DNA of 64,000 nt from Actinocatenispora sera (lineage in GTDB: Bacteria; Actinomycetota; Actinomycetes; Mycobacteriales; Micromonosporaceae): positions 310,001 to 374,000 of the forward strand of contig NZ_AP023354.1 of the NCBI RefSeq assembly GCF_018324685.1. The letters are read 5' to 3'. Position 1 is the first letter of the stretch. Every line of letters begins with the position of its first letter. Shown here one piece after another: positions 1 to 64,000 of the stretch. The notes under the pieces were generated by a model. That model was not told where the DNA came from, ran no database searches, and saw only the letters and a list, made by a program, of their open reading frames with translations. The translations under genes and the position numbers were made by a program.

Positions 1-805
1 GCACCGCGCCGTTTGGCCCGCCCTTGTTCACCGCGGACTTCTCCATCGCGGCCAGCTCGGTGAACGGCACCTTCGCCATCAGCGCCTGGTACTCGCGCCG
101 ATCGGCGGCGGGCAGCGCGGCCGCGGCCACCTCGTACTGGTCCTGCTCGACCCCGACCGCCTGCACGTACAGCCGGTAGGTCTCGGCGCTGAAGTGCCCC
201 TTGGCCAGCGCGAACGCGAGCACCGCGTCGGTACGGGAGCGCATCTCCCGGGCCCGCGACAGCATCGCCACCGCCCGCCCCTCGGCGCCGGTCTCGTCGT
301 CCGGGAACGTGGTGACCTGCGTGTACAGCGGGTCGACGCCGTCGAGCAGCCGGGCGGTACCGGTCATCAGGTCGGCCGGCGAGAGCGACCGGTGATCCAC
401 CTTGCTGCGCAGGTCGGTCAGCCCGGACAGGTCGGACAGCTCGGCCCGGGCGAGCGTGAGCATCCGGTCGGTGGCGACGCTGCGGACCGAGTCGGACGAC
501 AGCCTGGACCGGTACGCGGCGATCCGGCGGTCCGCGGTGCGTCGCGCGGCGGCGAGCTGCTTCTGGTGCGTCGAGTTCGGGCTGGCCAGGTAGACCATCC
601 CGGCCCGGCGCTCGCCCTGGACCGCCATCACCACGTTGTCGACCGGCACGGACAGCTCGTTCAGCAGCCGGCTCTGGTTGTACAGCCGGAACCCGTCACC
701 GAGGGTCAGGTAGTTGGCGAAGCCCCAGAACAGAACCAGGCACACGATGGGCACCGCCACCAGCGCCACGAGTCGGGACCGAATCGACCAGGTGCGAACG
801 CTCAT
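1..805 (-). CDS. Sensor histidine kinase with nitrate/nitrite-sensing (NIT-like) domain, partial (N-terminus)
   Basis: The reverse frame is open from ATG at 805 to the window edge, giving about 268 residues without a stop. It begins MSVRTWSIRSRLVAL, then has a membrane segment (about residues 12-32) and a helical extracellular region with the VQGERR stretch typical of NIT sensing domains. Those domains sit at the N-terminus of Streptomyces-type sensor kinases, including the CvnA proteins of conservons. The kinase half would lie outside the window, so the kinase assignment rests on family architecture. A GAGG-like ribosome site lies upstream. It is divergent from the monooxygenase gene. The family is probable; the ligand cannot be told. 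Confidence 0.7.
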   Translation of the reverse strand, partial: MSVRTWSIRSRLVALVAVPIVCLVLFWGFANYLTLGDGFRLYNQSRLLNELSVPVDNVVMAVQGERRAGMVYLASPNSTHQKQLAAARRTADRRIAAYRSRLSSDSVRSVATDRMLTLARAELSDLSGLTDLRSKVDHRSLSPADLMTGTARLLDGVDPLYTQVTTFPDDETGAEGRAVAMLSRAREMRSRTDAVLAFALAKGHFSAETYRLYVQAVGVEQDQYEVAAAALPAADRREYQALMAKVPFTELAAMEKSAVNKGGPNGAV

Positions 806-1241
806 CGACGGGGTGCCTCATCACTGTCTGCAATCTCGGTGGCGACCTGCCCGTGTGGCGACGCGCACCGCTGTTGACCTGCCGGACATTGCGGTCCGCA
901 CCGGTCCTGACAGGCCGGTGCTGTTGCGGTCGCCACCCGGCGGGCAAACACGCACATCGGAGACCATAACAGCCCAGCACGCCGCGGCGGAGTCACGACC
1001 CCTGACCGACCGACCCGATCGTCGCGCCGCAGTCGCCGCTGCAATCGCACACTGTGTCCGGGTGCCCACGGCCTGCCTCGATCCGGACGGATGCTCACCG
1101 TGCGTTGCCATGGTCTGCGCCGTGCGTTGCCAGCTGGTCGTTGTCATCCGGCCGGCCGCCCGGCCCCACATGTGACCGCCGTGTGCGCGGGATGTGCGCG
1201 GTCCCCGGCAGGCTCGCCGTACCTGCAGAAAGGGGTGTGGC
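806..1241. other. Divergent intergenic region, no gene seen
   Basis: This 436-base stretch separates the reverse-strand kinase from the forward monooxygenase, so it must hold both promoters. The overlapping open frames on both strands are arginine/proline-rich GC artefacts without ribosome sites. I see no tRNA, riboswitch or clear hairpin terminator in it. Confidence 0.5.
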
Positions 1242-2771
1242 ATGCACGACGTGGTGATCGTGGGCGGCGGGCCGGTCGGCCTGTTCCTCGCCGGAGAGCT
1301 CGGCCTCGCCGGCTGCTCGGTACTGGTGCTCGAACGCGAGACGGAGCCGCATCCGGAGGCTCGCCGGCTCCCGCTCGGGCTGCGTGGGCTGTCGGCCGGT
1401 TCGGTCGAGGCGTTCCACCGGCGCGGTCTGCTGCCCTCGCTGCTGGCCGCGTCCGGCGCGCCCGGGGTGCCCGAGGCGGACGAGCCGGCACCGCCGCGGT
1501 CGGTGGGGCACTTCGCCGGTACCGCTCTCGATCCGGGTCGGGTCGAGCTCGACCGGCTGCCGTACCGGCTGCCCAGCCCGGCCGCCGACGGCATCATGAC
1601 CAGCCTCGACGCGGTCGAGACCGTACTGGCCGAGCACGCCACCGCGGTCGGTGCCGAGATCTGCCGCGGCATCGAGGTCACCGAGGCTCGGCAGGACACC
1701 GGCATGGTGACGGTACGGGCCGGCGACCGCGAATGGTCCGCCCGCTGGCTGGTCGGTTGCGACGGCGGCCGCAGTACCGTGCGCCGGCTCGCCGGCTTCG
1801 ACTTCGTCGGCACCGAGCCGCAGCTCACCGGCTACGCCTCGGTGGCGACGCTCGCCGACCCCGGCGCGCTGGCACCGGGTTTCCACCTCACCCCGGCCGG
1901 CATGTACCTCACCATGACCGGCCCCGGCCATCTCGGCGTGCTGGACTTCGACGGCGGCGCGTACGACCGGTCCCGGCCGGTGACCCGGGAGCACCTGCAG
2001 GCGGTGCTGCGGCGGGTCTCCGGCACCGACGTCACGCTCAGCGAGCTGCATCTCGCGTCCAGCTTCACCGACCGGGCGAGGCAGACCGGCACGTACCGGC
2101 GCGGCCGGATCCTGCTCGCCGGCGACGCCGCCCACGTCCACTCGCCGCTCGGCGGGCAGGGACTCAACCTCGGCCTCGGCGACGCGATGAACCTCGGTTG
2201 GAAGCTCGCGGCCACCGCGCGCGGCTGCGCGCCGGACGGGCTGCTCGACAGCTACACCGCCGAACGCCAGCCGGTGGGCGCGCAGGTACTGGAGTGGTCC
2301 CGGGCGCAGGTGGCGGTGATGCGGCCGGACCCGCACTCCCGGGCCGCTCTGGCCCTGCTGCGCGATCTGCTGGCGACCCGGGACGGCACCACCTACGCCT
2401 TCCAGCGCACCTCGGGTACGTCGCTGCGGTACGACCTCGGCGACACGTCTCCGCTGGTCGGACACGATGCGCCGGACTTCCGGCTCGCCGACGGCACCCG
2501 GCTCGGCGAGCTGCTGCGCGACGGCCGCGGCGTCGCCCTCGACTTCAGCACGGACGGCCGCCTACGCGCGGTGGCGCGGCAGCACACCGACCGGATCCGG
2601 TACGCCGGCGGCCCGGCCCACGACGACCTCGGCCTCGCCGCCGTACTCGTCCGGCCGGACGGCATCGTCGCCTGGGCCGCCGACCGAGCCCCGGACCCGG
2701 ACTCGTTCGTGCGCGCCGCCGCCCGCTGGTTCACCACCGGCTCCGACAAGGCGACGGCGGCGGACCGATGA
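1242..2771 (+). CDS. FAD-dependent aromatic monooxygenase (PheA/TfdB type)
   Basis: A 509-aa flavoprotein hydroxylase of the p-hydroxybenzoate hydroxylase superfamily. It uses NAD(P)H and O2 to hydroxylate a probably aromatic or polyketide-like substrate. Visible motifs are the Rossmann GGGPVG at residues 8-13, the DG motif CDGGRSTVRR near 171, and the second FAD site AGDAAHVHSPLGGQGLN near 293. The C-terminal 100 residues look like the thioredoxin-fold tail common in this group. The ATG at 1242 is preferred over the upstream GTG because AAAGGGG precedes it and the FAD-binding strand starts at once. It stands alone; the substrate cannot be inferred from neighbours. Confidence 0.85.
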   Translation: MHDVVIVGGGPVGLFLAGELGLAGCSVLVLERETEPHPEARRLPLGLRGLSAGSVEAFHRRGLLPSLLAASGAPGVPEADEPAPPRSVGHFAGTALDPGRVELDRLPYRLPSPAADGIMTSLDAVETVLAEHATAVGAEICRGIEVTEARQDTGMVTVRAGDREWSARWLVGCDGGRSTVRRLAGFDFVGTEPQLTGYASVATLADPGALAPGFHLTPAGMYLTMTGPGHLGVLDFDGGAYDRSRPVTREHLQAVLRRVSGTDVTLSELHLASSFTDRARQTGTYRRGRILLAGDAAHVHSPLGGQGLNLGLGDAMNLGWKLAATARGCAPDGLLDSYTAERQPVGAQVLEWSRAQVAVMRPDPHSRAALALLRDLLATRDGTTYAFQRTSGTSLRYDLGDTSPLVGHDAPDFRLADGTRLGELLRDGRGVALDFSTDGRLRAVARQHTDRIRYAGGPAHDDLGLAAVLVRPDGIVAWAADRAPDPDSFVRAAARWFTTGSDKATAADR

Positions 2772-2844
2772 CCCGCCGACCGACGTTGCCCCGCGGGGCA
2801 ACGTCCACGCCGAAGACCGGCGACGCGCCAAGCAAAGCAGGGCC

Positions 2845-2955
2845 GATGACCGGCACGACCGATGACCGGCACGACCGATGACCGGCACGACCGATGAGCG
2901 GCACGACGATGAGCGGCATGAGCGATGAGCGGCACGACCGATGAGAGGCAGGGCT
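2845..2955. repeat. 16-bp tandem repeat, seven copies
   Basis: Seven successive copies of a unit like GATGACCGGCACGACC run from 2845 to 2955. The first three are identical, one is 15 bp long, and the last ones drift to GATGAGCGGCACGACC and GATGAGAGGCAGGGCT. The array ends directly at the start codon region of the hydrolase gene and fills its leader. No spacers, so this is not a CRISPR. Confidence 0.9.
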
Positions 2956-2956
2956 G

Positions 2957-4143
2957 ATGGGCGGCACTGAGATGGACCGGCGCTGGGTCGCCGCCTGGGG
3001 CACGGCGCAGCAGCTCGCGCCGGCGCTGGACGTCGGCAGCGGGCCGCAGATGCCGGACGAGCCGGCCGCCGAACCCACCGCGCCGGCCGAGCTCGGCGCA
3101 CAGACCGTACGGATGGTGGCACGACCGACCGTCGGTGGTACCGCCGTCCGTGTCGCCCTCGCGAACTCCTTCGGCCACCCACCGGTACGCATCGGTGCCG
3201 CGTACCTCGCCGGTCCGGGCGGCACGGTGCCGCTCGCCTTCGGCGGCCGGTCCGCGGTGATCCTGCCGACCGGCGCGCAACTGCACAGCGACCCCGTGGA
3301 GTACGAGGTGTCCGCGCAGACCGATCTGGTCGTCTCGCGTACCTGGCGGACGAGAAGGTGCCGACGACGGCCCACCAGACCGGCCTGCGTACCGCCTGGC
3401 TCGCACCGGGCGACCAGGCGGCCGAACCGACGCTGACCGACGCCACCGCGTCCTCCTCGTACCTGTGGCTCACCGGCGTCGACGTGCTCGCGCCGGACAC
3501 CGCCGCGGTCATCGTCGCGCTCGGCGACTCGCTGGTGGACGGCATGGAGACCACGCCCGGTGCTGACGCGCCCTGGCCGTCGGCGCTGGCCCGCCGGCTG
3601 GCCGCGGACCCCGTGCTGGCGCCGCGCGCGGTGGTGAACATGGGCATCGCCGGCAACCGGGTACTGCGCGAGTCCCACGGCATGGGCGCCAGCGCGCTCG
3701 CCCGCTTCGACCGCGACGTACTGGCCAGGCCGGGGGTGCGTTGGGTCGTCCTCCTGGCAGGCATCAACGACCTGTTCTTCGGTCTGCTGCCGGGCACGCC
3801 GGAACACGAGCGCGCCGGCGCGGACGACGTCGTCACCGGTTACCGGATGCTGCTCACCCGCGCGCACGTGCACGACCTGCGCATCGTCGGCTGCACCCTG
3901 CCGCCGATCGCCGGCGCGCCGATCTGCACGCCGGAGCTGGTCGAGCTGCACCGGCAGGTCAACGAGTGGATACGGGGCAGCGGGGAGTTCGATGCGGTCG
4001 TCGACGTGGAGACGGTGCTGCACGACCCCGCCGACCCGGGCCGGATGCGCGCCGATCTGGTCACCGCGGACGGCGTCCATCCCAGCGACGCCGGCCACGC
4101 CGCCATCGCCGACGCCTTCGACCTGAACCTGTTCCGCCGCTGA
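2957..4143 (+). pseudogene. SGNH/GDSL hydrolase, split by a one-base frameshift
   Basis: Two forward frames together encode one secreted-type SGNH hydrolase of about 395 residues. The first frame (from 2957) carries the N-terminal beta-sandwich-like part with WVAAWGTAQQ and SFGHPPVRIG. It leaves the reading frame at about 3335-3340. The second frame continues with AYLADEKVPTTAHQTG and holds the catalytic blocks GDSLVDG, GIAGNR, GINDL and DGVHPSDAGH. One base seems to be missing in TCGCGTAC (expected TCGGCGTAC). All catalytic residues (Ser, Gly, Asn, Asp/His) remain, so this is either a recent inactivation or a sequencing error. The gene converges on the tRNA-Ala remnant. Confidence 0.85.
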
Positions 4144-4200
4144 CGCACGTGCCCTCCGCCGGCGCGCGGCCCACCGCCGACCAGACTCCCCAAAACGGAC

Positions 4201-4235
4201 AGAGGCCACGTCGGATATCACCCGACATGGCCTCT
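4201..4235 (-). terminator. Terminator, original downstream end of tRNA-Ala locus
   Basis: AGAGGCCACGTCGG and CCGACATGGCCTCT form a 14-bp stem (one G-T wobble) around a 7-nt loop. It lies just past the 3' end of the tRNA-Ala fragment on the reverse strand. It is probably the host terminator of the tRNA before the element inserted, and can also serve the convergent hydrolase gene. Confidence 0.75.
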
Positions 4236-4243
4236 GAGCTGGA

Positions 4244-4287
4244 GTGGAGCTGAGGGGACTCGAACCCCTGACCCCCTCGTTGCGAAC
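4244..4287. repeat. attL: 44-bp tRNA-Ala 3' fragment
   Basis: This segment is identical over 44 bases to 18386-18429. It carries the tRNA-Ala 3' half from the anticodon loop to the discriminator base. Past 4287 the match breaks off in the anticodon stem, so it is a remnant, not a tRNA gene. It marks the distal end of the integrated element. Confidence 0.93.
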
Positions 4288-4371
4288 TACTTGCGACTCT
4301 GTTCGATCAAGCTCGATAGGCCCTGATCCAGCGTGTCGCGGGTCGGCTCGGTCGCCTGAGGCATGGCCGGT

Positions 4372-4393
4372 TGCTGTACTTTGCTGCTGTACC
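4372..4393. promoter_or_regulatory. Candidate integrase arm site, left end
   Basis: TGCTGTAC, three bases, then GCTGCTGTACC. The same arrangement in the same orientation occurs at 18315-18336 near the other end; only the three-base spacer differs. Paired repeats close to both att cores are what arm-type sites of a tyrosine integrase look like. The binding role is an inference. Confidence 0.55.
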
Positions 4394-4466
4394 CCCGAGC
4401 CAGCCGACTTGCCATCGAGCCAGTCCTTGCCATCGTCTTCCTACTCGCTTGCTGCGATGATTTCAG

Positions 4467-5486
4467 CTACTGGTCTTCATCGTGAGGACCAGGCGAATCG
4501 GCGGGAGACGCCGGGCGAGAATCACATTCACTGCGCGCCAGATTCATTTCAGCAACAAGCGTTCCAGGGCCAAGAATCATTCCATAGGTATCATATAAAG
4601 GGTATTTCATGAAGTGAATGGAAGACGGTCGCGGCACATCAGAGCTGTAGTAGCAAGCATCGATGTCTTGCCCCTGAAGTTCCACCACAACATTCGATAA
4701 TTCAAGATCATAGCAAGTCGAAATATGCACGTGGCGAGGATCGGGGTAGTTATCTTTAAACTTCTCATTATATATGGGCCGAAAATATGCAATCATTCCC
4801 GCTTCGGCAATCGCGACGGCTTCGCGACTCGCAAAACCTGACTCATTAACTCGCGAAAAGACCTTTGCAACATGCTCGTCATCTTCCTCGTCCGTACGGA
4901 TCGCCTCATATGTAGGATCGATCTCGGATGCCAAATTCATGTCGCTGAGTCGACACAGGCTTAGCCATATTTCTAGATCCGGTCTGTTCTCGGAATAGAT
5001 CCTCTGAAGAGTACTATGACTCTTTAGCCGGTCATAGGCCGTTCGTTCCCCTGCCTTGCCGAATGCTTGGCCAATATAGATGACCTCCTGAGGCAGCGCC
5101 GACGGGGCAATCATTCCCCATCCCACTGCAGCGATGGCCACGACGCCGCCCGCGACCGCGTTGCCCTCCGCATCGACAATCGAGAAATCCTCGTACGGGA
5201 AAGAAGACACCCACTTGAAGGGGCCCTTCCCGAGCGCATGACGTCCCGCAATATGCAACTCGCGGAAAGCATCCTCCCTTTGCTCCCTTAGTGTCAGAGA
5301 GAAACGTTCTTCGTCAATAAATACAGAATCGGGATGAACGCTAATCCGCGGGCGTCGCGAAACAATATAGAGGTTGCAGTCCTTCGCGAGATCCGTAGAC
5401 TCCATCAGATCTTTTTGGCGTCCGAATAGCTGGCCGTAGGCTACGACATTGAGAGCAAATTCGGTTGCATACCTCTTCTTGTTCAT
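4467..5486 (-). CDS. Cargo protein with GIY-YIG-like nuclease core
   Basis: A 339-aa protein whose DNA is clearly less GC-rich than the rest of the window and uses codons such as ATA, AAA and TTA. I do not recognise the full-length family. The middle has EVIYIGQAFGK, followed by AYDRLKSH and, 80-100 residues later, EAGMIAYFRPIYN. This order resembles the YIG strand, the catalytic Arg and the catalytic Glu with terminal P-x-YN of GIY-YIG endonucleases; the first GIY strand is not obvious. The C-terminal tail is acidic and disordered. Its codon use and its place just inside attL suggest a foreign cargo gene, possibly in defence or DNA processing. The function is inferred. Confidence 0.5.
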   Translation of the reverse strand: MNKKRYATEFALNVVAYGQLFGRQKDLMESTDLAKDCNLYIVSRRPRISVHPDSVFIDEERFSLTLREQREDAFRELHIAGRHALGKGPFKWVSSFPYEDFSIVDAEGNAVAGGVVAIAAVGWGMIAPSALPQEVIYIGQAFGKAGERTAYDRLKSHSTLQRIYSENRPDLEIWLSLCRLSDMNLASEIDPTYEAIRTDEEDDEHVAKVFSRVNESGFASREAVAIAEAGMIAYFRPIYNEKFKDNYPDPRHVHISTCYDLELSNVVVELQGQDIDACYYSSDVPRPSSIHFMKYPLYDTYGMILGPGTLVAEMNLARSECDSRPASPADSPGPHDEDQ

Positions 5487-5535
5487 AAAGCAATAATGAA
5501 CGCCATCGAACGGGCTGTCATCGGCCGTCTAGCTG

Positions 5536-5686
5536 GCTCCCATCCCGTCTGCCGTCGACCCACCCTTGGGGTAGCGGGCCGCGGCCAGGGCGCCAAGGTG
5601 GAGCGCCCTACCGGACGAACGACCTTGGCGCCCTGGCCGCGGCCTGCTACGGCATCGCCTGGGTCGTCGGTAGGCGGGATGGGAGC
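5536..5686. repeat. Large imperfect palindrome (64/65-bp arms, 22-nt loop)
   Basis: The left arm (5536-5599) and right arm (5622-5686) are reverse complements over most of their length, with perfect blocks at the base (GCTCCCATCCCG) and near the tip (GCCGCGGCCAGGGCGCCAAG). A short mismatched section lies in the middle. The arms could form a very stable hairpin in DNA or RNA. It lies directly upstream of the GIY-YIG-like gene and belongs to no reading frame I trust. It could be a fold-back MITE-like repeat, a single-strand origin or a structured RNA. Confidence 0.85.
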
Positions 5687-6165
5687 CCCCAGCCACCCGC
5701 GATCAGGTGCCTGCGCAGGCTCCTCTCCCATCCTGGAGCCGGAGCCCCCCGCCGGAGGCGCTTGAAACGCCCATGAGCCGCTAGTCAGAGACAAGTCACC
5801 CAAAACATCACGGAGTGTGCTCGATTTCAGGGGCGAGCCGCGGATCGTACTCACGGGGTCCGACACAACGGTGACCACAACATGTTGGGCGTCTCACTGG
5901 ACCGAGCGCCCCAGATCTTGTGTTACATGGTTGTGGTTTTGGCTTGCGCCAGGCCGGGAAGTGGCCTACAGTCAGTCACGAGCACAGCACGATGGCCCCG
6001 GCGAGGGTGCCGAGGTTGACACGCTCACCGGGGCCCTAGTGCGAATTGAGGCTCGCTCCTGGACCCTACATTGCTGTCTCCTGGTTGGCCCAGCCATCCA
6101 GGGTCACAGCGTGGTGACGTGCGTCTGGCTCGTCGCGTGGGCGAAACACGCCCGGCGAGAAGGGT
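5687..6165. other. Intergenic stretch between large palindrome and DUF3892 gene
   Basis: No convincing gene in these 479 bases; the open frames lack ribosome sites and family features. The only clear structure is a hairpin at 5994-6035, described separately. The promoter of the DUF3892 gene must lie near the right end. Confidence 0.5.
5994..6035. terminator. Hairpin, possible terminator
   Basis: GGCCCCGGCGAG and CTCACCGGGGCC pair over 11 of 12 positions around an 18-nt loop. There is no T-run, so factor-independent termination is uncertain. Confidence 0.4.
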
Positions 6166-6450
6166 ATGGGCATGTCCAGGAACATCACTGCAATCCGCCT
6201 GTCGGCGGGCGGCACCCGCCACGAGCACATCACCGCTGTTCGTTGGCAGGTGGCCGGCACCTATCAGACTGGCGACTCGACCACGGCTGACATGGTCCAC
6301 TGGATCGAGGCCGGCGGCTCTGCGTACGTTTCCAACGGGCATCGGACGGTCTCCGTCGGAGTCGTCGAGCCCAACATCGGAGCGAAGTACCTTCGGACCC
6401 ACGCTGATGGCGTCTGGACTGACAACCTGCTCGCGCTCCCCCGGTTCTAG
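6166..6450 (+). CDS. DUF3892 domain protein
   Basis: A 94-aa protein covered almost wholly by a DUF3892 domain. It opens with ITAIRLSAGGTRHEHITA, has the TADMVHWIEAGG helix in the middle, and ends with the family signature ADGVWTDNLLALPRF. A ribosome site GAGAAGG sits just before the ATG at 6166. The family has no established function; members are small, and this one is inside mobile DNA. It is followed by a nested hairpin. It appears complete and is a cargo gene of the element. Confidence 0.85.
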   Translation: MGMSRNITAIRLSAGGTRHEHITAVRWQVAGTYQTGDSTTADMVHWIEAGGSAYVSNGHRTVSVGVVEPNIGAKYLRTHADGVWTDNLLALPRF

Positions 6451-6459
6451 TACGTGCGA

Positions 6460-6509
6460 CGGCCCGCACGCTCCGTTGAAGATGATCTTCATCGGGGGGG
6501 TGCGGGCCG
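6460..6509. terminator. Nested hairpin after the DUF3892 gene
   Basis: Outer arms CGGCCCGCAC (6460-6469) and GTGCGGGCCG (6500-6509) are perfect complements. Inside lies a second palindrome, TGAAGATGATCTTCA (6477-6491). It begins nine bases after the stop codon, which suits a terminator or a cruciform-type site. Confidence 0.55.
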
Positions 6510-6728
6510 CTGTCGTTCGGGCGCCGGCTGCCGGACTGCGCGCGCCGCGCCGGAGGTGTGGGCGCGCGCCGGCCGAGCGGCCGGCGCTGCGGCCCGCGTG
6601 CGGGCCGCCTTGATCTCGTGATGAAAGTTTCAACGAGGTAGTGGGGCTGATGCGTGTCCTGTCTCGGGTGATGGTTGACGGTCGTGTGTCACCTGATGCT
6701 TGGCACCGGCGTCTACGCGGCAGCGGTG

Positions 6729-7316
6729 TTAGCGGTCTGGGTCAGTGATCAGCAGGGGCGAACAGGATGCGAGCTCGGTGATCACGGTTGCTGTGCTGGT
6801 CGCCTTCATCCGGTCCAGCTCATCGGCGGTGATGCCAACGACGGCCAGGAACCGCACTGTCCCGTAGGGAGTGTTGATCGGACCGAGTTGTGGGTCGTTG
6901 GTCATCGCTACGGCGGTCAGGCGGGTATCGGGTGAACCGGTGATCGGGCCGCCCGGATCCAGGCGGTGCCCGCTGGTGAAGGCGTTCCCAGTGCTGAACA
7001 CGTAGCGGCCGAGCTGGGTCAGAAGGCGTAGCGGCCACGACGGTGGCTGGGCTGCCGTCGCGGGCACCCGCATCGTCAGCTCGAATCCCCAGCCGCTCAC
7101 CTGCGGATCGTCGCTGTCCTTACCGAACAGCTCGGTCAGCCCGTAGGTCACCAGCAACCAGTGGTCATCGACGCGGTAGGCGCTGAGCCCGTAGACGCCA
7201 CCCTGACCGGGCAGGTTCTCCGTCGCCCAGTGCAACGGCTCCTGGTCCCCGACGACGGTAGTCATGGCCGCCTCGATAGCGTCCCATCCAAGAGCCTCAC
7301 CGGCAGTCTCGCTCAC
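6729..7316 (-). CDS. SUFU (suppressor of fused) domain protein
   Basis: A 195-aa protein matching the bacterial SUFU family along its length: GWDAIEAAM, then GLSAYRVDDHWLLVTYGLTE, GWGFELTMRV, LGRYVFSTGNAF and TPYGTVRFLAVVGIT. Bacterial SUFU proteins are known mainly as immunity proteins of polymorphic toxin systems. No toxin gene is near, so here it is an orphan. The GTG at 7316 is chosen because the domain begins within ten residues; the frame stays open to a TTG at 7406, adding a Gly/Arg-rich tail that looks non-coding. It is cargo of the element. Confidence 0.75.
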   Translation of the reverse strand: MSETAGEALGWDAIEAAMTTVVGDQEPLHWATENLPGQGGVYGLSAYRVDDHWLLVTYGLTELFGKDSDDPQVSGWGFELTMRVPATAAQPPSWPLRLLTQLGRYVFSTGNAFTSGHRLDPGGPITGSPDTRLTAVAMTNDPQLGPINTPYGTVRFLAVVGITADELDRMKATSTATVITELASCSPLLITDPDR

Positions 7317-7727
7317 CGCACCGCCTTGCCTCCCCGGCCGCCCGCCTCGCCCAAGCCACATCAGACTAGGCCCGCCGTCAACCGTCACTAGACACAGATC
7401 CGTCAAGCATCATCTGAGTCAAGACAAGTGGGGCTGATGCGGCCCGCGGCCGGCGCTGGCTGGCATGATGCCGCGGTGGGCATCGGCGTGCGCGTTATCG
7501 AGTACAGCGGTGCGGTGGTTGCAAAGCTGAAAGCGCCGGTGGACGTGAATCAACTGTGCGCGGTCGCCGCCAGGAGCCCGGCTCGGTACCCGCTGCTAGC
7601 CGGCGTCGACAAGTACGACAACACGTTTTTCAACTCGCGCCAGTCGATGACGCTGATTCGGGAGCTGGAAGGCGTCGCAGCAGCCGCCAACGAGGTCGCC
7701 GCCGCTGCTGAAGCCGTTCGGCAACTA

Positions 7728-8616
7728 AAGGTTGTCCCGTAATGATCTTGATGGGTTGACGCGGAAGGACTTCACGGCCGCGTCGGGCCGGTCATACGAC
7801 CATGGTCAGGTTGCGCATCAACGCGATACCGGCGGCGGCGTACCAGACGCCTCGTTGTTTGCGGCGGCAGTCGCGGAGGATCTTCCAGGACTTCATGTGG
7901 GCGAAGCAGTGCTCGACGCGGGCGCGGATACGGCGGTGGACGGTGTTGAGGTCCTGTTTCCACTGCGGCAGCGGCGGTTCACCCTCGCGCGGCTTGCGGT
8001 AGGGCATGATTACCTCCGGGTTGCCCTGGTAGCCGCCGTCGGCCATTACCGCCGCGCCGGCGCACTGTTGGTCGACGCCGGAGTCGGTGTAGGCGCGGCA
8101 GTCGTTGCGGTTGCCGGGCAACGGATCTCCGACCGCGACGGTCAGGCGGGTGTTGGCGTCGATGGCCACTTGCAGGTTGGTGGAGTACCGGTAGTTCTTC
8201 GACCGGGCCGACATGTTCCGGTCGTGGGTGGGCGCCAGCGTGCCGTCCACGATCAGGACCGTGTCGGGTCGGTGCCGGCGGCTCTGGGGCTCCAGTACCA
8301 GGTGTGGGGCCAGGTGATCGACGATGCGCCCGGCGGCCGACTTCGATACTCCGAACAGCGGCGCGATCTGCCGCAGGGTCAGGTTGGTGCGGTAGTAGGT
8401 GGCCACCAACAGCACCCGGTCGGCCAGCGGGAGCCCCCACCGGCGGCCAGCGCCGGTCTGCTGTCCGCCGCGACCAGCCACGATGGCCACCAGCTTGCCG
8501 AACTGCCGGGCTGACAGGCCGGTGAACACCGGGATCCACTGCGGCTGATCGGACCTGATCGTCTGCTCCACACCAAGGTCAACGACCGAGCGGACCAACG
8601 ATTACGGGACAACCTT
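7728..8616 (-). mobile_element. IS5-family insertion sequence, 889 bp, complete
   Basis: Perfect 16-bp terminal inverted repeats (AAGGTTGTCCCGTAAT and its complement at 8601-8616) are flanked by TA on both sides (7726-7727 and 8617-8618). The single transposase gene fills the inside. Size, ends and TA duplication fit the IS5 family, IS427-like group. It inserted into a small gene of the AICE cargo region. Confidence 0.9.
7792..8598 (-). CDS. IS5-family DDE transposase
   Basis: A 268-aa transposase of the DDE_Tnp_4 type. The N-terminal half has a helix-turn-helix stretch, LTLRQIAPLFGVSKSAAGRI (about residues 73-92). The catalytic triad is visible as D118 in VLIVDGTLAP, D187 in VMADGGYQGN, and E229 in RIRARVEHCFAHMK. 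The frame is uninterrupted and has the usual length for this group, so the element may still be active. The start at 8598 lies just inside the right terminal repeat. Confidence 0.92.
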   Translation of the reverse strand: MVRSVVDLGVEQTIRSDQPQWIPVFTGLSARQFGKLVAIVAGRGGQQTGAGRRWGLPLADRVLLVATYYRTNLTLRQIAPLFGVSKSAAGRIVDHLAPHLVLEPQSRRHRPDTVLIVDGTLAPTHDRNMSARSKNYRYSTNLQVAIDANTRLTVAVGDPLPGNRNDCRAYTDSGVDQQCAGAAVMADGGYQGNPEVIMPYRKPREGEPPLPQWKQDLNTVHRRIRARVEHCFAHMKSWKILRDCRRKQRGVWYAAAGIALMRNLTMVV

Positions 8617-8726
8617 TAGCCGAGCTGCTACGCCCTGCCCGCGGCCGACCTCATCACCGGCAGTTGGTCTTCGTCGGGGACTGACGACCGGCTTCAGTCA
8701 CGGCCTTCCGAGGAGCCCAGCGCCGT

Positions 8727-8912
8727 TCAACAGCCGTACGGCGAGCGATGGGTCTCTGAGCGGCTTCGTTGCGGGCTGAGGCTCGCTCCGGTGGAGCGCT
8801 CCTCGTAGCAGGCCGGGCAGAGTGCGACCTCGACGGTAACTCGCCCCGTGGACTCAAGCAGCGGGTCGGCACACCTGGTCGCGTTCGTCGCACCGCAGCG
8901 CGCGCAGGTCAT
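8727..8912 (-). CDS. Small Cys-rich protein (CXXC pairs)
   Basis: A 61-aa frame starts MTCARCGATNATRCADP and has a second pair, ALCPACYEE, about 30 residues later, as in a zinc ribbon. The tail is basic and unstructured. It overlaps the 3' end of the XRE gene by 59 bases in another frame, which is longer than usual. Similar CXXC microproteins occur four more times in this element. The protein is plausible, the function unknown. Confidence 0.45.
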   Translation of the reverse strand: MTCARCGATNATRCADPLLESTGRVTVEVALCPACYEERSTGASLSPQRSRSETHRSPYGC

Positions 8913-9771
8913 CGCTGCGCCTCGTCATCGGGGGCAGGTCGTTGACGGCCCGGAGGACCAGCGCGCGGGCGTCCTCGCCGGTCGCTGCTTCCTGCCACAG
9001 CCGCTCCATGACTCGGATGTAGAGCTGCGCGTCCTGGTCGCGGTAGGTGGTCTCACCGAGGAACGTCTCGACGATCACCACATCGTCGTAGATCTGGAAC
9101 GAGTTCTGCGGCACGGTCGGCAGCGGTACGCCCATCGGGACTACGCCGAACCGGATGTTCGGCATGCCGATGATGGTCTGCAACCGATCGAGCTGGCCAC
9201 GGTGCACGCTGGCCGGGCCGAGAACCCAGCGCAGCACAGGCTCAGCGAGCAGGAACTCGAACCGCTTCGAGCTGTCGTAGATCATCTGCTGCCGCTGCAT
9301 GCGCATCGCGACGGCCTGGTCGACGTCGTTGACGTCGAGCTCGTGCAGCTCGGTCATCTCGGTGAAGGCTCGGCGCGCGTAGTCAGGGGTCTGGACCAGG
9401 CCCGGGATCCAGGCCGTCTCGAAGTGCCCGATGACCTTGGAGTCACGAACGAGCTCGTTGTAGCTCTTCTGGACTGCCGCCTGACCTCGGCGCATCCGCC
9501 GCTTGAAGTCGCGGTGGTCGGTCTGTGCCTCGATCAACGCGCGCAGTAGATGTTCACGCGTCTCATCGTCGGCGTGGCAGATCTCGGCCCAGGTATCGAT
9601 GTCTTCTGCCGTGGGCATCTGCTTGCCGTTCTCGATCTTCGAGACGCGCGACGGCTGCCAGCCGCAGGCTTCGGCGAGTTCCTTGCCGCTGAGCCCCGCC
9701 TGCGTACGAAGTGCACGCAGGCGGTCGCTCAGACCCCCGGGCTGTGTCAGTAGTTCTTCGATCGGTGTCAC
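8854..9771 (-). CDS. XRE-family regulator with DUF5753 domain
   Basis: A 305-aa protein with an N-terminal helix-turn-helix (GLSGKELAEACGWQPSRVSK, about residues 28-47) followed by a DUF5753 region (AWIPGLVQTPDYARRAF, VLRWVLGP, FGVVPMGV, VVIVETFLGE). Such regulators are very common in actinomycetes and usually pair with small partner proteins. It lies 12 bases after the DUF6879 gene in the same operon, facing away from the transfer genes. It probably controls the element through the operator at 10680, but this is inferred from position only. Confidence 0.9.
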   Translation of the reverse strand: MTPIEELLTQPGGLSDRLRALRTQAGLSGKELAEACGWQPSRVSKIENGKQMPTAEDIDTWAEICHADDETREHLLRALIEAQTDHRDFKRRMRRGQAAVQKSYNELVRDSKVIGHFETAWIPGLVQTPDYARRAFTEMTELHELDVNDVDQAVAMRMQRQQMIYDSSKRFEFLLAEPVLRWVLGPASVHRGQLDRLQTIIGMPNIRFGVVPMGVPLPTVPQNSFQIYDDVVIVETFLGETTYRDQDAQLYIRVMERLWQEAATGEDARALVLRAVNDLPPMTRRSDDLRALRCDERDQVCRPAA

Positions 9772-9783
9772 GTGCTGTGCTCC

Positions 9784-10326
9784 TCAGGCGGCGATGTCCC
9801 GGACCTGATCCGGAACGCTGTAGTGGACTGCCAGGTCCCGCCACGCGCACGCCTGTACGACAGCCTCGGGGTCCGTGATCAGCTCGTTGCGGATCCGGTG
9901 TCCGGCCTCGTCGAAGTACATGACGAGGAGCCGATCCGAGTCGAGCAACCACCAATCGCGGTCCCCGGCGGCTGGCAAGAGCCCCACCTCATGCGCGGTG
10001 GCCCTCGTCATGTAGCGAAGCGTCTCGCCAGCCTTGATATTCCACGCACCGATCCAGCGCTCCCAGCGCTGGTAGTCGGTCGGGGGGTCTTCCTGAACGC
10101 GTACCCGTTCGATGTGCTTGCCGGCCGCCGTCTGCTCAGAGATCTGAGCGAACCACTGCCGGAGCCCCTCGACCTCGGTCGGTACCTCAGGCTCGCCGCT
10201 GACGAACTTCGCCACGGTGTCATGCTCGCTCGGCTCGGAGTAGACGGGCTGAAGCTCGAGCCGAAACGCGGTGTGGCTGAACGTCGCCAACGCCCGGGCG
10301 AAGTCTTCATCGGTGAGCGGGCGCAT
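9784..10326 (-). CDS. DUF6879 family protein
   Basis: A 180-aa protein with the family pattern: an N-terminal acidic helix (LTDEDFARALATFSHTAFRL), a central ERWIGAWNIKAGETLRYM, and a C-terminal DWWLLDSDRLLVMYFDEAG. DUF6879 proteins occur beside XRE-DUF5753 regulators in actinomycetes, and their biochemical role is not established. It sits between the 67-aa protein (2-base gap) and the XRE gene (12-base gap), so the three form one operon. Confidence 0.82.
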   Translation of the reverse strand: MRPLTDEDFARALATFSHTAFRLELQPVYSEPSEHDTVAKFVSGEPEVPTEVEGLRQWFAQISEQTAAGKHIERVRVQEDPPTDYQRWERWIGAWNIKAGETLRYMTRATAHEVGLLPAAGDRDWWLLDSDRLLVMYFDEAGHRIRNELITDPEAVVQACAWRDLAVHYSVPDQVRDIAA

Positions 10327-10328
10327 GA

Positions 10329-10532
10329 CTAACCCAGCTCCCGCAGCCTGTCGAGGACGTTGGCCGGTACGAACACGCCGTCCTCGTTGTCGGCGAGCTG
10401 CCGAAGCTGCTGCCGAGTCTCGTCGTCAAGCTTGACGCCCTGGACGACGTAGCCGCCTTCGGTGCGGTAGAGCGCGGGGCACCCACCGCCGCCCGAGTGA
10501 ACGTCCTTCCAGAGGAATTCCAGGTCCCTCAT
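10329..10532 (-). CDS. Small protein of the XRE-DUF6879 operon
   Basis: A 67-aa protein, MRDLEFLWKDVHSGGGGCPA, with VVQGVKLDDETRQQLRQLAD in its second half. It is the first gene of the three-gene control operon and ends two bases before DUF6879. Similar short acidic proteins accompany DUF6879/DUF5753 pairs in other actinomycetes, and a partner or antitoxin-like role is possible. No catalytic motif is visible. Confidence 0.7.
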   Translation of the reverse strand: MRDLEFLWKDVHSGGGGCPALYRTEGGYVVQGVKLDDETRQQLRQLADNEDGVFVPANVLDRLRELG

Positions 10533-10679
10533 CTGCGGTCACCCTCTGTCCGATTCGCGAAGGTACTTGCTCCTGACCCACCGATGGTCGCATGTCGAGC
10601 ACGAGCACGCAATCGCCCCGGCGCTGTGAAGCAACCGGGGCGTGACCTGCGGTATTGGAACCTGGCAGGCTCCATCGTA

Positions 10680-10729
10680 CTAGAAATTTCTAGCAATTGC
10701 TTGACGCGAGCGAGCGATCGACGCAGTAT
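10680..10729 (+). promoter_or_regulatory. Palindromic operator and promoter of the transfer-replication operon
   Basis: A perfect 14-bp palindrome CTAGAAATTTCTAG (10680-10693) is followed by GCAATTGC (10693-10700) and then TTGACG (10701-10706), a 17-base spacer and CAGTAT (10724-10729). This reads as an operator directly upstream of a sigma-70-like promoter for the Pra gene at 10783. The palindrome stands out as AT-rich in this GC-rich DNA. The regulator is probably element-encoded. Confidence 0.65.
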
Positions 10730-10782
10730 TGCTCCTGTTCCCGGACTCAGGCGGTTCGGGCGTGATGACAGGAGTGAGACGA

Positions 10783-11220
10783 ATGATCAGGGACGCGCTG
10801 CCGATCGACTTCTCGTTGGTGTTCGCGCATGGCGCGGCGGTGACGACCGACGTCGAGCAGGTGATGCAGTTCGAGGGCGGCAAGTCGACGGGCCGGCAAG
10901 AGATCGACAAGGACACCGGCCTGCCGGTGTGGCAGGTGACCGTGATGGACGCGGATCCGTCAGTGAAGGGTCCGTCGAAGTCGGTAAAGGTCAAGATCCT
11001 GTCGGAGGTGCAGCCGGTTCCTCCGCCGGGGCTGCCGGGGTTCGAGTCGATCCGGCCCGTGGAGTTCGTCGGGATGACCGCGCGGGCGTATGTCACCGAG
11101 GTCATGCAGGGCCGCTACAAGGTTGCGTGGTCGCTGAAGGCGCGGGAGATGGTCGCGCCGATGACCGCTGCGCAGGTGGCGAGCAAGAGCGGCGAGAAGC
11201 CGCTGTCGCCGGTCAAGTAA
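10783..11220 (+). CDS. pra: Pra-like replication, integration and excision activator
   Basis: A 145-aa protein resembling the Pra activator of pSAM2-type elements: ALPIDFSLVFAHGA at the start, DKDTGLPVWQVTVMDADP in the middle, then KSVKVKILSEVQPVPPPG. In pSAM2, Pra turns on the rep-xis-int genes and so excision and transfer. The ATG at 10783 is preferred over upstream starts because GGAG precedes it by the right distance. It is the first gene after the palindromic operator and is followed by a strong hairpin, so its dose can be set apart from the genes downstream. Confidence 0.82.
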   Translation: MIRDALPIDFSLVFAHGAAVTTDVEQVMQFEGGKSTGRQEIDKDTGLPVWQVTVMDADPSVKGPSKSVKVKILSEVQPVPPPGLPGFESIRPVEFVGMTARAYVTEVMQGRYKVAWSLKAREMVAPMTAAQVASKSGEKPLSPVK

Positions 11221-11226
11221 AGCCGA

Positions 11227-11272
11227 CGCGGGACGGGCGTCCCTTCCGCCAAGAACGATCGCCCGTCCCGCG
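11227..11272 (+). terminator. Hairpin after the Pra gene
   Basis: CGCGGGACGGGCG (11227-11239) and CGCCCGTCCCGCG (11260-11272) are perfect 13-bp complements around a 20-nt loop, beginning six bases after the stop codon. Confidence 0.7.
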
Positions 11273-11313
11273 CCTTCCAACACCCCACACCTCACGAGGG
11301 AGGTCGGGCTGTC

Positions 11314-11508
11314 ATGCCCACGGTAACCCGTGCCCGGAATCGGGCTGAGGACCGGTCGTTCTGGGACTACTGCGCCAACTGCGGGTCGTTTTCGGCGCTT
11401 CCGCCGGGCGCCTGGCTGTGCGACGAGTGCGCATGGTCGGTCGACGCCTGGTCGGTGTCGTCCACCACCAAGGGCGTCATTCGGTCGCGCATCGGTGGTG
11501 ATCGCTGA
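11314..11508 (+). CDS. Zinc-ribbon microprotein 1
   Basis: A 64-aa protein with YCANCGSF and LCDECAW, two CXXC pairs 19 residues apart, as in a small zinc ribbon. The preceding GAGGGAGG is a good ribosome site. Its stop codon overlaps the start of the next gene by one base. Function unknown; it is part of the transfer operon of the element. Confidence 0.65.
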   Translation: MPTVTRARNRAEDRSFWDYCANCGSFSALPPGAWLCDECAWSVDAWSVSSTTKGVIRSRIGGDR

Positions 11509-11735
11509 TGGGGAGGCGCCGGTCTATCTCGCGGGACATCGACGAACTGATCGCTTCGATCCCCAAGCCTGGTGCCTCGGCTGAAGAACGCGCCGCGTTC
11601 TACGACCTCAAGGCGCGAGTCTCGGAGCGGATCGCGGCCGAGCCGAACGAACTGGGCGCAGATGCGGCCGAGGCTGCCGAGATGGCGCGTCGCGCTCGTG
11701 GCGAGGCTGCGCGCCTTCGGGGCGGTGATCGCTGA
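11508..11735 (+). CDS. Small helical protein of the transfer operon
   Basis: A 75-aa, mostly helical protein (MGRRRSISRDIDELIASIPK, then a long charged Ala-rich helix). It shares one base with each neighbour, so translation is probably coupled. No family recognised. Small proteins of this sort are usual upstream of the translocase gene in these elements. Confidence 0.6.
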   Translation: MGRRRSISRDIDELIASIPKPGASAEERAAFYDLKARVSERIAAEPNELGADAAEAAEMARRARGEAARLRGGDR

Positions 11736-11914
11736 TGCGCCGGGATCGGTTGCACGACAGGGCTGTGCGCGATCTGCTGCGTACCGCCCCGGGCTCGGAG
11801 GCCAGTGCCGAGCAGGCACGCCGTTGGTACGCCGAGCATGCCGACGAGTTCGTCGCTCTGTCCAGTTCGGACAGTGGCAGGCGGGCCGGTTCGTCGGGCG
11901 GTGGTCGACGGTGA
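11735..11914 (+). CDS. Small protein, 59 aa
   Basis: ATG at 11735 overlaps the stop of the gene before, and its TGA at 11912-11914 overlaps the GTG start of the gene after. It reads MRRDRLHDRAVRDLLRTAPG and ends in a Ser/Gly/Arg-rich tail. The tight overlaps on both sides are the main support. Function unknown. Confidence 0.55.
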   Translation: MRRDRLHDRAVRDLLRTAPGSEASAEQARRWYAEHADEFVALSSSDSGRRAGSSGGGRR

Positions 11915-12108
11915 AGCGCTCATCGCATGTCAAGGCGCCGGCTCGGGTCAAGAACCGCCGGTGCGGTCAGTGCGGGGTCGCTGAGGCGCCCACGGCGCTG
12001 TCAGAGGACGGGCTCTGTCCGTCGTGCGCAAGTCAGGACGGGCTGTTCGCGGTGGATCCGGCCTGGGTGGTTGACCAGGACCGGCGTGGTTCTCGGAGGG
12101 CGTCATGA
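11911..12108 (+). CDS. Zinc-ribbon microprotein 2
   Basis: A 65-aa protein from GTG 11911 (GTGA overlap with the previous stop) to a TGA that overlaps the translocase ATG at 12105. It contains RCGQCGVAEAP and LCPSCAS, two CXXC pairs. The frame extends further upstream, but only this start fits the stop-start overlap. Function unknown. Confidence 0.6.
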   Translation: MKRSSHVKAPARVKNRRCGQCGVAEAPTALSEDGLCPSCASQDGLFAVDPAWVVDQDRRGSRRAS

Positions 12109-13703
12109 GCGGCAGAAACCAGACCGTCACGGAGCGGCAGGGCACTGCGGCTGAGCGGCTGTTCCCGCGTGCTGCAGCCACGATCGAGTTCGTTGCCGCG
12201 CTGGGCCGCGGGATCGGCCGGCTCTTCCGCACGGCGTACCTGTTCCGCGTCGAGTTGCTGCTGACAGGCGCCGGTGTCTGGGTGTGGCTGAAACTCTGGC
12301 ACTGGCTCGGATCCCCGCTGCTCGCCGCCAAGATTCTCGGTTCGATCCTCGCCGCGTTGCTGGTGCTGCGGCTGGTCTACGCGGCCGTGGGTAAGGCGGC
12401 TCCCACGATCGGGAAGCGTGCCGGTCGGCTCGCCGGTAACCCGATTGGTCGCGCACTGCTGCGGATCGCTGCCGCGCATGCGTTGCTCGTGGGTCTGCGG
12501 ACGGTGCTGCGCCGTCATCGGGCGGGCCGGGTGCTGCTGTGGGCGGCGGGGATGCGCGCCCGTGCCCGGGTCGTACGGCAGATGCGCGACGGGCTGACCG
12601 GCGTCCGGTTCGAGAACAACGCCGGCAAGCTGCCCCGCATCCGCAAGGTGCGCACCACCCCAGTCGGGGAGCGCATGACGCTGGTGTGCAAGCCGGGCCA
12701 GTCCGCCGAGCTGCTCGATACCCGCGCCGAGGAACTGCGGGCCGCCGCCAAGTCCCGTGACGTGCGCATCGTACGGGACCCCAACCGGTCGGATCTGGTC
12801 ACCGTCGACGTGGTGCGCCGTGACCCGCTGGCCGCCACTTCCGCGATCCGTTGGGACGGCCTGGGTCACGACGCGCTGTCGATGTGGGACCCGGTGCACA
12901 TCGGCATGGACGAGAACGGCGACCCGGTGCGCCTGTCGATGGCCGAGCGCCAGATCTTCCTGGCCGGGGAGCCGGGCTCCGGGAAGTCGTCGGGCGAGCA
13001 GGTCATCACCTGCCACGCCGCGAAGTCCCCGGATGCCGAGCTGCTGTTCATCGACCCCAACCGGGTCCAGTTCGCCCCGTGGGCCGACCGCGCTACTGCC
13101 TACGCCTACGCGGACCCCGACGACGCGCTCGAGGTGCTGAACATGGTTCGGGCCGAAGGCGACCGGCGGCTCGCTCTGTTGGAGAAGTTGCCCGGTGTGC
13201 AGCGCAAGCTCACTCGGGAGATTGCCGAGGGCGAGGGCATCCCGCTGTGGGTGCTGTTCATCGACGAGTTGGCGTACCACACCTCGGTGATCGGCACCAC
13301 GAACGGCCCGTTCGCCAAGGCGGCCCGCGACATCGTGTCCCGCTTCCGGGCGGCCGGGATCATCCCGGTGTTCGCGACCCAGCGGCCGACCTCCGACGTG
13401 GTACCGACCTCGCTGCGGGACCTGTTCAGCATGCGTACCGCCTACCGCACCACCACCCTCGCCTCCTCCGACGTGATCCTCGGCGAGGGCTGGGCGAGGC
13501 AGGGCTACTCGGCAACCGACATCGATCTCGCGAATCGGGGTGTGTCGTGGCTGCTGGCTGAGGGTGCGCTACCGCGCCGGGTCAAGTGGGCCTGGATCGA
13601 CGACGAGACCATCTCGGACCTGTCCATGACCACCGTGCGGTTCAAGCCACGCCGCGACCCGGTACCGACTCCCGCCACCGACGACACCGAGCAGGAGGGC
13701 TGA
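12105..13703 (+). CDS. FtsK/SpoIIIE-type DNA translocase (TraSA-like conjugation protein)
   Basis: A 532-aa protein with two or three membrane segments between about residues 25 and 145 and a RecA-like ATPase domain. Walker A is GEPGSGKSSG near residue 287, with Walker B VLFIDELA near 382 and ATQRPTSDVVP after it. In pSAM2-type elements this single hexameric pump moves double-stranded DNA from hypha to hypha and is the only essential transfer protein. It overlaps the upstream microprotein by ATGA and is followed after 3 bases by the DUF2637 gene. It appears complete. Confidence 0.92.
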   Translation: MSGRNQTVTERQGTAAERLFPRAAATIEFVAALGRGIGRLFRTAYLFRVELLLTGAGVWVWLKLWHWLGSPLLAAKILGSILAALLVLRLVYAAVGKAAPTIGKRAGRLAGNPIGRALLRIAAAHALLVGLRTVLRRHRAGRVLLWAAGMRARARVVRQMRDGLTGVRFENNAGKLPRIRKVRTTPVGERMTLVCKPGQSAELLDTRAEELRAAAKSRDVRIVRDPNRSDLVTVDVVRRDPLAATSAIRWDGLGHDALSMWDPVHIGMDENGDPVRLSMAERQIFLAGEPGSGKSSGEQVITCHAAKSPDAELLFIDPNRVQFAPWADRATAYAYADPDDALEVLNMVRAEGDRRLALLEKLPGVQRKLTREIAEGEGIPLWVLFIDELAYHTSVIGTTNGPFAKAARDIVSRFRAAGIIPVFATQRPTSDVVPTSLRDLFSMRTAYRTTTLASSDVILGEGWARQGYSATDIDLANRGVSWLLAEGALPRRVKWAWIDDETISDLSMTTVRFKPRRDPVPTPATDDTEQEG

Positions 13704-13706
13704 GCC

Positions 13707-14426
13707 ATGGCGTCGACCGACACCGAACGGCCTGCGGGCAGCGCCGAGTCACGTATGCAGGTCGCGATTCTGCTGGTGATCGGTTGCACGGCCGGCGCCG
13801 CCTCCTTCACCCACGTTCACGACCTGGCCGTCAAGCACGGTCAGCCCGAGTGGATCGGCTGGGCCGACGCGATCGTGCTCGAGCTGATGTCGATTGCGCT
13901 CGGCTTGGAGATCCGGCGCCGTCGCCGGTCCGGTACGGCATCTGGCCGGTTCGTGGGCGCTGCGATCGGCGCGGCTGCCCTGCTGTCGCTGTCGGCACAG
14001 GTCGCCGGTGCGGAGTTCTCGTTCTGGGGCTGGGTGATGGCCGGACTTCCCGCTGCCGCCTTCCTGGTCCTGGTCAAGATGCTCCTCTCCCGCCCGGCGT
14101 CCGCCGCACGGGTCGCATCCGAGACGGAAACCGTTCCGCCACAACAGGACAACGTGCCGTCGGGTCCTGTCGAGTCGGCGCCGGTCCCGGCCGAAGCGAT
14201 TGCTCCCGCGCCGGTCGTTCCGGTCGCTCGAACGGTCCCGCTGCCCCCGCTGCCAGTCGGACTGCTCGGCCGCGCTCAGGCCGTTGCCGCCGACTACGCC
14301 AAGGCGGGCCGCACGGTCGACCGCGATGGGCTACGCGCCGCGCTCGGCATCACGGCCGGGCAAGCCGACCGACTCCTCGTCGAGCTGACCGGCGCCCCGC
14401 ACAACGGCCACCGCGCCGCCGTCTGA
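13707..14426 (+). CDS. DUF2637 membrane protein (Spd-like spread protein)
   Basis: A 239-aa protein with four predicted membrane segments in the first 130 residues, including LVIGCTAGAASFTHVHDLAV and the EWIGWADAIVLELMSIALGL stretch typical of DUF2637. After a Pro/Val-rich linker, a C-terminal helix-turn-helix-like part (DRDGLRAALGITAGQADRLL) may bind DNA. Proteins of this type help intramycelial spread of AICEs and Streptomyces plasmids. It starts 3 bases after the translocase stop. Confidence 0.82.
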   Translation: MASTDTERPAGSAESRMQVAILLVIGCTAGAASFTHVHDLAVKHGQPEWIGWADAIVLELMSIALGLEIRRRRRSGTASGRFVGAAIGAAALLSLSAQVAGAEFSFWGWVMAGLPAAAFLVLVKMLLSRPASAARVASETETVPPQQDNVPSGPVESAPVPAEAIAPAPVVPVARTVPLPPLPVGLLGRAQAVAADYAKAGRTVDRDGLRAALGITAGQADRLLVELTGAPHNGHRAAV

Positions 14427-14438
14427 AAGGAGACCTCG

Positions 14439-14627
14439 ATGGCTACCACGACCTCCCCGCCGCCCCGGCACTGCACCACCTGCGGCGCGCGCATGTGGTC
14501 CCTGTCCTCGATCGGGATCCGGTCCGGTTACAACGCCGGCCGCTGGATCGACGAGTGCGCCGACTGCGCGGACGGCGTACCGGAGTCCGACCGCTCCCGA
14601 CTCCCGGTCCGCCGCGCCCACCGCTGA
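14439..14627 (+). CDS. Zinc-ribbon microprotein 3
   Basis: A 62-aa protein with HCTTCGARMW and DECADCADG, two CXXC pairs about 30 residues apart. AAAGGAG precedes the ATG by eight bases. It lies between the spread and replication genes. Function unknown. Confidence 0.65.
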   Translation: MATTTSPPPRHCTTCGARMWSLSSIGIRSGYNAGRWIDECADCADGVPESDRSRLPVRRAHR

Positions 14628-14669
14628 CCGTCCTCAGTAGACCGCCAACCACAGAGACAGGAGTACCCG

Positions 14670-14849
14670 ATGAAGCGCGAACGTCTGTTCTGGGACGCCA
14701 AGGACCGCGACGCCTGGCTGGACTCCAAAGAGTGCTGCCAAGCCTGCTCCACCTACTACGCCACCACCACCCGCGACGGCGACCGGGTTTGTGATGAGTG
14801 CGCGGCGTTCTGGGACCGCGAAACGAACACCAACCGCCGCGCCCGCTGA
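14670..14849 (+). CDS. Zinc-ribbon microprotein 4
   Basis: A 59-aa protein, MKRERLFWDAKDRDAWLDSK, followed by ECCQACSTYY and VCDECAAFWD. ACAGGAG is placed well before the ATG. It resembles zinc-ribbon microprotein 1 in the FWD and CDEC words, so the two may be related. Function unknown. Confidence 0.6.
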   Translation: MKRERLFWDAKDRDAWLDSKECCQACSTYYATTTRDGDRVCDECAAFWDRETNTNRRAR

Positions 14850-14894
14850 CCGCTCCCGAACCCGTCAGGGACTGACTCGGAAAGGAGGCCCGTC

Positions 14895-16460
14895 ATGACC
14901 GTCACCACGCTCCCCGTCCATGAAGACACCGCGCGTTCGGCGTCGGTCGTGGCGGGCCTGCTGTCCGACTTCACCGGCCTGTCACTTGACCCCGACCTGT
15001 TGGCCAACGGGGACGCTCGTGGTCTGTCCGACCGGATCACGGACCCGTCGTTTGGTGCGTGGCTCGATCAGGCGGCCCACGTTCAGGGATGCACCCGCCC
15101 CGTCCGACTGTCCGGCTCGTCGACCACCATCGACCGGGCTACCGGGCAAGTGCTGTCGGTGTTTTCGTCGACCACGCTGCCCGATGGCGTGCTATACGCG
15201 GCGTGCAAGAACCGTCGCGCCACTGTCTGCCCTGCCTGCGCGCACACCTACCGGTACGACACGTACCACCTGATCGCCGCCGGGCTGCGCGGCGGCAAGG
15301 AAGTCCCAGAGACCGTCACCGAACACCCGGCGGTGTTCGCGACCTTCACCGCGCCCGGCTTCGGCCCGGTGCACTCCGGCCCCGCCCACGCCGGCGCCGC
15401 CGGCTACCGCTGCCGTCCCCGCCACGACCGGCCGCGCTGCTCGCACGGCCGCCGACTGTGGTGCACCCGCATGCACGCACCCGGCGACCCGATGGTCGGG
15501 ACCCCGTTCTGCCTGGACTGCTACGACCACGACCACCAGGTCGTCTGGAACCACCTGGTACCGAAGCTGTGGGACCGCACCATGACCGCGCTGCGCCGCC
15601 AACTCGGCAACACCCGCACCCTGCGTGTCCGGTACGCCAAGGTCGCCGAGTACCAACGTCGCGGCGTGGTTCACCTGCACGCGCTGTTCCGGCTCGATGG
15701 CTACGACAGCGACGATCCGGACTCGATCCTGCCCCCGCCACGCGACCCGTCCGGTCGCTGGCTCGTCGACGCCGACGACTTGGCCGCCGGGCTGCGCACC
15801 GCCGCCGCCACGACCGGCCTGCAGGCGCCATCGCACCCCGACCGCCCGGACGGGTGGCCGATCGTGTGGGGTGACGGTGGCCGAGGTCGGCACGTAGACG
15901 TCCGCGTCGTTCGGCGTGGTCTGTCCGACGCCCAGCTCACCGAGCAACACGTCGCCGGGTACATCGCCAAGTACGCCACCAAGGGCGCTGAGGACGCCGG
16001 CATCAATGCCCGTCGGCTGCGCGAGTCCACCGTGGGCATCTGGGCCGACCGCGACACCCACGTCGGCCGGCTCGTCGCTGCCTGCTGGCGGCTCGGTCGC
16101 CCGGCCCGGTCACTGCGCCCCGACCTCGCGCACCCGTACAGCGGGCTGCGGCACTGGGCGCACATGCTCGGCTTCGGCGGCCACTTCTCTACCAAGTCGC
16201 GCCGCTACTCCACCACGCTCGGCGCGCTGCGGGCCGCCCGCCGACCGGAGAACCGGGTACAGACCGCCGGCCCGACCGCGATCGATCCCACCCAGCTCGA
16301 CGCCGAGCAGCACGACACCGACACGACGCTGGTCATCAACGACTGGCACTTCGTCGGTACCGGCTGGCTGACCACCGCCGACGAGGCACTCGCCAGGGCC
16401 GCCGCCGACGCCGCTCGGTCACGCCGACCCGCTGCCGTCGCCGCTTCCCCCGCCGTCTGA
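14895..16460 (+). CDS. Replication initiator (RepSA-like, rolling circle)
   Basis: A 521-aa protein of the actinomycete RepSA family, needed for rolling-circle replication of the excised element. The N-terminal third carries Cys pairs of a zinc-binding region (VCPACAHTYRYD and later CSHGRRLWC). The metal-binding HUH-like motif is VVHLHALFRLDG (about residues 257-268), and the nicking Tyr is probably in EQHVAGYIAKYATKGAE (about 350-366). AAAGGAGG precedes the ATG. It lies upstream of xis and int as in pSAM2. Length and motifs look complete. Confidence 0.88.
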   Translation: MTVTTLPVHEDTARSASVVAGLLSDFTGLSLDPDLLANGDARGLSDRITDPSFGAWLDQAAHVQGCTRPVRLSGSSTTIDRATGQVLSVFSSTTLPDGVLYAACKNRRATVCPACAHTYRYDTYHLIAAGLRGGKEVPETVTEHPAVFATFTAPGFGPVHSGPAHAGAAGYRCRPRHDRPRCSHGRRLWCTRMHAPGDPMVGTPFCLDCYDHDHQVVWNHLVPKLWDRTMTALRRQLGNTRTLRVRYAKVAEYQRRGVVHLHALFRLDGYDSDDPDSILPPPRDPSGRWLVDADDLAAGLRTAAATTGLQAPSHPDRPDGWPIVWGDGGRGRHVDVRVVRRGLSDAQLTEQHVAGYIAKYATKGAEDAGINARRLRESTVGIWADRDTHVGRLVAACWRLGRPARSLRPDLAHPYSGLRHWAHMLGFGGHFSTKSRRYSTTLGALRAARRPENRVQTAGPTAIDPTQLDAEQHDTDTTLVINDWHFVGTGWLTTADEALARAAADAARSRRPAAVAASPAV

Positions 16461-16578
16461 ACCTGAGGCGCTGCACTCGCATCTTGACAACTCCACAGAG
16501 GACACGACGCAACGGTCACGCACCGTCGACAAAACACAGCTGCGCCACGTCGCGCACCGTCACGAAAGGAGGCCAATC

Positions 16579-16866
16579 ATGGCCACCACTCAACCCACGC
16601 TCTTCAACCTCGACCCGCACATCCCGGCGGTCCACGCTGCGGCCGCCAAGGCACAGGCCACGCTGTCTGACTTCCTGGCCAACCAGACGCCGGCCGCACC
16701 ACGGCGGCTCTCCATCCGGCTCATCGGCACGCCCGAAGACGTCTCGACCTTCGTCGCCCTGGTCGTCGTGGCCACTGGCGACCGTTACGAACTCACCGCG
16801 CGCCGCGCCCGCACCCCCGGGCAGGTTCGCGCCTACCTCACCCCTCAGTCCAAGGAGCAGGAATGA
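16579..16866 (+). CDS. Small protein between rep and xis
   Basis: A 95-aa protein, MATTQPTLFNLDPHIPAVHA, with a C-terminal half of alternating strands (LSIRLIGTPEDVSTFVALVV). GAAAGGAGG precedes the ATG, and the stop overlaps the excisionase start by ATGA. Genes like this occur at the same place in related elements. No function is established. Confidence 0.65.
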   Translation: MATTQPTLFNLDPHIPAVHAAAAKAQATLSDFLANQTPAAPRRLSIRLIGTPEDVSTFVALVVVATGDRYELTARRARTPGQVRAYLTPQSKEQE

Positions 16867-17060
16867 CGGACACCGCCATCACCCCGCGCTGGCACACCCC
16901 GAAGGAGGTAGCCACGCTGCTGCACTACGGCATGTCGAAGACCAAGACCCTGATCGCCACGGGCCGGATTCGGTCGATCAAGGACGGGAAATACCGCCGG
17001 ATCTTGCCCGAGTGGGTTGACGAGTACGTCCAGCGCTGCGCTGAGGAGGCGTACCGGTGA
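16863..17060 (+). CDS. xis: Excisionase (helix-turn-helix, MerR-like Xis)
   Basis: A 65-aa winged-helix protein: WHTPKEVATLLHYGMSKTKT, then IRSIKDGKYRRILPEWVDEY, the usual excisionase/HTH_17 pattern. It overlaps both the upstream gene and the integrase start by four bases, so xis and int are co-translated. Its role is to bind near the att sites and direct the integrase to excise the element. Confidence 0.88.
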   Translation: MTDTAITPRWHTPKEVATLLHYGMSKTKTLIATGRIRSIKDGKYRRILPEWVDEYVQRCAEEAYR

Positions 17061-18283
17061 GCGGCAAGGCTCGGGCCAACGGCGAGGGTTCGATCTACCC
17101 GTACAAGGGTGGGTACGCCGCGTACGTCTGGGTCACCGATTCGAACGGACTCCGAAAGCGCAAGTACGTGTACGGCCGGGAGCGCGAGGAAGTCCACGGC
17201 AAGTGGATCGAGCTGATGCGGAAGGCCAAGGAAGGCCCGGTCGCCACGAAGACTCCAACCGTGGCGAGCTATCTGGCGTACTGGCTGCGGGATGTGATCG
17301 AGCCGAACCGTTCCCCGGCCACATACGCGAACTACGAGATGTTCGCTCGGCTCTACATCGTGCCGGGGCTCGGCGACAAACACCTCGACCGGCTCAAGGT
17401 CAGCGACGTGCAGAAGTGGATCAACAAGGTTGCCGCGACCTGCCAGTGCTGCGCCCAAGGTAAGGACGAACGGCGGCCGGCAAAGCTTCGCCGGTGCTGT
17501 GCTCGCGGTCGCTGCTGCGGCGAGTACATCTCGGCTCGGACGTTGAGCGACGTGCGCAACTGCCTCCGGTCAGCACTGTCTCACGCCCGCGACGCGGACG
17601 AACTGCTGAGCAAGAATGCGGCGGCGCCGGTCAAGTTGCCGCCGATCCGCAAGCGGCGGGGGAAGGCGTGGTCGACGGAGGAGGCACGTCGCTTTCTCGA
17701 ATCGGCTCGGCAGGATGGCGACCCGCTGTATGCCGCGTACGTGCTGACGCTCGTCCTGGGGCTGCGTCGCGGCGAGGTGCTTGGGCTCACCTGGGATGAC
17801 GTCGACGTGGACGGCGAGGAGCTGTCCGTCGCATTCCAGCTTCAGCGGATCCGTGGCCGTCTGTACCACCGGGAGACCAAAACCGAGGCTTCCGACGCGA
17901 CGCTCCCCTTCCCGAGCATCTGCACGACTGCCCTGCAGCTCCGACAGGAAGCTCAGAACGGAGCGAAAAGCGCGGCCGGCCATGCGTGGCACGAATCACG
18001 TCTCGTCTTCACGACTCGGCTCGGCACACCCATCGAACCGCGCAACTTCAATCGGTCGTTTCACGCCCGGTGCGAGGCTGCGGGGGTCCGGCGGATCAAG
18101 GTGCACGACGCTCGGCGAACCTGTGCGAGTTTGCTGGCCGATCTCGACGTGCACCCACGGGTCGCGATGCAGATCCTCCGGCACGCGGACTTCGACATCA
18201 CGATGGAGGTCTACACCCAGGTCTCCTCGAAGAAGACCCGGGATGCGCTCAAGCGGCTGAGCGAGAGCCTCGGGGAGTGCTGA
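17057..18283 (+). CDS. int: Tyrosine site-specific integrase
   Basis: A 408-aa phage-type integrase. The N-terminal arm-binding part (GEGSIYPYKGGYAAYVWVTD) is followed by the core-binding domain. The catalytic residues are Arg in LGLRRGEVLGL (about 234), His and Arg in VHDARRTCASLL (about 350), His in ILRHADFD (about 374) and Tyr in VYTQVSS (about 386). A Cys-rich insert (CQCCAQGKDE to CCARGRCCGEY, about 130-155) interrupts the core-binding domain and may bind zinc. The GTG start overlaps xis. It ends 103 bases from the att core, the usual distance for these elements. Confidence 0.93.
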   Translation: MSGKARANGEGSIYPYKGGYAAYVWVTDSNGLRKRKYVYGREREEVHGKWIELMRKAKEGPVATKTPTVASYLAYWLRDVIEPNRSPATYANYEMFARLYIVPGLGDKHLDRLKVSDVQKWINKVAATCQCCAQGKDERRPAKLRRCCARGRCCGEYISARTLSDVRNCLRSALSHARDADELLSKNAAAPVKLPPIRKRRGKAWSTEEARRFLESARQDGDPLYAAYVLTLVLGLRRGEVLGLTWDDVDVDGEELSVAFQLQRIRGRLYHRETKTEASDATLPFPSICTTALQLRQEAQNGAKSAAGHAWHESRLVFTTRLGTPIEPRNFNRSFHARCEAAGVRRIKVHDARRTCASLLADLDVHPRVAMQILRHADFDITMEVYTQVSSKKTRDALKRLSESLGEC

Positions 18284-18314
18284 CCACCGGATCTCGCTCC
18301 CAGCCGGCTCCCAC

Positions 18315-18336
18315 TGCTGTACATCGCTGCTGTACC
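18315..18336. promoter_or_regulatory. Candidate integrase arm site, right end
   Basis: TGCTGTAC, three bases, GCTGCTGTACC, in the same orientation as the left copy at 4372-4393. It lies between the integrase stop and the tRNA. Confidence 0.55.
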
Positions 18337-18344
18337 GGCACGAA

Positions 18345-18377
18345 AGAGGCGGTCTCCGGAATCCGGAAACCGCCTCT
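18345..18377. terminator. Element-borne terminator behind tRNA-Ala and int
   Basis: AGAGGCGGTCTCCGGA and TCCGGAAACCGCCTCT pair over 15 of 16 positions with a 1-nt tip. It ends the reverse-strand tRNA transcript and also the forward integrase transcript. The base of the stem (AGAGGC/GCCTCT) matches that of the displaced host terminator at 4201-4235. Confidence 0.75.
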
Positions 18378-18385
18378 GACCTGGG

Positions 18386-18429
18386 GTGGAGCTGAGGGGA
18401 CTCGAACCCCTGACCCCCTCGTTGCGAAC
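18386..18429. repeat. attR: 44-bp core within tRNA-Ala
   Basis: Identical to 4244-4287. It covers the tRNA from the anticodon loop to one base past the discriminator base, so the element rebuilds an intact tRNA at this end. Confidence 0.93.
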
Positions 18430-18460
18430 GAGGTGCGCTACCAGACTGCGCCACAGCCCC
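18387..18460 (-). tRNA. tRNA-Ala (CGC)
   Basis: The reverse strand folds as a 74-nt cloverleaf: acceptor GGGGCTG with CAGCTCC, D arm GCGC/GCGC, anticodon stem CCTCG/CGAGG with loop TTCGCAA (anticodon CGC), and T arm AGGGG-TTCGAAT-CCCCT. CCA is not encoded. It is the integration target: its 3' half now comes from the element, yet the sequence is unchanged. Confidence 0.93.
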
Positions 18461-18515
18461 AGCGCGCAACAGCCTAGCAGGTGGGTTTTCCGGGCCGCCA
18501 ACCGATACCGGCGGG

Positions 18516-19448
18516 TCAGAATCCGGCCGCACGCGCCTGGTACGGGCGGCCGCGCAGGAACGGCGCACCGTACGTGCCGTCGGCGAGTTCGGCCTCGGCG
18601 GCGCGGGCCGCGGCGAGTGCCGCCAACCGCTCCTGCGTCTCGGCGGCGCGGCGCGCGGTGGCGAGCGCGGCGGCGCGGCGGCGGCGGATCGCGCGGGCTC
18701 GTTCGGCGCGTTCCGCGCGGGCCCGCTCCTCGGCCGCCCGGCGCAGCTGCTCGCGCCGGTGGCGCGCCTCGCCGAGCGCCCGGTTGCGCAGGTGCACCAC
18801 GTACGCGCCGAGCAGCAGCACGGTGCCGCCCGCGGCGACGAAGGACGCCGGTACCAGCAGGCCGACGGCCAGTTCGAGCAGCAGCAGGGCGAGCAGGAAC
18901 ACCAGGATCCGCCGGCGGTGGTACCGCCACCAGCGGCGACGCTGGTCGGGGTCGAGTTCGGCGGCCGGCCGGCTGAGGATCGGCCGGGCCCGCAGCAGCT
19001 GCCCGAACGGGCTGCGGCGCAGCCGGCGCCAGGCGCGCCGCCGCCGCCGGATGCCGGCGGAGCCTCGGTGCTGCCGCCGGTCGGGCCGCGCGGTGCCGGA
19101 CCGTCGGGCCCCCGACCCGGTGCGAGTGGTCGCCGTGCGGCCCCCCGACGCGGTCCGGGCGGGCGCCGTGTGGCCGCTGGCCGCGGTCCGGGCCGGTGCG
19201 GTGCGGGCCTCGGTACCGTGCGCGACGGTGGCGTCGAAGATCGCGGTGTCGGGGGCACGGCGCGGCGGGTTGACCGGATGGTGTCCCGGCACGGTGCAGC
19301 GCCGGCGCCGGCGGGTCACCACCCGCGCCGTGGACCACTCCCGCTCCGCGACCTGCCGCTCCGTGGTGTCGTACCGGCGGACCAAGGCCGGTGCGAGAGC
19401 GAGCAGGCCTGCCGCCGCCAGCACGGCGAGGAGCACCGATGTCGGCAC
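18516..19448 (-). CDS. SepX/GlpR-like divisome membrane protein
   Basis: A 310-aa protein with an N-terminal membrane helix (LLAVLAAAGLLALAPAL), a basic low-complexity cytosolic part, two adjacent membrane helices around residues 185-225 and a C-terminal Arg/Ala-rich coiled coil. This layout and the place next to glp match SepX of Streptomyces and GlpR of Corynebacterium, membrane partners of the division machinery. In those bacteria the protein recruits Glp to FtsZ or stabilises division septa. Sequence similarity cannot be measured here, so the call rests on architecture and synteny. Confidence 0.65.
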   Translation of the reverse strand: MPTSVLLAVLAAAGLLALAPALVRRYDTTERQVAEREWSTARVVTRRRRRCTVPGHHPVNPPRRAPDTAIFDATVAHGTEARTAPARTAASGHTAPARTASGGRTATTRTGSGARRSGTARPDRRQHRGSAGIRRRRRAWRRLRRSPFGQLLRARPILSRPAAELDPDQRRRWWRYHRRRILVFLLALLLLELAVGLLVPASFVAAGGTVLLLGAYVVHLRNRALGEARHRREQLRRAAEERARAERAERARAIRRRRAAALATARRAAETQERLAALAAARAAEAELADGTYGAPFLRGRPYQARAAGF

Positions 19449-19560
19449 CCCGTCACGACCCCCCTCGGTTCGTGATCACAAGCCGTTATCCGAGGTTACG
19501 GCTCACTCGCCACATTTCCGCGACGCCACACCGAACGCCGCACCTGCCCGCCCCCTCGCG

Positions 19561-19720
19561 TTGATCAAGGGAAACGGACACGTCGTGCCTGGAAGCCGTG
19601 CCGCCATCCCTTGATCAACGCAGGGAGCCCTTGGTCAACGCAGGGAGCCCTTGGTCAACGCAGGGAGCCCTAGGTCAACGCACAGAACCCATGGTCAACA
19701 AACGCAGCCCTTGATCAACA
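19561..19720. repeat. TTGATCAAGGGA inverted repeat and 20-bp tandem repeats
   Basis: TTGATCAAGGGA (19561-19572) and TCCCTTGATCAA (19607-19618) form a perfect inverted repeat. From 19601 the right arm continues as six head-to-tail 20-base units, most containing GCCCTTGGTCAACG or a close variant. They fill the gap between the SepX-like gene and the acetyltransferase. The same words recur at 30909-31006 and 61777-61834. Confidence 0.85.
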
Positions 19721-19775
19721 CACCTGGGGCCCGGGTCGACGCGCGGGGGCGCTGGGCGACGCGCGGGGCGCTGGG

Positions 19776-20396
19776 TCAGCTGGGGTTCTTGCGCTGGTGC
19801 CAGCGGCGGAGCAGGCCACCGTCGGTGGCGACGTCCTCGGTGGTGATCGCGTACCCGAGGTGGTCGCGCCAGCCGCCGGCGATGTAGAGGTACCGGTGGT
19901 GGTAGGCCTCCTCGCGGAAGCCGAGCTTCTCCACCACCCGGCGGCTCGGCTTGTTCTCGGGCCGGATGTTGACCTCGACCCGGTGCAGCCCGCCCTTGTC
20001 GAACGCGTGGTCGACGGCGAGCGCGAGGGCGATCGGCGTGATGTTGCGCCCCGCGTACCGGTGGTCGACCCAGTAGCCGGCGTAGCCGGAGCAGAACGCG
20101 CGCCGCACGATGTTGCCGATGGTCAGCTGGCCGACGAACCGGTCCTTGTAGCAGACCGCGTACGGCATGGTGCTGCCGTCGGCGGCCGAGGATCGCAGAT
20201 CCTTGTGCACGTACCGGAACGCGCGGACGGTGTGCACGTCCTGCCAGCGGCCCGGCGGGTCGGGCTCCCAGGGCGACAGCCACTGCTCGTTGGCCAGCCT
20301 GACCTCGACCCAGGCTGCCGCATCGGATCGCTGGTACGGCCGGAGCGTCACATCGCCGTCGCGCAGCACGGCCGGCCAGCCTGGGTGTGCGTTCAT
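19776..20396 (-). CDS. GNAT acetyltransferase (RimJ-like)
   Basis: A 206-aa GCN5-related acetyltransferase. It starts MNAHPGWPAVLRDGDVTLRP and has the acetyl-CoA site region YAGRNITPIALALAVDHAF and the typical RimJ/RimL ending HRVEVNIRPENKPSRRVVEK, LGFREEA. The ATG at 20396 overlaps the glp stop by four bases, so it is read together with glp. The frame extends much further upstream, but that part lies over glp. An acetyltransferase at this point of the glp-galU block is conserved in actinomycetes. The substrate, ribosomal protein or other, is unknown. Confidence 0.85.
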   Translation of the reverse strand: MNAHPGWPAVLRDGDVTLRPYQRSDAAAWVEVRLANEQWLSPWEPDPPGRWQDVHTVRAFRYVHKDLRSSAADGSTMPYAVCYKDRFVGQLTIGNIVRRAFCSGYAGYWVDHRYAGRNITPIALALAVDHAFDKGGLHRVEVNIRPENKPSRRVVEKLGFREEAYHHRYLYIAGGWRDHLGYAITTEDVATDGGLLRRWHQRKNPS

Positions 20397-21628
20397 CTCC
20401 GCCGATCGATCAGCAGTACGTCCACTGTGGAGCCGGCCGCCGCGGTCGAGACGCGCTCGCCCAACACGAGCAGTCCGTTCGCGTCGGCCAGGCCGGACAG
20501 AGTGTACGGCCCGCCCGCCAGCGGCTGCACCGTATAACCCCCGCCGCGACGCTCGGACACCAGCGCCGGGCGGAACTCGCGCAGCCCGGCCGGGGAGGAC
20601 AGCGTCTCCAGCAGGTGCGCCTTGATCGACGGCCGGAACACCGGCTCGGCGCCGGCCAGCCGCTGGATCACCGGCCGGACCAGCACCTCGAACCCGATCA
20701 GCGCCGTACCGGGGTCGCCCGGCAGGCAGACGATCGGCACCTCCTCGACGCCGACGGTGCCGAATCCGAGCGAGGAACACGGGTACACGGACAGGTCGGT
20801 GAAACCGACGGTGCCGTCCCGGCCGAAGATCCGCCGGACCATGTCGCCGGGGCCGTGCCCGGTACCGCCGGTCATCACGATCAGGTCGCTGCGCAGCGTC
20901 TGGTCCTCCAGCACCGCGCGCAGCCCCTCCGGGTCGTCGTCGCAGATGCCGATCCGGTACGCGAGCGCGCCGGCCTCGACTGCCGCCGCGGTCAGCGCGT
21001 GCGAGTTGACGTCGACCACCTGGCCGGGCGCCGACATCCGGCCGGTCTCCACCAGCTCGTCCCCGGTCGACACGACCACCACCCGTGGGCACGGCCGGAC
21101 CACCACGTGCGCCACGCCGGCGGCCGCGAGCAGCGCCACCATCGGCGCGGCGACCTGGGTACCGGCCTGCGCGACGACGGCGCCGGCGGCCAGCTCCTCG
21201 CCGGCCCGGCGGACCCCGTGGCCGCGCTTCGGGCTCGCGTAGATCTCCACCGACGCCATGCCCTCGTCGGTCCAGGAGGTGGGTACCACCGCGTCGGCGG
21301 CGGCCGGCATCGGCGCACCGGCCGCGACGGACAGGCAGGAGCCGGAACTGACCCGTACCGGACGCCAGGAGGCGGCGCCCACGTCGCCGACCACGTTGAG
21401 CCGGACCGGACGGTCCTCGCGGGCGCCGACCACGTCGTCCAGCCGCACCGCGTACCCGTCGATGGCGGCGTGGTCGAACGCGGGCAGCGGGCCGGGCGCG
21501 ACGACGTCCTCGGCGAACACGTTCCCGTACGCCTGGGTGAGTTCCAGGTCGAGCGGGGGCAGCGGGCGGATCGCGGCGAGCACCTGCTGCAGGAAGTCCG
21601 CGAGCGGGGTCAGCGTGGCGGTCACCAT
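20393..21628 (-). CDS. glp: Gephyrin-like molybdotransferase Glp (MoeA paralogue)
   Basis: A 411-aa MoeA/gephyrin-fold protein: PLPAFDHAAIDGYAVR, SVAAGAPMPAAADAVVPT, VVVVSTGDELVETG, VMTGGTGHGPGDMV and CLPGDPGTALIGFE are the usual MoeA blocks. In Corynebacterium and other actinobacteria the copy next to galU and the GlpR/SepX membrane protein is Glp, which binds FtsZ and takes part in cell division rather than molybdenum cofactor synthesis. The gene lies 10 bases from galU and overlaps the acetyltransferase. A true MoeA role cannot be excluded. Confidence 0.85.
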   Translation of the reverse strand: MVTATLTPLADFLQQVLAAIRPLPPLDLELTQAYGNVFAEDVVAPGPLPAFDHAAIDGYAVRLDDVVGAREDRPVRLNVVGDVGAASWRPVRVSSGSCLSVAAGAPMPAAADAVVPTSWTDEGMASVEIYASPKRGHGVRRAGEELAAGAVVAQAGTQVAAPMVALLAAAGVAHVVVRPCPRVVVVSTGDELVETGRMSAPGQVVDVNSHALTAAAVEAGALAYRIGICDDDPEGLRAVLEDQTLRSDLIVMTGGTGHGPGDMVRRIFGRDGTVGFTDLSVYPCSSLGFGTVGVEEVPIVCLPGDPGTALIGFEVLVRPVIQRLAGAEPVFRPSIKAHLLETLSSPAGLREFRPALVSERRGGGYTVQPLAGGPYTLSGLADANGLLVLGERVSTAAAGSTVDVLLIDRRR

Positions 21629-21638
21629 GGCGCCTCCG

Positions 21639-22619
21639 TCACTGACCGTTCGTCGGCGGCTGCTCGGTGAACCCGTCCGCCACGTACCGGGCGAGCCACT
21701 CGCGGAAGCCGGGGCCGATGTCGTCGCGGGCGGTGGCCAGTTGCACGACGGCCTTGAGGTAGCCGGCGGGGTCGCCGGTGTCGTACCGGCGGCCGCGGAA
21801 CACCACGCCGTGTACCGGGGTGCCCTCGTTCAGCAGCCGCACCATCGCGTCGGTCAGCTGAATCTCACCGCGCTTGTCCGGCTCGGTGCGTCGGATCGCG
21901 TCGAAGATCGACGCGGGCAGCACGTACCGGCCGACCAGGATGAGGTTGCTCGGCGCGTCCGCCCGCGCCGGCTTCTCCACCAGCCCGGTGACCTGCACGA
22001 TCTCGGCGCCGTCGACGTTCTCGTCGGCCGGCTGGACCGAGGCGACCCCGTACTTGTGCACCTCCGACCACGGCACCTCGAGCAGCGCCAGCACGACCCC
22101 GCCGGTACGCGCCTGCAGGTCGAGCATGGTCGGCAGCAGCGGGTCACGCTCGTCGATCAGGTCGTCACCCAGCAGCACCGCGAACGGCGCGGCGCCGACG
22201 TGGTCCTCGGCGCAAGACACCGCGTGGCCGAGCCCCAGCGGCTCCGGCTGCCGGGACGAGTGCAGCGCGGCCAGCTCGCCGGGCCGGCGGACCGCCTCCA
22301 GCCGCTCGGTGTCGCCCTTCGCCTCCAGCGCCGCTTCCAGGTCGAGCCGCCGATCGAAGTGGTCGACCATCGAACTCTTGCCCCGACCGGTGATCAGCAG
22401 GACGTCGCCGATGCCGGCGGCGGCCGCCTCTTCCACGATGTACTGCAGGGCCGGCTTGTCGACGACCGGGAACAGTTCCTTGGGCACCGCCTTGCTGGCC
22501 GGCAGGAAGCGGGTGGCCAGCCCGGCCGCCGGGATGACCGCCTTGGTGGCGCGCTGCGTCGGGTTCGCCGCGGCGGCCGGCGCGGCGGTCGGGTCGGACG
22601 TGGTCGAATGGTCGGGCAT
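21639..22619 (-). CDS. galU: UTP-glucose-1-phosphate uridylyltransferase
   Basis: A 326-aa enzyme that makes UDP-glucose for cell-envelope sugars and trehalose. It has the nucleotidyltransferase signature AVIPAAGLATRFLPASKAVP, then KELFPVVDKPALQYIVEEA, FAVLLGDDLIDE and GLVEKPARADAPSNLILVGR. The first 25 residues are an Ala/Pro/Thr-rich extension. It starts nine bases after the GGDEF gene stop and ends 10 bases before glp, so it is in the same operon. Confidence 0.94.
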   Translation of the reverse strand: MPDHSTTSDPTAAPAAAANPTQRATKAVIPAAGLATRFLPASKAVPKELFPVVDKPALQYIVEEAAAAGIGDVLLITGRGKSSMVDHFDRRLDLEAALEAKGDTERLEAVRRPGELAALHSSRQPEPLGLGHAVSCAEDHVGAAPFAVLLGDDLIDERDPLLPTMLDLQARTGGVVLALLEVPWSEVHKYGVASVQPADENVDGAEIVQVTGLVEKPARADAPSNLILVGRYVLPASIFDAIRRTEPDKRGEIQLTDAMVRLLNEGTPVHGVVFRGRRYDTGDPAGYLKAVVQLATARDDIGPGFREWLARYVADGFTEQPPTNGQ

Positions 22620-22628
22620 GGGCCGAGA

Positions 22629-25004
22629 CTATCCGCCCCGCGTCTGCCTCGGCGTTCGCGGCCGATGCGACGCGCCGCCCGGCCTGCCCGCGGCGGCATC
22701 GCCGGCCCGATGGTCGGTACCCGCGGCGCCCTCGCCGGCCCCGTGGTCGGTACCCGCGGCGGCCCTGCTGGCCCTGCCGTCGGCGCCTGCGGCGCCCCCG
22801 TCGGTGCCGGGGTCGGGTCCTGCGGCGACCTCGCCGGCCCTGGGGTCCGCGGTCGCGGCCTTCTCGCCGGGGCTGCTCGCCGCGCCGTCCGGCGCGGCCG
22901 GGGTGCCGCCGGGCGCGGCCGCGTCGGTACGGCCGGGCCGGCGGCGGGGTCCGGCGGCGAGCCGCCAGGTGTCCCGGCCGGCCGCCTTCGCCGCGTACAG
23001 CGCGTCGTCGGCGGCGTCGAGCACGTCCTGCCCGGTACGGCCATGGTCGGGGTAGACGGCGACGCCGATCGAGACGCTCACCTGGATCTCCCACGGCTCG
23101 CGGCCGTCCGGCGCGGCGATCGGCACCCGCAGGTCACGCACCGTGGCGCAGATCCGTTCGGCCAGGTGGGCGGCGCCGCCCCGGTCGGTTTCCGGCAGCA
23201 GCACGACGAACTCCTCGCCGCCCTGCCGGCAGGCCAGGTCGATCTCGCGGATCTCCGTCCGGATCCGCTGCGCGAACGCGACCAGCACCGCGTCTCCGGC
23301 CGAGTGCCCGTACGTGTCGTTGACCTCCTTGAACCGGTCCAGGTCCATGGCCAGTACGGACAGCCGACGGTCGAACCGGGTGGCGCGCTCCACCTCGTTG
23401 GACAGCGCGACCCGCAGGTACCGGTAGTTCCACAGCTCGGTGAGCGGGTCGGTCAGCGACAGCCGCTCGGTCTCCCGGTGCAGCAGCACGTTGTCGACCG
23501 CGACCGCGGCCTGCCCGGCGAAGGTACGCAGGGTGCCCAGGTCGGCGTCGTCGAAGTCGTCCTGGCCGAGCCGGTCGTACAGTGCGAGCACGCCGCGCAA
23601 CTGCCCGTGCCCGCCGTCGCCGTCCGCCGCGGTACCGGTCGGGCTCGGCCGGGCCGACCCGGAGAACGGCACCGCGATGTAGGTGCGGCAGCGCGGTTCG
23701 GTCGGCGCCAGCACGATCCCGTCGGCCCGGCCGCGGCGCGGTTCGCCGCCCTGCGCAACACCGCCGAGCAGCCCCTCGCCGAGGGCGACGTGGATCGAGG
23801 ACAGCGAGCGCAGCCGCCCGTCGAAGCCGTCCGCGCACCGGGCGACCAGCTGGTTCGGGTGCATCCCGTCCGGCCCGTCGACCAGCAGTACGACGCCGGA
23901 CTGGGCGCCGGTCGCCGCCATCGCCGTCTCCAGGATCACCGACAGGATGCCGTCCAGGTCGTGCGTGTTGGACAGCGTGTCGCCGAGCATGCCGAGGTTG
24001 CCGCGCAGCTGGTCCCGGCTCGCGGTCAGCGCCTGCACGTACGCCTGCATCTCCCGGGTCATCCGGTTGAACGTGCTGGCCAGCTGGCCGACCTCGTCCC
24101 GGCTGCGCACCGGTACCCGGGCCGCGAGGTCACCGCCGGCGACCCGGTCGGCGGCGCCGGCGAGCTCGGCCAGCGGTCGGGTGGTGGAGTCCGCCAGCCA
24201 CCAGGCCGCGCCGACCGCGACCAGGCCGGCGAGGACCACGACGCCGATCAGCACCGCGTACAGGGTCTGCGAGTCGGAGCGGGTGGTGGACAGGGCGAGC
24301 CGCAGCGGCTGCTCCGGGCCGACCGGCGCGAGCCGCACGAACACCCCGTCGTGGGTGGGCTTCACCTGGTCCCCGCGCAGGCCGTGGGCGGTGCTGGCGA
24401 TCGCGTCGGCCCGTACCGCGGTCTCGGTGGACAGCGGATCGCCGGCCGACAGCAACGTCACGTCCACCCCGGTCGACGCGCCGAGGCGGGACACGAAGGC
24501 CCGGTCCACCGGTACCGCGGCCACCACCTCGCCGATCGAGCGGCCGGTCTGGTCGGTCAGCCGTACCCGGGCGACCAGCGAGTGCGGCCGTTCGGTGCCG
24601 GCGGGGTACGCCCCGGCGCAGTCCGCGGACGGCCCGATCAGCTGGCCGGCGGTGGACCGGACGGTGCCGTGCTCGTCGGTGATCTGCACCGCGGTCGCGA
24701 GCCTGGTCGCCACCCCGTCCCGGGCGGCGCTGGCCTGGTCGGCGGCGCTGCCCCCGCCGTACAGCCGGGCCGCGATCTGGGCCGCGGACCGCAGCTCGTG
24801 GCAGGCGGCGTCGACGGTGGTCCGGACGGTCGTGGTGGCGACCTGCAGCCGTTCGACCGCCCGCCGGTTGCTCACCTCGGACACCGTGATGCCGACGAAC
24901 ACCGCGCCGATCAGCACGGGCCCGAGTACGACGGCGAGGAACGCCGCGGTGAGCCGCGCGCGCAGGGTCACCCCGTCCTCCGATCCCCGGCCGCCCGGTG
25001 GCAC
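22629..25004 (-). CDS. Diguanylate cyclase with HAMP and GAF domains
   Basis: A 791-aa membrane sensor: first helix near residues 20-40, an extracellular sensing part (about 42-245), a second helix (LYAVLIGVVVLAGLVAVGAA), then HAMP (DSTTRPLAELAGAADRVAGG), a GAF-like region (about 345-505) and GGDEF. The active loop is GGEEF near 594. The product-inhibition site REID lies five residues before it, so it should make c-di-GMP with feedback control. The C-terminal 100 residues are Ala/Gly/Asp low complexity with repeated AGTDH words. The GTG at VTLRARL is a possible later start. Confidence 0.9.
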   Translation of the reverse strand: MPPGGRGSEDGVTLRARLTAAFLAVVLGPVLIGAVFVGITVSEVSNRRAVERLQVATTTVRTTVDAACHELRSAAQIAARLYGGGSAADQASAARDGVATRLATAVQITDEHGTVRSTAGQLIGPSADCAGAYPAGTERPHSLVARVRLTDQTGRSIGEVVAAVPVDRAFVSRLGASTGVDVTLLSAGDPLSTETAVRADAIASTAHGLRGDQVKPTHDGVFVRLAPVGPEQPLRLALSTTRSDSQTLYAVLIGVVVLAGLVAVGAAWWLADSTTRPLAELAGAADRVAGGDLAARVPVRSRDEVGQLASTFNRMTREMQAYVQALTASRDQLRGNLGMLGDTLSNTHDLDGILSVILETAMAATGAQSGVVLLVDGPDGMHPNQLVARCADGFDGRLRSLSSIHVALGEGLLGGVAQGGEPRRGRADGIVLAPTEPRCRTYIAVPFSGSARPSPTGTAADGDGGHGQLRGVLALYDRLGQDDFDDADLGTLRTFAGQAAVAVDNVLLHRETERLSLTDPLTELWNYRYLRVALSNEVERATRFDRRLSVLAMDLDRFKEVNDTYGHSAGDAVLVAFAQRIRTEIREIDLACRQGGEEFVVLLPETDRGGAAHLAERICATVRDLRVPIAAPDGREPWEIQVSVSIGVAVYPDHGRTGQDVLDAADDALYAAKAAGRDTWRLAAGPRRRPGRTDAAAPGGTPAAPDGAASSPGEKAATADPRAGEVAAGPDPGTDGGAAGADGRASRAAAGTDHGAGEGAAGTDHRAGDAAAGRPGGASHRPRTPRQTRGG

Positions 25005-25213
25005 CGGCGCGGCACGATTGGCCCCAGAGGTCCCGTTGAGGTCCGGACCTCTGGGAGGTCAGTTCGTCATGAGCGGTCGGCACCCGACGTCATTGTGGAC
25101 TGCCTGCGGGCGGCCGCCGATCGGTGATCCGGGCACCGTCCGACGACGCGCAGTGCGATGCTGTCACAGCACGCGCAGGTACCCCTACCCCGGCAAGGTT
25201 GGATCCAGCGAAG

Positions 25214-25882
25214 ATGCACGCAATTTCGGATAAGTCGGGCATTCGTGAGGGGTTGCTCGCGACGCGCCGGGGCATGTCACCCGGGCGGCGTACCGCGGCC
25301 GACGCCGCGATCCGGGCCGCCGTGGTGACGTTGCTGCGCACCGGGCGCCGGGTGGGCCGGCCCGCCGTGCCGGACGCCCGCCGCACCGTCACCGGCTACG
25401 TACCGACCGATCTGGAGCCGGGCGGCACCGGACTGCCGGAGGCGCTGCGCCGCTGGGGCGACCGGGTGCTGCTGCCGGTGCTGCGCTCCGACCTCGACCT
25501 GGACTGGGCCGAGTACACCGGGCCGGACTGCCTGCAACCGGCCCGCTGGCGGCTGTGCGAGCCGTCCGGGCCGAAGCTCGGGCCGGGAGCCGCGGCCCGA
25601 GCGGCGGTGCTGTTCGTGCCGGCGCTGGCGGTCGACCGGCGCGGCAACCGGCTCGGCCGGGGCGGCGGCTCGTACGATCGGGCGCTGTCCCGGGTGCCCC
25701 GGCGGGCCCTGGTCGTCGCCCTGCTGTACGACGGGGAGCTGGTCGACGAACTACCCGCCGAGCCACACGACCGGCCGGTCAACGCGGTGGTCACGCCCGG
25801 CGACGGGCTCGTCCGGATCACCGGATCGGGCGTGTCTACCCCGCCACCCCGGGTGGACGAGGGGCCCCGTCATGGCGGATGA
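25214..25882 (+). CDS. 5-formyltetrahydrofolate cyclo-ligase
   Basis: A 222-aa enzyme that converts 5-formyl-THF to 5,10-methenyl-THF with ATP. Visible blocks are GYVPTDLEPG, VLLPVLRSDLDLDWAEY, and the ATP site LFVPALAVDRRGNRLGRGGG followed by SYDRAL. The ATG at 25214 (MHAISDKSGIREGLLATRR) is preferred because the conserved basic helix begins there; upstream residues look like leader. It is divergent from the GGDEF gene and reads toward fmdB, a usual actinomycete order. Confidence 0.9.
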   Translation: MHAISDKSGIREGLLATRRGMSPGRRTAADAAIRAAVVTLLRTGRRVGRPAVPDARRTVTGYVPTDLEPGGTGLPEALRRWGDRVLLPVLRSDLDLDWAEYTGPDCLQPARWRLCEPSGPKLGPGAAARAAVLFVPALAVDRRGNRLGRGGGSYDRALSRVPRRALVVALLYDGELVDELPAEPHDRPVNAVVTPGDGLVRITGSGVSTPPPRVDEGPRHGG

Positions 25883-25921
25883 TTAGCACTCAGAAATAGA
25901 GAGTGCCAGCGGAGGCAAAGG

Positions 25922-26320
25922 GTGCCCACCTACCAGTACGTCTGCACCGAGTGCGGTCACACGCTTGAGGCGGTCCAGTCCTTCAGCGACGGCCCGCTCA
26001 CCGAGTGCCCCAACTGCGGCGGTCGACTGCGCAAGGTCTTCTCGGCCGTCGGCGTCGTGTTCAAGGGCTCCGGTTTCTACCGGACCGACTCGCGCTCCGC
26101 CTCGACCGCCTCGTCGGCCGCGGCCCCGTCGTCGAGCTCGTCGGACGGCAAGGCCTCCTCGGACGGCAAGGGCAAGAGCGGCGATTCCGCGAAGAACGGC
26201 GACTCCGGGTCGTCCGCGTCGACCACCTCGTCGACGTCGTCCGGCTCGTCGGGTTCGTCGAGCAGCAAGTCCGGCGGTTCGAGCAGCGGCGGCTCCGGCA
26301 AGGTCGCCGCGAGCGCCTGA
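25922..26320 (+). CDS. FmdB family zinc-ribbon protein
   Basis: A 132-aa protein from GTG 25922, preceded by GGAGG. The first 50 residues are an FmdB zinc ribbon: PTYQYVCTECGHTLEAVQSF with CPNCGGRLRKVF, ending with GFYRTD. The rest is a Ser/Gly/Lys low-complexity tail, long for the family. FmdB proteins are widespread putative regulators of unproven function. It lies 39 bases downstream of the 5-FCL gene. Confidence 0.9.
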   Translation: MPTYQYVCTECGHTLEAVQSFSDGPLTECPNCGGRLRKVFSAVGVVFKGSGFYRTDSRSASTASSAAAPSSSSSDGKASSDGKGKSGDSAKNGDSGSSASTTSSTSSGSSGSSSSKSGGSSSGGSGKVAASA

Positions 26321-26845
26321 GCTCGGCACGGCGTCGCTCGCGGCGCCGGCTGCGAGTTCGGCTGGCGGCCTTCCATCTGACGCTCGGCGGCCGGCGCGGC
26401 GACCGGACCGGACGTCCGATCACGTCGCGGGCGACCGGCCCAGACGGCCGACCCCGGCACGGGCGACCGGCCCAGACGGCCGACGAGGGCACGGGAGACC
26501 GGCTCCGACGACCGACCCCGCCGGCAGGCGATCGGCCCGGACCACTGCACACCAAGGGCGTCGCGCCTGCGCGCGACGCCCTTTCCTGCCTGCCACCGCC
26601 TTCGGTCGGCGCGCCCGTACCTGCCGGCCGTGCCGTGCCGGCGATCCCCTAGCCGCTGGTCGACGCGTGCAGCTCGGGTCGGGGCGTCGACCGGGGCCCA
26701 CTGGGTTAACACGGGTCGGCGCCGGTCCTTACCGATATCCACAGGGTTGTCCACAGGCCGGTGCCCGCGGTGGATGCGCGATCTAGCGTTTCGCGGCGTA
26801 CCCCCTGTCGCGGACACCACGGTGTCCCCAACCCGAGGAGCTGCC
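26321..26845. other. Intergenic region with repeats and a terminator
   Basis: These 525 bases hold two close copies of GCGACCGGCCCAGACGGCCG with a decayed third copy (about 26427-26500), then the strong hairpin at 26554-26583. Arg/Pro-rich frames across it have no ribosome sites or family features. The promoter of the CpaB-like gene must lie near the right end. Confidence 0.6.
26554..26583 (+). terminator. Strong intrinsic terminator
   Basis: AAGGGCGTCGCGC (26554-26566) and GCGCGACGCCCTT (26571-26583) form a perfect 13-bp stem with a 4-nt loop, followed by a short T-rich stretch. It probably ends the 5-FCL/FmdB transcript. Confidence 0.8.
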
Positions 26846-27373
26846 GTGCGCACAGCACGTTCCCGGCCGCGTCGGCGCAGGGCCGAGCGGCTAGATCCGA
26901 TCCGCTGGTCGGCGCGCCGCCGGTCCCGGCTGCTGCGGGCCGCCGCGGTCACCGCGCTGCTGGTGCTCGCCGCCGGCGTGCTGGCCACCGGCGGCGGGGC
27001 CGCGGCCGACGAGCACCGCTGCACCGCGCGGGCCGCGCCGAGCCCGAGCCGCGCGGCCCGGCCCGGCGGCCGCGTCCCGGCCGGGTCGGTGGGCGTTGCG
27101 GTCCCGGTGGTCGGCGCCGGGGTCGGCGGGCTGGTGCATCCGGGCGACCGGGTCGATCTGACGGTCGCGGGCGGCACCGACCCGACCGACGGTCCCGGCG
27201 ACCCGGCCGACGTGCTGGTCCGCGATGCGCTCGTCCTTCGGGGGACAACTGGCCATTCGGCGGACATGGAGGGAGGATCCGTGGTCTATTTGGCGATGAC
27301 AGAACAACAGGCGCGTCGGGTGGCGGGAGTGGAGCCGTCGGCCCGGATCGGACTCACCCTCCGGCCCGGCTGA
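26846..27373 (+). CDS. CpaB/RcpC-like membrane-anchored protein
   Basis: A 175-aa protein with a basic N-terminus, one membrane helix (LLRAAAVTALLVLAAGVLAT) and an outside domain containing GVAVPVVGAGVGGLVHPGDR, VDLTVAGG and VLVRDALVLRG. This order resembles the RcpC part of Flp-pilus CpaB proteins, shortened. No other pilus genes are near. The GTG at 26846 has GAGGAG upstream. It lies between fmdB and mscL, as in related actinomycetes. The functional call is tentative. Confidence 0.6.
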   Translation: MRTARSRPRRRRAERLDPIRWSARRRSRLLRAAAVTALLVLAAGVLATGGGAAADEHRCTARAAPSPSRAARPGGRVPAGSVGVAVPVVGAGVGGLVHPGDRVDLTVAGGTDPTDGPGDPADVLVRDALVLRGTTGHSADMEGGSVVYLAMTEQQARRVAGVEPSARIGLTLRPG

Positions 27374-27428
27374 CCGCGGTTCCCGGCCCGGCGCCGCACC
27401 GGCTACTGCACGAGGGAGAACGAGAGCG

Positions 27429-27854
27429 GTGCTCAAGGGTTTCCGGGACTTCGTCCTGCGCGGCAACGTGGTTGATCTGGCCGTCGGCATCATCATCGGT
27501 GCCGCGTTCACCTCCGTGGTGAATTCGCTGGTCTCTGACCTGCTCACACCGTTGATCGCGGCGATCTTCGGCAAGCAGGACTTCAGCGCGCTCTACTTCA
27601 CCTGGAACGGCAGCAAGTTCCGCTACGGCAACTTCGTCAACGCGGTGCTCTCGTTCCTGATCGTCGCCGCGGTGGTCTACTTCCTGGTCGTGATCCCGGT
27701 CGACAAGCTGCTGCAGCGGTTTCTGCCGAGCAAGGTCGACGCGCCGAAGCGGGACTGCCCGCAGTGCCTGTCGACGATCCCCGCCGCGGCGAGCCGGTGC
27801 GCGTTCTGCACCGCCGAGGTGCCGCCGGTCCCGGACCACCCGGTCATGCGGTAG
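27429..27854 (+). CDS. mscL: Large-conductance mechanosensitive channel
   Basis: A 141-aa MscL: the N-terminal amphipathic helix and first membrane segment (FRDFVLRGNVVDLAVGIIIG), the periplasmic loop (FTWNGSKFRYGNF) and the second membrane segment. The pore opens at high membrane tension to release solutes on hypo-osmotic shock. The C-terminus has an added zinc-ribbon-like part, CPQCLSTIPAAASRCAFC, seen in a number of actinobacterial MscL proteins. The GTG start at 27429 follows GAGGGAGAA. The gene appears to be alone in its transcript or joined to the CpaB-like gene. Confidence 0.95.
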   Translation: MLKGFRDFVLRGNVVDLAVGIIIGAAFTSVVNSLVSDLLTPLIAAIFGKQDFSALYFTWNGSKFRYGNFVNAVLSFLIVAAVVYFLVVIPVDKLLQRFLPSKVDAPKRDCPQCLSTIPAAASRCAFCTAEVPPVPDHPVMR

Positions 27855-27901
27855 CGGACCGGGCCCGACCAGGCCGGCGGCGACCGGGCCCGGCCGCCGG
27901 G

Positions 27902-28057
27902 TCAGTCCCAGTGCGGCGGTCGCTCGGCGAGCAGCCGGTCGTCGTTGCTCTGCGGGCGCTCGCCCCAGCCGGCGTCGGTGTCGTCGGTGGTCTGGTCCGG
28001 CAGGATGTCCAGCTCCTCGTCCAGGGCGACCTCGCGGTCGTCGCCGTTGTGCGTCAC
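27902..28057 (-). CDS. Small acidic protein, 51 aa
   Basis: GTG at 28057 preceded by AGGAG, reading VTHNGDDREVALDEELDILP and ending ERPPHWD. It is strongly acidic and probably unstructured. It converges on mscL and is divergent from the MBL-fold gene. No function known. The ribosome site and clean stop make it likely to be real. Confidence 0.55.
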   Translation of the reverse strand: MTHNGDDREVALDEELDILPDQTTDDTDAGWGERPQSNDDRLLAERPPHWD

Positions 28058-28159
28058 TGCCCGACTCCTGTCCGAATGCGCCGGCCCGGGCCGGCGGAAA
28101 GCCACCGGCAGCCAGCGTATCCGGCCCGGCCGGCCCGATCGACCGACAAACTGGGGAGC

Positions 28160-29194
28160 GTGATCGACAGGACACGCACCGCCCGCCGATCGGATGGCCA
28201 CGACCGCGCCGGGGTCGCGGACCTCGCCGCGGGGTCGACCGACGTACCCGTCGGTGGGCCCCGGCGGCGCTGGCCGAGATCGTTCGCCGACCGGCTCGCC
28301 GCCCCGCTGCCCGGGCTGCCGCAACTCGTCCGGCTGGTTCGGGCGAGCCGGCCGCTGGCGTCGGTCGGCGACGTGGACCGGATCCCGATCCGCCGCACCG
28401 GCCTGCCGCCCCTGCGCGCCGGCACCACCGCGGCGACGTGGGTCGGGCACGCCACGTACGTGCTGGACGTCGGCGGGTTGCGGGTCCTCACCGACCCGGT
28501 CTGGTCGCGCCGGATCCCCGGCGTCCGGCCCCGGTTCGTCCCACCGGGGGTGGCACTGACCGACGTCACGCCGGTGGATGCGGTGGTGATCAGCCACAAC
28601 CACTACGACCACCTGGATGCGCCGACGATCCGCCGGCTGCCGCGCGACACCGCGGTGTTCGTTCCCGCCGGGCTCGGCGACTGGTTCCGCCGCCGCGGTT
28701 TCCGGCGGGTCACCGAGCTCGACTGGTGGGAGTCCGCGCGGTTGCACGACGTACGGTTCGACTTCGTGCCGGCGCAGCACTGGAGCCGGCGCGGCCCGGC
28801 GGACAGCTGCCGCAGCCTGTGGGGCGGTTGGCTGCTCGGTCCCGCGGACGGGCCGCGGATCTACTTCGCCGGCGACACCGGCTATGGCGACTTCTTCGCC
28901 GAGATCGCCCGCCGCCACCCGCGGATCGACCTGGCGTTGCTGCCGATCGGGGCGTATCACCCGCGCTGGTTCCTGCGCACGGTGCATCTCGACCCCGCCG
29001 AGGCGGTCCGGGCGCTCGGTGTCCTCGGCGCCGAGCGGATGGCCACGATGCACTGGGGCACTTTCGCGATGACCAAGGAACCCGTGCTGGAACCGTGGGA
29101 GCTGGTACGCGACGCCTGGTCGGCGGCCGGCCTGCCGCGCGAGCGGTTGTGGGACCTGGCGATCGGCGAGACCCGCCGGCTCACCCCCGCGTGA
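28160..29194 (+). CDS. MBL-fold hydrolase (NAPE-PLD-like)
   Basis: A 344-aa metallo-beta-lactamase-fold enzyme. The metal-binding motif HNHYDHLD is near residue 145, preceded by TWVGHATYVLDVGGLRVLTD and followed by FAGDTGYGDFF and TMHWGTFAM. This pattern is that of the N-acyl-phosphatidylethanolamine phospholipase D/UlaG-like group. The substrate is unknown. The GTG start at 28160 follows GGGGAG; the frame upstream overlaps mscL and is not used. Confidence 0.85.
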   Translation: MIDRTRTARRSDGHDRAGVADLAAGSTDVPVGGPRRRWPRSFADRLAAPLPGLPQLVRLVRASRPLASVGDVDRIPIRRTGLPPLRAGTTAATWVGHATYVLDVGGLRVLTDPVWSRRIPGVRPRFVPPGVALTDVTPVDAVVISHNHYDHLDAPTIRRLPRDTAVFVPAGLGDWFRRRGFRRVTELDWWESARLHDVRFDFVPAQHWSRRGPADSCRSLWGGWLLGPADGPRIYFAGDTGYGDFFAEIARRHPRIDLALLPIGAYHPRWFLRTVHLDPAEAVRALGVLGAERMATMHWGTFAMTKEPVLEPWELVRDAWSAAGLPRERLWDLAIGETRRLTPA

Positions 29195-29329
29195 CCCCAG
29201 CGCCGCCGGCTGGCATGACCCCCAACAAACGCCGGCCGGCATGACTCCGACGCCACCGGTCGATCGGCGGCGCCTCGCGGGGTCCGGTGACCGGCGACCC
29301 GGGATCGACCGGCGGAGACCAGCGAGCGG

Positions 29330-29385
29330 TGAGCGGTGAGCGACGGGCGGTGAGCGACGGGCGACGGGCGACGGGCGACGGGGAG
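29330..29385. repeat. Short tandem repeat GCGACGG
   Basis: Several imperfect copies of GGTGAGC and GCGACGG follow each other in this gap between the MBL-fold gene and the universal stress gene. It is a simple-sequence expansion with no other feature. Confidence 0.6.
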
Positions 29386-29418
29386 TGTGCGCCACCCGAC
29401 GATCCGCTCGGCGTGGGT

Positions 29419-29883
29419 TCAGCGGACGGCGTCGACGCGGGCGCGGTGGAACGGGACGGCGACCACCGGACACGGCGCGTGGCCGACGCAGTAGTGGCTG
29501 ACCGAGCCGTACACCAGGCGATGCAGCGGATGGCGCCCGTGGCTACCGACGACCAGCAGCAGCGCGCCGCAGGCGGCCTCGGTCAGCACCGGGCCGGCCG
29601 GCCCGAGCCGGACCTGCACCTCGACCTCGGCCTCCGGGTACTCCGGCAGCGCGGCGAGTGCGGTGTCGCGCCACTCCAGCGCGCAGCGCTGCACCTCCTC
29701 GGCGTGCGCGAACGTGTCCGGCGGCATCATCGTCGCGTCGCCGACGACCGGCTCGCTGTAGGCATGGACCGCAAGGACGCGGGCGCGGTGTGCCCACGCC
29801 TCGGGGACCGCCCAGCGCAGCGCGGCGATCGACGACTCCTCGCCGTCGATACCGACCACGATGAACGGTGGGATCCGCTCCAT
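29419..29883 (-). CDS. Universal stress protein (UspA family)
   Basis: A 154-aa single-domain USP: PFIVVGIDGEESSIAALRWA at the start, ARVLAVHAYSEP, and the ATP-binding loop VVGSHGRHPLHRLVYGSVSH followed by CVGHAPCPVVAVP. The Gly-rich loop suggests an ATP-binding member. The ATG at 29883 has GGAGG in front; the in-frame upstream ATG has none. Confidence 0.9.
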   Translation of the reverse strand: MERIPPFIVVGIDGEESSIAALRWAVPEAWAHRARVLAVHAYSEPVVGDATMMPPDTFAHAEEVQRCALEWRDTALAALPEYPEAEVEVQVRLGPAGPVLTEAACGALLLVVGSHGRHPLHRLVYGSVSHYCVGHAPCPVVAVPFHRARVDAVR

Positions 29884-30144
29884 CGGGCACCTCCGATCCG
29901 GGTTGCGGTGCACGCCTGCCGCCTCGATTGTGCCTCAAATAGTGCTCCAGGTCACACCGCCTCGATCACGGATGGGGCGCGATCAGCGGCAACGGTCCGC
30001 TCGACGTCACCGTCGTGCCGGGCGGGGTGCATCCGGTACCCGGGGCTGGGTCATGCTGTGCGGTGACCAGTGCGGTTCCGGCCGGCGTATCGCGACGACC
30101 GGGCCCGCCGCCCGGCCCGTGCTGCCCCGTGCCCAGGAGGACAG

Positions 30145-30852
30145 GTGCCACGACCGAAGGAACCCGAGTTCAGCCCCGAGCCAGGGGTGTTGACCGTCTA
30201 TTCCGACATCGGCTGCCCGTGGGCCGGGCTGGCACTGCACGGGCTGCGTCGTGCCCGGCACCGCCTCGGCCTCAAGCGGGTACGGATCGATCTGCGCGCC
30301 TACCCGCTGGAGTTGCTGCGCGGTACGCCCACGCCGAAGCGCCGGCTGGACGCCGAGGTGCCGGTGATCGGCGGGCTGGACGAGACGCTCGGCTGGCAGC
30401 AGTGGCAGGGCCGGGCGGACGAGTGGCCGGTGTCGACGCTGCTGCCGATGGAGGCGGTACAGGCGGCGAAGCGGCCGGACGTCGGCGGCCTCGCAGCGAG
30501 CGACGAACTGGACGCCGCGCTGCGGTACGCGATGTTCGGGCAGAGCCGGTGCATCGCGCTGTTCACCGAGATCCTCGCGGTCGCGGCCGAGTGCGAGCGG
30601 GTCAACGCGGAGGCGTTGAAGAAGGCGATGGCACTGGGCGCCGGCCGGGCCGAGGCCATGACGCAGTGGCGCAACGCGAAGGACCGGGCGGTACACGGCA
30701 GCCCGCACGTGTTCCTGCCGGACGGCTCGGAGTGGCACAACCCGGGCGTCGAGGTGCGGTGGACCGGCGCCGAGCCGGAGACCGGCTTCCCGGTGATCCT
30801 CTCGTACGACCCGACCGTGTACGACGAGATCGTCACCGCCGCGACCCGCTGA
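30145..30852 (+). CDS. DsbA/FrnE-like thioredoxin-fold protein
   Basis: A 235-aa DsbA-family protein: VLTVYSDIGCPWAGLALHGL at the active-site end, then helical insert and SPHVFLPDGSEWHNPGVEV near the cis-Pro side. The usual CXXC is CPWA here, so the second Cys is missing and a normal disulfide exchange is unlikely; a transferase-type or isomerase-type use is possible. The GTG at 30145 has AGGAGG upstream. It converges on the ABC permease gene. Confidence 0.8.
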   Translation: MPRPKEPEFSPEPGVLTVYSDIGCPWAGLALHGLRRARHRLGLKRVRIDLRAYPLELLRGTPTPKRRLDAEVPVIGGLDETLGWQQWQGRADEWPVSTLLPMEAVQAAKRPDVGGLAASDELDAALRYAMFGQSRCIALFTEILAVAAECERVNAEALKKAMALGAGRAEAMTQWRNAKDRAVHGSPHVFLPDGSEWHNPGVEVRWTGAEPETGFPVILSYDPTVYDEIVTAATR

Positions 30853-30908
30853 GCCGACCGCCACGCCCCGCGCCGGCGCGCTCGCGCGGGCGCCGGCGCC
30901 CGCGCGAG

Positions 30909-31006
30909 TTGATCAAGGGATCACGCGGTTGATCAAGGGATCATGCGGTTGATCAAGGGATCGCGGCACATCGACCCAGGCAGACGTGCCCGGATCCCTT
31001 GATCAA
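30909..31006. repeat. TTGATCAAGGGATC repeat cluster between convergent genes
   Basis: Three direct copies of TTGATCAAGGGATC (30909, 30929, 30949; 20-base period) are followed by one inverted copy, GATCCCTTGATCAA (30993-31006). The cluster can form alternative hairpins and lies between two convergent genes, so it may act as a bidirectional terminator. Confidence 0.85.
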
Positions 31007-31069
31007 CTCAACTCGCCGGGCCGGGGCGGGGCGCGGTGGGCGGGGCGGGGTGGGGGGGCGGGCGGGGCG

Positions 31070-32866
31070 CTACGGGTGGGTGTCGGCGGCGCGGGCCTTG
31101 GCTCGGCGCACGGACCACCAGAGCAGGATCGCGGCCACCAGCAGGCCCCACAGCACGTACTCGATCGCCGACGAGCCGGTCGGGCGGCCGAGGATGAGGT
31201 GCATCGGCGGCAGCAACAGCACGATCGCGACCAGCGGGCCCGCGGCGTACCAGCCGGCGACGGTGACCATGCCGATGTTGCCGGCCGGGGTGTCCGGCCC
31301 GTTCATCGCGGCCGCCGGCACCGGACCGCGGTACGCCGAGACCAGCGCCGCGGCGACCAGCGCCGGCACGGACACGACCGGTACCAGCAGGGCGACTACC
31401 GAGCCGGTCAGCACCACCGCGACCACGGCACCGATCTCGGCGAGCACGCCGGCGATGACCAGCGGTACCACCGCGTGCCGGGTGGCCAGGTGGTCGAACG
31501 AGTACGGCAGGCCACCGGCGCGGCGCGGGTCGTCGGCGTCGAGCCGGGCCGGCTCGGTCAGCTGCGCGGCGGCGAGGTAGCCGGCCACCAGGCCGGCGGC
31601 CAGCAGCGCGAGCGACAGGTACAGGTTGCTCGAGCCCAGCGACAGCGCCATCAGCAGGAAGCCGACGCCGGTCAGCAGGACCGCCCAGGCCAGCCGGGAC
31701 GGCTCTCGGATCAGCGCCGTGGCGTCCCGCCAGGGGATGATCAGCTCGGCGCGGTGTGGCCGGGGAAGCCGCAACATGCGGGCCGGACGACCGCGCGCCT
31801 CGCGGACCTCCAGGGCGGCGGCCCGCGGGTTCATGGTGGTCAGGCCGACGGTGAAGCCGGCGACCGAGCGGGCCCGGCGGCGGATCGTCCGGGCCGGCAT
31901 GCCGGCCGCGATCAGCGTCGCGTACACCGTCGCCATCAGCGCCAACGCGATCAGCAGCAGCAGCGCGACCGGCCAGCCCGGTACGTCCAGGGTGCCCGGG
32001 TGGGCGGGCGTGCTCGCCGCGCCGATCGCGGCACCGGTCGCGCCGCCGGTACCGGCGGACTGCGGTCCGGCGGTGACCGCGAGCAGCGGCTGGACCGCCC
32101 AGCCCCACGGGCCGGACCAGGTCTCGGCCCGCACCAGCGCGGTGGCGGTGTGGCCGTACCAGCCGAGCGCGCTCTGCACCGCCAGCGCGATCGTGACCAG
32201 TACGGCGATCGGAGACAGGATCCGGGTGATCCGGTCGGCGGTGCGGTACCGCTCGATCAGCGCGCCGAGGCCGACCGCCAGCAGCCCGGCCGCGGCGAAC
32301 GAGCCGGCGCCGGCGCCCAGCAGCGGCCAGAACGCGGTGCTGGCGAGGCCACCGGTGACCAGCGTGATCGCGATCGCGCCACCGAACACCGCGCCGAGCA
32401 CGACACCGAGGATCAGCTGGTTGCGCAGCCGGGGCCGCAACAGCTTGCCGCGGTCGATCGGCATCGGCAGCAGCCAGCTCGCGGCCGGGACGTTCAGCGT
32501 CACCGGGCCGCGCCACAGCGCGTCCCGGGCGACCGCGAGCATGCCCAGCAGTACCAGGGCGACCAGGGCCGGTGGCGCGGCGGCGGCGAGTTGCGTGGCG
32601 TCGGTGGCGTGCTGCTGGCCGCTGGAGAGGCGGCGCAGCCACGGCAGCAGCGCCCCGCCGTACACCAGCAGGCCGATGACCACCGCGTACGCGGCGAAGG
32701 CGGCGTTGCCGGCGGCCTCCCGGCGGTGTTCGGCGCGCAGGTGGCGCAGCGCCGCGAGGGTGCCGCGGGTGCGGGCCCGGACGGTACCGGCGGGCAGGTC
32801 GTCGACCGGCTCCGGTCGCGGCGTGACCAGCTCCGGGATCTCGGGCTCAGGCGATGTCACCGGCAA
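31070..32866 (-). CDS. DUF6297-type ABC exporter membrane protein
   Basis: A 598-aa polytopic membrane protein with about 12 hydrophobic segments, arranged in two halves with a cytosolic linker (RRARSVAGFTVGLTTMNPRA) after the first. It fits the DUF6297 family, whose members occur with an ABC ATPase. It overlaps that ATPase gene by 20 bases, so the pair is one transporter. The substrate is unknown. Confidence 0.75.
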   Translation of the reverse strand: MPVTSPEPEIPELVTPRPEPVDDLPAGTVRARTRGTLAALRHLRAEHRREAAGNAAFAAYAVVIGLLVYGGALLPWLRRLSSGQQHATDATQLAAAAPPALVALVLLGMLAVARDALWRGPVTLNVPAASWLLPMPIDRGKLLRPRLRNQLILGVVLGAVFGGAIAITLVTGGLASTAFWPLLGAGAGSFAAAGLLAVGLGALIERYRTADRITRILSPIAVLVTIALAVQSALGWYGHTATALVRAETWSGPWGWAVQPLLAVTAGPQSAGTGGATGAAIGAASTPAHPGTLDVPGWPVALLLLIALALMATVYATLIAAGMPARTIRRRARSVAGFTVGLTTMNPRAAALEVREARGRPARMLRLPRPHRAELIIPWRDATALIREPSRLAWAVLLTGVGFLLMALSLGSSNLYLSLALLAAGLVAGYLAAAQLTEPARLDADDPRRAGGLPYSFDHLATRHAVVPLVIAGVLAEIGAVVAVVLTGSVVALLVPVVSVPALVAAALVSAYRGPVPAAAMNGPDTPAGNIGMVTVAGWYAAGPLVAIVLLLPPMHLILGRPTGSSAIEYVLWGLLVAAILLWWSVRRAKARAADTHP

Positions 32867-33536
32867 GCACCCTGTCCGGTTTGCCGTCCGCCACGACCTC
32901 GCCCTCGCGCAGCACGACCACCCGGTCGGCGACCGCGGCGGCGAGGTCGGTGTGGTGGGTGGCGATCAGCAGTGCCGTCCCGGCCTGTTTCTCGGCGGCG
33001 AGCACGCCGGCGAGCCAGTCCCGGGCGGCCGGGTCGAGCCGCTGCTCCGGCTCGTCCAGCACGAGCAGCCGGCGCGGCCGGACCAGCACCGAGGCGAGTA
33101 GCAGCGCCTGGGTCTGCCCGGACGACAGCGAGCCGGGCAGCGCGTCGGCATGCTCGTCCAGCCGGCAGTCGACGAGCGCGCCGGCGACCAGCTCGTCCGC
33201 CTCGTCGCCGGCGCCGTGCGCCACCGCGACCAGGTGCAGGTGCTCGGCGACGGTCAGGTCCGGGTAGTAGCCGACCTGGTCGCCAACCACCCCGATCTGG
33301 GTACGAACCCGGACATCCTCCTCGGTCAGCGCCGAGCCGCCGAGCCGGACGGTACCGCTGGTCGGGGTGTCCCGGCCGCAGGCGATGCGCAGCAGCGTGC
33401 TCTTGCCGGAACCGTTCGCGCCGAGCAGGACGACGCAACGCCGGGCATGCAGCTTCAGGTCGATGGGGGCGAGTGCCTCGCGCTCGCCGTACGTGCGGCT
33501 GACGCCGGACAGCTCCAGCAGGGCAGGTGTGGCCAC
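32847..33536 (-). CDS. ABC transporter ATP-binding protein
   Basis: A 229-aa nucleotide-binding subunit. Walker A is GANGSGKST (residues 39-47), the signature is LSSGQTQALLLAS, and Walker B with D-loop is LLVLDEPEQRLDP. The H-loop is ATHHTDL. It is the partner of the overlapping DUF6297 permease, probably an exporter since no binding protein is present. Confidence 0.92.
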   Translation of the reverse strand: MATPALLELSGVSRTYGEREALAPIDLKLHARRCVVLLGANGSGKSTLLRIACGRDTPTSGTVRLGGSALTEEDVRVRTQIGVVGDQVGYYPDLTVAEHLHLVAVAHGAGDEADELVAGALVDCRLDEHADALPGSLSSGQTQALLLASVLVRPRRLLVLDEPEQRLDPAARDWLAGVLAAEKQAGTALLIATHHTDLAAAVADRVVVLREGEVVADGKPDRVLAGDIA

Positions 33537-33620
33537 GCCTGCCGATGCTACGGGGCCCGCCCGCCCCCGAGCGCCCCGGCCGCGACGAGTGTGCTGTTTC
33601 GCGATCGCGCCACGGCGCGG

Positions 33621-34178
33621 TCAGGGGTCGCGGCGCACCACGACGCGGGTCGGCAGCGGCCGGCCGAGGACGGTGAAGCCGTGCCGGGCGAACAGCCGTT
33701 CGGTCCCGAGGTACGCGTCCGCGGCCCGCAGCCGGTCGCCGCCGGCGCGCGGGATGCCCTCCACCGGGCGGCCGCCGGCGCGCGTGATCACCTCGTCCAG
33801 CAGTGCGTCGACCACGCCGGTGCCGCGGTCGGCGGCGGCGACGAAGAAGCACGGTACGAGCAGCGCGCCCACGTCGGGCACCGCCCGCAGCACCGGTGAC
33901 CGGGCAAGGCGCCGGTACCGGCTGCGCGGGCCGGTGGCGCACCAACCGACCGGACGGTCACCCCGGTAGGCGAGCAGGCCGAGCGGCTCGGTCTCGGCCT
34001 CGACCTGCTCGGCCAGCCGGGCCCGGTTCACCGCGCCCCAGCCGGCGCTGAAGTCGCGGCCGGGCAGGACGAAGAACTGGCACCAGCAGCCCGCGCACTC
34101 CCGGTCCGGCTCGAACAGCGTGACCAGGTCCGGCAGCGTTGCCGGCGTCAGCGCCCGGAACCGTACGTGGTTCATCAC
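33621..34178 (-). CDS. GNAT-like acetyltransferase
   Basis: A 185-aa protein that starts MMNHVRFRALTPATLPDLVT and has ECAGCWCQFFVLPG, GLLAYRGDRPVGWCATGPRS and the acetyl-CoA region VAAADRGTGVVDALLDEVIT. The CAGCWC word occurs in a common actinomycete GNAT subgroup. The substrate is unknown. It is divergent from the CGNR gene. Confidence 0.8.
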   Translation of the reverse strand: MMNHVRFRALTPATLPDLVTLFEPDRECAGCWCQFFVLPGRDFSAGWGAVNRARLAEQVEAETEPLGLLAYRGDRPVGWCATGPRSRYRRLARSPVLRAVPDVGALLVPCFFVAAADRGTGVVDALLDEVITRAGGRPVEGIPRAGGDRLRAADAYLGTERLFARHGFTVLGRPLPTRVVVRRDP

Positions 34179-34284
34179 CGCTCCCCCGACACCAGCTAAT
34201 CGCCAACGGCGGTGTTTTCGCCGAGGCTAGCGGCTCGGCAGTGACCGGTCAAGCTCGTACAGTGGTGTCCGGAGGTGGTACCGG

Positions 34285-34824
34285 ATGGCGGACGTGCCGG
34301 CACCATTGGAGTTCGTCGAGTCGTTCCTGAACTCCGTCGACGTGGAGGGCGGCCGGGACGACCTGCGCGATCTACCCACGTTCCGGCGCTGGCTGAGCGA
34401 CCACCACCGCCCTGCGCCGGCCGATGAGGCAGACCTCGACCTGGCCCGCCGGCTGCGTACCGAGCTGCGTGCCGAGACCGCCACCCACCACGGTCCACCG
34501 GCGCAGGCCGAGTCCCGGGACCGCGACGCGCTCGACGCCCTCGCGGTACGGCTGCCGCTCGCGGTGCGGTTCACCCCGGACGGCGCGGCGGTAGCCAGCC
34601 CGACCGGTACCGGGGTGCCGGCCGTGCTGGGCGAGGTGCTCGCCGCGGTACTGCTGGCCGCGCACGACGGCAGCTGGCGGCGGATGAAGATCTGCCCGGC
34701 GGACGACTGCCGGTGGGTCTACTACGACGCGTCCCGCAACTCGTCCCGCCGCTGGTGCTCGATGCGGGTCTGCGGCAACCGGAACAAGACCCGCAGCTAC
34801 CGCCAACGCACCGCGCCCGCCTGA
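34285..34824 (+). CDS. CGNR zinc-finger (ABATE domain) regulator
   Basis: A 179-aa protein with an N-terminal ABATE domain (FVESFLNSVDVEGG, FRRWLSDH) and a C-terminal CGNR zinc finger: KICPADDCRWVYYDASRNSS, RWCSMRVCGNRNKTRSYR. Such proteins are probable DNA-binding regulators. It is divergent from the acetyltransferase with a 106-base gap and may control it. Confidence 0.9.
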   Translation: MADVPAPLEFVESFLNSVDVEGGRDDLRDLPTFRRWLSDHHRPAPADEADLDLARRLRTELRAETATHHGPPAQAESRDRDALDALAVRLPLAVRFTPDGAAVASPTGTGVPAVLGEVLAAVLLAAHDGSWRRMKICPADDCRWVYYDASRNSSRRWCSMRVCGNRNKTRSYRQRTAPA

Positions 34825-34945
34825 CCGACCCCGCGGCCACCCGCCCGCCGGGGCGACGCCGCACGGTTGCCGGAGGGGTTGCCGGCCACGGCCGGGGCCG
34901 TGAAGGGGCCGTGCACGGCGGTCGGGGCCAGTACGATCGGGCGCC

Positions 34946-36337
34946 GTGCTGGATGCGGTGCGCCGGGCGGCGCTGGACGTGATCGTGGTGTTCGACGGGC
35001 TCGCGCCCGCGGCGATCACCCCGGAACGGTGTCCCTGGCTGTGCTCGGTACGCGACCGCAGCAGCCGGTTCACCGCCGCACGCGCGCAGCTGCCGTCGGT
35101 GACCCGGGTCAACGCGGCGACCCTCGCCACCGGCGTACGGCCGGGGCGGCACGGGCTGGTCGGCAACAGCATCCGGGTCCGGGAGCTGGGGCTGGATCGC
35201 GCCGTGTGGACCTCCGACCGGCACGACCTGCTCGCGGTACGGAAGGCGTGCGGGTCGATCCTGCTCGCGCCGACCGTGGGCGAGCTGCTCGCCGCGGCCG
35301 GCCGCCGAACGGTCGTGGTCAACACCGGCAGCGCCGGGGTCTCCCTGCTGCTCGACCCCACCGCGCACGGCGGCGGGCCGGGCATCCGGGTCAACACCCG
35401 GGACGCCGACCCGCTCGCTGAACCGGCCTGGGCGGCAGGCGAGCTGCACGCCCGGTTCGGCGCGCCGGCCGACGACCGCGCCGACCAGCTGCGGTACGCG
35501 GTGGACGCGCTGGCGTACCTGATCGAGGCGCACCAGCCGGACGTCGCGGTGCTGTGGCTGACCGAGCCGGACGCGAGCCAGCACCGGCACGGGCCCGGTT
35601 CGGCGCAGTCGCTGGCCGCGCTGGCCACCGCGGACGCCGCGCTCGGGCGGCTGGTCGACGCGCTCGAGGCGCTGGGCCACGCCGACGACACGAACCTGTG
35701 GGTGGCTTCCGACCACGGCAGCTCGCCGATGACCGGCCGGGTCAATCTGGCCGAGGAACTGGCCGCGGCCGGGTTCGGTCGCGGCATCTCCTGCTGCGAC
35801 GACGGTACGTCCGCGATCTGGCTGGACGACCCGGCCGACCCGGTGGCCGAACGGCTGGTGGCCTGGCTGCGCCGGCAACCGTGGACCGGGGTGCTGTTCG
35901 GCGCGGACGGGCTGCCGGACACCGTGCCGCTGTCGCTGATCGGTGCGGTCGGGCCGCGCTCGCCACAGCTGTTCGTCGGCTACGCGCCCGGCTGGTACTC
36001 GGCGCAGGCCGGTCCGACCACCGACGCGCCCGACTGGCACGGCTGCCACGGCAGCGGGTACCGGCGGGACGTGCACAGCGTGCTACAGGTGACCGGGCCG
36101 GACTACCGGTCCGACGTCGATCTGACCGCGCCGGCCGGGCTGATCGACGTGCTGCCGACGATCGCCGCCGGGCTCGGCATCGACGCCGACTTCGACGGCC
36201 GGGTACTGACCGAGGCCCGCCCGGGCGGGCCGGCGCCGGCGGCGACGACGACCCGGCTGGCGCTGCCCGGCGCCCGCGCCACCGTCAACCGCGTCGCCGG
36301 GGTGTCCTATGTGGACGAGATAGTGCCGGACCGCTGA
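34946..36337 (+). CDS. Alkaline phosphatase-fold nucleotide pyrophosphatase/phosphodiesterase
   Basis: A 463-aa enzyme of the alkaline phosphatase superfamily. VIVVFDGLAPAAI holds the first metal ligand, LPSVTRVNAATLATGVRPGR the nucleophile Thr/Ser, WLTEPDASQHRHGPGS and WVASDHGSSPM the other metal ligands. This is the pattern of nucleotide pyrophosphatase/phosphodiesterases. No signal peptide is visible, so it is probably cytosolic. The substrate is not predictable. Confidence 0.85.
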   Translation: MLDAVRRAALDVIVVFDGLAPAAITPERCPWLCSVRDRSSRFTAARAQLPSVTRVNAATLATGVRPGRHGLVGNSIRVRELGLDRAVWTSDRHDLLAVRKACGSILLAPTVGELLAAAGRRTVVVNTGSAGVSLLLDPTAHGGGPGIRVNTRDADPLAEPAWAAGELHARFGAPADDRADQLRYAVDALAYLIEAHQPDVAVLWLTEPDASQHRHGPGSAQSLAALATADAALGRLVDALEALGHADDTNLWVASDHGSSPMTGRVNLAEELAAAGFGRGISCCDDGTSAIWLDDPADPVAERLVAWLRRQPWTGVLFGADGLPDTVPLSLIGAVGPRSPQLFVGYAPGWYSAQAGPTTDAPDWHGCHGSGYRRDVHSVLQVTGPDYRSDVDLTAPAGLIDVLPTIAAGLGIDADFDGRVLTEARPGGPAPAATTTRLALPGARATVNRVAGVSYVDEIVPDR

Positions 36338-36388
36338 CCCACCCGGGCGGGGGCCCGCGCCGGGCCCCCGCCCGACGCGATCGCCTGG

Positions 36389-36635
36389 CTCGACATGGCC
36401 ACCGCCGCTCGACATGGCCACCGCCGCTCGACATGGCCACCGCCGCTCGACATGGCCACCGCCGCTCGACATGGCCACCGCCGCTCGACATGGCCACCGC
36501 CGCTCGACATGGCCACCGCCGCTCGACATGGCCACCGCCGCTCGACATGGCCACCGCCGCTCGACATGGCCACCGCCGCTCGACATGGCCACCGCCGCTC
36601 GACATGGCCACCGCCGCTCGACATGGCCACCACCC
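36389..36635. repeat. 19-bp tandem array, 13 copies
   Basis: Twelve identical copies of CTCGACATGGCCACCGCCG and one degenerate last copy lie head to tail. There are no spacers, so it is a minisatellite-like array, not a CRISPR. It opens reading frames in all registers, which are artefacts. It lies between the phosphodiesterase gene and a convergent acetyltransferase gene. Confidence 0.95.
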
Positions 36636-36725
36636 GTCGACGCGCCCGCCTCCACCGGCACGGTCCGGGCACGGGCCGTCAGCGCCGTTACGGCGCGTGT
36701 GGCCGCCGGCGGTCGGCTCCTCCGG

Positions 36726-37310
36726 TCAGCGGTAGCGGCGCTGGTCGAGCAGATCGGGGATGCGGCTGTCGGCCAGACGGCCGGCGTGCAGCTGCCAGAC
36801 GCCGGTCGGCCGGCCGTCCTCGTTCACGATGTCGTCGACTCGCTCGAACCCCAGCGCCCGCGGTACCGCCGCGCTCGCCGCGTTCGCCGGCTCGTGGTGG
36901 ATCTCGATCAGGTCGATGCCCGGGACGGCGAGGCCGGCGGCGGCGAGCGCGGCGGCGGCGCGGCGGGCCACCCCGCGGCCGGTGTGCCGGGAGTCGACCC
37001 AGTAACCGACCTCCAGTGCGCCCGGCCCGACCCGCGCCATCAGGCTGGCGCCGCCGACCACGTCGCCGCCCCGCACGATCGCGTAGTTGAACGCCTGGCT
37101 CTCGTCCCACTGCTGCCGCCCCTGGTCGAGGAAGGCCCGCGCCTCGGTGGCGCCGTACCCCTCGACCGCCCAGGGCATCCAGCGGGACAGCTCCGGCATC
37201 GAGGCCTGCACGGCCCGCACTATCGCGCGCACATCGCCGGAACGCCACCGCCGCAGCAGCAGTCCCGGTGCGGTCAGGGTCTCGGAGGGCGGAACGAGCC
37301 GTACAGCCAT
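36726..37310 (-). CDS. GNAT acetyltransferase (RimL-like)
   Basis: A 194-aa acetyltransferase: GLLLRRWRSGDVRAIVRAVQ, ALEVGYWVDSRHTGRGVARR (acetyl-CoA loop) and EIHHEPANAASAAVPRALGF, as in RimL/RimJ enzymes. It converges on the phosphodiesterase gene across the 19-bp array and is divergent from the methyltransferase gene. Target unknown. Confidence 0.88.
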   Translation of the reverse strand: MAVRLVPPSETLTAPGLLLRRWRSGDVRAIVRAVQASMPELSRWMPWAVEGYGATEARAFLDQGRQQWDESQAFNYAIVRGGDVVGGASLMARVGPGALEVGYWVDSRHTGRGVARRAAAALAAAGLAVPGIDLIEIHHEPANAASAAVPRALGFERVDDIVNEDGRPTGVWQLHAGRLADSRIPDLLDQRRYR

Positions 37311-37445
37311 GGCGACATCCTGACAGACCCCGCCAACCCCCGGCCCCGACCGCGTCGATCAGGGTGTGGAGTCACGCGAAAGCGCTGTCCGGCCGCTTCA
37401 CCTCGTGCGCGAGCCGGCCGCGGGTGCCGACGTAGGCTGGGGCGC

Positions 37446-38579
37446 GTGCCTGAACCACTTGCCGCCGCGCTCGCCGACCTTCGTACCCTGCTGACCGACT
37501 CCGACCGGTTGGTACGGGCGGTCGCCGCCGGCCGCCGCCGGGGCGTGACGCCGGAGGTGCCGCGGGTCGAGCTGCGGCCGGTGCGGATCGGGGCCGGCCC
37601 CCGGCTGCAGATCGTCGAGCAGGACGCCGCCCGCCCGCGCACCCGCAACGTGGCCTGGGGTGCCGACGCCGAGGCGGCGGTGGCCGAGCTGCTCGCCCGG
37701 CCGTACGGGAACTGGCACGTCACGGGCACCGATGCCACCGTGCAGCTGCGGGTCACCAAGCGGGGCGAGGCGCAGGTGCACCGGTCGGCCGGGGCCGGCA
37801 CGCCGGCCGACACCGAGCACGACCGCGCGAAGAGCTACCTGCTGCCGCCGGATGACGAGCTGTACGGCGTGATCGGCGGCAACGCGGCCAAGCGCCGCCA
37901 GGTCGACGCGTTCCTGCGGGCGCTGGACGCGACCCTGCCGGCGCAGCTGCCCGAGCCGCTCCGGGTGGTGGATCTGGGCTGCGGCAACGCCTACCTGAGC
38001 TTCGCCGCGTACCGCTACCTGACCGACCGGCGCGGTGCGCACGTGCAACTGACCGGAGTGGACATCCGGGCCGACCAGCGAGACCGGAACACCGCGCTGG
38101 CGGATCGGCTCGGTTGGGCGGATCGCGTGTCGTTCGTCGCCGGCACGATCGCCGCCGCACCGGTCGACGGGGCCGATGTCGTGCTCGCCCTGCACGCCTG
38201 CGACACCGCCACCGACGACGCGCTGGCGCGGGCGGTGCGCTGGCAGGCGCCGTACGTGCTGGCCGCGCCGTGCTGCCATCACGAGCTGTCCGGCCAGCTG
38301 CGCGACCGCACCGATCCGTTGCTGCGCAGCGCGATCCTGCGGGAACGGTTCGCCGACGTGCTGACCGACGCGATGCGCGCCGAGCTGCTGCGCGCGCTGG
38401 GCTGGTCGGTGGAGGTGGTGGAGTTCGTCGACTCCGCGCACACTCCGCGCAACGTGCTGCTGCGCGGCACGCGCGGCGGCGTGGACACCGCCGCCGCGCG
38501 TACCGGCTATCAGACCCTGTCGGACACCTGGCGGGTCAGCCCCGCGCTGGGGCGGCAGCTCGCCGATCTGCTGTCCTGA
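37446..38579 (+). CDS. Class I SAM-dependent methyltransferase
   Basis: A 377-aa protein. The C-terminal two thirds are a Rossmann methyltransferase with [20 protein letters not shown] (about residues 174-193), [14 protein letters not shown], and [18 protein letters not shown] with APCCHHEL, a pattern of the Methyltransf_32/METTL25-like group, which may act on protein or RNA. The first 150 residues are a separate domain with [20 protein letters not shown]. Its last 44 bases overlap the convergent copA gene, so both ends are in shared DNA. Confidence 0.82.
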
Positions 38580-40839
38580 CCGCCAGGCCCGGCCGGTCGG
38601 CGGCGCGGAACCGGAACAGGCGCAGCGAGTTCGACACCACGAACACGCTGGAGAACGCCATCGCCGCGGCCGCCAGTACCGGGGTGACCAGGCCCAGCGC
38701 GGCCAGCGGGATTGCCGCCACGTTGTACCCGAACGCCCAGAACAGGTTGCCCTGGATGGTGCGCAGGGTGCGCCGGGACAGCCGGATCGCGTCCGCTGCG
38801 GCGCGCAGGTCCCCGGCGACCAGGGTCAGGTCGCTCGCCTCGATCGCCACGTCGGTACCGGTACCCATCGCGATGCCGAGATCGGCGGTGGCGAGCGCGG
38901 CGGCGTCGTTGATGCCGTCGCCGACCATCGCCACCACCCGGCCGGACCGCTGCAGTTCGGCGACCACGTCGGCCTTCCCGGCCGGCAGTACGCCGGCGTG
39001 CACCTCGTCGATGCCCACCGCGGCGGCGACCGTGCGGGCGGCGGCCTCGTGGTCGCCGGTCAGCAACACCGGCCGCAGCCCCAGCCCGCGCAGCGCGGCG
39101 ACCGCCTCGGCGGCACCGTCGGCGACGGTGTCGGAGACGACCAGCACGCCGCGGGCGGCGCTGTCCCAGCCGGCCAGTACCGCGGTGGCACCGTGCGCGC
39201 CCGCGGTCGTGATCGCCGCGGTGAGCTCTGCCGGAACCGTCAGGCCCTCCCGGGTCAGCAACTCCGGCCGGCCCACCACGACCCGCCGGCCGTCCACGGT
39301 GGCCAGCGCACCGAACCCGGCCACGGCGGCGAAGTCGGCCACCTCGGGCAGCGGCCCCGCTGCGGCCGCGGCGCTCGCCACGGCGCGGGCGATCGGGTGT
39401 TCGCTGGCGTGCTCGACCGCCCCCGCGTACCGCAGGATCTCGGCCGGCGACTCGCCAGCGGCGGCGATCGTGTCGGTGTGCGTCATCCGGCCGGTGGTGA
39501 CCGTACCGGTCTTGTCCAGCACCACGGTGTCGATCCGCCGGGTCGACTCCAGCACCTCCGGCCCCTTGATCAGGATGCCGAGCTGAGCACCGCGCCCGGT
39601 ACCGACCAGCAGCGCCGTCGGTGTCGCCAGCCCGAGCGCGCAGGGGCAGGCCACGATCAGTACCGCCACCGCTGCGGTGACCGCCGCCGCGGCCGGCCGC
39701 CCGGTGGCGAGCCACGCCACCAGCGTGCCGAGCGCGATCACCAGCACCGCCGGCACGAACACCGCGGAGATCCGGTCCGCCAGCCGCTGTACCTGCGCCT
39801 TGCCGTTCTGCGCGTCCGCGACCAGCCGGCCGAGCTGCGCCAGCTGGGTGTCGGCGCCGACCCGGCGGGCGGTGACGACGAGGCGCCCGCCCGCGTTCAC
39901 CGTCGCACCGACGACCTCGTCGCCGGGTCCGACCTCGACCGGTACCGACTCGCCGGTCAGCATCGACGCATCCACCGCACTGGTACCGGACTCGACGACG
40001 CCGTCGGTGGCGATCTTCTCCCCCGGCCGGACCACGAACCGGTCGCCGACCGACAACTGTCCGATGGGGACGGTTCGTTCCCGGCCGTCGGCGGCCAGCA
40101 CGGTGACGTCCTTGGCACCCAGGGAGAGCAGCGCCCGCAACGCGGACCCGGCCCGCCGCTTGGCCCGCGCCTCGAAGTACCGGCCGGCCAGCAGGAAGGT
40201 GGTCAGCGCGGCGCCGACCTCCAGGTACAGCTGGGGTCCGGTGTCGGAGCCGGCGAACAGGTGCAGGCTCATCCGCATGTTCTCGCCGCCCGCGCCGCCG
40301 AGGAACAGCGCCCACAGGCTCCACAGGTACGACACGGTCGCGCCCAGCGAGACCAGCGTGTCCATGGTGGCAGCGCCGTGCCGCAGGTTGGTCAGGGCCG
40401 CGCGATGGAACGGCCCGGCGCCCCACACCACGACCGGTGAGGTGAGCGTCAGCGCGAGCCACTGCCAGTGGTTGAACTGCAGCGGCGGCACCATCGCGAG
40501 CAGCAGCACCGGCAGCGTGAGCACGGCCGAGCCGAGCAGCCTGGTACGCAGCGAGTGTTCGGCCGCGTCCCGCTCGTCGGCGACCGGTTCGTCGGCCGCC
40601 GGCGCCGGCGGTTCCGGCGGCTGCGCGGTGTAGCCGGTCGCTTCGACGGTGCCGATCAGATCCTGCACCGTGGTACCGGCCGGGTAGTGCACCCGGGCGG
40701 TCTCGGTGGCGAAGTTGACGGTCGCGGCCACGCCGGGCAGCTTGTTCAGCTTGCGCTCGACCCGGGCCGCGCAGGACGCGCAGGTCATGCCGCCGATCCG
40801 CAGCTCGACTGCGGGACCGTTACTGTCCACAGTAGACAT
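38536..40839 (-). CDS. copA: Copper-exporting P1B-type ATPase
   Basis: A 767-aa Cu(I) pump. It has an N-terminal heavy-metal domain ([15 protein letters not shown]), eight membrane segments, the transport motif [14 protein letters not shown], phosphorylation site DKTGTVTTG (near residue 441), SEHPIARA and [16 protein letters not shown]. It exports Cu(I) from the cytosol under copper stress. It lies downstream of csoR and copZ on the same strand. It overlaps the methyltransferase 3' end by 44 bases. Confidence 0.95.
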
Positions 40840-40876
40840 CTACCCTCCCCGATCGGTGCGGTGGCGCCGGCCGCGC

Positions 40877-41080
40877 TCAGGCCAGCTGGTAGCCGGCCTC
40901 GTCGACCGCGGCGGCCACCGCGTCGGTGGCCAGCGGCTGGTTCGCGTCGACCTCGACCCGGCCGCTCGCCACGTCGACCCGAACCGCCTCCACGCCGGGC
41001 AGCCCGCGAAGCTCGGTGCTCACGGCGCTGGCGCAGTGGCCGCAGGTCATCCCGGTGACGGTGTATGTCTGAGTTGCCAT
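40877..41080 (-). CDS. copZ: Copper chaperone (CopZ-like)
   Basis: A 67-aa ferredoxin-fold heavy-metal domain protein with GMTCGHCASAVSTEL; Cys13 and Cys16 bind Cu(I). It delivers copper to CopA or CsoR. The ATG at 41080 has GGAGG in front; the frame starts four codons earlier without a site. It lies between csoR (27-base gap) and copA (37-base gap). Confidence 0.93.
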   Translation of the reverse strand: MATQTYTVTGMTCGHCASAVSTELRGLPGVEAVRVDVASGRVEVDANQPLATDAVAAAVDEAGYQLA

Positions 41081-41107
41081 GGTTGCCTCCACAACGGTGA
41101 ACGTGCG

Positions 41108-41395
41108 TCAGGATCGGACCAACCGGGCGATTGCCGCGGTGGCCTCCTTGACCTTCTCTTCTGCCTCTTCGCCACCTTTTGCTGTGGCCTCGGCCACGCA
41201 ATGTGACAGGTGACCGTCGAGCAGGCCGAGCGCGACACCCTGCAGAGCGCGGGTCGCGGCCGAGATCTGGGTGAGGACGTCGATGCAGTACGTGTCCTGC
41301 TCGACCATCCGCTCCAGGCCACGGATCTGCCCCTCGATCCGCCGCAACCGAGCCAACAGTGCCGTCTTGTCGTCGCTGTACCAGTAACCCGCCAT
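41108..41395 (-). CDS. csoR: Copper-sensing repressor CsoR
   Basis: A 95-aa all-helical repressor. The Cu(I) ligands Cys37, His62 and Cys66 (YCIDVLTQIS and GHLSHC) fall at the positions known in CsoR. RLRRIEGQIRGLERM is the family's DNA-contact helix. Copper binding releases the protein from its operator. GGGGGAGG precedes the ATG at 41395; the longer frame upstream crosses the promoter region and is not used. It is the first gene of csoR-copZ-copA. Confidence 0.93.
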   Translation of the reverse strand: MAGYWYSDDKTALLARLRRIEGQIRGLERMVEQDTYCIDVLTQISAATRALQGVALGLLDGHLSHCVAEATAKGGEEAEEKVKEATAAIARLVRS

Positions 41396-41428
41396 GTGGC
41401 CACCTCCCCCGTTCGGCCTCACAGTACC

Positions 41429-41445
41429 ATACCCCCCTACCGTAT
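41429..41445 (-). promoter_or_regulatory. Candidate CsoR operator
   Basis: ATACCCCCCTACCGTAT, 34 bases upstream of csoR, has ATAC/GTAT half-sites around a C-rich/G-rich core, like operators described for CsoR. It is inferred to autoregulate the copper operon. Confidence 0.65.
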
Positions 41446-41576
41446 CCAACCACGGAGCGGAGCGACCTGGATGCGAACGGATCAATTCCCGAAACAATGT
41501 GAGTGGCACGCCGGGGGCGACTTGCGATCGACTGACGGTTACTCCTAATGTGACTCCCCGTCTGACCGGATGTCTG

Positions 41577-41749
41577 CCGCCTGCCCGTGGGCGGCACCGG
41601 GCGACACCGCCGAGTTGCCGCGCGAGCCGCCTCCCCTGGCGCTGGCCGGCGAGCCGGGGACCCACTCCCTGGGGTGAGTCCACGACCTCCGGGTCGTGGT
41701 AGGGCGCACTTCTTCCCCGCCCGAACCCGTCAGCTAACCCGGTAGGCGG
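41577..41749 (+). ncRNA. c-di-AMP riboswitch (ydaO-yuaA type)
   Basis: The leader of the NlpC/P60 gene carries the ydaO hallmarks. CCGCCTGCC (41577-41585) pairs with GGTAGGCGG (41741-41749) as P1. The conserved 3' block GAACCCGTCAGCTAACC lies at 41723-41739, and GGGCGCACTTCTTCC precedes it. Hairpins in between (for example ACGACCTCCGGGTCGT) fit the known branched fold. In actinomycetes this riboswitch controls cell-wall hydrolase genes, usually turning them off when c-di-AMP is high. Confidence 0.85.
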
Positions 41750-41775
41750 TGCGAGGAAGAAGGAGCCGGCTGCCG

Positions 41776-42762
41776 GTGCCCACCTCCGCTGTCATGGCGC
41801 GACCGCTGCGGGCCTTCGGCCTGCTGCTGCTGGCCGCGCTCACCGCGATGGCCCTGTTGCTGCTCGGTACCCCGGCGCACGCGACACCGTCCGAGGCCGA
41901 GCTGACCAAGCAGATCGACGCCAAGTCCAAGCAGTTCGACAAGGCCGTCCAGGAGTACGACAAGGTCCAGGACCAGTTGACCTCCAGCAAGAAGAAGGAA
42001 AAGGCGGTCAACAAGAAGCTCAAGCCGCTGCAGAAGAAGGTCGACGCGGCGGAGCAGGCGGTCGGCAAGATGGCCGCCGCCGCGTACCGCGGGGGCAAGC
42101 CCGGAGCGGTCAACGCCATCCTCTCCGACGGCTCCGCCAGTACCCTGCTCGACTCGCTCTCGCTGCTCGACCAGCTGGCGCGCAACCAGAGCAAGCAGAT
42201 CGCCGAGTTCAGCAAGGCGAAGGCCGCGCTGGACAAGCAGAAGGCGGCGCTGGACACCGCGATCGGCAAGCAGACGCAGGCGAAGCAGAAGCTCGCCGAC
42301 CAGAAGAAGTCGCTCGACAAGGACGTGCAGAAGCTGCGCGACCTGCGCACCCAGGCGTACGGGTCGCCCACGAACTACGACACCAACGTCGACTACGGCC
42401 CGGCGCCGAACCTGCCCGGCAGCGCCGGCAAGGCGGTCGACTACGCGTGGGCGCAGCTCGGCAAGCCGTACAACATGGGTTCCGCGGGGCCCGACGCGTT
42501 CGACTGCTCCGGCCTGACCATGATGGCCTGGAACGCCGCCGGGTACTCGCTCGCGCACAGCTCGTACACCCAGTACAGCCAGACGCACCGGATCAGCCGG
42601 GACCAGCTGCAGGCCGGTGACCTGGTGTTCTACAGCGGGAACGAGCACGTCGCGATCTACATCGGCGGCGGTCAGGTGATCCACGCACCGACCTACGGCG
42701 AGCCGGTGCAGAAGGCCAGCGTCGACATGATGCCGCCGGACGGCTACGGCCGGGTCGGCTGA
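41776..42762 (+). CDS. NlpC/P60 peptidoglycan endopeptidase (RipA-like)
   Basis: A 328-aa secreted protein: signal peptide (FGLLLLAALTAMALLLLGTP, cleavage after AHA), a long coiled coil (about residues 40-195) rich in Lys/Gln, and a C-terminal NlpC/P60 domain with catalytic Cys in FDCSGLTMMAWNAAG (near 243) and His in NEHVAIYIGGG (near 291). It cuts peptide stems in peptidoglycan. GTG 41776 is chosen because AAGGAG lies 10 bases before it. A c-di-AMP riboswitch leads the transcript and an 18-bp hairpin ends it. Confidence 0.93.
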   Translation: MPTSAVMARPLRAFGLLLLAALTAMALLLLGTPAHATPSEAELTKQIDAKSKQFDKAVQEYDKVQDQLTSSKKKEKAVNKKLKPLQKKVDAAEQAVGKMAAAAYRGGKPGAVNAILSDGSASTLLDSLSLLDQLARNQSKQIAEFSKAKAALDKQKAALDTAIGKQTQAKQKLADQKKSLDKDVQKLRDLRTQAYGSPTNYDTNVDYGPAPNLPGSAGKAVDYAWAQLGKPYNMGSAGPDAFDCSGLTMMAWNAAGYSLAHSSYTQYSQTHRISRDQLQAGDLVFYSGNEHVAIYIGGGQVIHAPTYGEPVQKASVDMMPPDGYGRVG

Positions 42763-42789
42763 GCAGACAAGCCTTACCCCCACCCCCAC

Positions 42790-42835
42790 GCGACGCCGGT
42801 ACCGGAGCCTCCCCCGTCTCCGGCACCGGCGTCGC
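42790..42835 (+). terminator. Terminator of the NlpC/P60 gene
   Basis: GCGACGCCGGTACCGGAG (42790-42807) and CTCCGGCACCGGCGTCGC (42818-42835) pair over 17 of 18 positions around a 10-nt loop, starting 28 bases after the stop codon. Confidence 0.8.
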
Positions 42836-43035
42836 GGTCTGTGCCGCGCCGTGGCCACTGGCCCGGCGACGGCGAGGACCGCCAGCCAGGATCTCGCTGT
42901 GACCCGCCCGTACCGGACCGGTAAGCTCGATGCGGGCCCGCGGGGCATGGCAGGGGCACGCGGCGACAGCCGGGAGCCCCGGATCGCCCCAGGACCCCAC
43001 GGATGGCCGGTTCAGCAGCCACAACGCCGGCCGCT

Positions 43036-43108
43036 GCCCTCGTAGCTCAGGGGATAGAGCACCGCTCTCCTAAAGCGGGTGTCGCAGGTTCGAATCCTGC
43101 CGGGGGCA
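43036..43108 (+). tRNA. tRNA-Arg (CCT)
   Basis: A 73-nt cloverleaf: acceptor GCCCTCG with CGGGGGC (one T-G pair), D arm GCTC/GAGC, anticodon stem CCGCT/AGCGG with loop CTCCTAA (anticodon CCT), T arm GCAGG-TTCGAAT-CCTGC, discriminator A. CCA is not encoded. It reads AGG codons, which are rare in such GC-rich genes. No integrated element is attached. Confidence 0.95.
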
Positions 43109-43224
43109 CAACACGACATCGCCCGGTGCGCCCAGCGCAGCGGTGCGGCACCCGGCGGGGTCAGGAACCCGACCGGCCGCGCGGCGCCCGTCACTCCCGA
43201 GCCGGGCGAGACGTGTCCAGGCGG

Positions 43225-44094
43225 TCACTTGGTGGCGAGGACCTCGCGGAGTCGGCGGGCGAAGGCCTCGGGCTGGCCGGCGTAGCCGTGCTCCCCGCCG
43301 ACGAATCCGCCGTGATGGCTCGGGAAGACCGTCGCCTCCTGGCCGAGCAGCGCGGCGGTCGCCGTCGCGGTACGGGCGGTGAAGGTGCCGGCGGACTCCT
43401 CGCCGACGGCGATGATCACCCGGGTCGGCGCCGCGGTCAGCGCCGCGACGTCCGGCCGGTAGTCGGTGATCGCCAGCGCACGGTCGGACAGCAGCGGGTC
43501 GTCGCGGTTGCCGTCGTCCTCGGTGGGCATCCCGTACGCGGCCGGGTCCGGTGCCGGCTGGGCGAAGTACTCGTCGGTGAACTCACCCCGCCACGAGGTC
43601 ATCGCGACGAACGCGGCCATCCCGGCACCCCACCCCTTCGCCTGGTACGCGGCGAGGAAGCCGTCCCGCGCGCGGACCGCCGCGGCGGCGTCGGGCAGCA
43701 CCGGGAGCATCGGCGGTTCGTGCGCGACCAGCGTGGCCACGTCGTTCGGGTACGCGGCGACCAGCGCCAGCGCGGTCACCGCGCCGCCGCTGCTGGCGAA
43801 CAGCTCGACCGGGCCGGCGTCGAGCGCCCCGATCAGCGCGTGCACGTCCGCCGCCTGGGTCTGCGGGGTCTGGTCGACCCGCCCGTCCGAGCGGGTGCTG
43901 CGGCCGAGGCCGCGCGGGTCGTAGGTGATCACGGTGCGGTCCGGGAACTGCGCCACCAGCGCGGTGAACCCGGAGGCGTCCATCGGTTGGCCGATCATCA
44001 CCAGCGGCGGCGTGCCGTCGGCGGTCGGCAGCGGTCCGTGCACGTCGTAGGTGATCTCGGCGCCATCGGTGGGCACTACGCGTGTCGTCGTCAT
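43225..44094 (-). CDS. Alpha/beta hydrolase
   Basis: A 289-aa alpha/beta-fold hydrolase. The oxyanion region is LVMIGQPMDASGF, the acid strand VITYDPRGLGRSTRSDGR, the nucleophile elbow FASSGGAVTALALVA (Ser in SSGG), and the catalytic His in PSHHGGFVGGEHGYAG. The family includes esterases and epoxide-type hydrolases. The substrate is unknown. It converges on tRNA-Arg. Confidence 0.87.
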   Translation of the reverse strand: MTTTRVVPTDGAEITYDVHGPLPTADGTPPLVMIGQPMDASGFTALVAQFPDRTVITYDPRGLGRSTRSDGRVDQTPQTQAADVHALIGALDAGPVELFASSGGAVTALALVAAYPNDVATLVAHEPPMLPVLPDAAAAVRARDGFLAAYQAKGWGAGMAAFVAMTSWRGEFTDEYFAQPAPDPAAYGMPTEDDGNRDDPLLSDRALAITDYRPDVAALTAAPTRVIIAVGEESAGTFTARTATATAALLGQEATVFPSHHGGFVGGEHGYAGQPEAFARRLREVLATK

Positions 44095-44257
44095 ACCGGT
44101 ACCGACGGCGGCGCCGGAAAGAACTCATCGGCGCCGGCGCAGCCCGGCCACATCCGGTTCGTCGCGGACCGATGATTCCCGCGCGGCGGCGCCGTCGGTA
44201 CTGGCGACGGTCGGTGCCGGCACGGGGCGGCGCCGACCCCTTTCGACGGGAGACGGT

Positions 44258-44794
44258 GTGGACGAGGTGGTGATCGGCGCGGCGCCGCGGCCCGAGCCGG
44301 TACTGGCCGGGTCGTGGCTGACGGTGCTCGGTGGGATGCTGGACTTCCACCGGGCGACGCTGGTGTGGAAGTGCAGCGGGCTGACCGACGCCGAGCTGCG
44401 GCGGCGACCGCTGCGCTCGGAGCTGAGCCTGCTCGGGCTGCTGCGCCACCTGCAGGGCGCGGAGCGGTACTGGTTCGGGGTTCGGATCGGCGGCACGACG
44501 CCGGCGTTCCACCCGTACCGGATGTACCGGACCGCGCAGGGTGAGCAATGGTACGACGAGGCGGACCCGACGCCGGCGAGCGAGGTGTACGCGGACTATC
44601 TCGCCGCCTGTGCCGAGTCACGCGCGGTCCACCGGCGCCTCGGCGAGGCCGACCTCGATCGGCTCGTCGACAACGACGAGTTCGGGCCGGCGAGCGTCCG
44701 GTTCGTACTGCTGCACCTGGTGGAGGAGTACGCGCGCCACGTCGGCCACGCCGACCTGCTGCGCGAGACGATCGACGGCACCACGGGCGAGTGA
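44258..44794 (+). CDS. DinB superfamily protein (DUF664)
   Basis: A 178-aa four-helix-bundle protein: WLTVLGGMLDFHRATLVWKC, the DUF664 word LRSELSLLGLLRHLQGAERY, and HLVEEYARHVGHADLLRETI at the end, where His residues bind metal. Members include mycothiol-dependent enzymes. The GTG at 44258 follows ACGGGAGA. The exact reaction is unknown. Confidence 0.88.
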   Translation: MDEVVIGAAPRPEPVLAGSWLTVLGGMLDFHRATLVWKCSGLTDAELRRRPLRSELSLLGLLRHLQGAERYWFGVRIGGTTPAFHPYRMYRTAQGEQWYDEADPTPASEVYADYLAACAESRAVHRRLGEADLDRLVDNDEFGPASVRFVLLHLVEEYARHVGHADLLRETIDGTTGE

Positions 44795-44872
44795 TTCGGT
44801 CGCGGGCGGCCCCAGACGCGCGGGTACGTCGGTCACCCGCGACCCGCGGTCTCGGCACGACGGGCGAGGGCG

Positions 44873-45586
44873 TCAGTCGCGGGCGGCCCGCGGCTCCGGT
44901 ACGACGGGGCCGGGGGGCACGGCGGCGGCGCCGCCGGTCCACCGGCTGCGGGCGAGCAGCCGGTCGAGGCCGGCGAAGGCACCGAGCAGCACGAGGCCGA
45001 GCAGTACCACGAACGCCAGGTTGCGCACCGTCGCGGCGTAGCCGAGGTCCGTGACGTTCAGGAACGGGTACGGGTACCAGCCGCTCGCCGCGCCGTGCGC
45101 GAGGGTGTAGCCGATCCACAGCAGCGGCCAGACCAGCGCGCAGCCGAGCGAGGCGAGGTCGATCCGCCGGCGCGGGCCGAACAGCAACCAGCCGACCACC
45201 GCGATCGGCGGCGCCGCGTAGTGGAACATCAGGTTGAGCCACCAGGCCAGCCCGGTCGGATGGCTGTCACCGGCCAGGACCAGCGCGAACACCAGGCCGG
45301 TGACGGTGATGCCGAGCAGCGCGTCGAGCCGCAGCACCCGGCGCAGCCTCCCGTCGGCGGCCGGCCGTACCGCCCGGACGGCGCAGTCGGCGAGCACCAG
45401 GATGTTGCTCTGGATGGTGAAGAAGCTGAACGTGCGGACCAGCCGGGCCGCGACCGACACGCCGGGGTCACCGTCCCCGCCGGTGCAGACGAGGACGACC
45501 TGCGCGACGAGCGCGGCGCCGATCAGTACGGCGAGTACGCCGTGCCAGGCGCGCCCGACCCGGTGGAGCGCACGCTCGGTGTCCAT
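44873..45586 (-). CDS. Pr6Pr family membrane protein
   Basis: A 237-aa protein with six predicted membrane segments. The family pattern is visible in FSFFTIQSNILVLADCAVRA, LMFHYAAPPIAVVGWLLFG and GWYPYPFLNVTDLGYA. No function is established for the family; it resembles FAR-17a/AIG1-like proteins. It lies upstream of, but 63 bases away from, the end of the carotenoid operon on the same strand. Confidence 0.82.
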   Translation of the reverse strand: MDTERALHRVGRAWHGVLAVLIGAALVAQVVLVCTGGDGDPGVSVAARLVRTFSFFTIQSNILVLADCAVRAVRPAADGRLRRVLRLDALLGITVTGLVFALVLAGDSHPTGLAWWLNLMFHYAAPPIAVVGWLLFGPRRRIDLASLGCALVWPLLWIGYTLAHGAASGWYPYPFLNVTDLGYAATVRNLAFVVLLGLVLLGAFAGLDRLLARSRWTGGAAAVPPGPVVPEPRAARD

Positions 45587-45649
45587 GGCGCCTGACGCTA
45601 CCGGCCGCGCGCCCGTCCGTACCGGTCCGACACCGCTGCGGTTGGGTGG

Positions 45650-46984
45650 TCAGCGCCGGGCGGTCGCGGCGAGCCAGCCCGCGGTGGCCCGAACCATCCC
45701 CGGGATCGGCGTACCGGCGAGGATTCTCGCCTCGTCCCGCCGGGTGGACGTGCCGTCCAGGAAGCCGAGGATCCGGTCCGGTGGGTGTCGGGTCAGCAAC
45801 TCGGTGAACAGTCGCGGGCCGTCCACCAGGCCGCGGTCGATCGCCCGCAGCAGGATCGCGTCGTACCGCAGGTGCCGCGCCGGGTACGGGCGCGGCGGCA
45901 CCGGGTCGGCCCCGGCGGCGAGCCGGGCCGCGACCACCCGCGCCTGCCGCAGCATGGTGGCGAACGTGTAGCCGGTGGCCGGCCGGGTCGCGCCACCGGC
46001 GGTACCCAGCCGGTACACGTGCGGTGCGACCCGGCGGGCGAACCGGCCGTCGGTCATCGGGATGACGCCGTCCTCGATGGACTCCACGATCGCGCCGGCG
46101 ACGCCGAGCCGGTCGCACAGCCGGTCCAGCGCCGCATCGTAGTCCGCGGGCGCGAGCCGGGACCGGGAGAACACCGTGTACTCCACCAGCGCCTCGTGCC
46201 GGTCGACCGGCAGCACGTAGCCGAACGCGAGCCCGGACTCCGGCTGCGGCACGGTGAAGTCCATCAGCGTGGCCGCGGCCGGGTCGAGCCCGGCGCCGGA
46301 CAGCCAGCGACCGCGGAAGTGCTGCAGCAGCGTCGTGGTGCCCGGCCGGTCCGGTGGTCGCGGACGCGAGTCGAACACCCAGCGCGCGGTCACCTGGCCG
46401 GCGTCGGTGTCCAGGACCACCCCGCCGGTGTCCGGCCCGTCCTGCCCGACCAGGCCGACGGGCTGGCCCGACGGAGCCGGCTGGCCCGGCTGGCCCGGCG
46501 GCGCCAGCTGGCCCGGCGGAGCCGGCGCAACGGTCTCGCCCGGCCGGTTCCCGCCCTCGCCCGGCCCGGCCGGCGGATCCGCGCGCGCCGGCCGGATCGC
46601 GCGGACCGAGGCCGGCATCCAGCGCACGGCCGGGCCGGCCGCTCCGGCAGCGCCCGCCGCGGGCGGCGCACACCGCTGCCGCACCTCCCGGTAGAAGTCC
46701 GCCGAGCGGACCATCGCGTACGAGACCGGCGCCAGCTCGCGCGCACCGCCGTCCGGGCCGACCACCCGCAGCCTCGACCACCGCCGGCGCACCGCCGGCT
46801 CGACCGGGCTGGTACCGCCGTCCCAGAAGCACCAGGTGCGATCGTTCCCGGTGTGCGACACCGGATCCAGCACCGCCACCGACACCCGGACGCCGGCCGC
46901 GGCGAGCGCGTGCAGCAGGCAGTGCGCCGCTCCGCCGCCGCCGACCAGCGCGACGTCGACGTCGGTGCCGTGCCCGCTGGTCAT
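45650..46984 (-). CDS. crtY: Lycopene cyclase (CrtY type)
   Basis: A 444-aa flavoprotein-like cyclase that closes the ionone rings of lycopene. The dinucleotide-binding start is VALVGGGGAAHCLLHALAAA, then DRTWCFWDGGT, ESGLAFGYVLPVDRHEALVE and GTAGGATRPATGYTFATMLR, as in CrtY/CrtL. An unusual insert of about 55 residues (near 140-195) is a Pro/Gly/Gln-rich run with PPGQLAPPGQPGQ. The ATG at 46984 overlaps the crtI stop by four bases. The frame extends through crtI upstream, but that is an artefact. Confidence 0.85.
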   Translation of the reverse strand: MTSGHGTDVDVALVGGGGAAHCLLHALAAAGVRVSVAVLDPVSHTGNDRTWCFWDGGTSPVEPAVRRRWSRLRVVGPDGGARELAPVSYAMVRSADFYREVRQRCAPPAAGAAGAAGPAVRWMPASVRAIRPARADPPAGPGEGGNRPGETVAPAPPGQLAPPGQPGQPAPSGQPVGLVGQDGPDTGGVVLDTDAGQVTARWVFDSRPRPPDRPGTTTLLQHFRGRWLSGAGLDPAAATLMDFTVPQPESGLAFGYVLPVDRHEALVEYTVFSRSRLAPADYDAALDRLCDRLGVAGAIVESIEDGVIPMTDGRFARRVAPHVYRLGTAGGATRPATGYTFATMLRQARVVAARLAAGADPVPPRPYPARHLRYDAILLRAIDRGLVDGPRLFTELLTRHPPDRILGFLDGTSTRRDEARILAGTPIPGMVRATAGWLAATARR

Positions 46985-48468
46985 GGCCGGGACGGTACCG
47001 GGCCGGTGATGCGCTCGGCGGCGAGCCGGCCGGAGACCAGTACCATCGGCACCCCGACGCCGGGCTGGGTGCCGGAGCCGACGAAGACCACATTGGACAG
47101 TCCGGGCGCCCGGTTGCCCGGCCGCAGCGGCCCGGTCTGGCCGAACGTGTGCGCCGCCGCGAACGGGGTACCGGCAGCCATCCCCGCCGCGGCCCAGTCC
47201 GCCGGGGTCACCAGCACCCGCTCGGTCACCGCGGCGGACAGCCCGACGTACCCTCTCGACTCCGCCGTGGACAGCAGCTCCTCGGCGTACCGCGGGCCGA
47301 ACTCCGCCCAGTCGATCGGTCGCCGGTGGGCCAGGTTCGGGGTGGGCGCGAGGAGGTAGTACGTGTGGTGCCCGGGCGGCGCGAGCGACGGGTCGGTCCG
47401 GCTCGGGTTGGTGATCAGCAGCGACGGGTCGCGCATCGGCACCCCGCGGTCGATCACGTCGTCGAACACCGGCCGCCACGACCGTCCGAAGTGGACGTTG
47501 TGGTGCGCGATCCCGCGATACGACGCGCTCGCGCCGAGGTGCAGCAGCACGCAGGACGGCGAGTACCGCAACCGGCGCGGCCGGCGGCCGAGCAGGTCCC
47601 GGTACGCCACCGGCAGGTCCGGGTTGAGCACCACGGCGTCGGCGGCGAACCGCTGCCCGCCCGCCGTCGTGACCCCGGTGGCCCGGTCGCCGCGCCGCTC
47701 GATCCCGGTCACCTCGGTGCCGTACCGGATGTCCACGCCGTGCTTGGCGGCCACGTCGGCCATCGCCTGCGCGACCGCGGCGATTCCGCCGCGCGGGAAG
47801 TACACCCCGGCGATCGTGTCCAGGTACGAGATGACCGCGTAGAGCGCGAGCGCCCGGTGCGGCGCGACCCCGGCGTACAGCGACTGGAACGAGAAGATCC
47901 GGCGGGTACGCGGGTCGCGGAAGAACTGGCCGATCTTCGCGTCCAGGCTGCGGAAGCCGCCCGCGGCGGCGAGCCGGACCAGGTTCGGCGTCAGCAGCTC
48001 GGTCGGCCGGTCGAAGTTGCGGTCGATGAAGTCGTGCCACTCGATCCGGTACAGGTGCCGCGCGTAGTCGACGAAGCGCAGGTACCCGTCGGCCTCCCGG
48101 GGACCGCACAGCGCGGCGATCTCGCCGGCCATCGCGGCGGTGTCGGTCCGCACGTCCAACGTGGAGCCGTCCGGAAAGTGCGCGCGGTAGGCCGGATCCA
48201 GCCGGGTCAGCGTCAACCAGTCGGCCAGCTCCTCGCCGACCGCGGCGAGCGTGTCGCCGATCAGCTGCGGTACGGTCAGCACCGTCGGCCCGGCGTCGAA
48301 CCGGAAACCGTTGCGGCGCAACAGTCCTGCCCGGCCGCCAGGCCTCTCGTCGCGCTCCAGCAGGGTCACCGCGCGGCCCGCGCCGGCCAGCCGGATCGCC
48401 GCGGCGAGACCGCCGAGCCCGGCCCCGACGACCACCACCCGGTCGACCCGCCCCGGTACGGTCTTCAC
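46981..48468 (-). CDS. crtI: Phytoene desaturase
   Basis: A 495-aa FAD enzyme that desaturates phytoene to lycopene. VVVVGAGLGGLAAAIRLAGA is the FAD site, FRFDAGPTVLTVPQLI the family word after it. The C-terminal bacterial-phytoene-dehydrogenase signature is NVVFVGSGTQPGVGVPMVLV. GTG 48468 (VKTVPGRVDRVVVV) is chosen because the FAD strand follows directly; the upstream extension is basic and Cys-rich without a ribosome site. It is the middle gene of crtE-crtI-crtY. Confidence 0.92.
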   Translation of the reverse strand: MKTVPGRVDRVVVVGAGLGGLAAAIRLAGAGRAVTLLERDERPGGRAGLLRRNGFRFDAGPTVLTVPQLIGDTLAAVGEELADWLTLTRLDPAYRAHFPDGSTLDVRTDTAAMAGEIAALCGPREADGYLRFVDYARHLYRIEWHDFIDRNFDRPTELLTPNLVRLAAAGGFRSLDAKIGQFFRDPRTRRIFSFQSLYAGVAPHRALALYAVISYLDTIAGVYFPRGGIAAVAQAMADVAAKHGVDIRYGTEVTGIERRGDRATGVTTAGGQRFAADAVVLNPDLPVAYRDLLGRRPRRLRYSPSCVLLHLGASASYRGIAHHNVHFGRSWRPVFDDVIDRGVPMRDPSLLITNPSRTDPSLAPPGHHTYYLLAPTPNLAHRRPIDWAEFGPRYAEELLSTAESRGYVGLSAAVTERVLVTPADWAAAGMAAGTPFAAAHTFGQTGPLRPGNRAPGLSNVVFVGSGTQPGVGVPMVLVSGRLAAERITGPVPSRP

Positions 48469-48595
48469 GGGCCACCCCGGCGGCGCGGTGCGAGGCCTGC
48501 CGGCCCGGCACCGCAGCGGGAGGCACCGGGACCACAACGGCTGGGCTCGGCCGGCACCGTCCGCGGCGACCGGCTCGCAGGACGGCGGGTGGCGT

Positions 48596-49723
48596 TCATG
48601 CGAGGCGCTGGACGCACGCGAGCGCGAGCGCGCTCAGCCGGTCCCGGGCCACCGGGTCGATCGGCGCGGCCGCGAGCGCGGCCAGCCCGGCCGACACCCG
48701 GGCGGAGATCATCGTCTCCGCCTCGGCCCGCGCACCGGATTCGGTGATCGCGGCGGCCGCATCGGCGATCGCCGCATCGGAGGCGTCCGGGTCGCCGTAC
48801 ACCCGGTCCAGCCTCCGGTGCTGGGCCGGCGCGGCGAGCGAGAAGGCCAGCTCGGCGAGCACCGTCGGCTTGCCCTGCCGCAGGTCGGCGCCGACCGGCT
48901 TGCCGGTCACCGCGCTCTCGCCGTACACCCCGAGCAGGTCGTCGCGCAGCTGGAACGCCTCGCCCACCGCACCGCCGAACCGGTCGTACGCGGCGACCAC
49001 GTCCGGCGGCACCGCACCGGACAGCGCGGCGCCGAACTGCAGCGGCCGCTGCACCGTGTACGACGCGGACTTGAACCGGGCCACCTGTACCGCGGTGCCG
49101 ACCCCGGGCGCGCCATCCGCGCCGTGCAGAACGTCCAGATACTGCCCGGCGACCGCCTCGATGCGCATCTCGTCGTACTCGCGCCGCGCGCCCAGCAGCA
49201 CCGCCGCCGGCACCCCGGAGGTACCGATCAGCCGATCGGCCCAGACCGTGCACAGGTCGCCGAGCAGCACCGCCACCGAGTCACCGAACCTCGCCGGGTC
49301 GCCGCGCCAGCCGGCCGCCACGTGCCGTTCGCCGAACTGGCGGTGCAGCGTCGGCGCCCCCCGCCGGGTTGCCGCGGCGTCCATCACGTCGTCGTGGATC
49401 AGCGCGAACGCGTGCAGCAGCTCCAGCGCGCTCACCGCCCGCAGCACCGCCTCGTCGGCGCCGGTGGCAACCCCGCGGTACCCCCAGTAGCCGAACGCCG
49501 GCCGAAGGCGCTTGCCGCCGCCGAGGATCAGCTCGCGCAGCGGCGCCGCGGCGGCCGCCACCTCGGGTGACAGCGATCGAAGGGTGGCGATCTCGGCGGT
49601 GACGAACTCGTCCAGCACCGCGTCTACCCGCGCGGCGATCCCGGCGGCGCTGGCTCCGGTAGCCCCGGGGCCGGCGGCACGGGATCGGGTGGCGCCGCTG
49701 CGGGCGCCGGGGTGCGCAGCCAC
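48596..49723 (-). CDS. crtE: Geranylgeranyl diphosphate synthase (polyprenyl synthetase)
   Basis: A 375-aa trans-prenyltransferase. The first Asp-rich motif is IHDDVMD (residues 110-115), the second QLRDDLLG (258-265), a DDxxG form seen in several actinomycete enzymes. GGGKRLRPAFGYW binds diphosphate. It condenses isopentenyl diphosphate to C20 (or similar) chains for the carotenoid genes 128 bases downstream. The first 25 residues are low complexity. Chain length is inferred from context. Confidence 0.9.
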   Translation of the reverse strand: MAAHPGARSGATRSRAAGPGATGASAAGIAARVDAVLDEFVTAEIATLRSLSPEVAAAAAPLRELILGGGKRLRPAFGYWGYRGVATGADEAVLRAVSALELLHAFALIHDDVMDAAATRRGAPTLHRQFGERHVAAGWRGDPARFGDSVAVLLGDLCTVWADRLIGTSGVPAAVLLGARREYDEMRIEAVAGQYLDVLHGADGAPGVGTAVQVARFKSASYTVQRPLQFGAALSGAVPPDVVAAYDRFGGAVGEAFQLRDDLLGVYGESAVTGKPVGADLRQGKPTVLAELAFSLAAPAQHRRLDRVYGDPDASDAAIADAAAAITESGARAEAETMISARVSAGLAALAAAPIDPVARDRLSALALACVQRLA

Positions 49724-49855
49724 GACTCGAGCCTACCCAGCCGTACGCCCACGCCCCGCGCCTGGTTGGGTAGGGGTCGGCCTCGCCACCCCGCGACCCG
49801 GCCCGCCGGGCCGGACCGGCGCCCGGGTGGCCCGACTCGGTAGAAGGATGCGCGC

Positions 49856-50602
49856 ATGTTCGACTCCACCCCGACCGTGCTCGGTCACCGCGGCCTGGGC
49901 AAGGGCATCGTCGACGGACTGACCGAGAACACCATGGCCTCGTACCGGGCCGCGATCGAGCTCACCGACTGGCTGGAACTGGACGTGCAGCGCTGCGCGG
50001 ACGACGAGCTGATGGTCTACCACAATCCGGCCACCCCGGACGGGGTGTTCGTGCTGGAGCAGACCGCCGCCGAACTGGCCGCCAAGGGCGTGCTGCGGTT
50101 CGCCGACGTGCTCGCCGAGCTGCCCACCGAGGTCGGCCTCGACATCGACGTGAAGACGCCGATCGAGGACGCGATCGCCGCGCCGGACCGGCGCACCGCG
50201 GCGCTGCTCGCCCCGGTACTCGCGGCCGAGCTGTCCCGCCGCCGGCTGTTCGCCACCGCGTTCGACCCGGCGCTGCTGGTCGAGCTGAAGGAGGCGGTAC
50301 CGGGGCTGCCGACCTGCCTGGTGCACTGGCTGGCGTACCCGCTCGGGCCGGCGATCGCCGCGGCGGCCGGCCTCGGCGCGAGCATCGTCGGGCTGCACAC
50401 CGACTCGTTCGGCCCGAGCCCGCTGCAACCGGACCCGGCCATCCAGTACGACCACGCCTACGCGGTCGAGGTCGCGCACCGCGCGGGCCTGGAGGTACTG
50501 ACCTGGTGCCCGTCCGCCGACCGCGCGCCGGCGCTGGCCAAGGCCGGCGTGGACGCGCTGTGCGTGAACGACATCCCCGGCGTGCAGGCCGCGCTGCGCT
50601 GA
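49856..50602 (+). CDS. Glycerophosphodiester phosphodiesterase
   Basis: A 248-aa GDPD TIM-barrel enzyme: VLGHRGLGKG and ENTMASYRAAIELTDWLELD (metal ligands), VYHNPATPDGV (catalytic His), DIDVKTP and a C-terminal VLTWCPSADRAPALAKAGVD. It splits glycerophosphodiesters to glycerol-3-phosphate and an alcohol. No signal peptide. It is divergent from crtE and 77 bases before the phosphatase gene, with which it may be co-transcribed. Confidence 0.9.
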   Translation: MFDSTPTVLGHRGLGKGIVDGLTENTMASYRAAIELTDWLELDVQRCADDELMVYHNPATPDGVFVLEQTAAELAAKGVLRFADVLAELPTEVGLDIDVKTPIEDAIAAPDRRTAALLAPVLAAELSRRRLFATAFDPALLVELKEAVPGLPTCLVHWLAYPLGPAIAAAAGLGASIVGLHTDSFGPSPLQPDPAIQYDHAYAVEVAHRAGLEVLTWCPSADRAPALAKAGVDALCVNDIPGVQAALR

Positions 50603-50679
50603 CCGCCCGTTCCGCGTCCGGCTGACGCCCCGGGTAGGCCGGAGCCCGGCCCCGACACCCCTGAGTGAGGAATCCCCGC

Positions 50680-51525
50680 ATGACCGAGATGTCCGTACAG
50701 CTGGAACAGATCGCCGTCCGGGCGGCGCGCGGCGTCGGTGACGCGCTGCGGGCCGCGTTCGTGCAGGCCCAGCAGCCCAGCCACAAGCGGGACCACCACG
50801 ACCTGGTCACCGAGCACGACGAGCGCACCGAGCAGGTGCTGCGGGCCGAGCTGCTCGACGCCTGGCCCGACTCCGCGGTACTCGGCGAGGAGGGCGGCGC
50901 GAGCGGCGACGGCGCGGTGCACTGGCTGGTCGACCCGATCGACGGCACCGCCAACTTCGCCCTCGGGCTGCCGTTCTTCGCCGTGTCCATCGGCGCGGTG
51001 GCGAACGACCAGCTGGTCGCCGGCGTCGTCTACGACGTGATGCGCGACACCGCGTTCTCGGCGAACCTGCACGGCGCGTACGCCGACGGCGAGCCGCTGC
51101 GGTCCACCGGCCCGGCGACCGACGCGCAGAACATGCTGATCACCTCGTACCCGGGGCCCGGCACGCTGGCCGCCGGCCGCGGCGTCGAGGAATACACCAC
51201 GCTGCTGCGCGAGTTCGGCGCGGTCCGGCGGATGGGCTCCACCGCGCTCGCCCTCGCGTACGTGGCGGCCGGCGCCGGCTGCGCCTACGCGTACGGGATC
51301 CACCCGTGGGACGTGGCGGCCGGCGCGCTGATCGTGCAGCAGGCCGGCGGGCGGTACCTGCCGCTGCCGGACACCGGGCGGCCGTGGGAGGCACCCGGGT
51401 ACCTCGCCGTGAACGGCGACTTCGACCTGCCCGGCTCCTGCCTGACCGACCTGCTGCCCCGGATGCTCCCGCGCACCGCCACCGGCACCCCGCTGCCCGG
51501 CGGGGGGCTCCGAAACAGACCCTAG
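50680..51525 (+). CDS. Inositol monophosphatase family protein
   Basis: A 281-aa Mg-dependent phosphatase. Metal ligands are in VLGEEGG (about residue 68) and LVDPIDGTANFALGLPFFAV (DPIDGT at 86-91), with the third in YGIHPWDVAAGALIVQQAGG. It could act on inositol phosphate, histidinol phosphate or PAP. The ATG at 50680 is chosen because GTGAGG precedes it. Its stop codon shares three bases with the convergent tetR stop. Confidence 0.9.
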   Translation: MTEMSVQLEQIAVRAARGVGDALRAAFVQAQQPSHKRDHHDLVTEHDERTEQVLRAELLDAWPDSAVLGEEGGASGDGAVHWLVDPIDGTANFALGLPFFAVSIGAVANDQLVAGVVYDVMRDTAFSANLHGAYADGEPLRSTGPATDAQNMLITSYPGPGTLAAGRGVEEYTTLLREFGAVRRMGSTALALAYVAAGAGCAYAYGIHPWDVAAGALIVQQAGGRYLPLPDTGRPWEAPGYLAVNGDFDLPGSCLTDLLPRMLPRTATGTPLPGGGLRNRP

Positions 51526-52229
51526 CCCCGGTCGCCGACCGTGGAGTCGTCGGTCGCGGGGCCGTCGCCGACCGTGGAGTCGTCGGTCGCAGGGCCGTCG
51601 CCGGTTTCGGGCGCGTCCGCGCGATCGTCGTCGGCGACCGGGCGCAGCAGCGGGGCGAGCCGGACGATCATCTGGTCCAGCAGCTCGGCGAGATCCGGCT
51701 CGCCGTGGTGGTCGGTCCAGTACCGAAGGGTCTCGGTCACCGCCGCCGCGTAGCCGGCGACCGCGAGCCGCACCGGGTAGGAGTCGGGTTCGGCGTGCAG
51801 CCACCGGGCCAGCAGCTCCTCGGCCTGCCCGCGGCCCTGCTGCTGCCGGTGCTGGAACGCCGCCCACAGCTCCGGCACCGAAAAGATCAGCGAGTACCGG
51901 GCCAGCATCTCGTCCCGGTCGAACGCCATGCTCCCCATCGCCCTGCGCACCATCGACCGCAGCGCGGCGGTGATGTCGGTGGCCTCGCCCAGCTCGGCGA
52001 ACAGGTCGTCGGCGCCGTCCGGCGGCTCGTACTCGCCGGAGAGCACCACGTCGACCATGGACGAGTAGTACCGGTAGAAGGTCGTGGTCGAGATCTCGGC
52101 CGCCTCGGCGATCTGCTCGACCGTCGTCGCGGCGTAGCCCTGCTCGGCGAACAGCCGGAACGCCTCCCGCTGCACCGACTGCCGCAGCTTGTACTTCTTC
52201 TTCTCCCGCAGCCCTGCCACGCTCACCAT
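51522..52229 (-). CDS. TetR family repressor
   Basis: A 235-aa TetR: LRQSVQREAFRLFAEQGYAA, TTVEQIAEAAEISTTTFYRY form the DNA-binding domain. The C-terminal domain would bind an unknown ligand. The tail repeats GPATDDSTVGD twice, coded by two nearly identical 33-base units at 51531-51596. It lies just downstream of the monooxygenase gene, which it probably controls. Confidence 0.9.
   Translation of the reverse strand: MVSVAGLREKKKYKLRQSVQREAFRLFAEQGYAATTVEQIAEAAEISTTTFYRYYSSMVDVVLSGEYEPPDGADDLFAELGEATDITAALRSMVRRAMGSMAFDRDEMLARYSLIFSVPELWAAFQHRQQQGRGQAEELLARWLHAEPDSYPVRLAVAGYAAAVTETLRYWTDHHGEPDLAELLDQMIVRLAPLLRPVADDDRADAPETGDGPATDDSTVGDGPATDDSTVGDRG
51531..51596. repeat. 33-bp direct duplication in tetR tail
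   Basis: Two adjacent 33-base units (51531-51563, 51564-51596) differ at one base and code for an 11-residue repeat. The unit length keeps the frame, so the duplication only lengthened the disordered tail. Confidence 0.85.
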
Positions 52230-52347
52230 GCTCTCAGCCCGCCCGCCCCCGCGGGCCGGCGCTCTCGGCCCACCTCGCCGGGTGGGGCTCCCGGCACACC
52301 CGCCGCCGCGGGCCGGGGCTGCCGGCCCACCTCGGCGGCGGGGGCCC

Positions 52348-53562
52348 TCAGCGGGTGCCGACCTCGGCGGGTGCGGTGTAGTCGGGCAGGGTCAGCGACG
52401 ACTTGACCTTGGCCACCCGGCCGCCGAACGCGCCGAGTCGCAGCAGCAGCGGGGCGACCCGGAACAGCTGGTTGCGGGCCCACACGCCGCGCCGGGTCGC
52501 GGGCGCGACGGCCACCCCGCCGCCGCCGATCGCGAGCGCCTGGTTGTCCGCGACGAACTGCCGCATCCGCTGCTCGTACGCCGCGAACGCGGCCCGGTGG
52601 TCGGTGGTCGCGGCCAGCTCGCCGGCCAGCACGTACGCTCCGACCAGGGCAATGCTCGAACCCTGCCCGGACAGGAACGACGGCGCGTAGGCCGCATCGC
52701 CGACCAGCGCGACCCGACCGCGGGACCAGTTCGGCATCCGGATCTGGCTGACCACGTCGAAGAACAGGTCGTCGGCGGTGCGCATCGCGTCGATCATCCG
52801 GGGCACCTCCCACCCGCCGTCGGCGAACACCGACGCGACGAGCTCACGCTGCGCGGCCGGGTCGCGGAACGCGGCGAACGGCGCCTCGGCCCGGCCGAAG
52901 CTGAGGAACCCGTGCACCCGGTCCGGGTCACCGGCGGCGTAGAGCACCGCGGTCCGGCCCGGCGCGGTGCTCGCCACCCCCTCGTGGTCCAGCCCCAGGT
53001 GGTTCGGCATGCTGAAGCCCGCGAAGCAGTGCCCCAGGTAGTGGTGGAACTGCTCCTCCGGCCCGAACACCAGCCGCCGGGTGTTGGAGTGCAGCCCGTC
53101 CGCGCCCACCACCACGTCGTACCGGGCGGTGTCCCCGCCGGCGAACCGCACGTCGACGCCGCTGTCGTGGTCGGTCAGCTCCGCGATCGAGTCGCCGAAC
53201 CGGAACTCGACGTCGTCGCCGATCGCGTCGGACAGCAGCCCGGTCAGCGCGCCGCGGGGCAGCTCGGTGTCGCCGCCGTCCGCGCCGCCCAGCCGGTCCA
53301 GCCGCAGCGACACGACCCGCCGGCCGTCGTCGCGCAGGAACGTCATCCGCCCCATGTGCAGGTGCGCGGCCCGCAGCTGCTCGTACCGCCCCATCCGGCG
53401 GATCACGTCCAGCGCGGTGCCGCGCACGTCGACCGGGTACCCGCCGCCGCGCACCGCTGCCGCCTTCTCCACCACGGTCACCTCGAACCCGTACCGGTGC
53501 AGCCAGTACGCGAGCGCCGGGCCGGCGATGCTCGCCCCCGACACCAGTGCCGTCCTCGTCAT
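52348..53562 (-). CDS. FAD-dependent monooxygenase (TetX-like)
   Basis: A 404-aa flavin monooxygenase. It starts TRTALVSGASIAGPALAYWL, has VVVGADGLHSNTRRLVFG in the middle and RVALVGDAAYAPSFLSGQGS as second FAD motif. The GASIAGPALA form of the first motif is common in TetX/antibiotic-modifying actinomycete enzymes. With the TetR gene 119 bases downstream on the same strand it looks like a small inducible detoxification or modification unit. The substrate is unknown. Confidence 0.9.
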   Translation of the reverse strand: MTRTALVSGASIAGPALAYWLHRYGFEVTVVEKAAAVRGGGYPVDVRGTALDVIRRMGRYEQLRAAHLHMGRMTFLRDDGRRVVSLRLDRLGGADGGDTELPRGALTGLLSDAIGDDVEFRFGDSIAELTDHDSGVDVRFAGGDTARYDVVVGADGLHSNTRRLVFGPEEQFHHYLGHCFAGFSMPNHLGLDHEGVASTAPGRTAVLYAAGDPDRVHGFLSFGRAEAPFAAFRDPAAQRELVASVFADGGWEVPRMIDAMRTADDLFFDVVSQIRMPNWSRGRVALVGDAAYAPSFLSGQGSSIALVGAYVLAGELAATTDHRAAFAAYEQRMRQFVADNQALAIGGGGVAVAPATRRGVWARNQLFRVAPLLLRLGAFGGRVAKVKSSLTLPDYTAPAEVGTR

Positions 53563-53785
53563 CGCACTCTCCCCTCACCCGGCCGGCGTATCAGGTCACC
53601 AGCCCTTTCGGGTTACTGTACTACTTTGGCCATCGACCCGTTTATGCACAGCGTCGGGGCAGGTGCGAATCCGGACATTCACTCCAGTCGGGCCAGCCGG
53701 GCCGTCTCGACCCGTGGCCCGGTCGGATCGCCTCCGACCCCTCGGACTGGCCGCCGCTGGTTCCCGGACCCCGCCGGGCAGGCCG

Positions 53786-54964
53786 TCAGGCGGGCGGTAC
53801 GGCGTGCGGCCGGCGGGCGGCGTGCGTCTCGACGCGGCGGAACAGCAGGCAGAAGCCGGCGAGGACCGCCCCGAACGCCGGGGTCCAGAGCAGCCGCAGC
53901 GCCAGCCAGTCACCGGCGGGCGGGCTCAGCAGCCCCGGTACCTGGCCGAACGGCAGCCCGGCGAGACTGACCGCGAGCAGCGCGCTCTGGTGCCAGCAGA
54001 AGACGGTCATCGCGGCCAGGTTGAGCACCGCGATCGGCGCCCACGCCGCCGGCCGGCGCAGCAGCGCCGCCAGCCGACCTCGTACCAGCAGGAACGCGCC
54101 GAGCTGCGCGGCGGCCAGGGCCAGGGTGAACAGCGACGGCGGATCCAGGTTCGACCAACCGTCACCGGGTACGCCGACCGCGCTCGCCGGGTACCCGGCG
54201 GCGACGAGCGCGGCGCCGGCCACGACGCCGGCCGGCAGCAGCACCGCACCCGCCCGGTGCGGCAGCGTGCCCTCGGCCAGCCCGATGCCCAGGGCGTACG
54301 GGACCGCCCAGCCCACCGGTACGGCGGCGAGCACGAGCCAGCTCGGCAACCCGGCCGGCCGCATCGTGTCGACCAACCCGATCGCGCCCACCAGCGGCAC
54401 CAACCACCACAGTCCACATCGGGCGGTCAGGGTGCGCAGCACCGGCGTCGCCGCGGTGAGTAGCAGGTAGACCAGCAGGAACCAGAGCGGGTGGGACACC
54501 AGCGACCAGACCACCTGGCGGGTCGGCCCCGGCACCCCGAGCGCCGGCAACGCCGCCAGCACCGGGCCGAACACCGCGGCGAGCGCCAGCACCGGCAGCA
54601 CCAGCCGGCGCAGCCGGCCGGCCAGCCACGGCAGCGCCGCCCGACCGCGGCTGCCGCGCGCCGCCGCGTACCCGCCGGCGAAGAAGAACGGGCCGAGCAG
54701 TTGCAGCAACCAGCTCACCGGCGCCGCCCCGGGCCACCCGGACAGCGGGCTGTGGTTGGTCAGCACGCCGGGCCGGCCGGGGTCGGCGACGAGCGCGGAC
54801 ACCAGCCAGTGGCCGATCACCACGCCGAGCATCGCCACCGCCCGCAACGCGTCGACGGTACGGTCCCGCCGCACCGGCGTGGCCGCGTCGACCCGGCCCG
54901 CCCAGCGGTGCCACGTTCCCTTCCTGCCAACGGTTGCCGCGACCGGCACGTCGGTCGTACTCAT
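53786..54964 (-). CDS. Acyltransferase 3 family membrane protein
   Basis: A 392-aa protein with about ten membrane segments. RDRTVDALRAVAMLGVVIGH carries the family's Arg and His, LLGPFFFAGGYAAARG follows. Such enzymes O-acylate sugars or lipids of the envelope. It overlaps the hydrolase gene upstream by ATGA, so the two are co-translated. The acceptor is unknown. Confidence 0.87.
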   Translation of the reverse strand: MSTTDVPVAATVGRKGTWHRWAGRVDAATPVRRDRTVDALRAVAMLGVVIGHWLVSALVADPGRPGVLTNHSPLSGWPGAAPVSWLLQLLGPFFFAGGYAAARGSRGRAALPWLAGRLRRLVLPVLALAAVFGPVLAALPALGVPGPTRQVVWSLVSHPLWFLLVYLLLTAATPVLRTLTARCGLWWLVPLVGAIGLVDTMRPAGLPSWLVLAAVPVGWAVPYALGIGLAEGTLPHRAGAVLLPAGVVAGAALVAAGYPASAVGVPGDGWSNLDPPSLFTLALAAAQLGAFLLVRGRLAALLRRPAAWAPIAVLNLAAMTVFCWHQSALLAVSLAGLPFGQVPGLLSPPAGDWLALRLLWTPAFGAVLAGFCLLFRRVETHAARRPHAVPPA

Positions 54965-56040
54965 GCCGCACCTCCGCCGCTCGCCGCGAGCGCCGTGCGG
55001 GCCGGGGCGAAGTGACCGGGGCCGAGCGCGATGCGCGCCAGCGCGGCCAACGAGTCCGTACCGGGGGCCAGGTAGTGGTCGTGGTCGCCGACGTCTGCGG
55101 TCGGGAAGATCCGGGCACCGAACGCCGGGTCGGCCGGCTTGCGGCCGTGCCCGAAGCCGAACAGCCGCAGCCCCGGCACGTACCGGATCCAGTCCTTCGT
55201 GGACTGTCCGGCCCAGACCCGGGCCGGGGTGTGCAGCGCCGACGCGGTACCCACGCCCACGCCCGGGCTGCCGAACAGGGCGATGTCGGTGACCTGCCTT
55301 GGCAGGTACCGGGCGGCGAGGCCGAGCACGGTGGAGCCGTAGCTGTGCCCCAGCAGCGCGATCGTCGCATGTGGACGGACCGCGGTCAGTCCGGCGACGA
55401 ACCGGCGCAACGCCACGGCACCGGTCGCGGCCAGCCGTTCCCGGGCCGCGTCGATCCCGACCCCGCGCGGCGTGGCGTAGCCGAGCCAGGCGATCACGGC
55501 GATGCGGGCGCCCGACGCCCGGTACAGGTTCGCCGCCTGCACCGCGGGCGACCGGTAGGCCTTGCCGCCCAGGCCGCGGCGAAAGTTCGCCAGCCGGTCG
55601 TCGACCCCCGGGACCAGCACCGCGATCCGGTCCGCGGTGGACAGGTCGCCGAACACCTGCGCGACCCTGCCGTCGCCGCGCGGATCGAACAGCAGGTACC
55701 GTCCGTGCCAGCCCGCGTACGGCGCGCCCGCCGCGGCCATCGCCGCCCGGTTCGCCTGGTAGCGCAGCGCGATCGGCGCGCCGTCCAGCTCACCGACCAC
55801 CCCCGGGTACCGCGTCGCGAGCGAGCGCGGCGCGCCGGCCAGCGCGGCGTGCACCGCCGCCGGTGTCGCGGTCGCCGGGTCCGGCAGGTGCCGCGGATCC
55901 GCCCGCCACGCCGCGGTACCGATCGGCACCGCGGCGGGCCCGGCGGTCGCCGGCCCGTCCAGTACCGCGTTCGCGGCCGGTGCCGCCACCAGTACCGCGC
56001 TGAGCACCGCCAGCGCCCACCGACCCAGTCGAGATCGCAT
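54961..56040 (-). CDS. Secreted alpha/beta hydrolase (DUF1023-like)
   Basis: A 359-aa protein with a signal peptide (LGRWALAVLSAVLVAAPAAN). The hydrolase fold shows IAVLVPGVDDRLANFRRGL and the nucleophile elbow IALLGHSYGSTVLGLAARYL (Ser in GHSYG), with DVGDHDHYL near the His. This fits the DUF1023 group of actinomycete hydrolases. ATG 56040 has GAAGGG upstream. It is the first gene of the pair with the acyltransferase. Confidence 0.85.
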   Translation of the reverse strand: MRSRLGRWALAVLSAVLVAAPAANAVLDGPATAGPAAVPIGTAAWRADPRHLPDPATATPAAVHAALAGAPRSLATRYPGVVGELDGAPIALRYQANRAAMAAAGAPYAGWHGRYLLFDPRGDGRVAQVFGDLSTADRIAVLVPGVDDRLANFRRGLGGKAYRSPAVQAANLYRASGARIAVIAWLGYATPRGVGIDAARERLAATGAVALRRFVAGLTAVRPHATIALLGHSYGSTVLGLAARYLPRQVTDIALFGSPGVGVGTASALHTPARVWAGQSTKDWIRYVPGLRLFGFGHGRKPADPAFGARIFPTADVGDHDHYLAPGTDSLAALARIALGPGHFAPARTALAASGGGAA

Positions 56041-56147
56041 CGCCCGTCCCTTCGCCTCCGGGTCGGCGAGCGAGCGCCAGCCTGGCGTCGTCGCCCCCAC
56101 CCGTCGTCACTGCGGCGAAAGTTAGGGCCGGAAACGGGCCCGGCACG

Positions 56148-57488
56148 TCACCCCGGGGAGCCGGATCCCCCGTCATACTCCGGACCGACGGCCGCCGGCA
56201 TCGACGTCTCTGAGGGCCGGGCGGCTGACCGGGCCGGCGGATCCGACGGAGAGGCTGACGGTTCGGCGACCGGCAGGTCGGCGACGACGGTGAAGCCGCC
56301 GTCGGGGTCGGGCCCGGCGTGCAGGTCACCGCCGAGCAACGCGACCCGTTCCCGCATCCCGACCAGGCCGTGCCCGGCACCGGTGCCGGCACCGCGGCGG
56401 GTACCGGGACCGTTGTGCACCCGCAGCCGGACCCGGTCGGCCGTGACCTCGATCGTGACGTCGACCGGTGCGCCGGCGGCATGCCGGGTCGCATTCGACA
56501 GCGCCTCCTGCACCAGCCGGTACGCGCACACCTGTACCGCGGTGGGCGGCCGGTGCTCCAGTCCCTCGGCGCGGTAGGAGATCCGTACCCCGGCGCGGCG
56601 ACCACCGGCCACCAGTCCGTCCACATCGGACAGTCCGGGTTGCGGTGCCCGCAGCGCGTCCTCGTCGCTGCGCAGCACCCCGAGCAGCCGGCGCATCTCG
56701 ACCAGCGCGCTGCGGGCCTGCGCGGCGATCGAGTCGAGTTCCTCGGCGGCGCCGGGTGAGACGTCGTCCCGCCGGTACGGCGCGGTCTGCGCCTGGACCA
56801 CGATCAACGACATGTGGTGTGCCACCACGTCGTGCAGTTCCCGGGCGATCCGGGTGCGCTCCTCCAGCGCGGCCCGGCGTGCCTTCTCCAGTTCGGTGCG
56901 CTCGGTCTCGGCGACCAGCGCCCGCTGGGCCCGCAACCGCGACCGGATCAGGTCGACCAGGACCGCGCCGATGGTCAGTACGGCGAGGCCGCCGGGCGCG
57001 TTGCCGGCGTCGACGTGCACCACCAGTACGCCGGCCATCGCCGCCCACATCCACCACAGCACCGCCCGCTGGTACCGCAGGCCGGCGAGAACGAACGCGA
57101 CCGCGAGGATCGGGATCTGGGCCGGCTCCCACGGCCAGGAACCCCACACGGGCGCCGTGCGGACCGCCGGCGCGAGCAGGGCCGCGAGCACCCCGATCCG
57201 CCAGCCCATCAGCGGGTAGCGCAGCGCGAGTACCAGCGGCAGCAGTTGCACCACGGCAAGGATCAGGACGATCGCGCTCTGCTCGCCGCGGTGCGCGTTC
57301 AGCACCGTGACCATCGTCACCGGGTACAGCACGGCGATGGCGGCCACCACGGCGATCCGGGCCGCCCAGCGCAGCCAGCGGCCGCGGCCGACCGGCCAGC
57401 GGATCGGGGTGTCCGGCCCGTAGAGCAGCTGCCGCAGCCCGCGCCACGCCGCTGCGGTCACCTGTCGCCACCGTTGGTTCTGCACCAC
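56148..57488 (-). CDS. NarL-type sensor histidine kinase, no adjacent response regulator
   Basis: A 446-aa kinase: five to six membrane segments in the first 175 residues, then the HisKA_3 dimerisation helix RIARELHDVVAHHMSLIVVQ (phospho-His near residue 219) and an HATPase_c domain (LVQEALSNATRHA, GHGLVGMRERVALLGGDL). Such kinases pair with LuxR-type regulators, but none lies next to it in this window. Two consecutive GTG codons (57488, 57485) are possible starts. The tail is Ser/Pro-rich. Confidence 0.9.
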   Translation of the reverse strand: MVQNQRWRQVTAAAWRGLRQLLYGPDTPIRWPVGRGRWLRWAARIAVVAAIAVLYPVTMVTVLNAHRGEQSAIVLILAVVQLLPLVLALRYPLMGWRIGVLAALLAPAVRTAPVWGSWPWEPAQIPILAVAFVLAGLRYQRAVLWWMWAAMAGVLVVHVDAGNAPGGLAVLTIGAVLVDLIRSRLRAQRALVAETERTELEKARRAALEERTRIARELHDVVAHHMSLIVVQAQTAPYRRDDVSPGAAEELDSIAAQARSALVEMRRLLGVLRSDEDALRAPQPGLSDVDGLVAGGRRAGVRISYRAEGLEHRPPTAVQVCAYRLVQEALSNATRHAAGAPVDVTIEVTADRVRLRVHNGPGTRRGAGTGAGHGLVGMRERVALLGGDLHAGPDPDGGFTVVADLPVAEPSASPSDPPARSAARPSETSMPAAVGPEYDGGSGSPG

Positions 57489-57576
57489 GCCGACGGTAGG
57501 CGGGCCGGGCGCCCCGCGTCGTGCCGCCCAGGTGGGACGCCGCACGTCCCGCCTGGGTACGGGGTCGGGCGGCCAG

Positions 57577-57634
57577 GTTTCCAGCGCGGAAAGTTATGAC
57601 TTGACAGGTTGGAAACGAACACCGAGACTTTCCG
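57577..57634 (+). promoter_or_regulatory. Promoter region with nested inverted repeats
   Basis: CGGAAAGT (57587-57594) and ACTTTCCG (57627-57634) are perfect complements, and GTTTCCA (57577-57583) and TGGAAAC (57610-57616) are a second pair. TTGACA (57601-57606), a good -35 element, lies inside, with a weak -10 (GAGACT) 17 bases on. This is a likely operator, perhaps for the regulator encoded at 58116. Confidence 0.5.
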
Positions 57635-57636
57635 AC

Positions 57637-58119
57637 ATGGAAACAGAGCAGGTGCCGCTGCCCAGCCCGGCCGACGCCGCCACCGCGCTGCGCGAGGTCG
57701 AGCAGGCGCGCCGCGCGCTCGACGGCACCGTCCCACCCTGGTGGTACTTCGTCGCCATGGCGGCGCTGGTCTCGGTCATTCCGGCGGCACAGCTGGTGCC
57801 GTCCGGCGCGCTCGGCGCCGTGCTCGGGATCGCCGGCTTCGCCGGATGGACGAGCCTGTTCGTGATCGTGCTCCGCGGGTACATGCACGAGGTCGGCTTC
57901 ACCGTCCGGCTGCGCCGGCAGAAGGCCTGGCGCCTGGCGGTCTCCGGCATCGGATCCGGCCTGGCGATGGCCGTCGCGATGGGCCTCGCGTCGAGCTACG
58001 ACCGGTGGTGGATCGGCTTCTTCGGCTCCGGCGCGATCTCGCTCGCGATCCTGGCCTGGGCGGTGCCGCTGCGACGGGCCGCGCGCCGCCGGCAGAGCGG
58101 CTGCGTCGGCGCGGCATGA
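57637..58119 (+). CDS. Membrane protein of the regulator-ABC operon
   Basis: A 160-aa protein with four predicted membrane segments (YFVAMAALVSVIPAAQLVPS, AVLGIAGFAGWTSLFVIVLR, then two after residue 100). An N-terminal helix (AATALREVEQARRAL) faces the cytosol. No family recognised with certainty. Its stop overlaps the regulator start by ATGA, so it is part of a four-gene operon. Confidence 0.75.
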   Translation: METEQVPLPSPADAATALREVEQARRALDGTVPPWWYFVAMAALVSVIPAAQLVPSGALGAVLGIAGFAGWTSLFVIVLRGYMHEVGFTVRLRRQKAWRLAVSGIGSGLAMAVAMGLASSYDRWWIGFFGSGAISLAILAWAVPLRRAARRRQSGCVGAA

Positions 58120-58442
58120 GCGTGGAGCCCCGGTTCGACGCGACCATCCACGCGCCGAACCGGCTGCGCATCTGCGCGCTGCTCGACGCCGTGCAGTCGG
58201 CCGAGTTCGCCACCGTGCAGGAGAAGCTCGACGTCTCCGCATCGGTGCTGAGCAAGCACGTCGCGGTGCTGGTCGACGCCGGGTACGTGCAGCAGCGCCG
58301 GGCCACCCGCAACACCCGGCAGCGCGTCTGGTTGTCGCTCACCGACGCCGGCCGCAGCGCGTACCAGGGTCACGTCGCCGCGCTGCGCGCGATCGTCGCC
58401 GGTGGCACCGAACCGTCCGGCGAGAGCGCCGCGCGGCACTGA
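58116..58442 (+). CDS. Winged-helix transcriptional regulator (MarR/ArsR-like)
   Basis: A 108-aa DNA-binding protein: APNRLRICALLDAVQSAEFA, TVQEKLDVSASVLSKHVAVL (recognition helix) and RVWLSLTDAGRSAYQGHVAA, as in the one-domain transcriptional-regulator group near MarR. It overlaps the membrane protein gene before it and precedes the ABC genes, so it may repress its own operon through the inverted repeats at 57577-57634. Confidence 0.85.
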   Translation: MSVEPRFDATIHAPNRLRICALLDAVQSAEFATVQEKLDVSASVLSKHVAVLVDAGYVQQRRATRNTRQRVWLSLTDAGRSAYQGHVAALRAIVAGGTEPSGESAARH

Positions 58443-58497
58443 CCACGCGAGACATCCGGCGGCCGAACGCCGCCGGCGGCAGAAGGAGGAACCGACA

Positions 58498-59421
58498 GTG
58501 GTGGACGCGCGGCTGGAGATCGACGCCGTCTCCAAGCGCTACGGCGACGTGGTTGCCTTGCAGGACATGACCTTCGACGTACGGGCCGGCGAGCTGTTCG
58601 GCTTCGTCGGCAGCAACGGCGCCGGCAAGACCACCACGATGCGCATCGTGCTCGGGGTGCTCGCAGCCGACTCCGGCCAGGTGCGGTGGGACGCCGAACC
58701 GATCACCGCAGACACCCGGCGCCGGATCGGCTACATGCCGGAGGAACGCGGGCTCTACCCGAAGATGAAGGTCGGCGAGCAGCTGACCTACCTGGCCGAG
58801 CTGCACGGGATGCCGCGCGGGGTGGCGCAGACGGCGGCGCTGCAGTGGGCGGAGGAGCTCGGCATCGCCGGCCGGTTCGGCGACGAGGTGCAGAAGCTGA
58901 GCCTGGGTAACCAGCAGCGGGTGCAGCTGGCCGCGGCGCTGGTGCACGACCCGGGCATCCTGGTCCTGGACGAGCCGTTCTCCGGGCTCGACCCGGTCGC
59001 GGTCGACGTGATGAGCGAGGTGTTGCGGCGCAAGGCACAGCAGGGCATCCCGGTGGTGTTCTCCAGCCACCAGCTGGATCTGGTCGAGCGGCTCTGCGAC
59101 CGGGTCGGCATCGTCCGAAGTGGACAGATGGTGGCCTGCGGGCCGGTCGACGAGCTGCGCGACACCGGTACCGCCCGGCTGTCGGTGCTCGCCCCGGACG
59201 CGCCGGCCGGCTGGGCCGACGGCCTGCCCGGCGTGACCGTACTCGACCAGCAGCACGGCCGGACCACGCTGTCGCTCGCGACCGGCGCGGACGACCAGGC
59301 CGTACTGGCGGCGGCGCTCGCCACCGGCCCGGTGCACGAGTTCGCCCGGCAGCGGCCGTCCCTGACCGAACTGTTCCGCAACGTGGTGTCCGCACCGACC
59401 GCCGAGGAGGCCGCATCGTGA
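58498..59421 (+). CDS. ABC transporter ATP-binding protein (NatA-like)
   Basis: A 307-aa ATPase: Walker A GSNGAGKTTT (near residue 39), signature KLSLGNQQRVQLAAAL (near 135), Walker B ILVLDEPFSGLDP (near 154), H-loop SSHQLD. The C-terminal 90 residues form the extra domain of drug/Na export ATPases. GTG 58498 follows AAGGAGGA. It overlaps the permease gene by GTGA. Confidence 0.93.
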   Translation: MVDARLEIDAVSKRYGDVVALQDMTFDVRAGELFGFVGSNGAGKTTTMRIVLGVLAADSGQVRWDAEPITADTRRRIGYMPEERGLYPKMKVGEQLTYLAELHGMPRGVAQTAALQWAEELGIAGRFGDEVQKLSLGNQQRVQLAAALVHDPGILVLDEPFSGLDPVAVDVMSEVLRRKAQQGIPVVFSSHQLDLVERLCDRVGIVRSGQMVACGPVDELRDTGTARLSVLAPDAPAGWADGLPGVTVLDQQHGRTTLSLATGADDQAVLAAALATGPVHEFARQRPSLTELFRNVVSAPTAEEAAS

Positions 59422-60635
59422 GCAACGCACAGTACGACGGACCGGGCGCACTGAGCGCCATCGGCGGGGTGCGGCTGATCGCGCGGCGCGAGCTCGCCAC
59501 CCGGTTGCGGGCCAAGTCGTTCCTGATCAGTACGGCGATCATCGTCGTGTTCATCTGCGGCTACCTGATCCTGATGAACTTCATCCAGAACAGCTCGTCC
59601 AGCTCGACGATCGGGCTCACCCACCAGACCTCGGCCCTCGCGACGCCGGTCACCAGCGCCGCCGAGGCGGCCGGCCAGAAGGTCGACATCCGTACCGTCA
59701 GCGAGCAGGCGGGCCGCAAGCAGGTCGCCGACGGCAAGCTGGACGCACTGCTGGTCGGCACCGCCGACGCGCCGAAGGTCGTGGTGAAGAAGACCCTGTC
59801 CGCCGGGCTGACCAGCACCTTCCACGTGCTGGCCCAGCAGCAGGCGTTCAGCCAGCAGATCGACCAACTCGGCGGCGACCCGAGCAAGGTCCAGCAGGCG
59901 ATGTCGACCGCGCAGCTGCCGGTGCAGCGGCTCCAGTCGGTCGACAAGTACCAGGTGCAGCGGATCGTGCTGGGCGTCATCGCGGTCGTGCTGATCTACA
60001 TGTCGCTGATGATCAACGGCCAGGCGGTGGCGGCGGGGGTGATCGAGGAGAAGTCCAGCCGGGTGGTCGAGCTGCTGCTCGCCACCGTGCGGCCGTGGCA
60101 GCTGATGGCCGGCAAGGTTCTCGGCATCGCGGTCGTCGGACTGGTACAGATGGTGATCTTCGCCGCGGTCGGGGTCGGTCTCGGCCTCGCCACCGGCGCC
60201 TTCGCCATCCCGGCCGGGCTCATCACCGGGGCCGCGCTGTGGGCGATCGTCTGGTACGTCATCGGGTTCGCGATGTACGCGGTGATGCTCGCCGCGGCCG
60301 GCGCGCTGGTGTCCCGGCAGGAGGATGCGAACGCCGTGGTCACCCCGGTGATCATGCTGATCGTGGTACCGGCGGTGATCGGGTGGTCGCTGATCCCGGC
60401 GAACCCGGACGGCATGGCCGGCCGGGTGCTGTCGCTGATCCCGCTGTTCTCGCCGATGATCATGCCGATGCGGATCTCGCTCGGGGTGGCCGCGCCGTGG
60501 GAGATCGCGGTGTCGCTGGTGCTGTCGGTGGCGCTGGTGGTGGCGCTCGTCGCACTCGCCGGCCGGGTCTACCGCAACGCCGTGCTTCGCACCGGCGCCC
60601 GGGTACGCCTGGTCGACGCGCTGCGCGCCGCCTGA
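59418..60635 (+). CDS. ABC-2 type permease (NatB-like)
   Basis: A 405-aa permease. The first membrane helix (SFLISTAIIVVFICGYLILM) is followed by a large outside domain (about residues 55-180), then five or six more membrane helices, with EEKSSRVVELLLATVRPWQL and LIPLFSPMIMPMRISLGVAA typical of NatB/YhaP proteins. It forms an exporter with the overlapping ATPase. Ion or drug export is possible; the substrate is unknown. Confidence 0.9.
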   Translation: MSNAQYDGPGALSAIGGVRLIARRELATRLRAKSFLISTAIIVVFICGYLILMNFIQNSSSSSTIGLTHQTSALATPVTSAAEAAGQKVDIRTVSEQAGRKQVADGKLDALLVGTADAPKVVVKKTLSAGLTSTFHVLAQQQAFSQQIDQLGGDPSKVQQAMSTAQLPVQRLQSVDKYQVQRIVLGVIAVVLIYMSLMINGQAVAAGVIEEKSSRVVELLLATVRPWQLMAGKVLGIAVVGLVQMVIFAAVGVGLGLATGAFAIPAGLITGAALWAIVWYVIGFAMYAVMLAAAGALVSRQEDANAVVTPVIMLIVVPAVIGWSLIPANPDGMAGRVLSLIPLFSPMIMPMRISLGVAAPWEIAVSLVLSVALVVALVALAGRVYRNAVLRTGARVRLVDALRAA

Positions 60636-60788
60636 CACCGCCGCCGATCATGGCGTCCGGGGGTACTGCGCGCCGACCGGGCGCGCCGCCCCGACGCCGT
60701 GCTCGGCGCGCAGCGCGACCCGTCGCGTGGGGTGGGACGGCGGGGGACCGTGGTGCCGGGGTGCGGGTGCCCGCTCTAGGGTCGGTAC

Positions 60789-61733
60789 ATGCGCTATCGC
60801 TCTCTGGGCAGCTCCGGCCTGCGGGTCTCCGTCGTCGGGCTGGGCTGCAACAACTTCGGACGCAAGCTCGATCTCGCCGGTACCCGGGCGGTGGTGGACG
60901 CGGCGCTCGACGCCGGCATCACGCTGCTGGACACGGCCGACATCTACGGCGGCGCGGGTACCTCCGAGCGGCTGCTCGGCGAGGTGCTGCAGCACCGCCG
61001 CGACCGGGTGGTGCTGGCCACCAAGTTCGGCTTCCAGAGCGCCGACCTGGGGTACGGGCCGGCCGCCGGCGCCAAGGGCGGCCGCGCCTACATCCGGCGC
61101 GCGGTGGAGGCGTCGCTGCGCCGGCTGCGTACCGACCACATCGACCTCTACCAGCTGCACACGCCGGACCCGGAGACGCCGATCGAGGAGACGCTCGCCG
61201 CGCTGACCGAACTGGTCACCGAGGGCAAGGTCCGCTATCTCGGACACTCGAACCTCACCGGCTGGCAGCTGGCCGAGGCGGCGCACGTCGCCGCCGCCGG
61301 CGGGTACGCGCCGTTCGTCTCGGCGCAGAACCAGTGGTCACTGCTCGACCGCGAGATCGAACGCGAGCTGGTACCGGCGGCCGAGCACTACGGCGTCGGC
61401 GTCCTGCCGTACTTCCCGCTGGCGAACGGCCTGCTCACCGGCAAGGTACGGCGTGGCCGGGAGCTGCCGGCCGGCAGCCGCATCGCGGAACGTGCGCATC
61501 TGGTCACCGAGTCCCGGCTGAACGTGGTGGAAGCGCTGGCCGCCTGGGGTGACAAGCACGACCGCAGCCTGCTGGAGCTCGCCGTCGGCGGCCTGGCCGC
61601 GATGCCCACCTGCGGCTCGGTGATCGCCGGCGCCACCACCCCGGAGCAGGTACGGGCGAACGCCGCCGCCGGTGACTGGGAACCCACTGCCGACGAACTC
61701 GACGAGCTGCTGGCCCTCCTCCCCACCCCCTGA
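60789..61733 (+). CDS. Aldo/keto reductase
   Basis: A 314-aa NADPH-dependent reductase of the AKR superfamily. RYRSLGSSGLRVSVVGLGCN at the start, DAGITLLDTADIYGGAG with the catalytic Asp and Tyr, VLATKFGF with the Lys, YQLHTPDPETPIEETLAAL with the His, and a C-terminal SVIAGATTPEQVRANA cofactor loop. All four catalytic residues are present. The substrate is unknown; it is a single-gene unit. Confidence 0.92.
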   Translation: MRYRSLGSSGLRVSVVGLGCNNFGRKLDLAGTRAVVDAALDAGITLLDTADIYGGAGTSERLLGEVLQHRRDRVVLATKFGFQSADLGYGPAAGAKGGRAYIRRAVEASLRRLRTDHIDLYQLHTPDPETPIEETLAALTELVTEGKVRYLGHSNLTGWQLAEAAHVAAAGGYAPFVSAQNQWSLLDREIERELVPAAEHYGVGVLPYFPLANGLLTGKVRRGRELPAGSRIAERAHLVTESRLNVVEALAAWGDKHDRSLLELAVGGLAAMPTCGSVIAGATTPEQVRANAAAGDWEPTADELDELLALLPTP

Positions 61734-61776
61734 CCCCGATCACGGACCCAGCGCGTCGCCCAGCCCCCCCGCCGCG

Positions 61777-61834
61777 TTGATCAAGGGATTCACGCAGATT
61801 GCCGCAGGACGTCGCGGACGAATCCCTTGATCAA
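61777..61834. repeat. TTGATCAAGGGATT inverted repeat
   Basis: TTGATCAAGGGATT (61777-61790) and AATCCCTTGATCAA (61821-61834) are perfect complements around a 30-base loop. It follows the aldo/keto reductase by 43 bases and may end its transcript. It is the third member of the family in this window. Confidence 0.88.
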
Positions 61835-61990
61835 CTCACCGGGGCCGGGGCCGGGGCCGGGGCGGCTGGCGTACGGGATGCGGCGGTGCCGGCACGGTGG
61901 GTGAAGGTGAGGGCGATCGGGTACCGACCAGCGCGACAGCCGAAGCCCGGTAGGCGATGATGAAGCCTCACGAGCAGGAGGGGGAGCCCG

Positions 61991-63112
61991 GTGCGCTTCG
62001 AGGTGACACGCGTCTTGGACTCGATCGAGCGGCGGCTGTGCACCGACCCGAGTGCCGCCCGCGCCATCGTCGATCTGGCGCCGATCGTGCGCCAGGTCGA
62101 GCTCGACGGCGGCCGGCCGGCCCACCTGCTCCGGCTCGGGCTGGTCATCGACGCGCTCGGGGCGCACCTCGGCGAGCCCGGCGCCAAGGTGTACCTGGTG
62201 GTCGACCGGGCGCTGATCACCGACCTGGAACTGACCTCGAACGAGAAGATGGTGCTGCGCCGCTGGGCCGACGACGGCCTGGTGGAGACGCTGCCAGAGG
62301 TGGACGACCGGCTGCTGGAGCTGTCGGCCTACACCGGGCTGCCGGTCGTCAGCCGGGACGACTTCGCCCGGTTCGCCGGTCGGCACCCGTGGGCGGCCGG
62401 CGCACCCTTCCTGATCCCGGTACCGGGGGTCGGTGGTGCGGCGCTCATGACCCGCCCCAACGCGGCGCCGACGATGCCGCGGCCCACCCTGGACCCGGCC
62501 ACCCAGGCGGTTCTCGGCCGGTACTGGCGCTGCCCCGAGCCGGGCTGCGTGCTGTTCGGCGCCCCCGGCCCGGGCCAGCCGCCGCCGCGGGTGCGGTCCG
62601 GCCGGGCGGTCTGCCCCCGGCACGGCGCGCCCATGCACGACGGCGGCCCGCGCCAGCAGGCGACCCCGGTGACGATCTGGATCCGCGGCGAGGACCGCGG
62701 CCGGTTCCCGGTGACCGCCGGCGCCCCGGTGGTGGTCGGCCGGTCGCCGGAGGGGCCCGGCGGCGTACGGCTCGGTGAGCTGCTGGACGACGAGGCGGTG
62801 CACTGGGTCAGCCGCAGTCACGTCCGGCTGGATCTGCTCGACGGCGCCCTGGTGGTCACCGACACCAGCACGAACGGGACGACCGTGCACACCCGCTCCG
62901 GCCCGGACGCGGTACCGGAGACGATCACGCTGCACCGCGGCCAGCAGCACCGGCTCGGCGACTGGGACGTGGTCGAGTTGCACGAGGGCGTCCAGTTGGG
63001 CCGGGCGGACCGGCGGCCGAGCGGTGGCGGCGCGGACGACGCACCGGTGATGGCGGAGGCGCCGACGATGGCGATCCGGTTGCCTGGCTCGGCGGCCGAT
63101 CGGCGCGGCTGA
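61991..63112 (+). CDS. FHA domain protein
   Basis: A 373-aa protein from GTG 61991 (preceded by GGAGGGGGAG). The first 145 residues are helical and unknown (ALITDLELTSNEKMVLRRWA). A possible zinc site follows (WRCPEPGCVLF and VCPRHGAPM, about 178-213). The C-terminal FHA domain (about 225-345) has VVGRSPEG, SRSHVRLDLLDG and VTDTSTNGTTV, the residues that bind phosphothreonine. It may read Ser/Thr-kinase signals. No kinase gene is adjacent. Confidence 0.88.
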   Translation: MRFEVTRVLDSIERRLCTDPSAARAIVDLAPIVRQVELDGGRPAHLLRLGLVIDALGAHLGEPGAKVYLVVDRALITDLELTSNEKMVLRRWADDGLVETLPEVDDRLLELSAYTGLPVVSRDDFARFAGRHPWAAGAPFLIPVPGVGGAALMTRPNAAPTMPRPTLDPATQAVLGRYWRCPEPGCVLFGAPGPGQPPPRVRSGRAVCPRHGAPMHDGGPRQQATPVTIWIRGEDRGRFPVTAGAPVVVGRSPEGPGGVRLGELLDDEAVHWVSRSHVRLDLLDGALVVTDTSTNGTTVHTRSGPDAVPETITLHRGQQHRLGDWDVVELHEGVQLGRADRRPSGGGADDAPVMAEAPTMAIRLPGSAADRRG

Positions 63113-63362
63113 GCGATCCCCGGGTCGATCGGCGCGGCCGGGCGATCTGTCGTGCTCGCGCACCTTGTCGCGGTTGACTGGTGTGCTCGAGCGGTCAGTG
63201 AGGCCGGGCGGCGCTCGGCCGGGCGGCGCGAGGCGCCGGGCGGTCGGGTCGGAGGCGTAACGGTCCGCGACAGGGCGGCAGCGAGCGAGGCCGCGTCATC
63301 GCGGGACGCGGCCCGAGAACGGTCGAGGCCCGTCGCCGTTCCCCCGTAACCGGCGACGGATC

Positions 63363-63686
63363 CTAGCGACGGCTGAGCGGGGCGGTCTGGTCGAGCGCGA
63401 CACCGGCGGTGCGGACCGACACGGTGCGCTTGACGACCCGCTGACCGCGGGGGCCGAGCTCCCAACCGGTGAGCAGCAGCCAGCTGGCGCGTTCGGCCGG
63501 CTTGCCCTGGGCAGCGTCCACAGTGGACGGAAGTGGGGGTTCGGTGATCAAGAGGCGGAGGGGTTGCTCGCGGAACTGGGGCGACGCGTCACCGGAGAGC
63601 TGGACGGTCTGGCCCGGTTGGGGAACGATTCCGATCATCACGCCGACCATGGTGCCCCCTGCCGCGAGGGATGCAAAGTCCGTCAT
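63363..63686 (-). CDS. Hypothetical protein coupled to the MFS-like gene
   Basis: A 107-aa protein: MTDFASLAAGGTMVGVMIGI, then VPQPGQTVQLSG and RASWLLLTGWELGPRGQRVV. It is predicted to be mostly beta strands. No family recognised. The ATG at 63686 overlaps the stop of the gene before by four bases, which decides the start; an internal ATG (MIGIVPQP) is an alternative. Confidence 0.6.
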   Translation of the reverse strand: MTDFASLAAGGTMVGVMIGIVPQPGQTVQLSGDASPQFREQPLRLLITEPPLPSTVDAAQGKPAERASWLLLTGWELGPRGQRVVKRTVSVRTAGVALDQTAPLSRR

Positions 63687-64000
63687 CGATGTTCACCGGC
63701 AACGCTCAGGATCCGGCGACGCAGGGCAGGAGCACCTCGACGCAGGGTGAGCCCGAGCAGCAGCGCGCCCGTGACCAGCGCGGCGCCGTAGGCGACCGTG
63801 CCGGGCCACTTCCCGTACCCGTAGGCGACGCCGCCGAGCGACCCGCCGACGCTGCTGCCGAGGTAGTAGCAGAGCAGGTAAACGGCCGCTCCCTGGGCAT
63901 CGAGGGCGCGGCCCCGCGCGCCGGCCCAGCCGCTGGCGACCGAGTGGCCGGCGAAGAAACCGGCGGTGACGAGCACCAGCCCGACGATCACCAGGGCCAA
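63683..64000 (-). CDS. MFS transporter, C-terminal part
   Basis: The reverse frame is open from the window edge to 63683, giving the last 105 residues: three hydrophobic segments (LVIVGLVLVTAGFFAGHSVA, AVYLLCYYLGSSVGGSLGGV, VAYGAALVTGALLLGLTL) and a basic end. GFFAGHSVASGWAG and YYLGSSVGG are typical of the last helices of major-facilitator exporters. The start lies outside the window. Confidence 0.8.
   Translation of the reverse strand: MALVIVGLVLVTAGFFAGHSVASGWAGARGRALDAQGAAVYLLCYYLGSSVGGSLGGVAYGYGKWPGTVAYGAALVTGALLLGLTLRRGAPALRRRILSVAGEHR

Follow-up and report, generated by a model that had tools for sequence, protein, structure and literature searches.

A tRNA-Ala(CGC) AICE of Actinocatenispora sera with two conserved cis blocks that may form a composite second-strand origin

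In the window analysed here, a stretch of 64,000 nucleotides from Actinocatenispora sera, tRNA-Ala(CGC) houses an AICE of the pSAM2/pMR2 type that looks intact. Its left segment holds two blocks, A and B, which are conserved across many AICEs in one orientation relative to int and rep, and which we consider will probably turn out to form a composite second-strand (sso/sti-like) origin, kept through exchange of cargo and integrase. The features of the element are as follows.

4244-4287: attL, the left copy of the 44-bp repeat (repeat comparison)
4467-5486, minus: GIY-YIG-like cargo protein (PHROG match, phrog_15714; G+C 51%, against 72.5% for the window)
5535-5690, plus: block A, a covarying 150-nt hairpin with a conserved tail to about 5765 (covariation, folding, homologues)
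6166-6450, plus: DUF3892 cargo protein between blocks A and B (phrog_8224; PF13031, 2.9e-17)
6458-6638, plus: block B, a stem then CTTGA-N4/5-GTR-NN-GAAAST, motif at 6602-6628 (pattern; same in pIJ101, pJV1 and pSN22)
6729-7406, minus: SUFU-family cargo protein (PF05076, 2.9e-35)
7428-7742, plus: ORF interrupted by the IS (comparison with genome G003)
7725-8619, minus: IS with 19-bp perfect terminal inverted repeats, DDE transposase at 7792-8598 (repeats and profile match)
8854-9771, minus: XRE-DUF5753 regulator (profile match)
9784-10326, minus: DUF6879 protein (profile match)
10783-11220, plus: Pra-like ORF (tblastn homology to other AICEs and pMR2)
12105-13703, plus: FtsK/TraB-type translocase (PF01580; NF041214 far under cut-off)
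13707-14426, plus: DUF2637 protein (PF10935)
14895-16460, plus: RepSA rolling-circle initiator (PF20199, 4.3e-148)
16863-17060, plus: xis-like HTH protein, HTH_17 (profile match; phrog_66 at 0.0011)
17057-18283, plus: tyrosine integrase (PF00589, 2e-18)
18345-18377, minus: element-borne inverted repeat, now after the tRNA 3' end, a candidate replacement terminator (sequence reading)
18384-18461, minus: tRNA-Ala(CGC), the target gene (ARAGORN; Rfam)
18386-18429: attR, the right repeat copy, within tRNA-Ala (repeat comparison)

The original prediction of an AICE bounded by perfect 44-bp repeats, inserted in tRNA-Ala(CGC) and carrying int, xis, rep, translocase, DUF2637 and Pra-like genes was borne out in each part. 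The repeats measure exactly 44 bp and occur in just two copies across the window, the right one being the 3' part of the tRNA gene, and all the named genes lie between them. Direct repeats at a tRNA 3' end, int and xis beside att, a RepSA-type initiator and a single FtsK/TraB translocase identify the element as an AICE, and no T4SS family was found among the 20 ORFs scanned, a set that includes two outside the element and leaves out some small ORFs. The integrase carries RRGE and HxxR, Rep carries HLH and YxxKY, and the translocase a Walker A GEPGSGKS, motifs whose meanings we take from general knowledge. The Pra-like ORF has no Pfam, NCBIfam or PHROG match, homology to other AICEs being what identifies it. 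Integrase matches at E ≤ 1e-60 are present in 105 of 300 genomes of the family, its own genome counted. In three other genomes of the genus, compared over 15-19 kb around the locus, tRNA-Ala(CGC) is free of this element and no further copy of the att repeat is present. The exact pre-insertion junction was not found at these three loci, because the DNA adjoining the tRNA differs in each congener. Besides the inverted repeat that now follows the tRNA, there is a hairpin at about 4200-4236, just beyond the element on the attL side.

Block A behaves as a structure that folds from one strand. Across 36 copies, 97.8% of cells are paired, against 86.9% when shuffled, and the covariation score is 0.334, against at most 0.071 when the structure is slid. 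Wobble cells in the main hairpin are 174 G.T to 4 C.A, and therefore a single strand folds; the covariation and strand-bias tests both cover block A. The block is present in 110 of 200 family genomes, and it or its tail lies in the int/rep orientation at all 40 orientable loci. Of 42 loci examined, 28 gave a match, including a partial one (L105) and one limited to 34 nt of the tail (L106), and at all 28 the block shares the strand of int; in a further set of 16 loci, its orientation agrees with int/rep/tra at 12 of 12 that could be oriented. We rejected its identification as a known Rfam family (miRNA-type and tmRNA matches all fell under gathering), as a MITE (it is mostly single per element and fixed in strand, despite doubling in L278 and in G000:C1 at 4410379 and 4411476) and as the pIJ101 sti itself, since pIJ101, pJV1 and pSN22 gave no significant match to A. 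Searches of phage records left block A unmatched.

Block B is defined by its motif, and the region around it (6440-6660) folds with a z of -6.2. The exact pattern occurs at 40 of 62 loci, at most once per locus, and never in five shuffles of 1.18 Mb; it is present in 70 of 190 family genomes, in all of which the reversed-pattern control gave 0. With a looser pattern that allows up to three substitutions, L101 and L102 each show a further copy in inverted orientation. The stem followed by CTTGA is also nick-site-like, which we count against an sso reading of B. Where A and B are neighbours (n = 47), B is always 3' of A, at a median of 333 nt; 46 of the pairs share a strand, and the one in G101 was called as opposite. 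The usual distance is 212-352 nt; B is 1,766 nt from A in L105, and in the window the DUF3892 insert separates the blocks. Among the 38 AICE loci, by the searches used, 4 have neither block, 5 have A only and 10 have B only.

Copies of the blocks also occur in plasmids. Each of pIJ101, pJV1 and pSN22 has a single copy of the B stem and motif, and in all three it lies on the rep strand. In pJV1 and pSN22 this copy sits between rep and the GntR repressor, and in pIJ101 at 7272-7299 minus, beyond spdA2 from rep. The pIJ101 sso (sti) is described as sitting across spdA2 from rep (PMC4170104), so that the B copy would fall in the sso/sti region, with sti placed by description, not coordinates; copy control is reported to require sti in its natural orientation (PMC9761944). 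The three plasmids differ from the window in having no significant A. Conversely, A, with no B found, is present in the position beyond spdA2 in a Streptomyces longwoodensis plasmid laid out like pIJ101; the Rep of this plasmid shares 35% identity with the pIJ101 Rep and is unmatched by the RepSA model. Among the closest known systems is pMR2 of Micromonospora rosaria (NC_006910.1), which has RepSA, xis, int, FtsK and DUF2637 in the window's order. About 265 bp past int, and on the int strand, it also has block A, but its cargo is different and none of the B patterns used matched it.

Taken together, these features suggest a model in which, by roles known for their families, the integrase and Xis would move the element into and out of tRNA-Ala(CGC), RepSA would copy the excised circle in rolling-circle fashion, and its transfer would fall to the FtsK-type pump. 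A and B would fold on the rep-sense strand as it is displaced by Rep and would prime complementary-strand synthesis, cargo sitting beside and between the blocks and leaving each whole. Of the features that mark an sso, single-strand folding is seen in A, with B folding well, and an orientation fixed relative to rep with free position holds apart from the one opposite pair. Since AICEs are reported to transfer double-stranded DNA (PMC3218068), such an origin would serve replication, not entry. A functional parallel is ICEBs1 sso1, a folded, orientation-specific sso on an ICE with a second redundant region (PMC4595007); it belongs to a Firmicute element and is likened here by function, not sequence.

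The alternatives concern A or B separately, and the likelihoods we give them are not exclusive. B could instead be the double-strand origin, nicked by Rep at CTTG/A after the stem, with A as a single-strand origin just 5' of it and exposed last. CTTG/A is the nick consensus of phiX174/pC194-type Reps, and an sso usually lies 5' of the dso, a layout that the CTTGA immediately after the stem and the near-fixed spacing of A and B would suit. Against this, one of the two pIJ101 replicon primers given in PMC9761944 matches at about 8480-8498, pointing away from the B copy, and sti was added to that replicon as a separate fragment; with one of the two primers located, B thus looks dispensable for the replicon, and we regard this arrangement as rather unlikely. 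Covariation and G.U bias suit RNA as well as single-stranded DNA, so A might act in trans as a structured small RNA; its orientation is locked to int/rep at every orientable locus while its position varies, and in 4000-18700 the tRNA alone exceeds the Rfam gathering score, making this improbable in our view.

A or B, or both, might also be clt, the recognition locus of the FtsK-type pump, both being cis-acting and carried by elements that encode FtsK/TraB pumps. In pIJ101, B is close to korB, near which we take clt to lie. The strand bias and covariation of A mean single-strand folding, however, whereas the sites in clt that TraB recognizes are 8-bp repeats and the plasmid that it moves is double-stranded (PMC4170104), and we give clt quite a low probability. 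Very little speaks for the segment being a cargo slot alone with A and B as selfish repeats, which we already disfavour: A does occur 1.3-1.7 kb from tRNA genes without a detected AICE gene (L286, L287), in the G003 relic and doubled in a few places, but fixed orientation and spacing, covariation and an identical B motif in classical rolling-circle plasmids all oppose it.

The composite origin would have to persist while its surroundings change, and such change is directly visible in a congener. The near-twin in G001 is 95.8% identical over 8,118 bp (window 8745-16857), but is inserted in tRNA-Val(TAC) with a 53-bp att repeat; its integrase is 39% identical to the window's, and the xis-int-att end is fully different. 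It also lacks the GIY-type, DUF3892, SUFU and IS genes, and the left segment is therefore variable, replaceable cargo. The gap between attL and the control genes, predicted at 4.4 kb, measures about 4.57 kb (4288-8853), of which about 0.9 kb is the IS; in G003, both flanks of this IS align side by side. The predicted cargo slot is thus upheld in that it varies between near-identical backbones, but it is not cargo throughout, as it holds the conserved cis blocks at 5535-5765 and 6458-6638. Because cargo and xis-int-att are contiguous in the circle, one exchange of a cassette would account for the differences at both ends. Earlier work on AICEs has already reported integrase exchange, and cargo that varies on a shared backbone, in the Streptomyces families of PMC9513070, whose sections compared here describe no cis elements, and module exchange and tandem elements are reported for pSAM2-type AICEs in PMC3218068, which describes no A/B module in the corresponding sections. 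The window and G001 offer a clean example of both exchanges on one backbone.

A bolder reading, which we hold tentatively and at somewhat under an even chance, is that A represents a new class of second-strand origin for rolling-circle replication (or a primer-assembly site) in many AICEs of the family and in some plasmids of Streptomyces, acting together with sti-type B or in its place, and that integrase-att swaps prefer the 5' edge of A as their boundary. The portions of the AICE literature compared here give no account of how single-stranded replication intermediates become double-stranded, and the conserved module, which can be searched for and has a covariance model, opens this question to direct testing. 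The module also provides a protein-gene-free marker for AICEs and their relics, and is a candidate for stabilizing actinomycete vectors.

Among the cargo, the GIY-type protein was compared with GIY-YIG nucleases, which are marked by Y-x-G, R, H, E and N residues: conserved residues are present in A4, matches to UvrC and Eco29kI are weak, and Foldseek against the PDB gave none at E ≤ 0.001. Its identification as a known defence gene was rejected, with no PADLOC or Pfam match; one of 37 aligned family members matched a PADLOC candidate model, at 0.0047. It is unmatched in phage records, and its relatives have no recurring neighbour (own cluster at 77 of 79 loci, the next, integrase-like, at 7). 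In an Asanoa element, block A lies about 5 kb from the GIY-type gene.

The element occupying 4244-18429, on the single 7.04-Mb contig of which the window forms bases 310001-374000, is correctly described by the original prediction: the att repeats are two perfect copies of exactly 44 bp, the right one lies within tRNA-Ala(CGC), and the gene content matches that of a RepSA AICE. The features discussed here, with the two terminal hairpins read from the sequence, are:

~4200-4236, second hairpin, outside attL
4467-5486, GIY-type cargo protein (339 aa; G+C 51%)
5535-5690, block A, a hairpin with a conserved tail to ~5765
6458-6638, block B, a stem followed by a CTTGA motif
10680-10693, palindrome CTAGAAATTTCTAG, in the gap that separates the Pra-like gene from the divergent DUF6879 side
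18345-18377, element-borne inverted repeat beside the tRNA 3' end
18384-18461, minus strand, tRNA-Ala(CGC), holding the right 44-bp repeat

The hairpin outside attL may be the one that accompanied tRNA-Ala before the element arrived. All three congeners examined (G001, G002 and G003) carry tRNA-Ala(CGC) at the same locus without the AICE, and no second att copy was found in the 15-19 kb fetched for each. The DNA directly past the tRNA is unlike in every congener (for ~0.9 kb in G003 and ~4 kb in G001), so that the check for an empty site yields the unoccupied tRNA but not the exact ancestral junction. In G002, 124 bp that include the tRNA lie in reverse orientation to the flanking DNA (L037 9025-9149). 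The palindrome is a candidate operator for the XRE-DUF5753 regulator.

Using the translocase as query against 300 genomes of the family, we obtained a 97% relative in G001, whose AICE occupies tRNA-Val(TAC) with a 53-bp att repeat. This near-twin shares 95.8% DNA identity with the window element across 8118 bp (window 8745-16857), a match that ends immediately upstream of the xis start codon, and the two integrases are only 39% identical. The original prediction had regarded the left segment as a cargo slot, and the twin indeed lacks the GIY-type, DUF3892 and SUFU genes and the IS-cut ORF; only two blocks of that segment are kept, 5537-5759 (94%) and 6458-6638 (91%), which in G001 adjoin one another and the regulator region. 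As xis, int, attP and the left end form one contiguous stretch in the circular form, a single exchange could account for both differing ends. For AICEs, varying cargo and exchanged integrases have been reported before (PMC9513070), as has the exchange of modules (PMC3218068).

The first retained block, A, recurs widely. By BLAST, its long inverted repeat and tail match in 25 of 38 fetched AICE loci and at nine sites of the own chromosome (the one in the window among them), and a covariance model finds it in 110 of 200 family genomes (E<=1e-8) and in 7 of 296 phylum genomes (E<=1e-4, own counted). Folded as DNA, the hairpin has a z of -9.8. Across 36 non-redundant copies, 97.8% of cells are paired in the RNAalifold structure and in 18 of 43 pairs both positions vary, values reached by none of 500 shuffles. 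Because the structure was taken from the same alignment on which it was scored, and related sequences can beat shuffles, most weight falls on the many pair types and on a slid-structure control, which scores far lower. Over the aligned copies, the main hairpin has 174 G.T cells against 4 C.A, which identifies the folding strand as the one reading like int and rep; predicting the structure on that strand favours G.T somewhat, a bias that hardly explains a forty-fold excess. Orientation follows int in all 28 loci with a match (42 examined; many are syntenic relatives and so not independent, L106 matched in the tail only and L105 partially), and that of int/rep/tra in all 12 loci of a set of 16 that could be oriented, at distances from rep of ~1 to >9 kb.

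Block B ends in a GC stem followed by CTTGA-N4/5-GTR-NN-GAAAST. This exact pattern occurs in 40 of 62 loci examined, at most once per locus, and never in five mononucleotide shuffles of 1.18 Mb; a longer version is found in 70 of 190 family genomes, with none for the reversed-pattern control. In L101 and L102, a looser pattern reveals a second, inverted copy at ~100 bp from the exact match, an arrangement that resembles a head-to-head duplication of the block. Among 38 AICE loci, 19 carry both blocks, 5 only A, 10 only B and 4 neither. Family-wide, the matches listed contain at least 47 A-B neighbours, from pairing 81 of 102 B rows and 109 of 150 A rows (the omitted rows had no listed partner by eye). 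B lies 3' of A in all 47 of these listed pairs, and both are on the same strand in 46, the exception being G101. Their median distance is 333 nt (range 212-376 without the window). The twin has 240 nt and the window 917 nt, a long outlier because the DUF3892 gene sits between the blocks; L105 is another (1766 nt).

Free in position, locked in orientation, folding as a single strand and tied to no single Rep family, the blocks look as a single-strand origin (sso) should. In pIJ101 the exact B motif occurs once, on the rep strand, past spdA2 from rep, where a 135-aa ORF matches one of S. longwoodensis and agrees with the SpdA2 length given in PMC4170104. Alignment of the wider B block to this part of pIJ101 scores 104 (maximum of 300 shuffles, 85). 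PMC4170104 places the pIJ101 sso (sti) across spdA2 from rep, and PMC11985553 places it downstream of rep. In pJV1 and in pSN22 a single copy of the motif sits on the rep strand, flanked by rep and the GntR repressor. In a 9.9-kb plasmid of S. longwoodensis that shares the pIJ101 layout, block A occupies the position corresponding to the pIJ101 sso region, with no block B found there; its Rep falls slightly below the Rep_1 cut-off and gives no match to the RepSA model. B could instead be a nick site like that of a double-strand origin, with A alone as the sso. Among the titles, opening abstracts and passages found in open-licence literature, which does not extend to the first reports on pMR2, pSAM2 and sti, none describes the block A hairpin in AICEs.

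Block A also occurs where elements have probably decayed. Beside tRNA-Val in G003 lie block A and a partial block B (to 6612, motif missing), and tblastn detected no backbone gene across the fetched 19.9 kb; this locus is an AICE relic. Three G003 loci (L286, L287 and L172) have block A near tRNA genes and no AICE gene detected by tblastn, and are likely remnants of lost elements, so that block A could act as a fossil marker. G003 also encodes an intact relative of the ORF interrupted by the IS in the window. In the own genome, G000:C1:3883200-3963400 (L166-L170) is a five-fold tandem array of a ~16-kb AICE, its head-to-tail copies 99.2-99.9% identical in self-alignments and each with block A; ARAGORN found no tRNA within 3862000-3975000.

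The GIY-type cargo protein is rare in the family (4 of 300 genomes) and the phylum (2 of 396), own counted in both, and its relatives in a named collection comprise 79 loci spread over many phyla. Conserved Y-x-G, R, H, E and P-x-x-N residues, together with weak profile matches, suggest a GIY-YIG-type nuclease, and our guess is a solitary selfish or defence enzyme. AlphaFold predicts its structure with confidence (mean pLDDT 85.8), but the model has no match among solved folds at E<=0.001. A 50% relative lies on the minus strand, also near the int-distal end, of an AICE-like element with 48-bp att repeats in G072, taken as Asanoa iriomotensis. Longer relatives of 768-780 aa with an additional C-terminal half (L094, L246 and L249) occur in a host judged to be Glycomyces, in Actinomadura and in Frankia, the Frankia copy with ftsk- and pra-like genes nearby.
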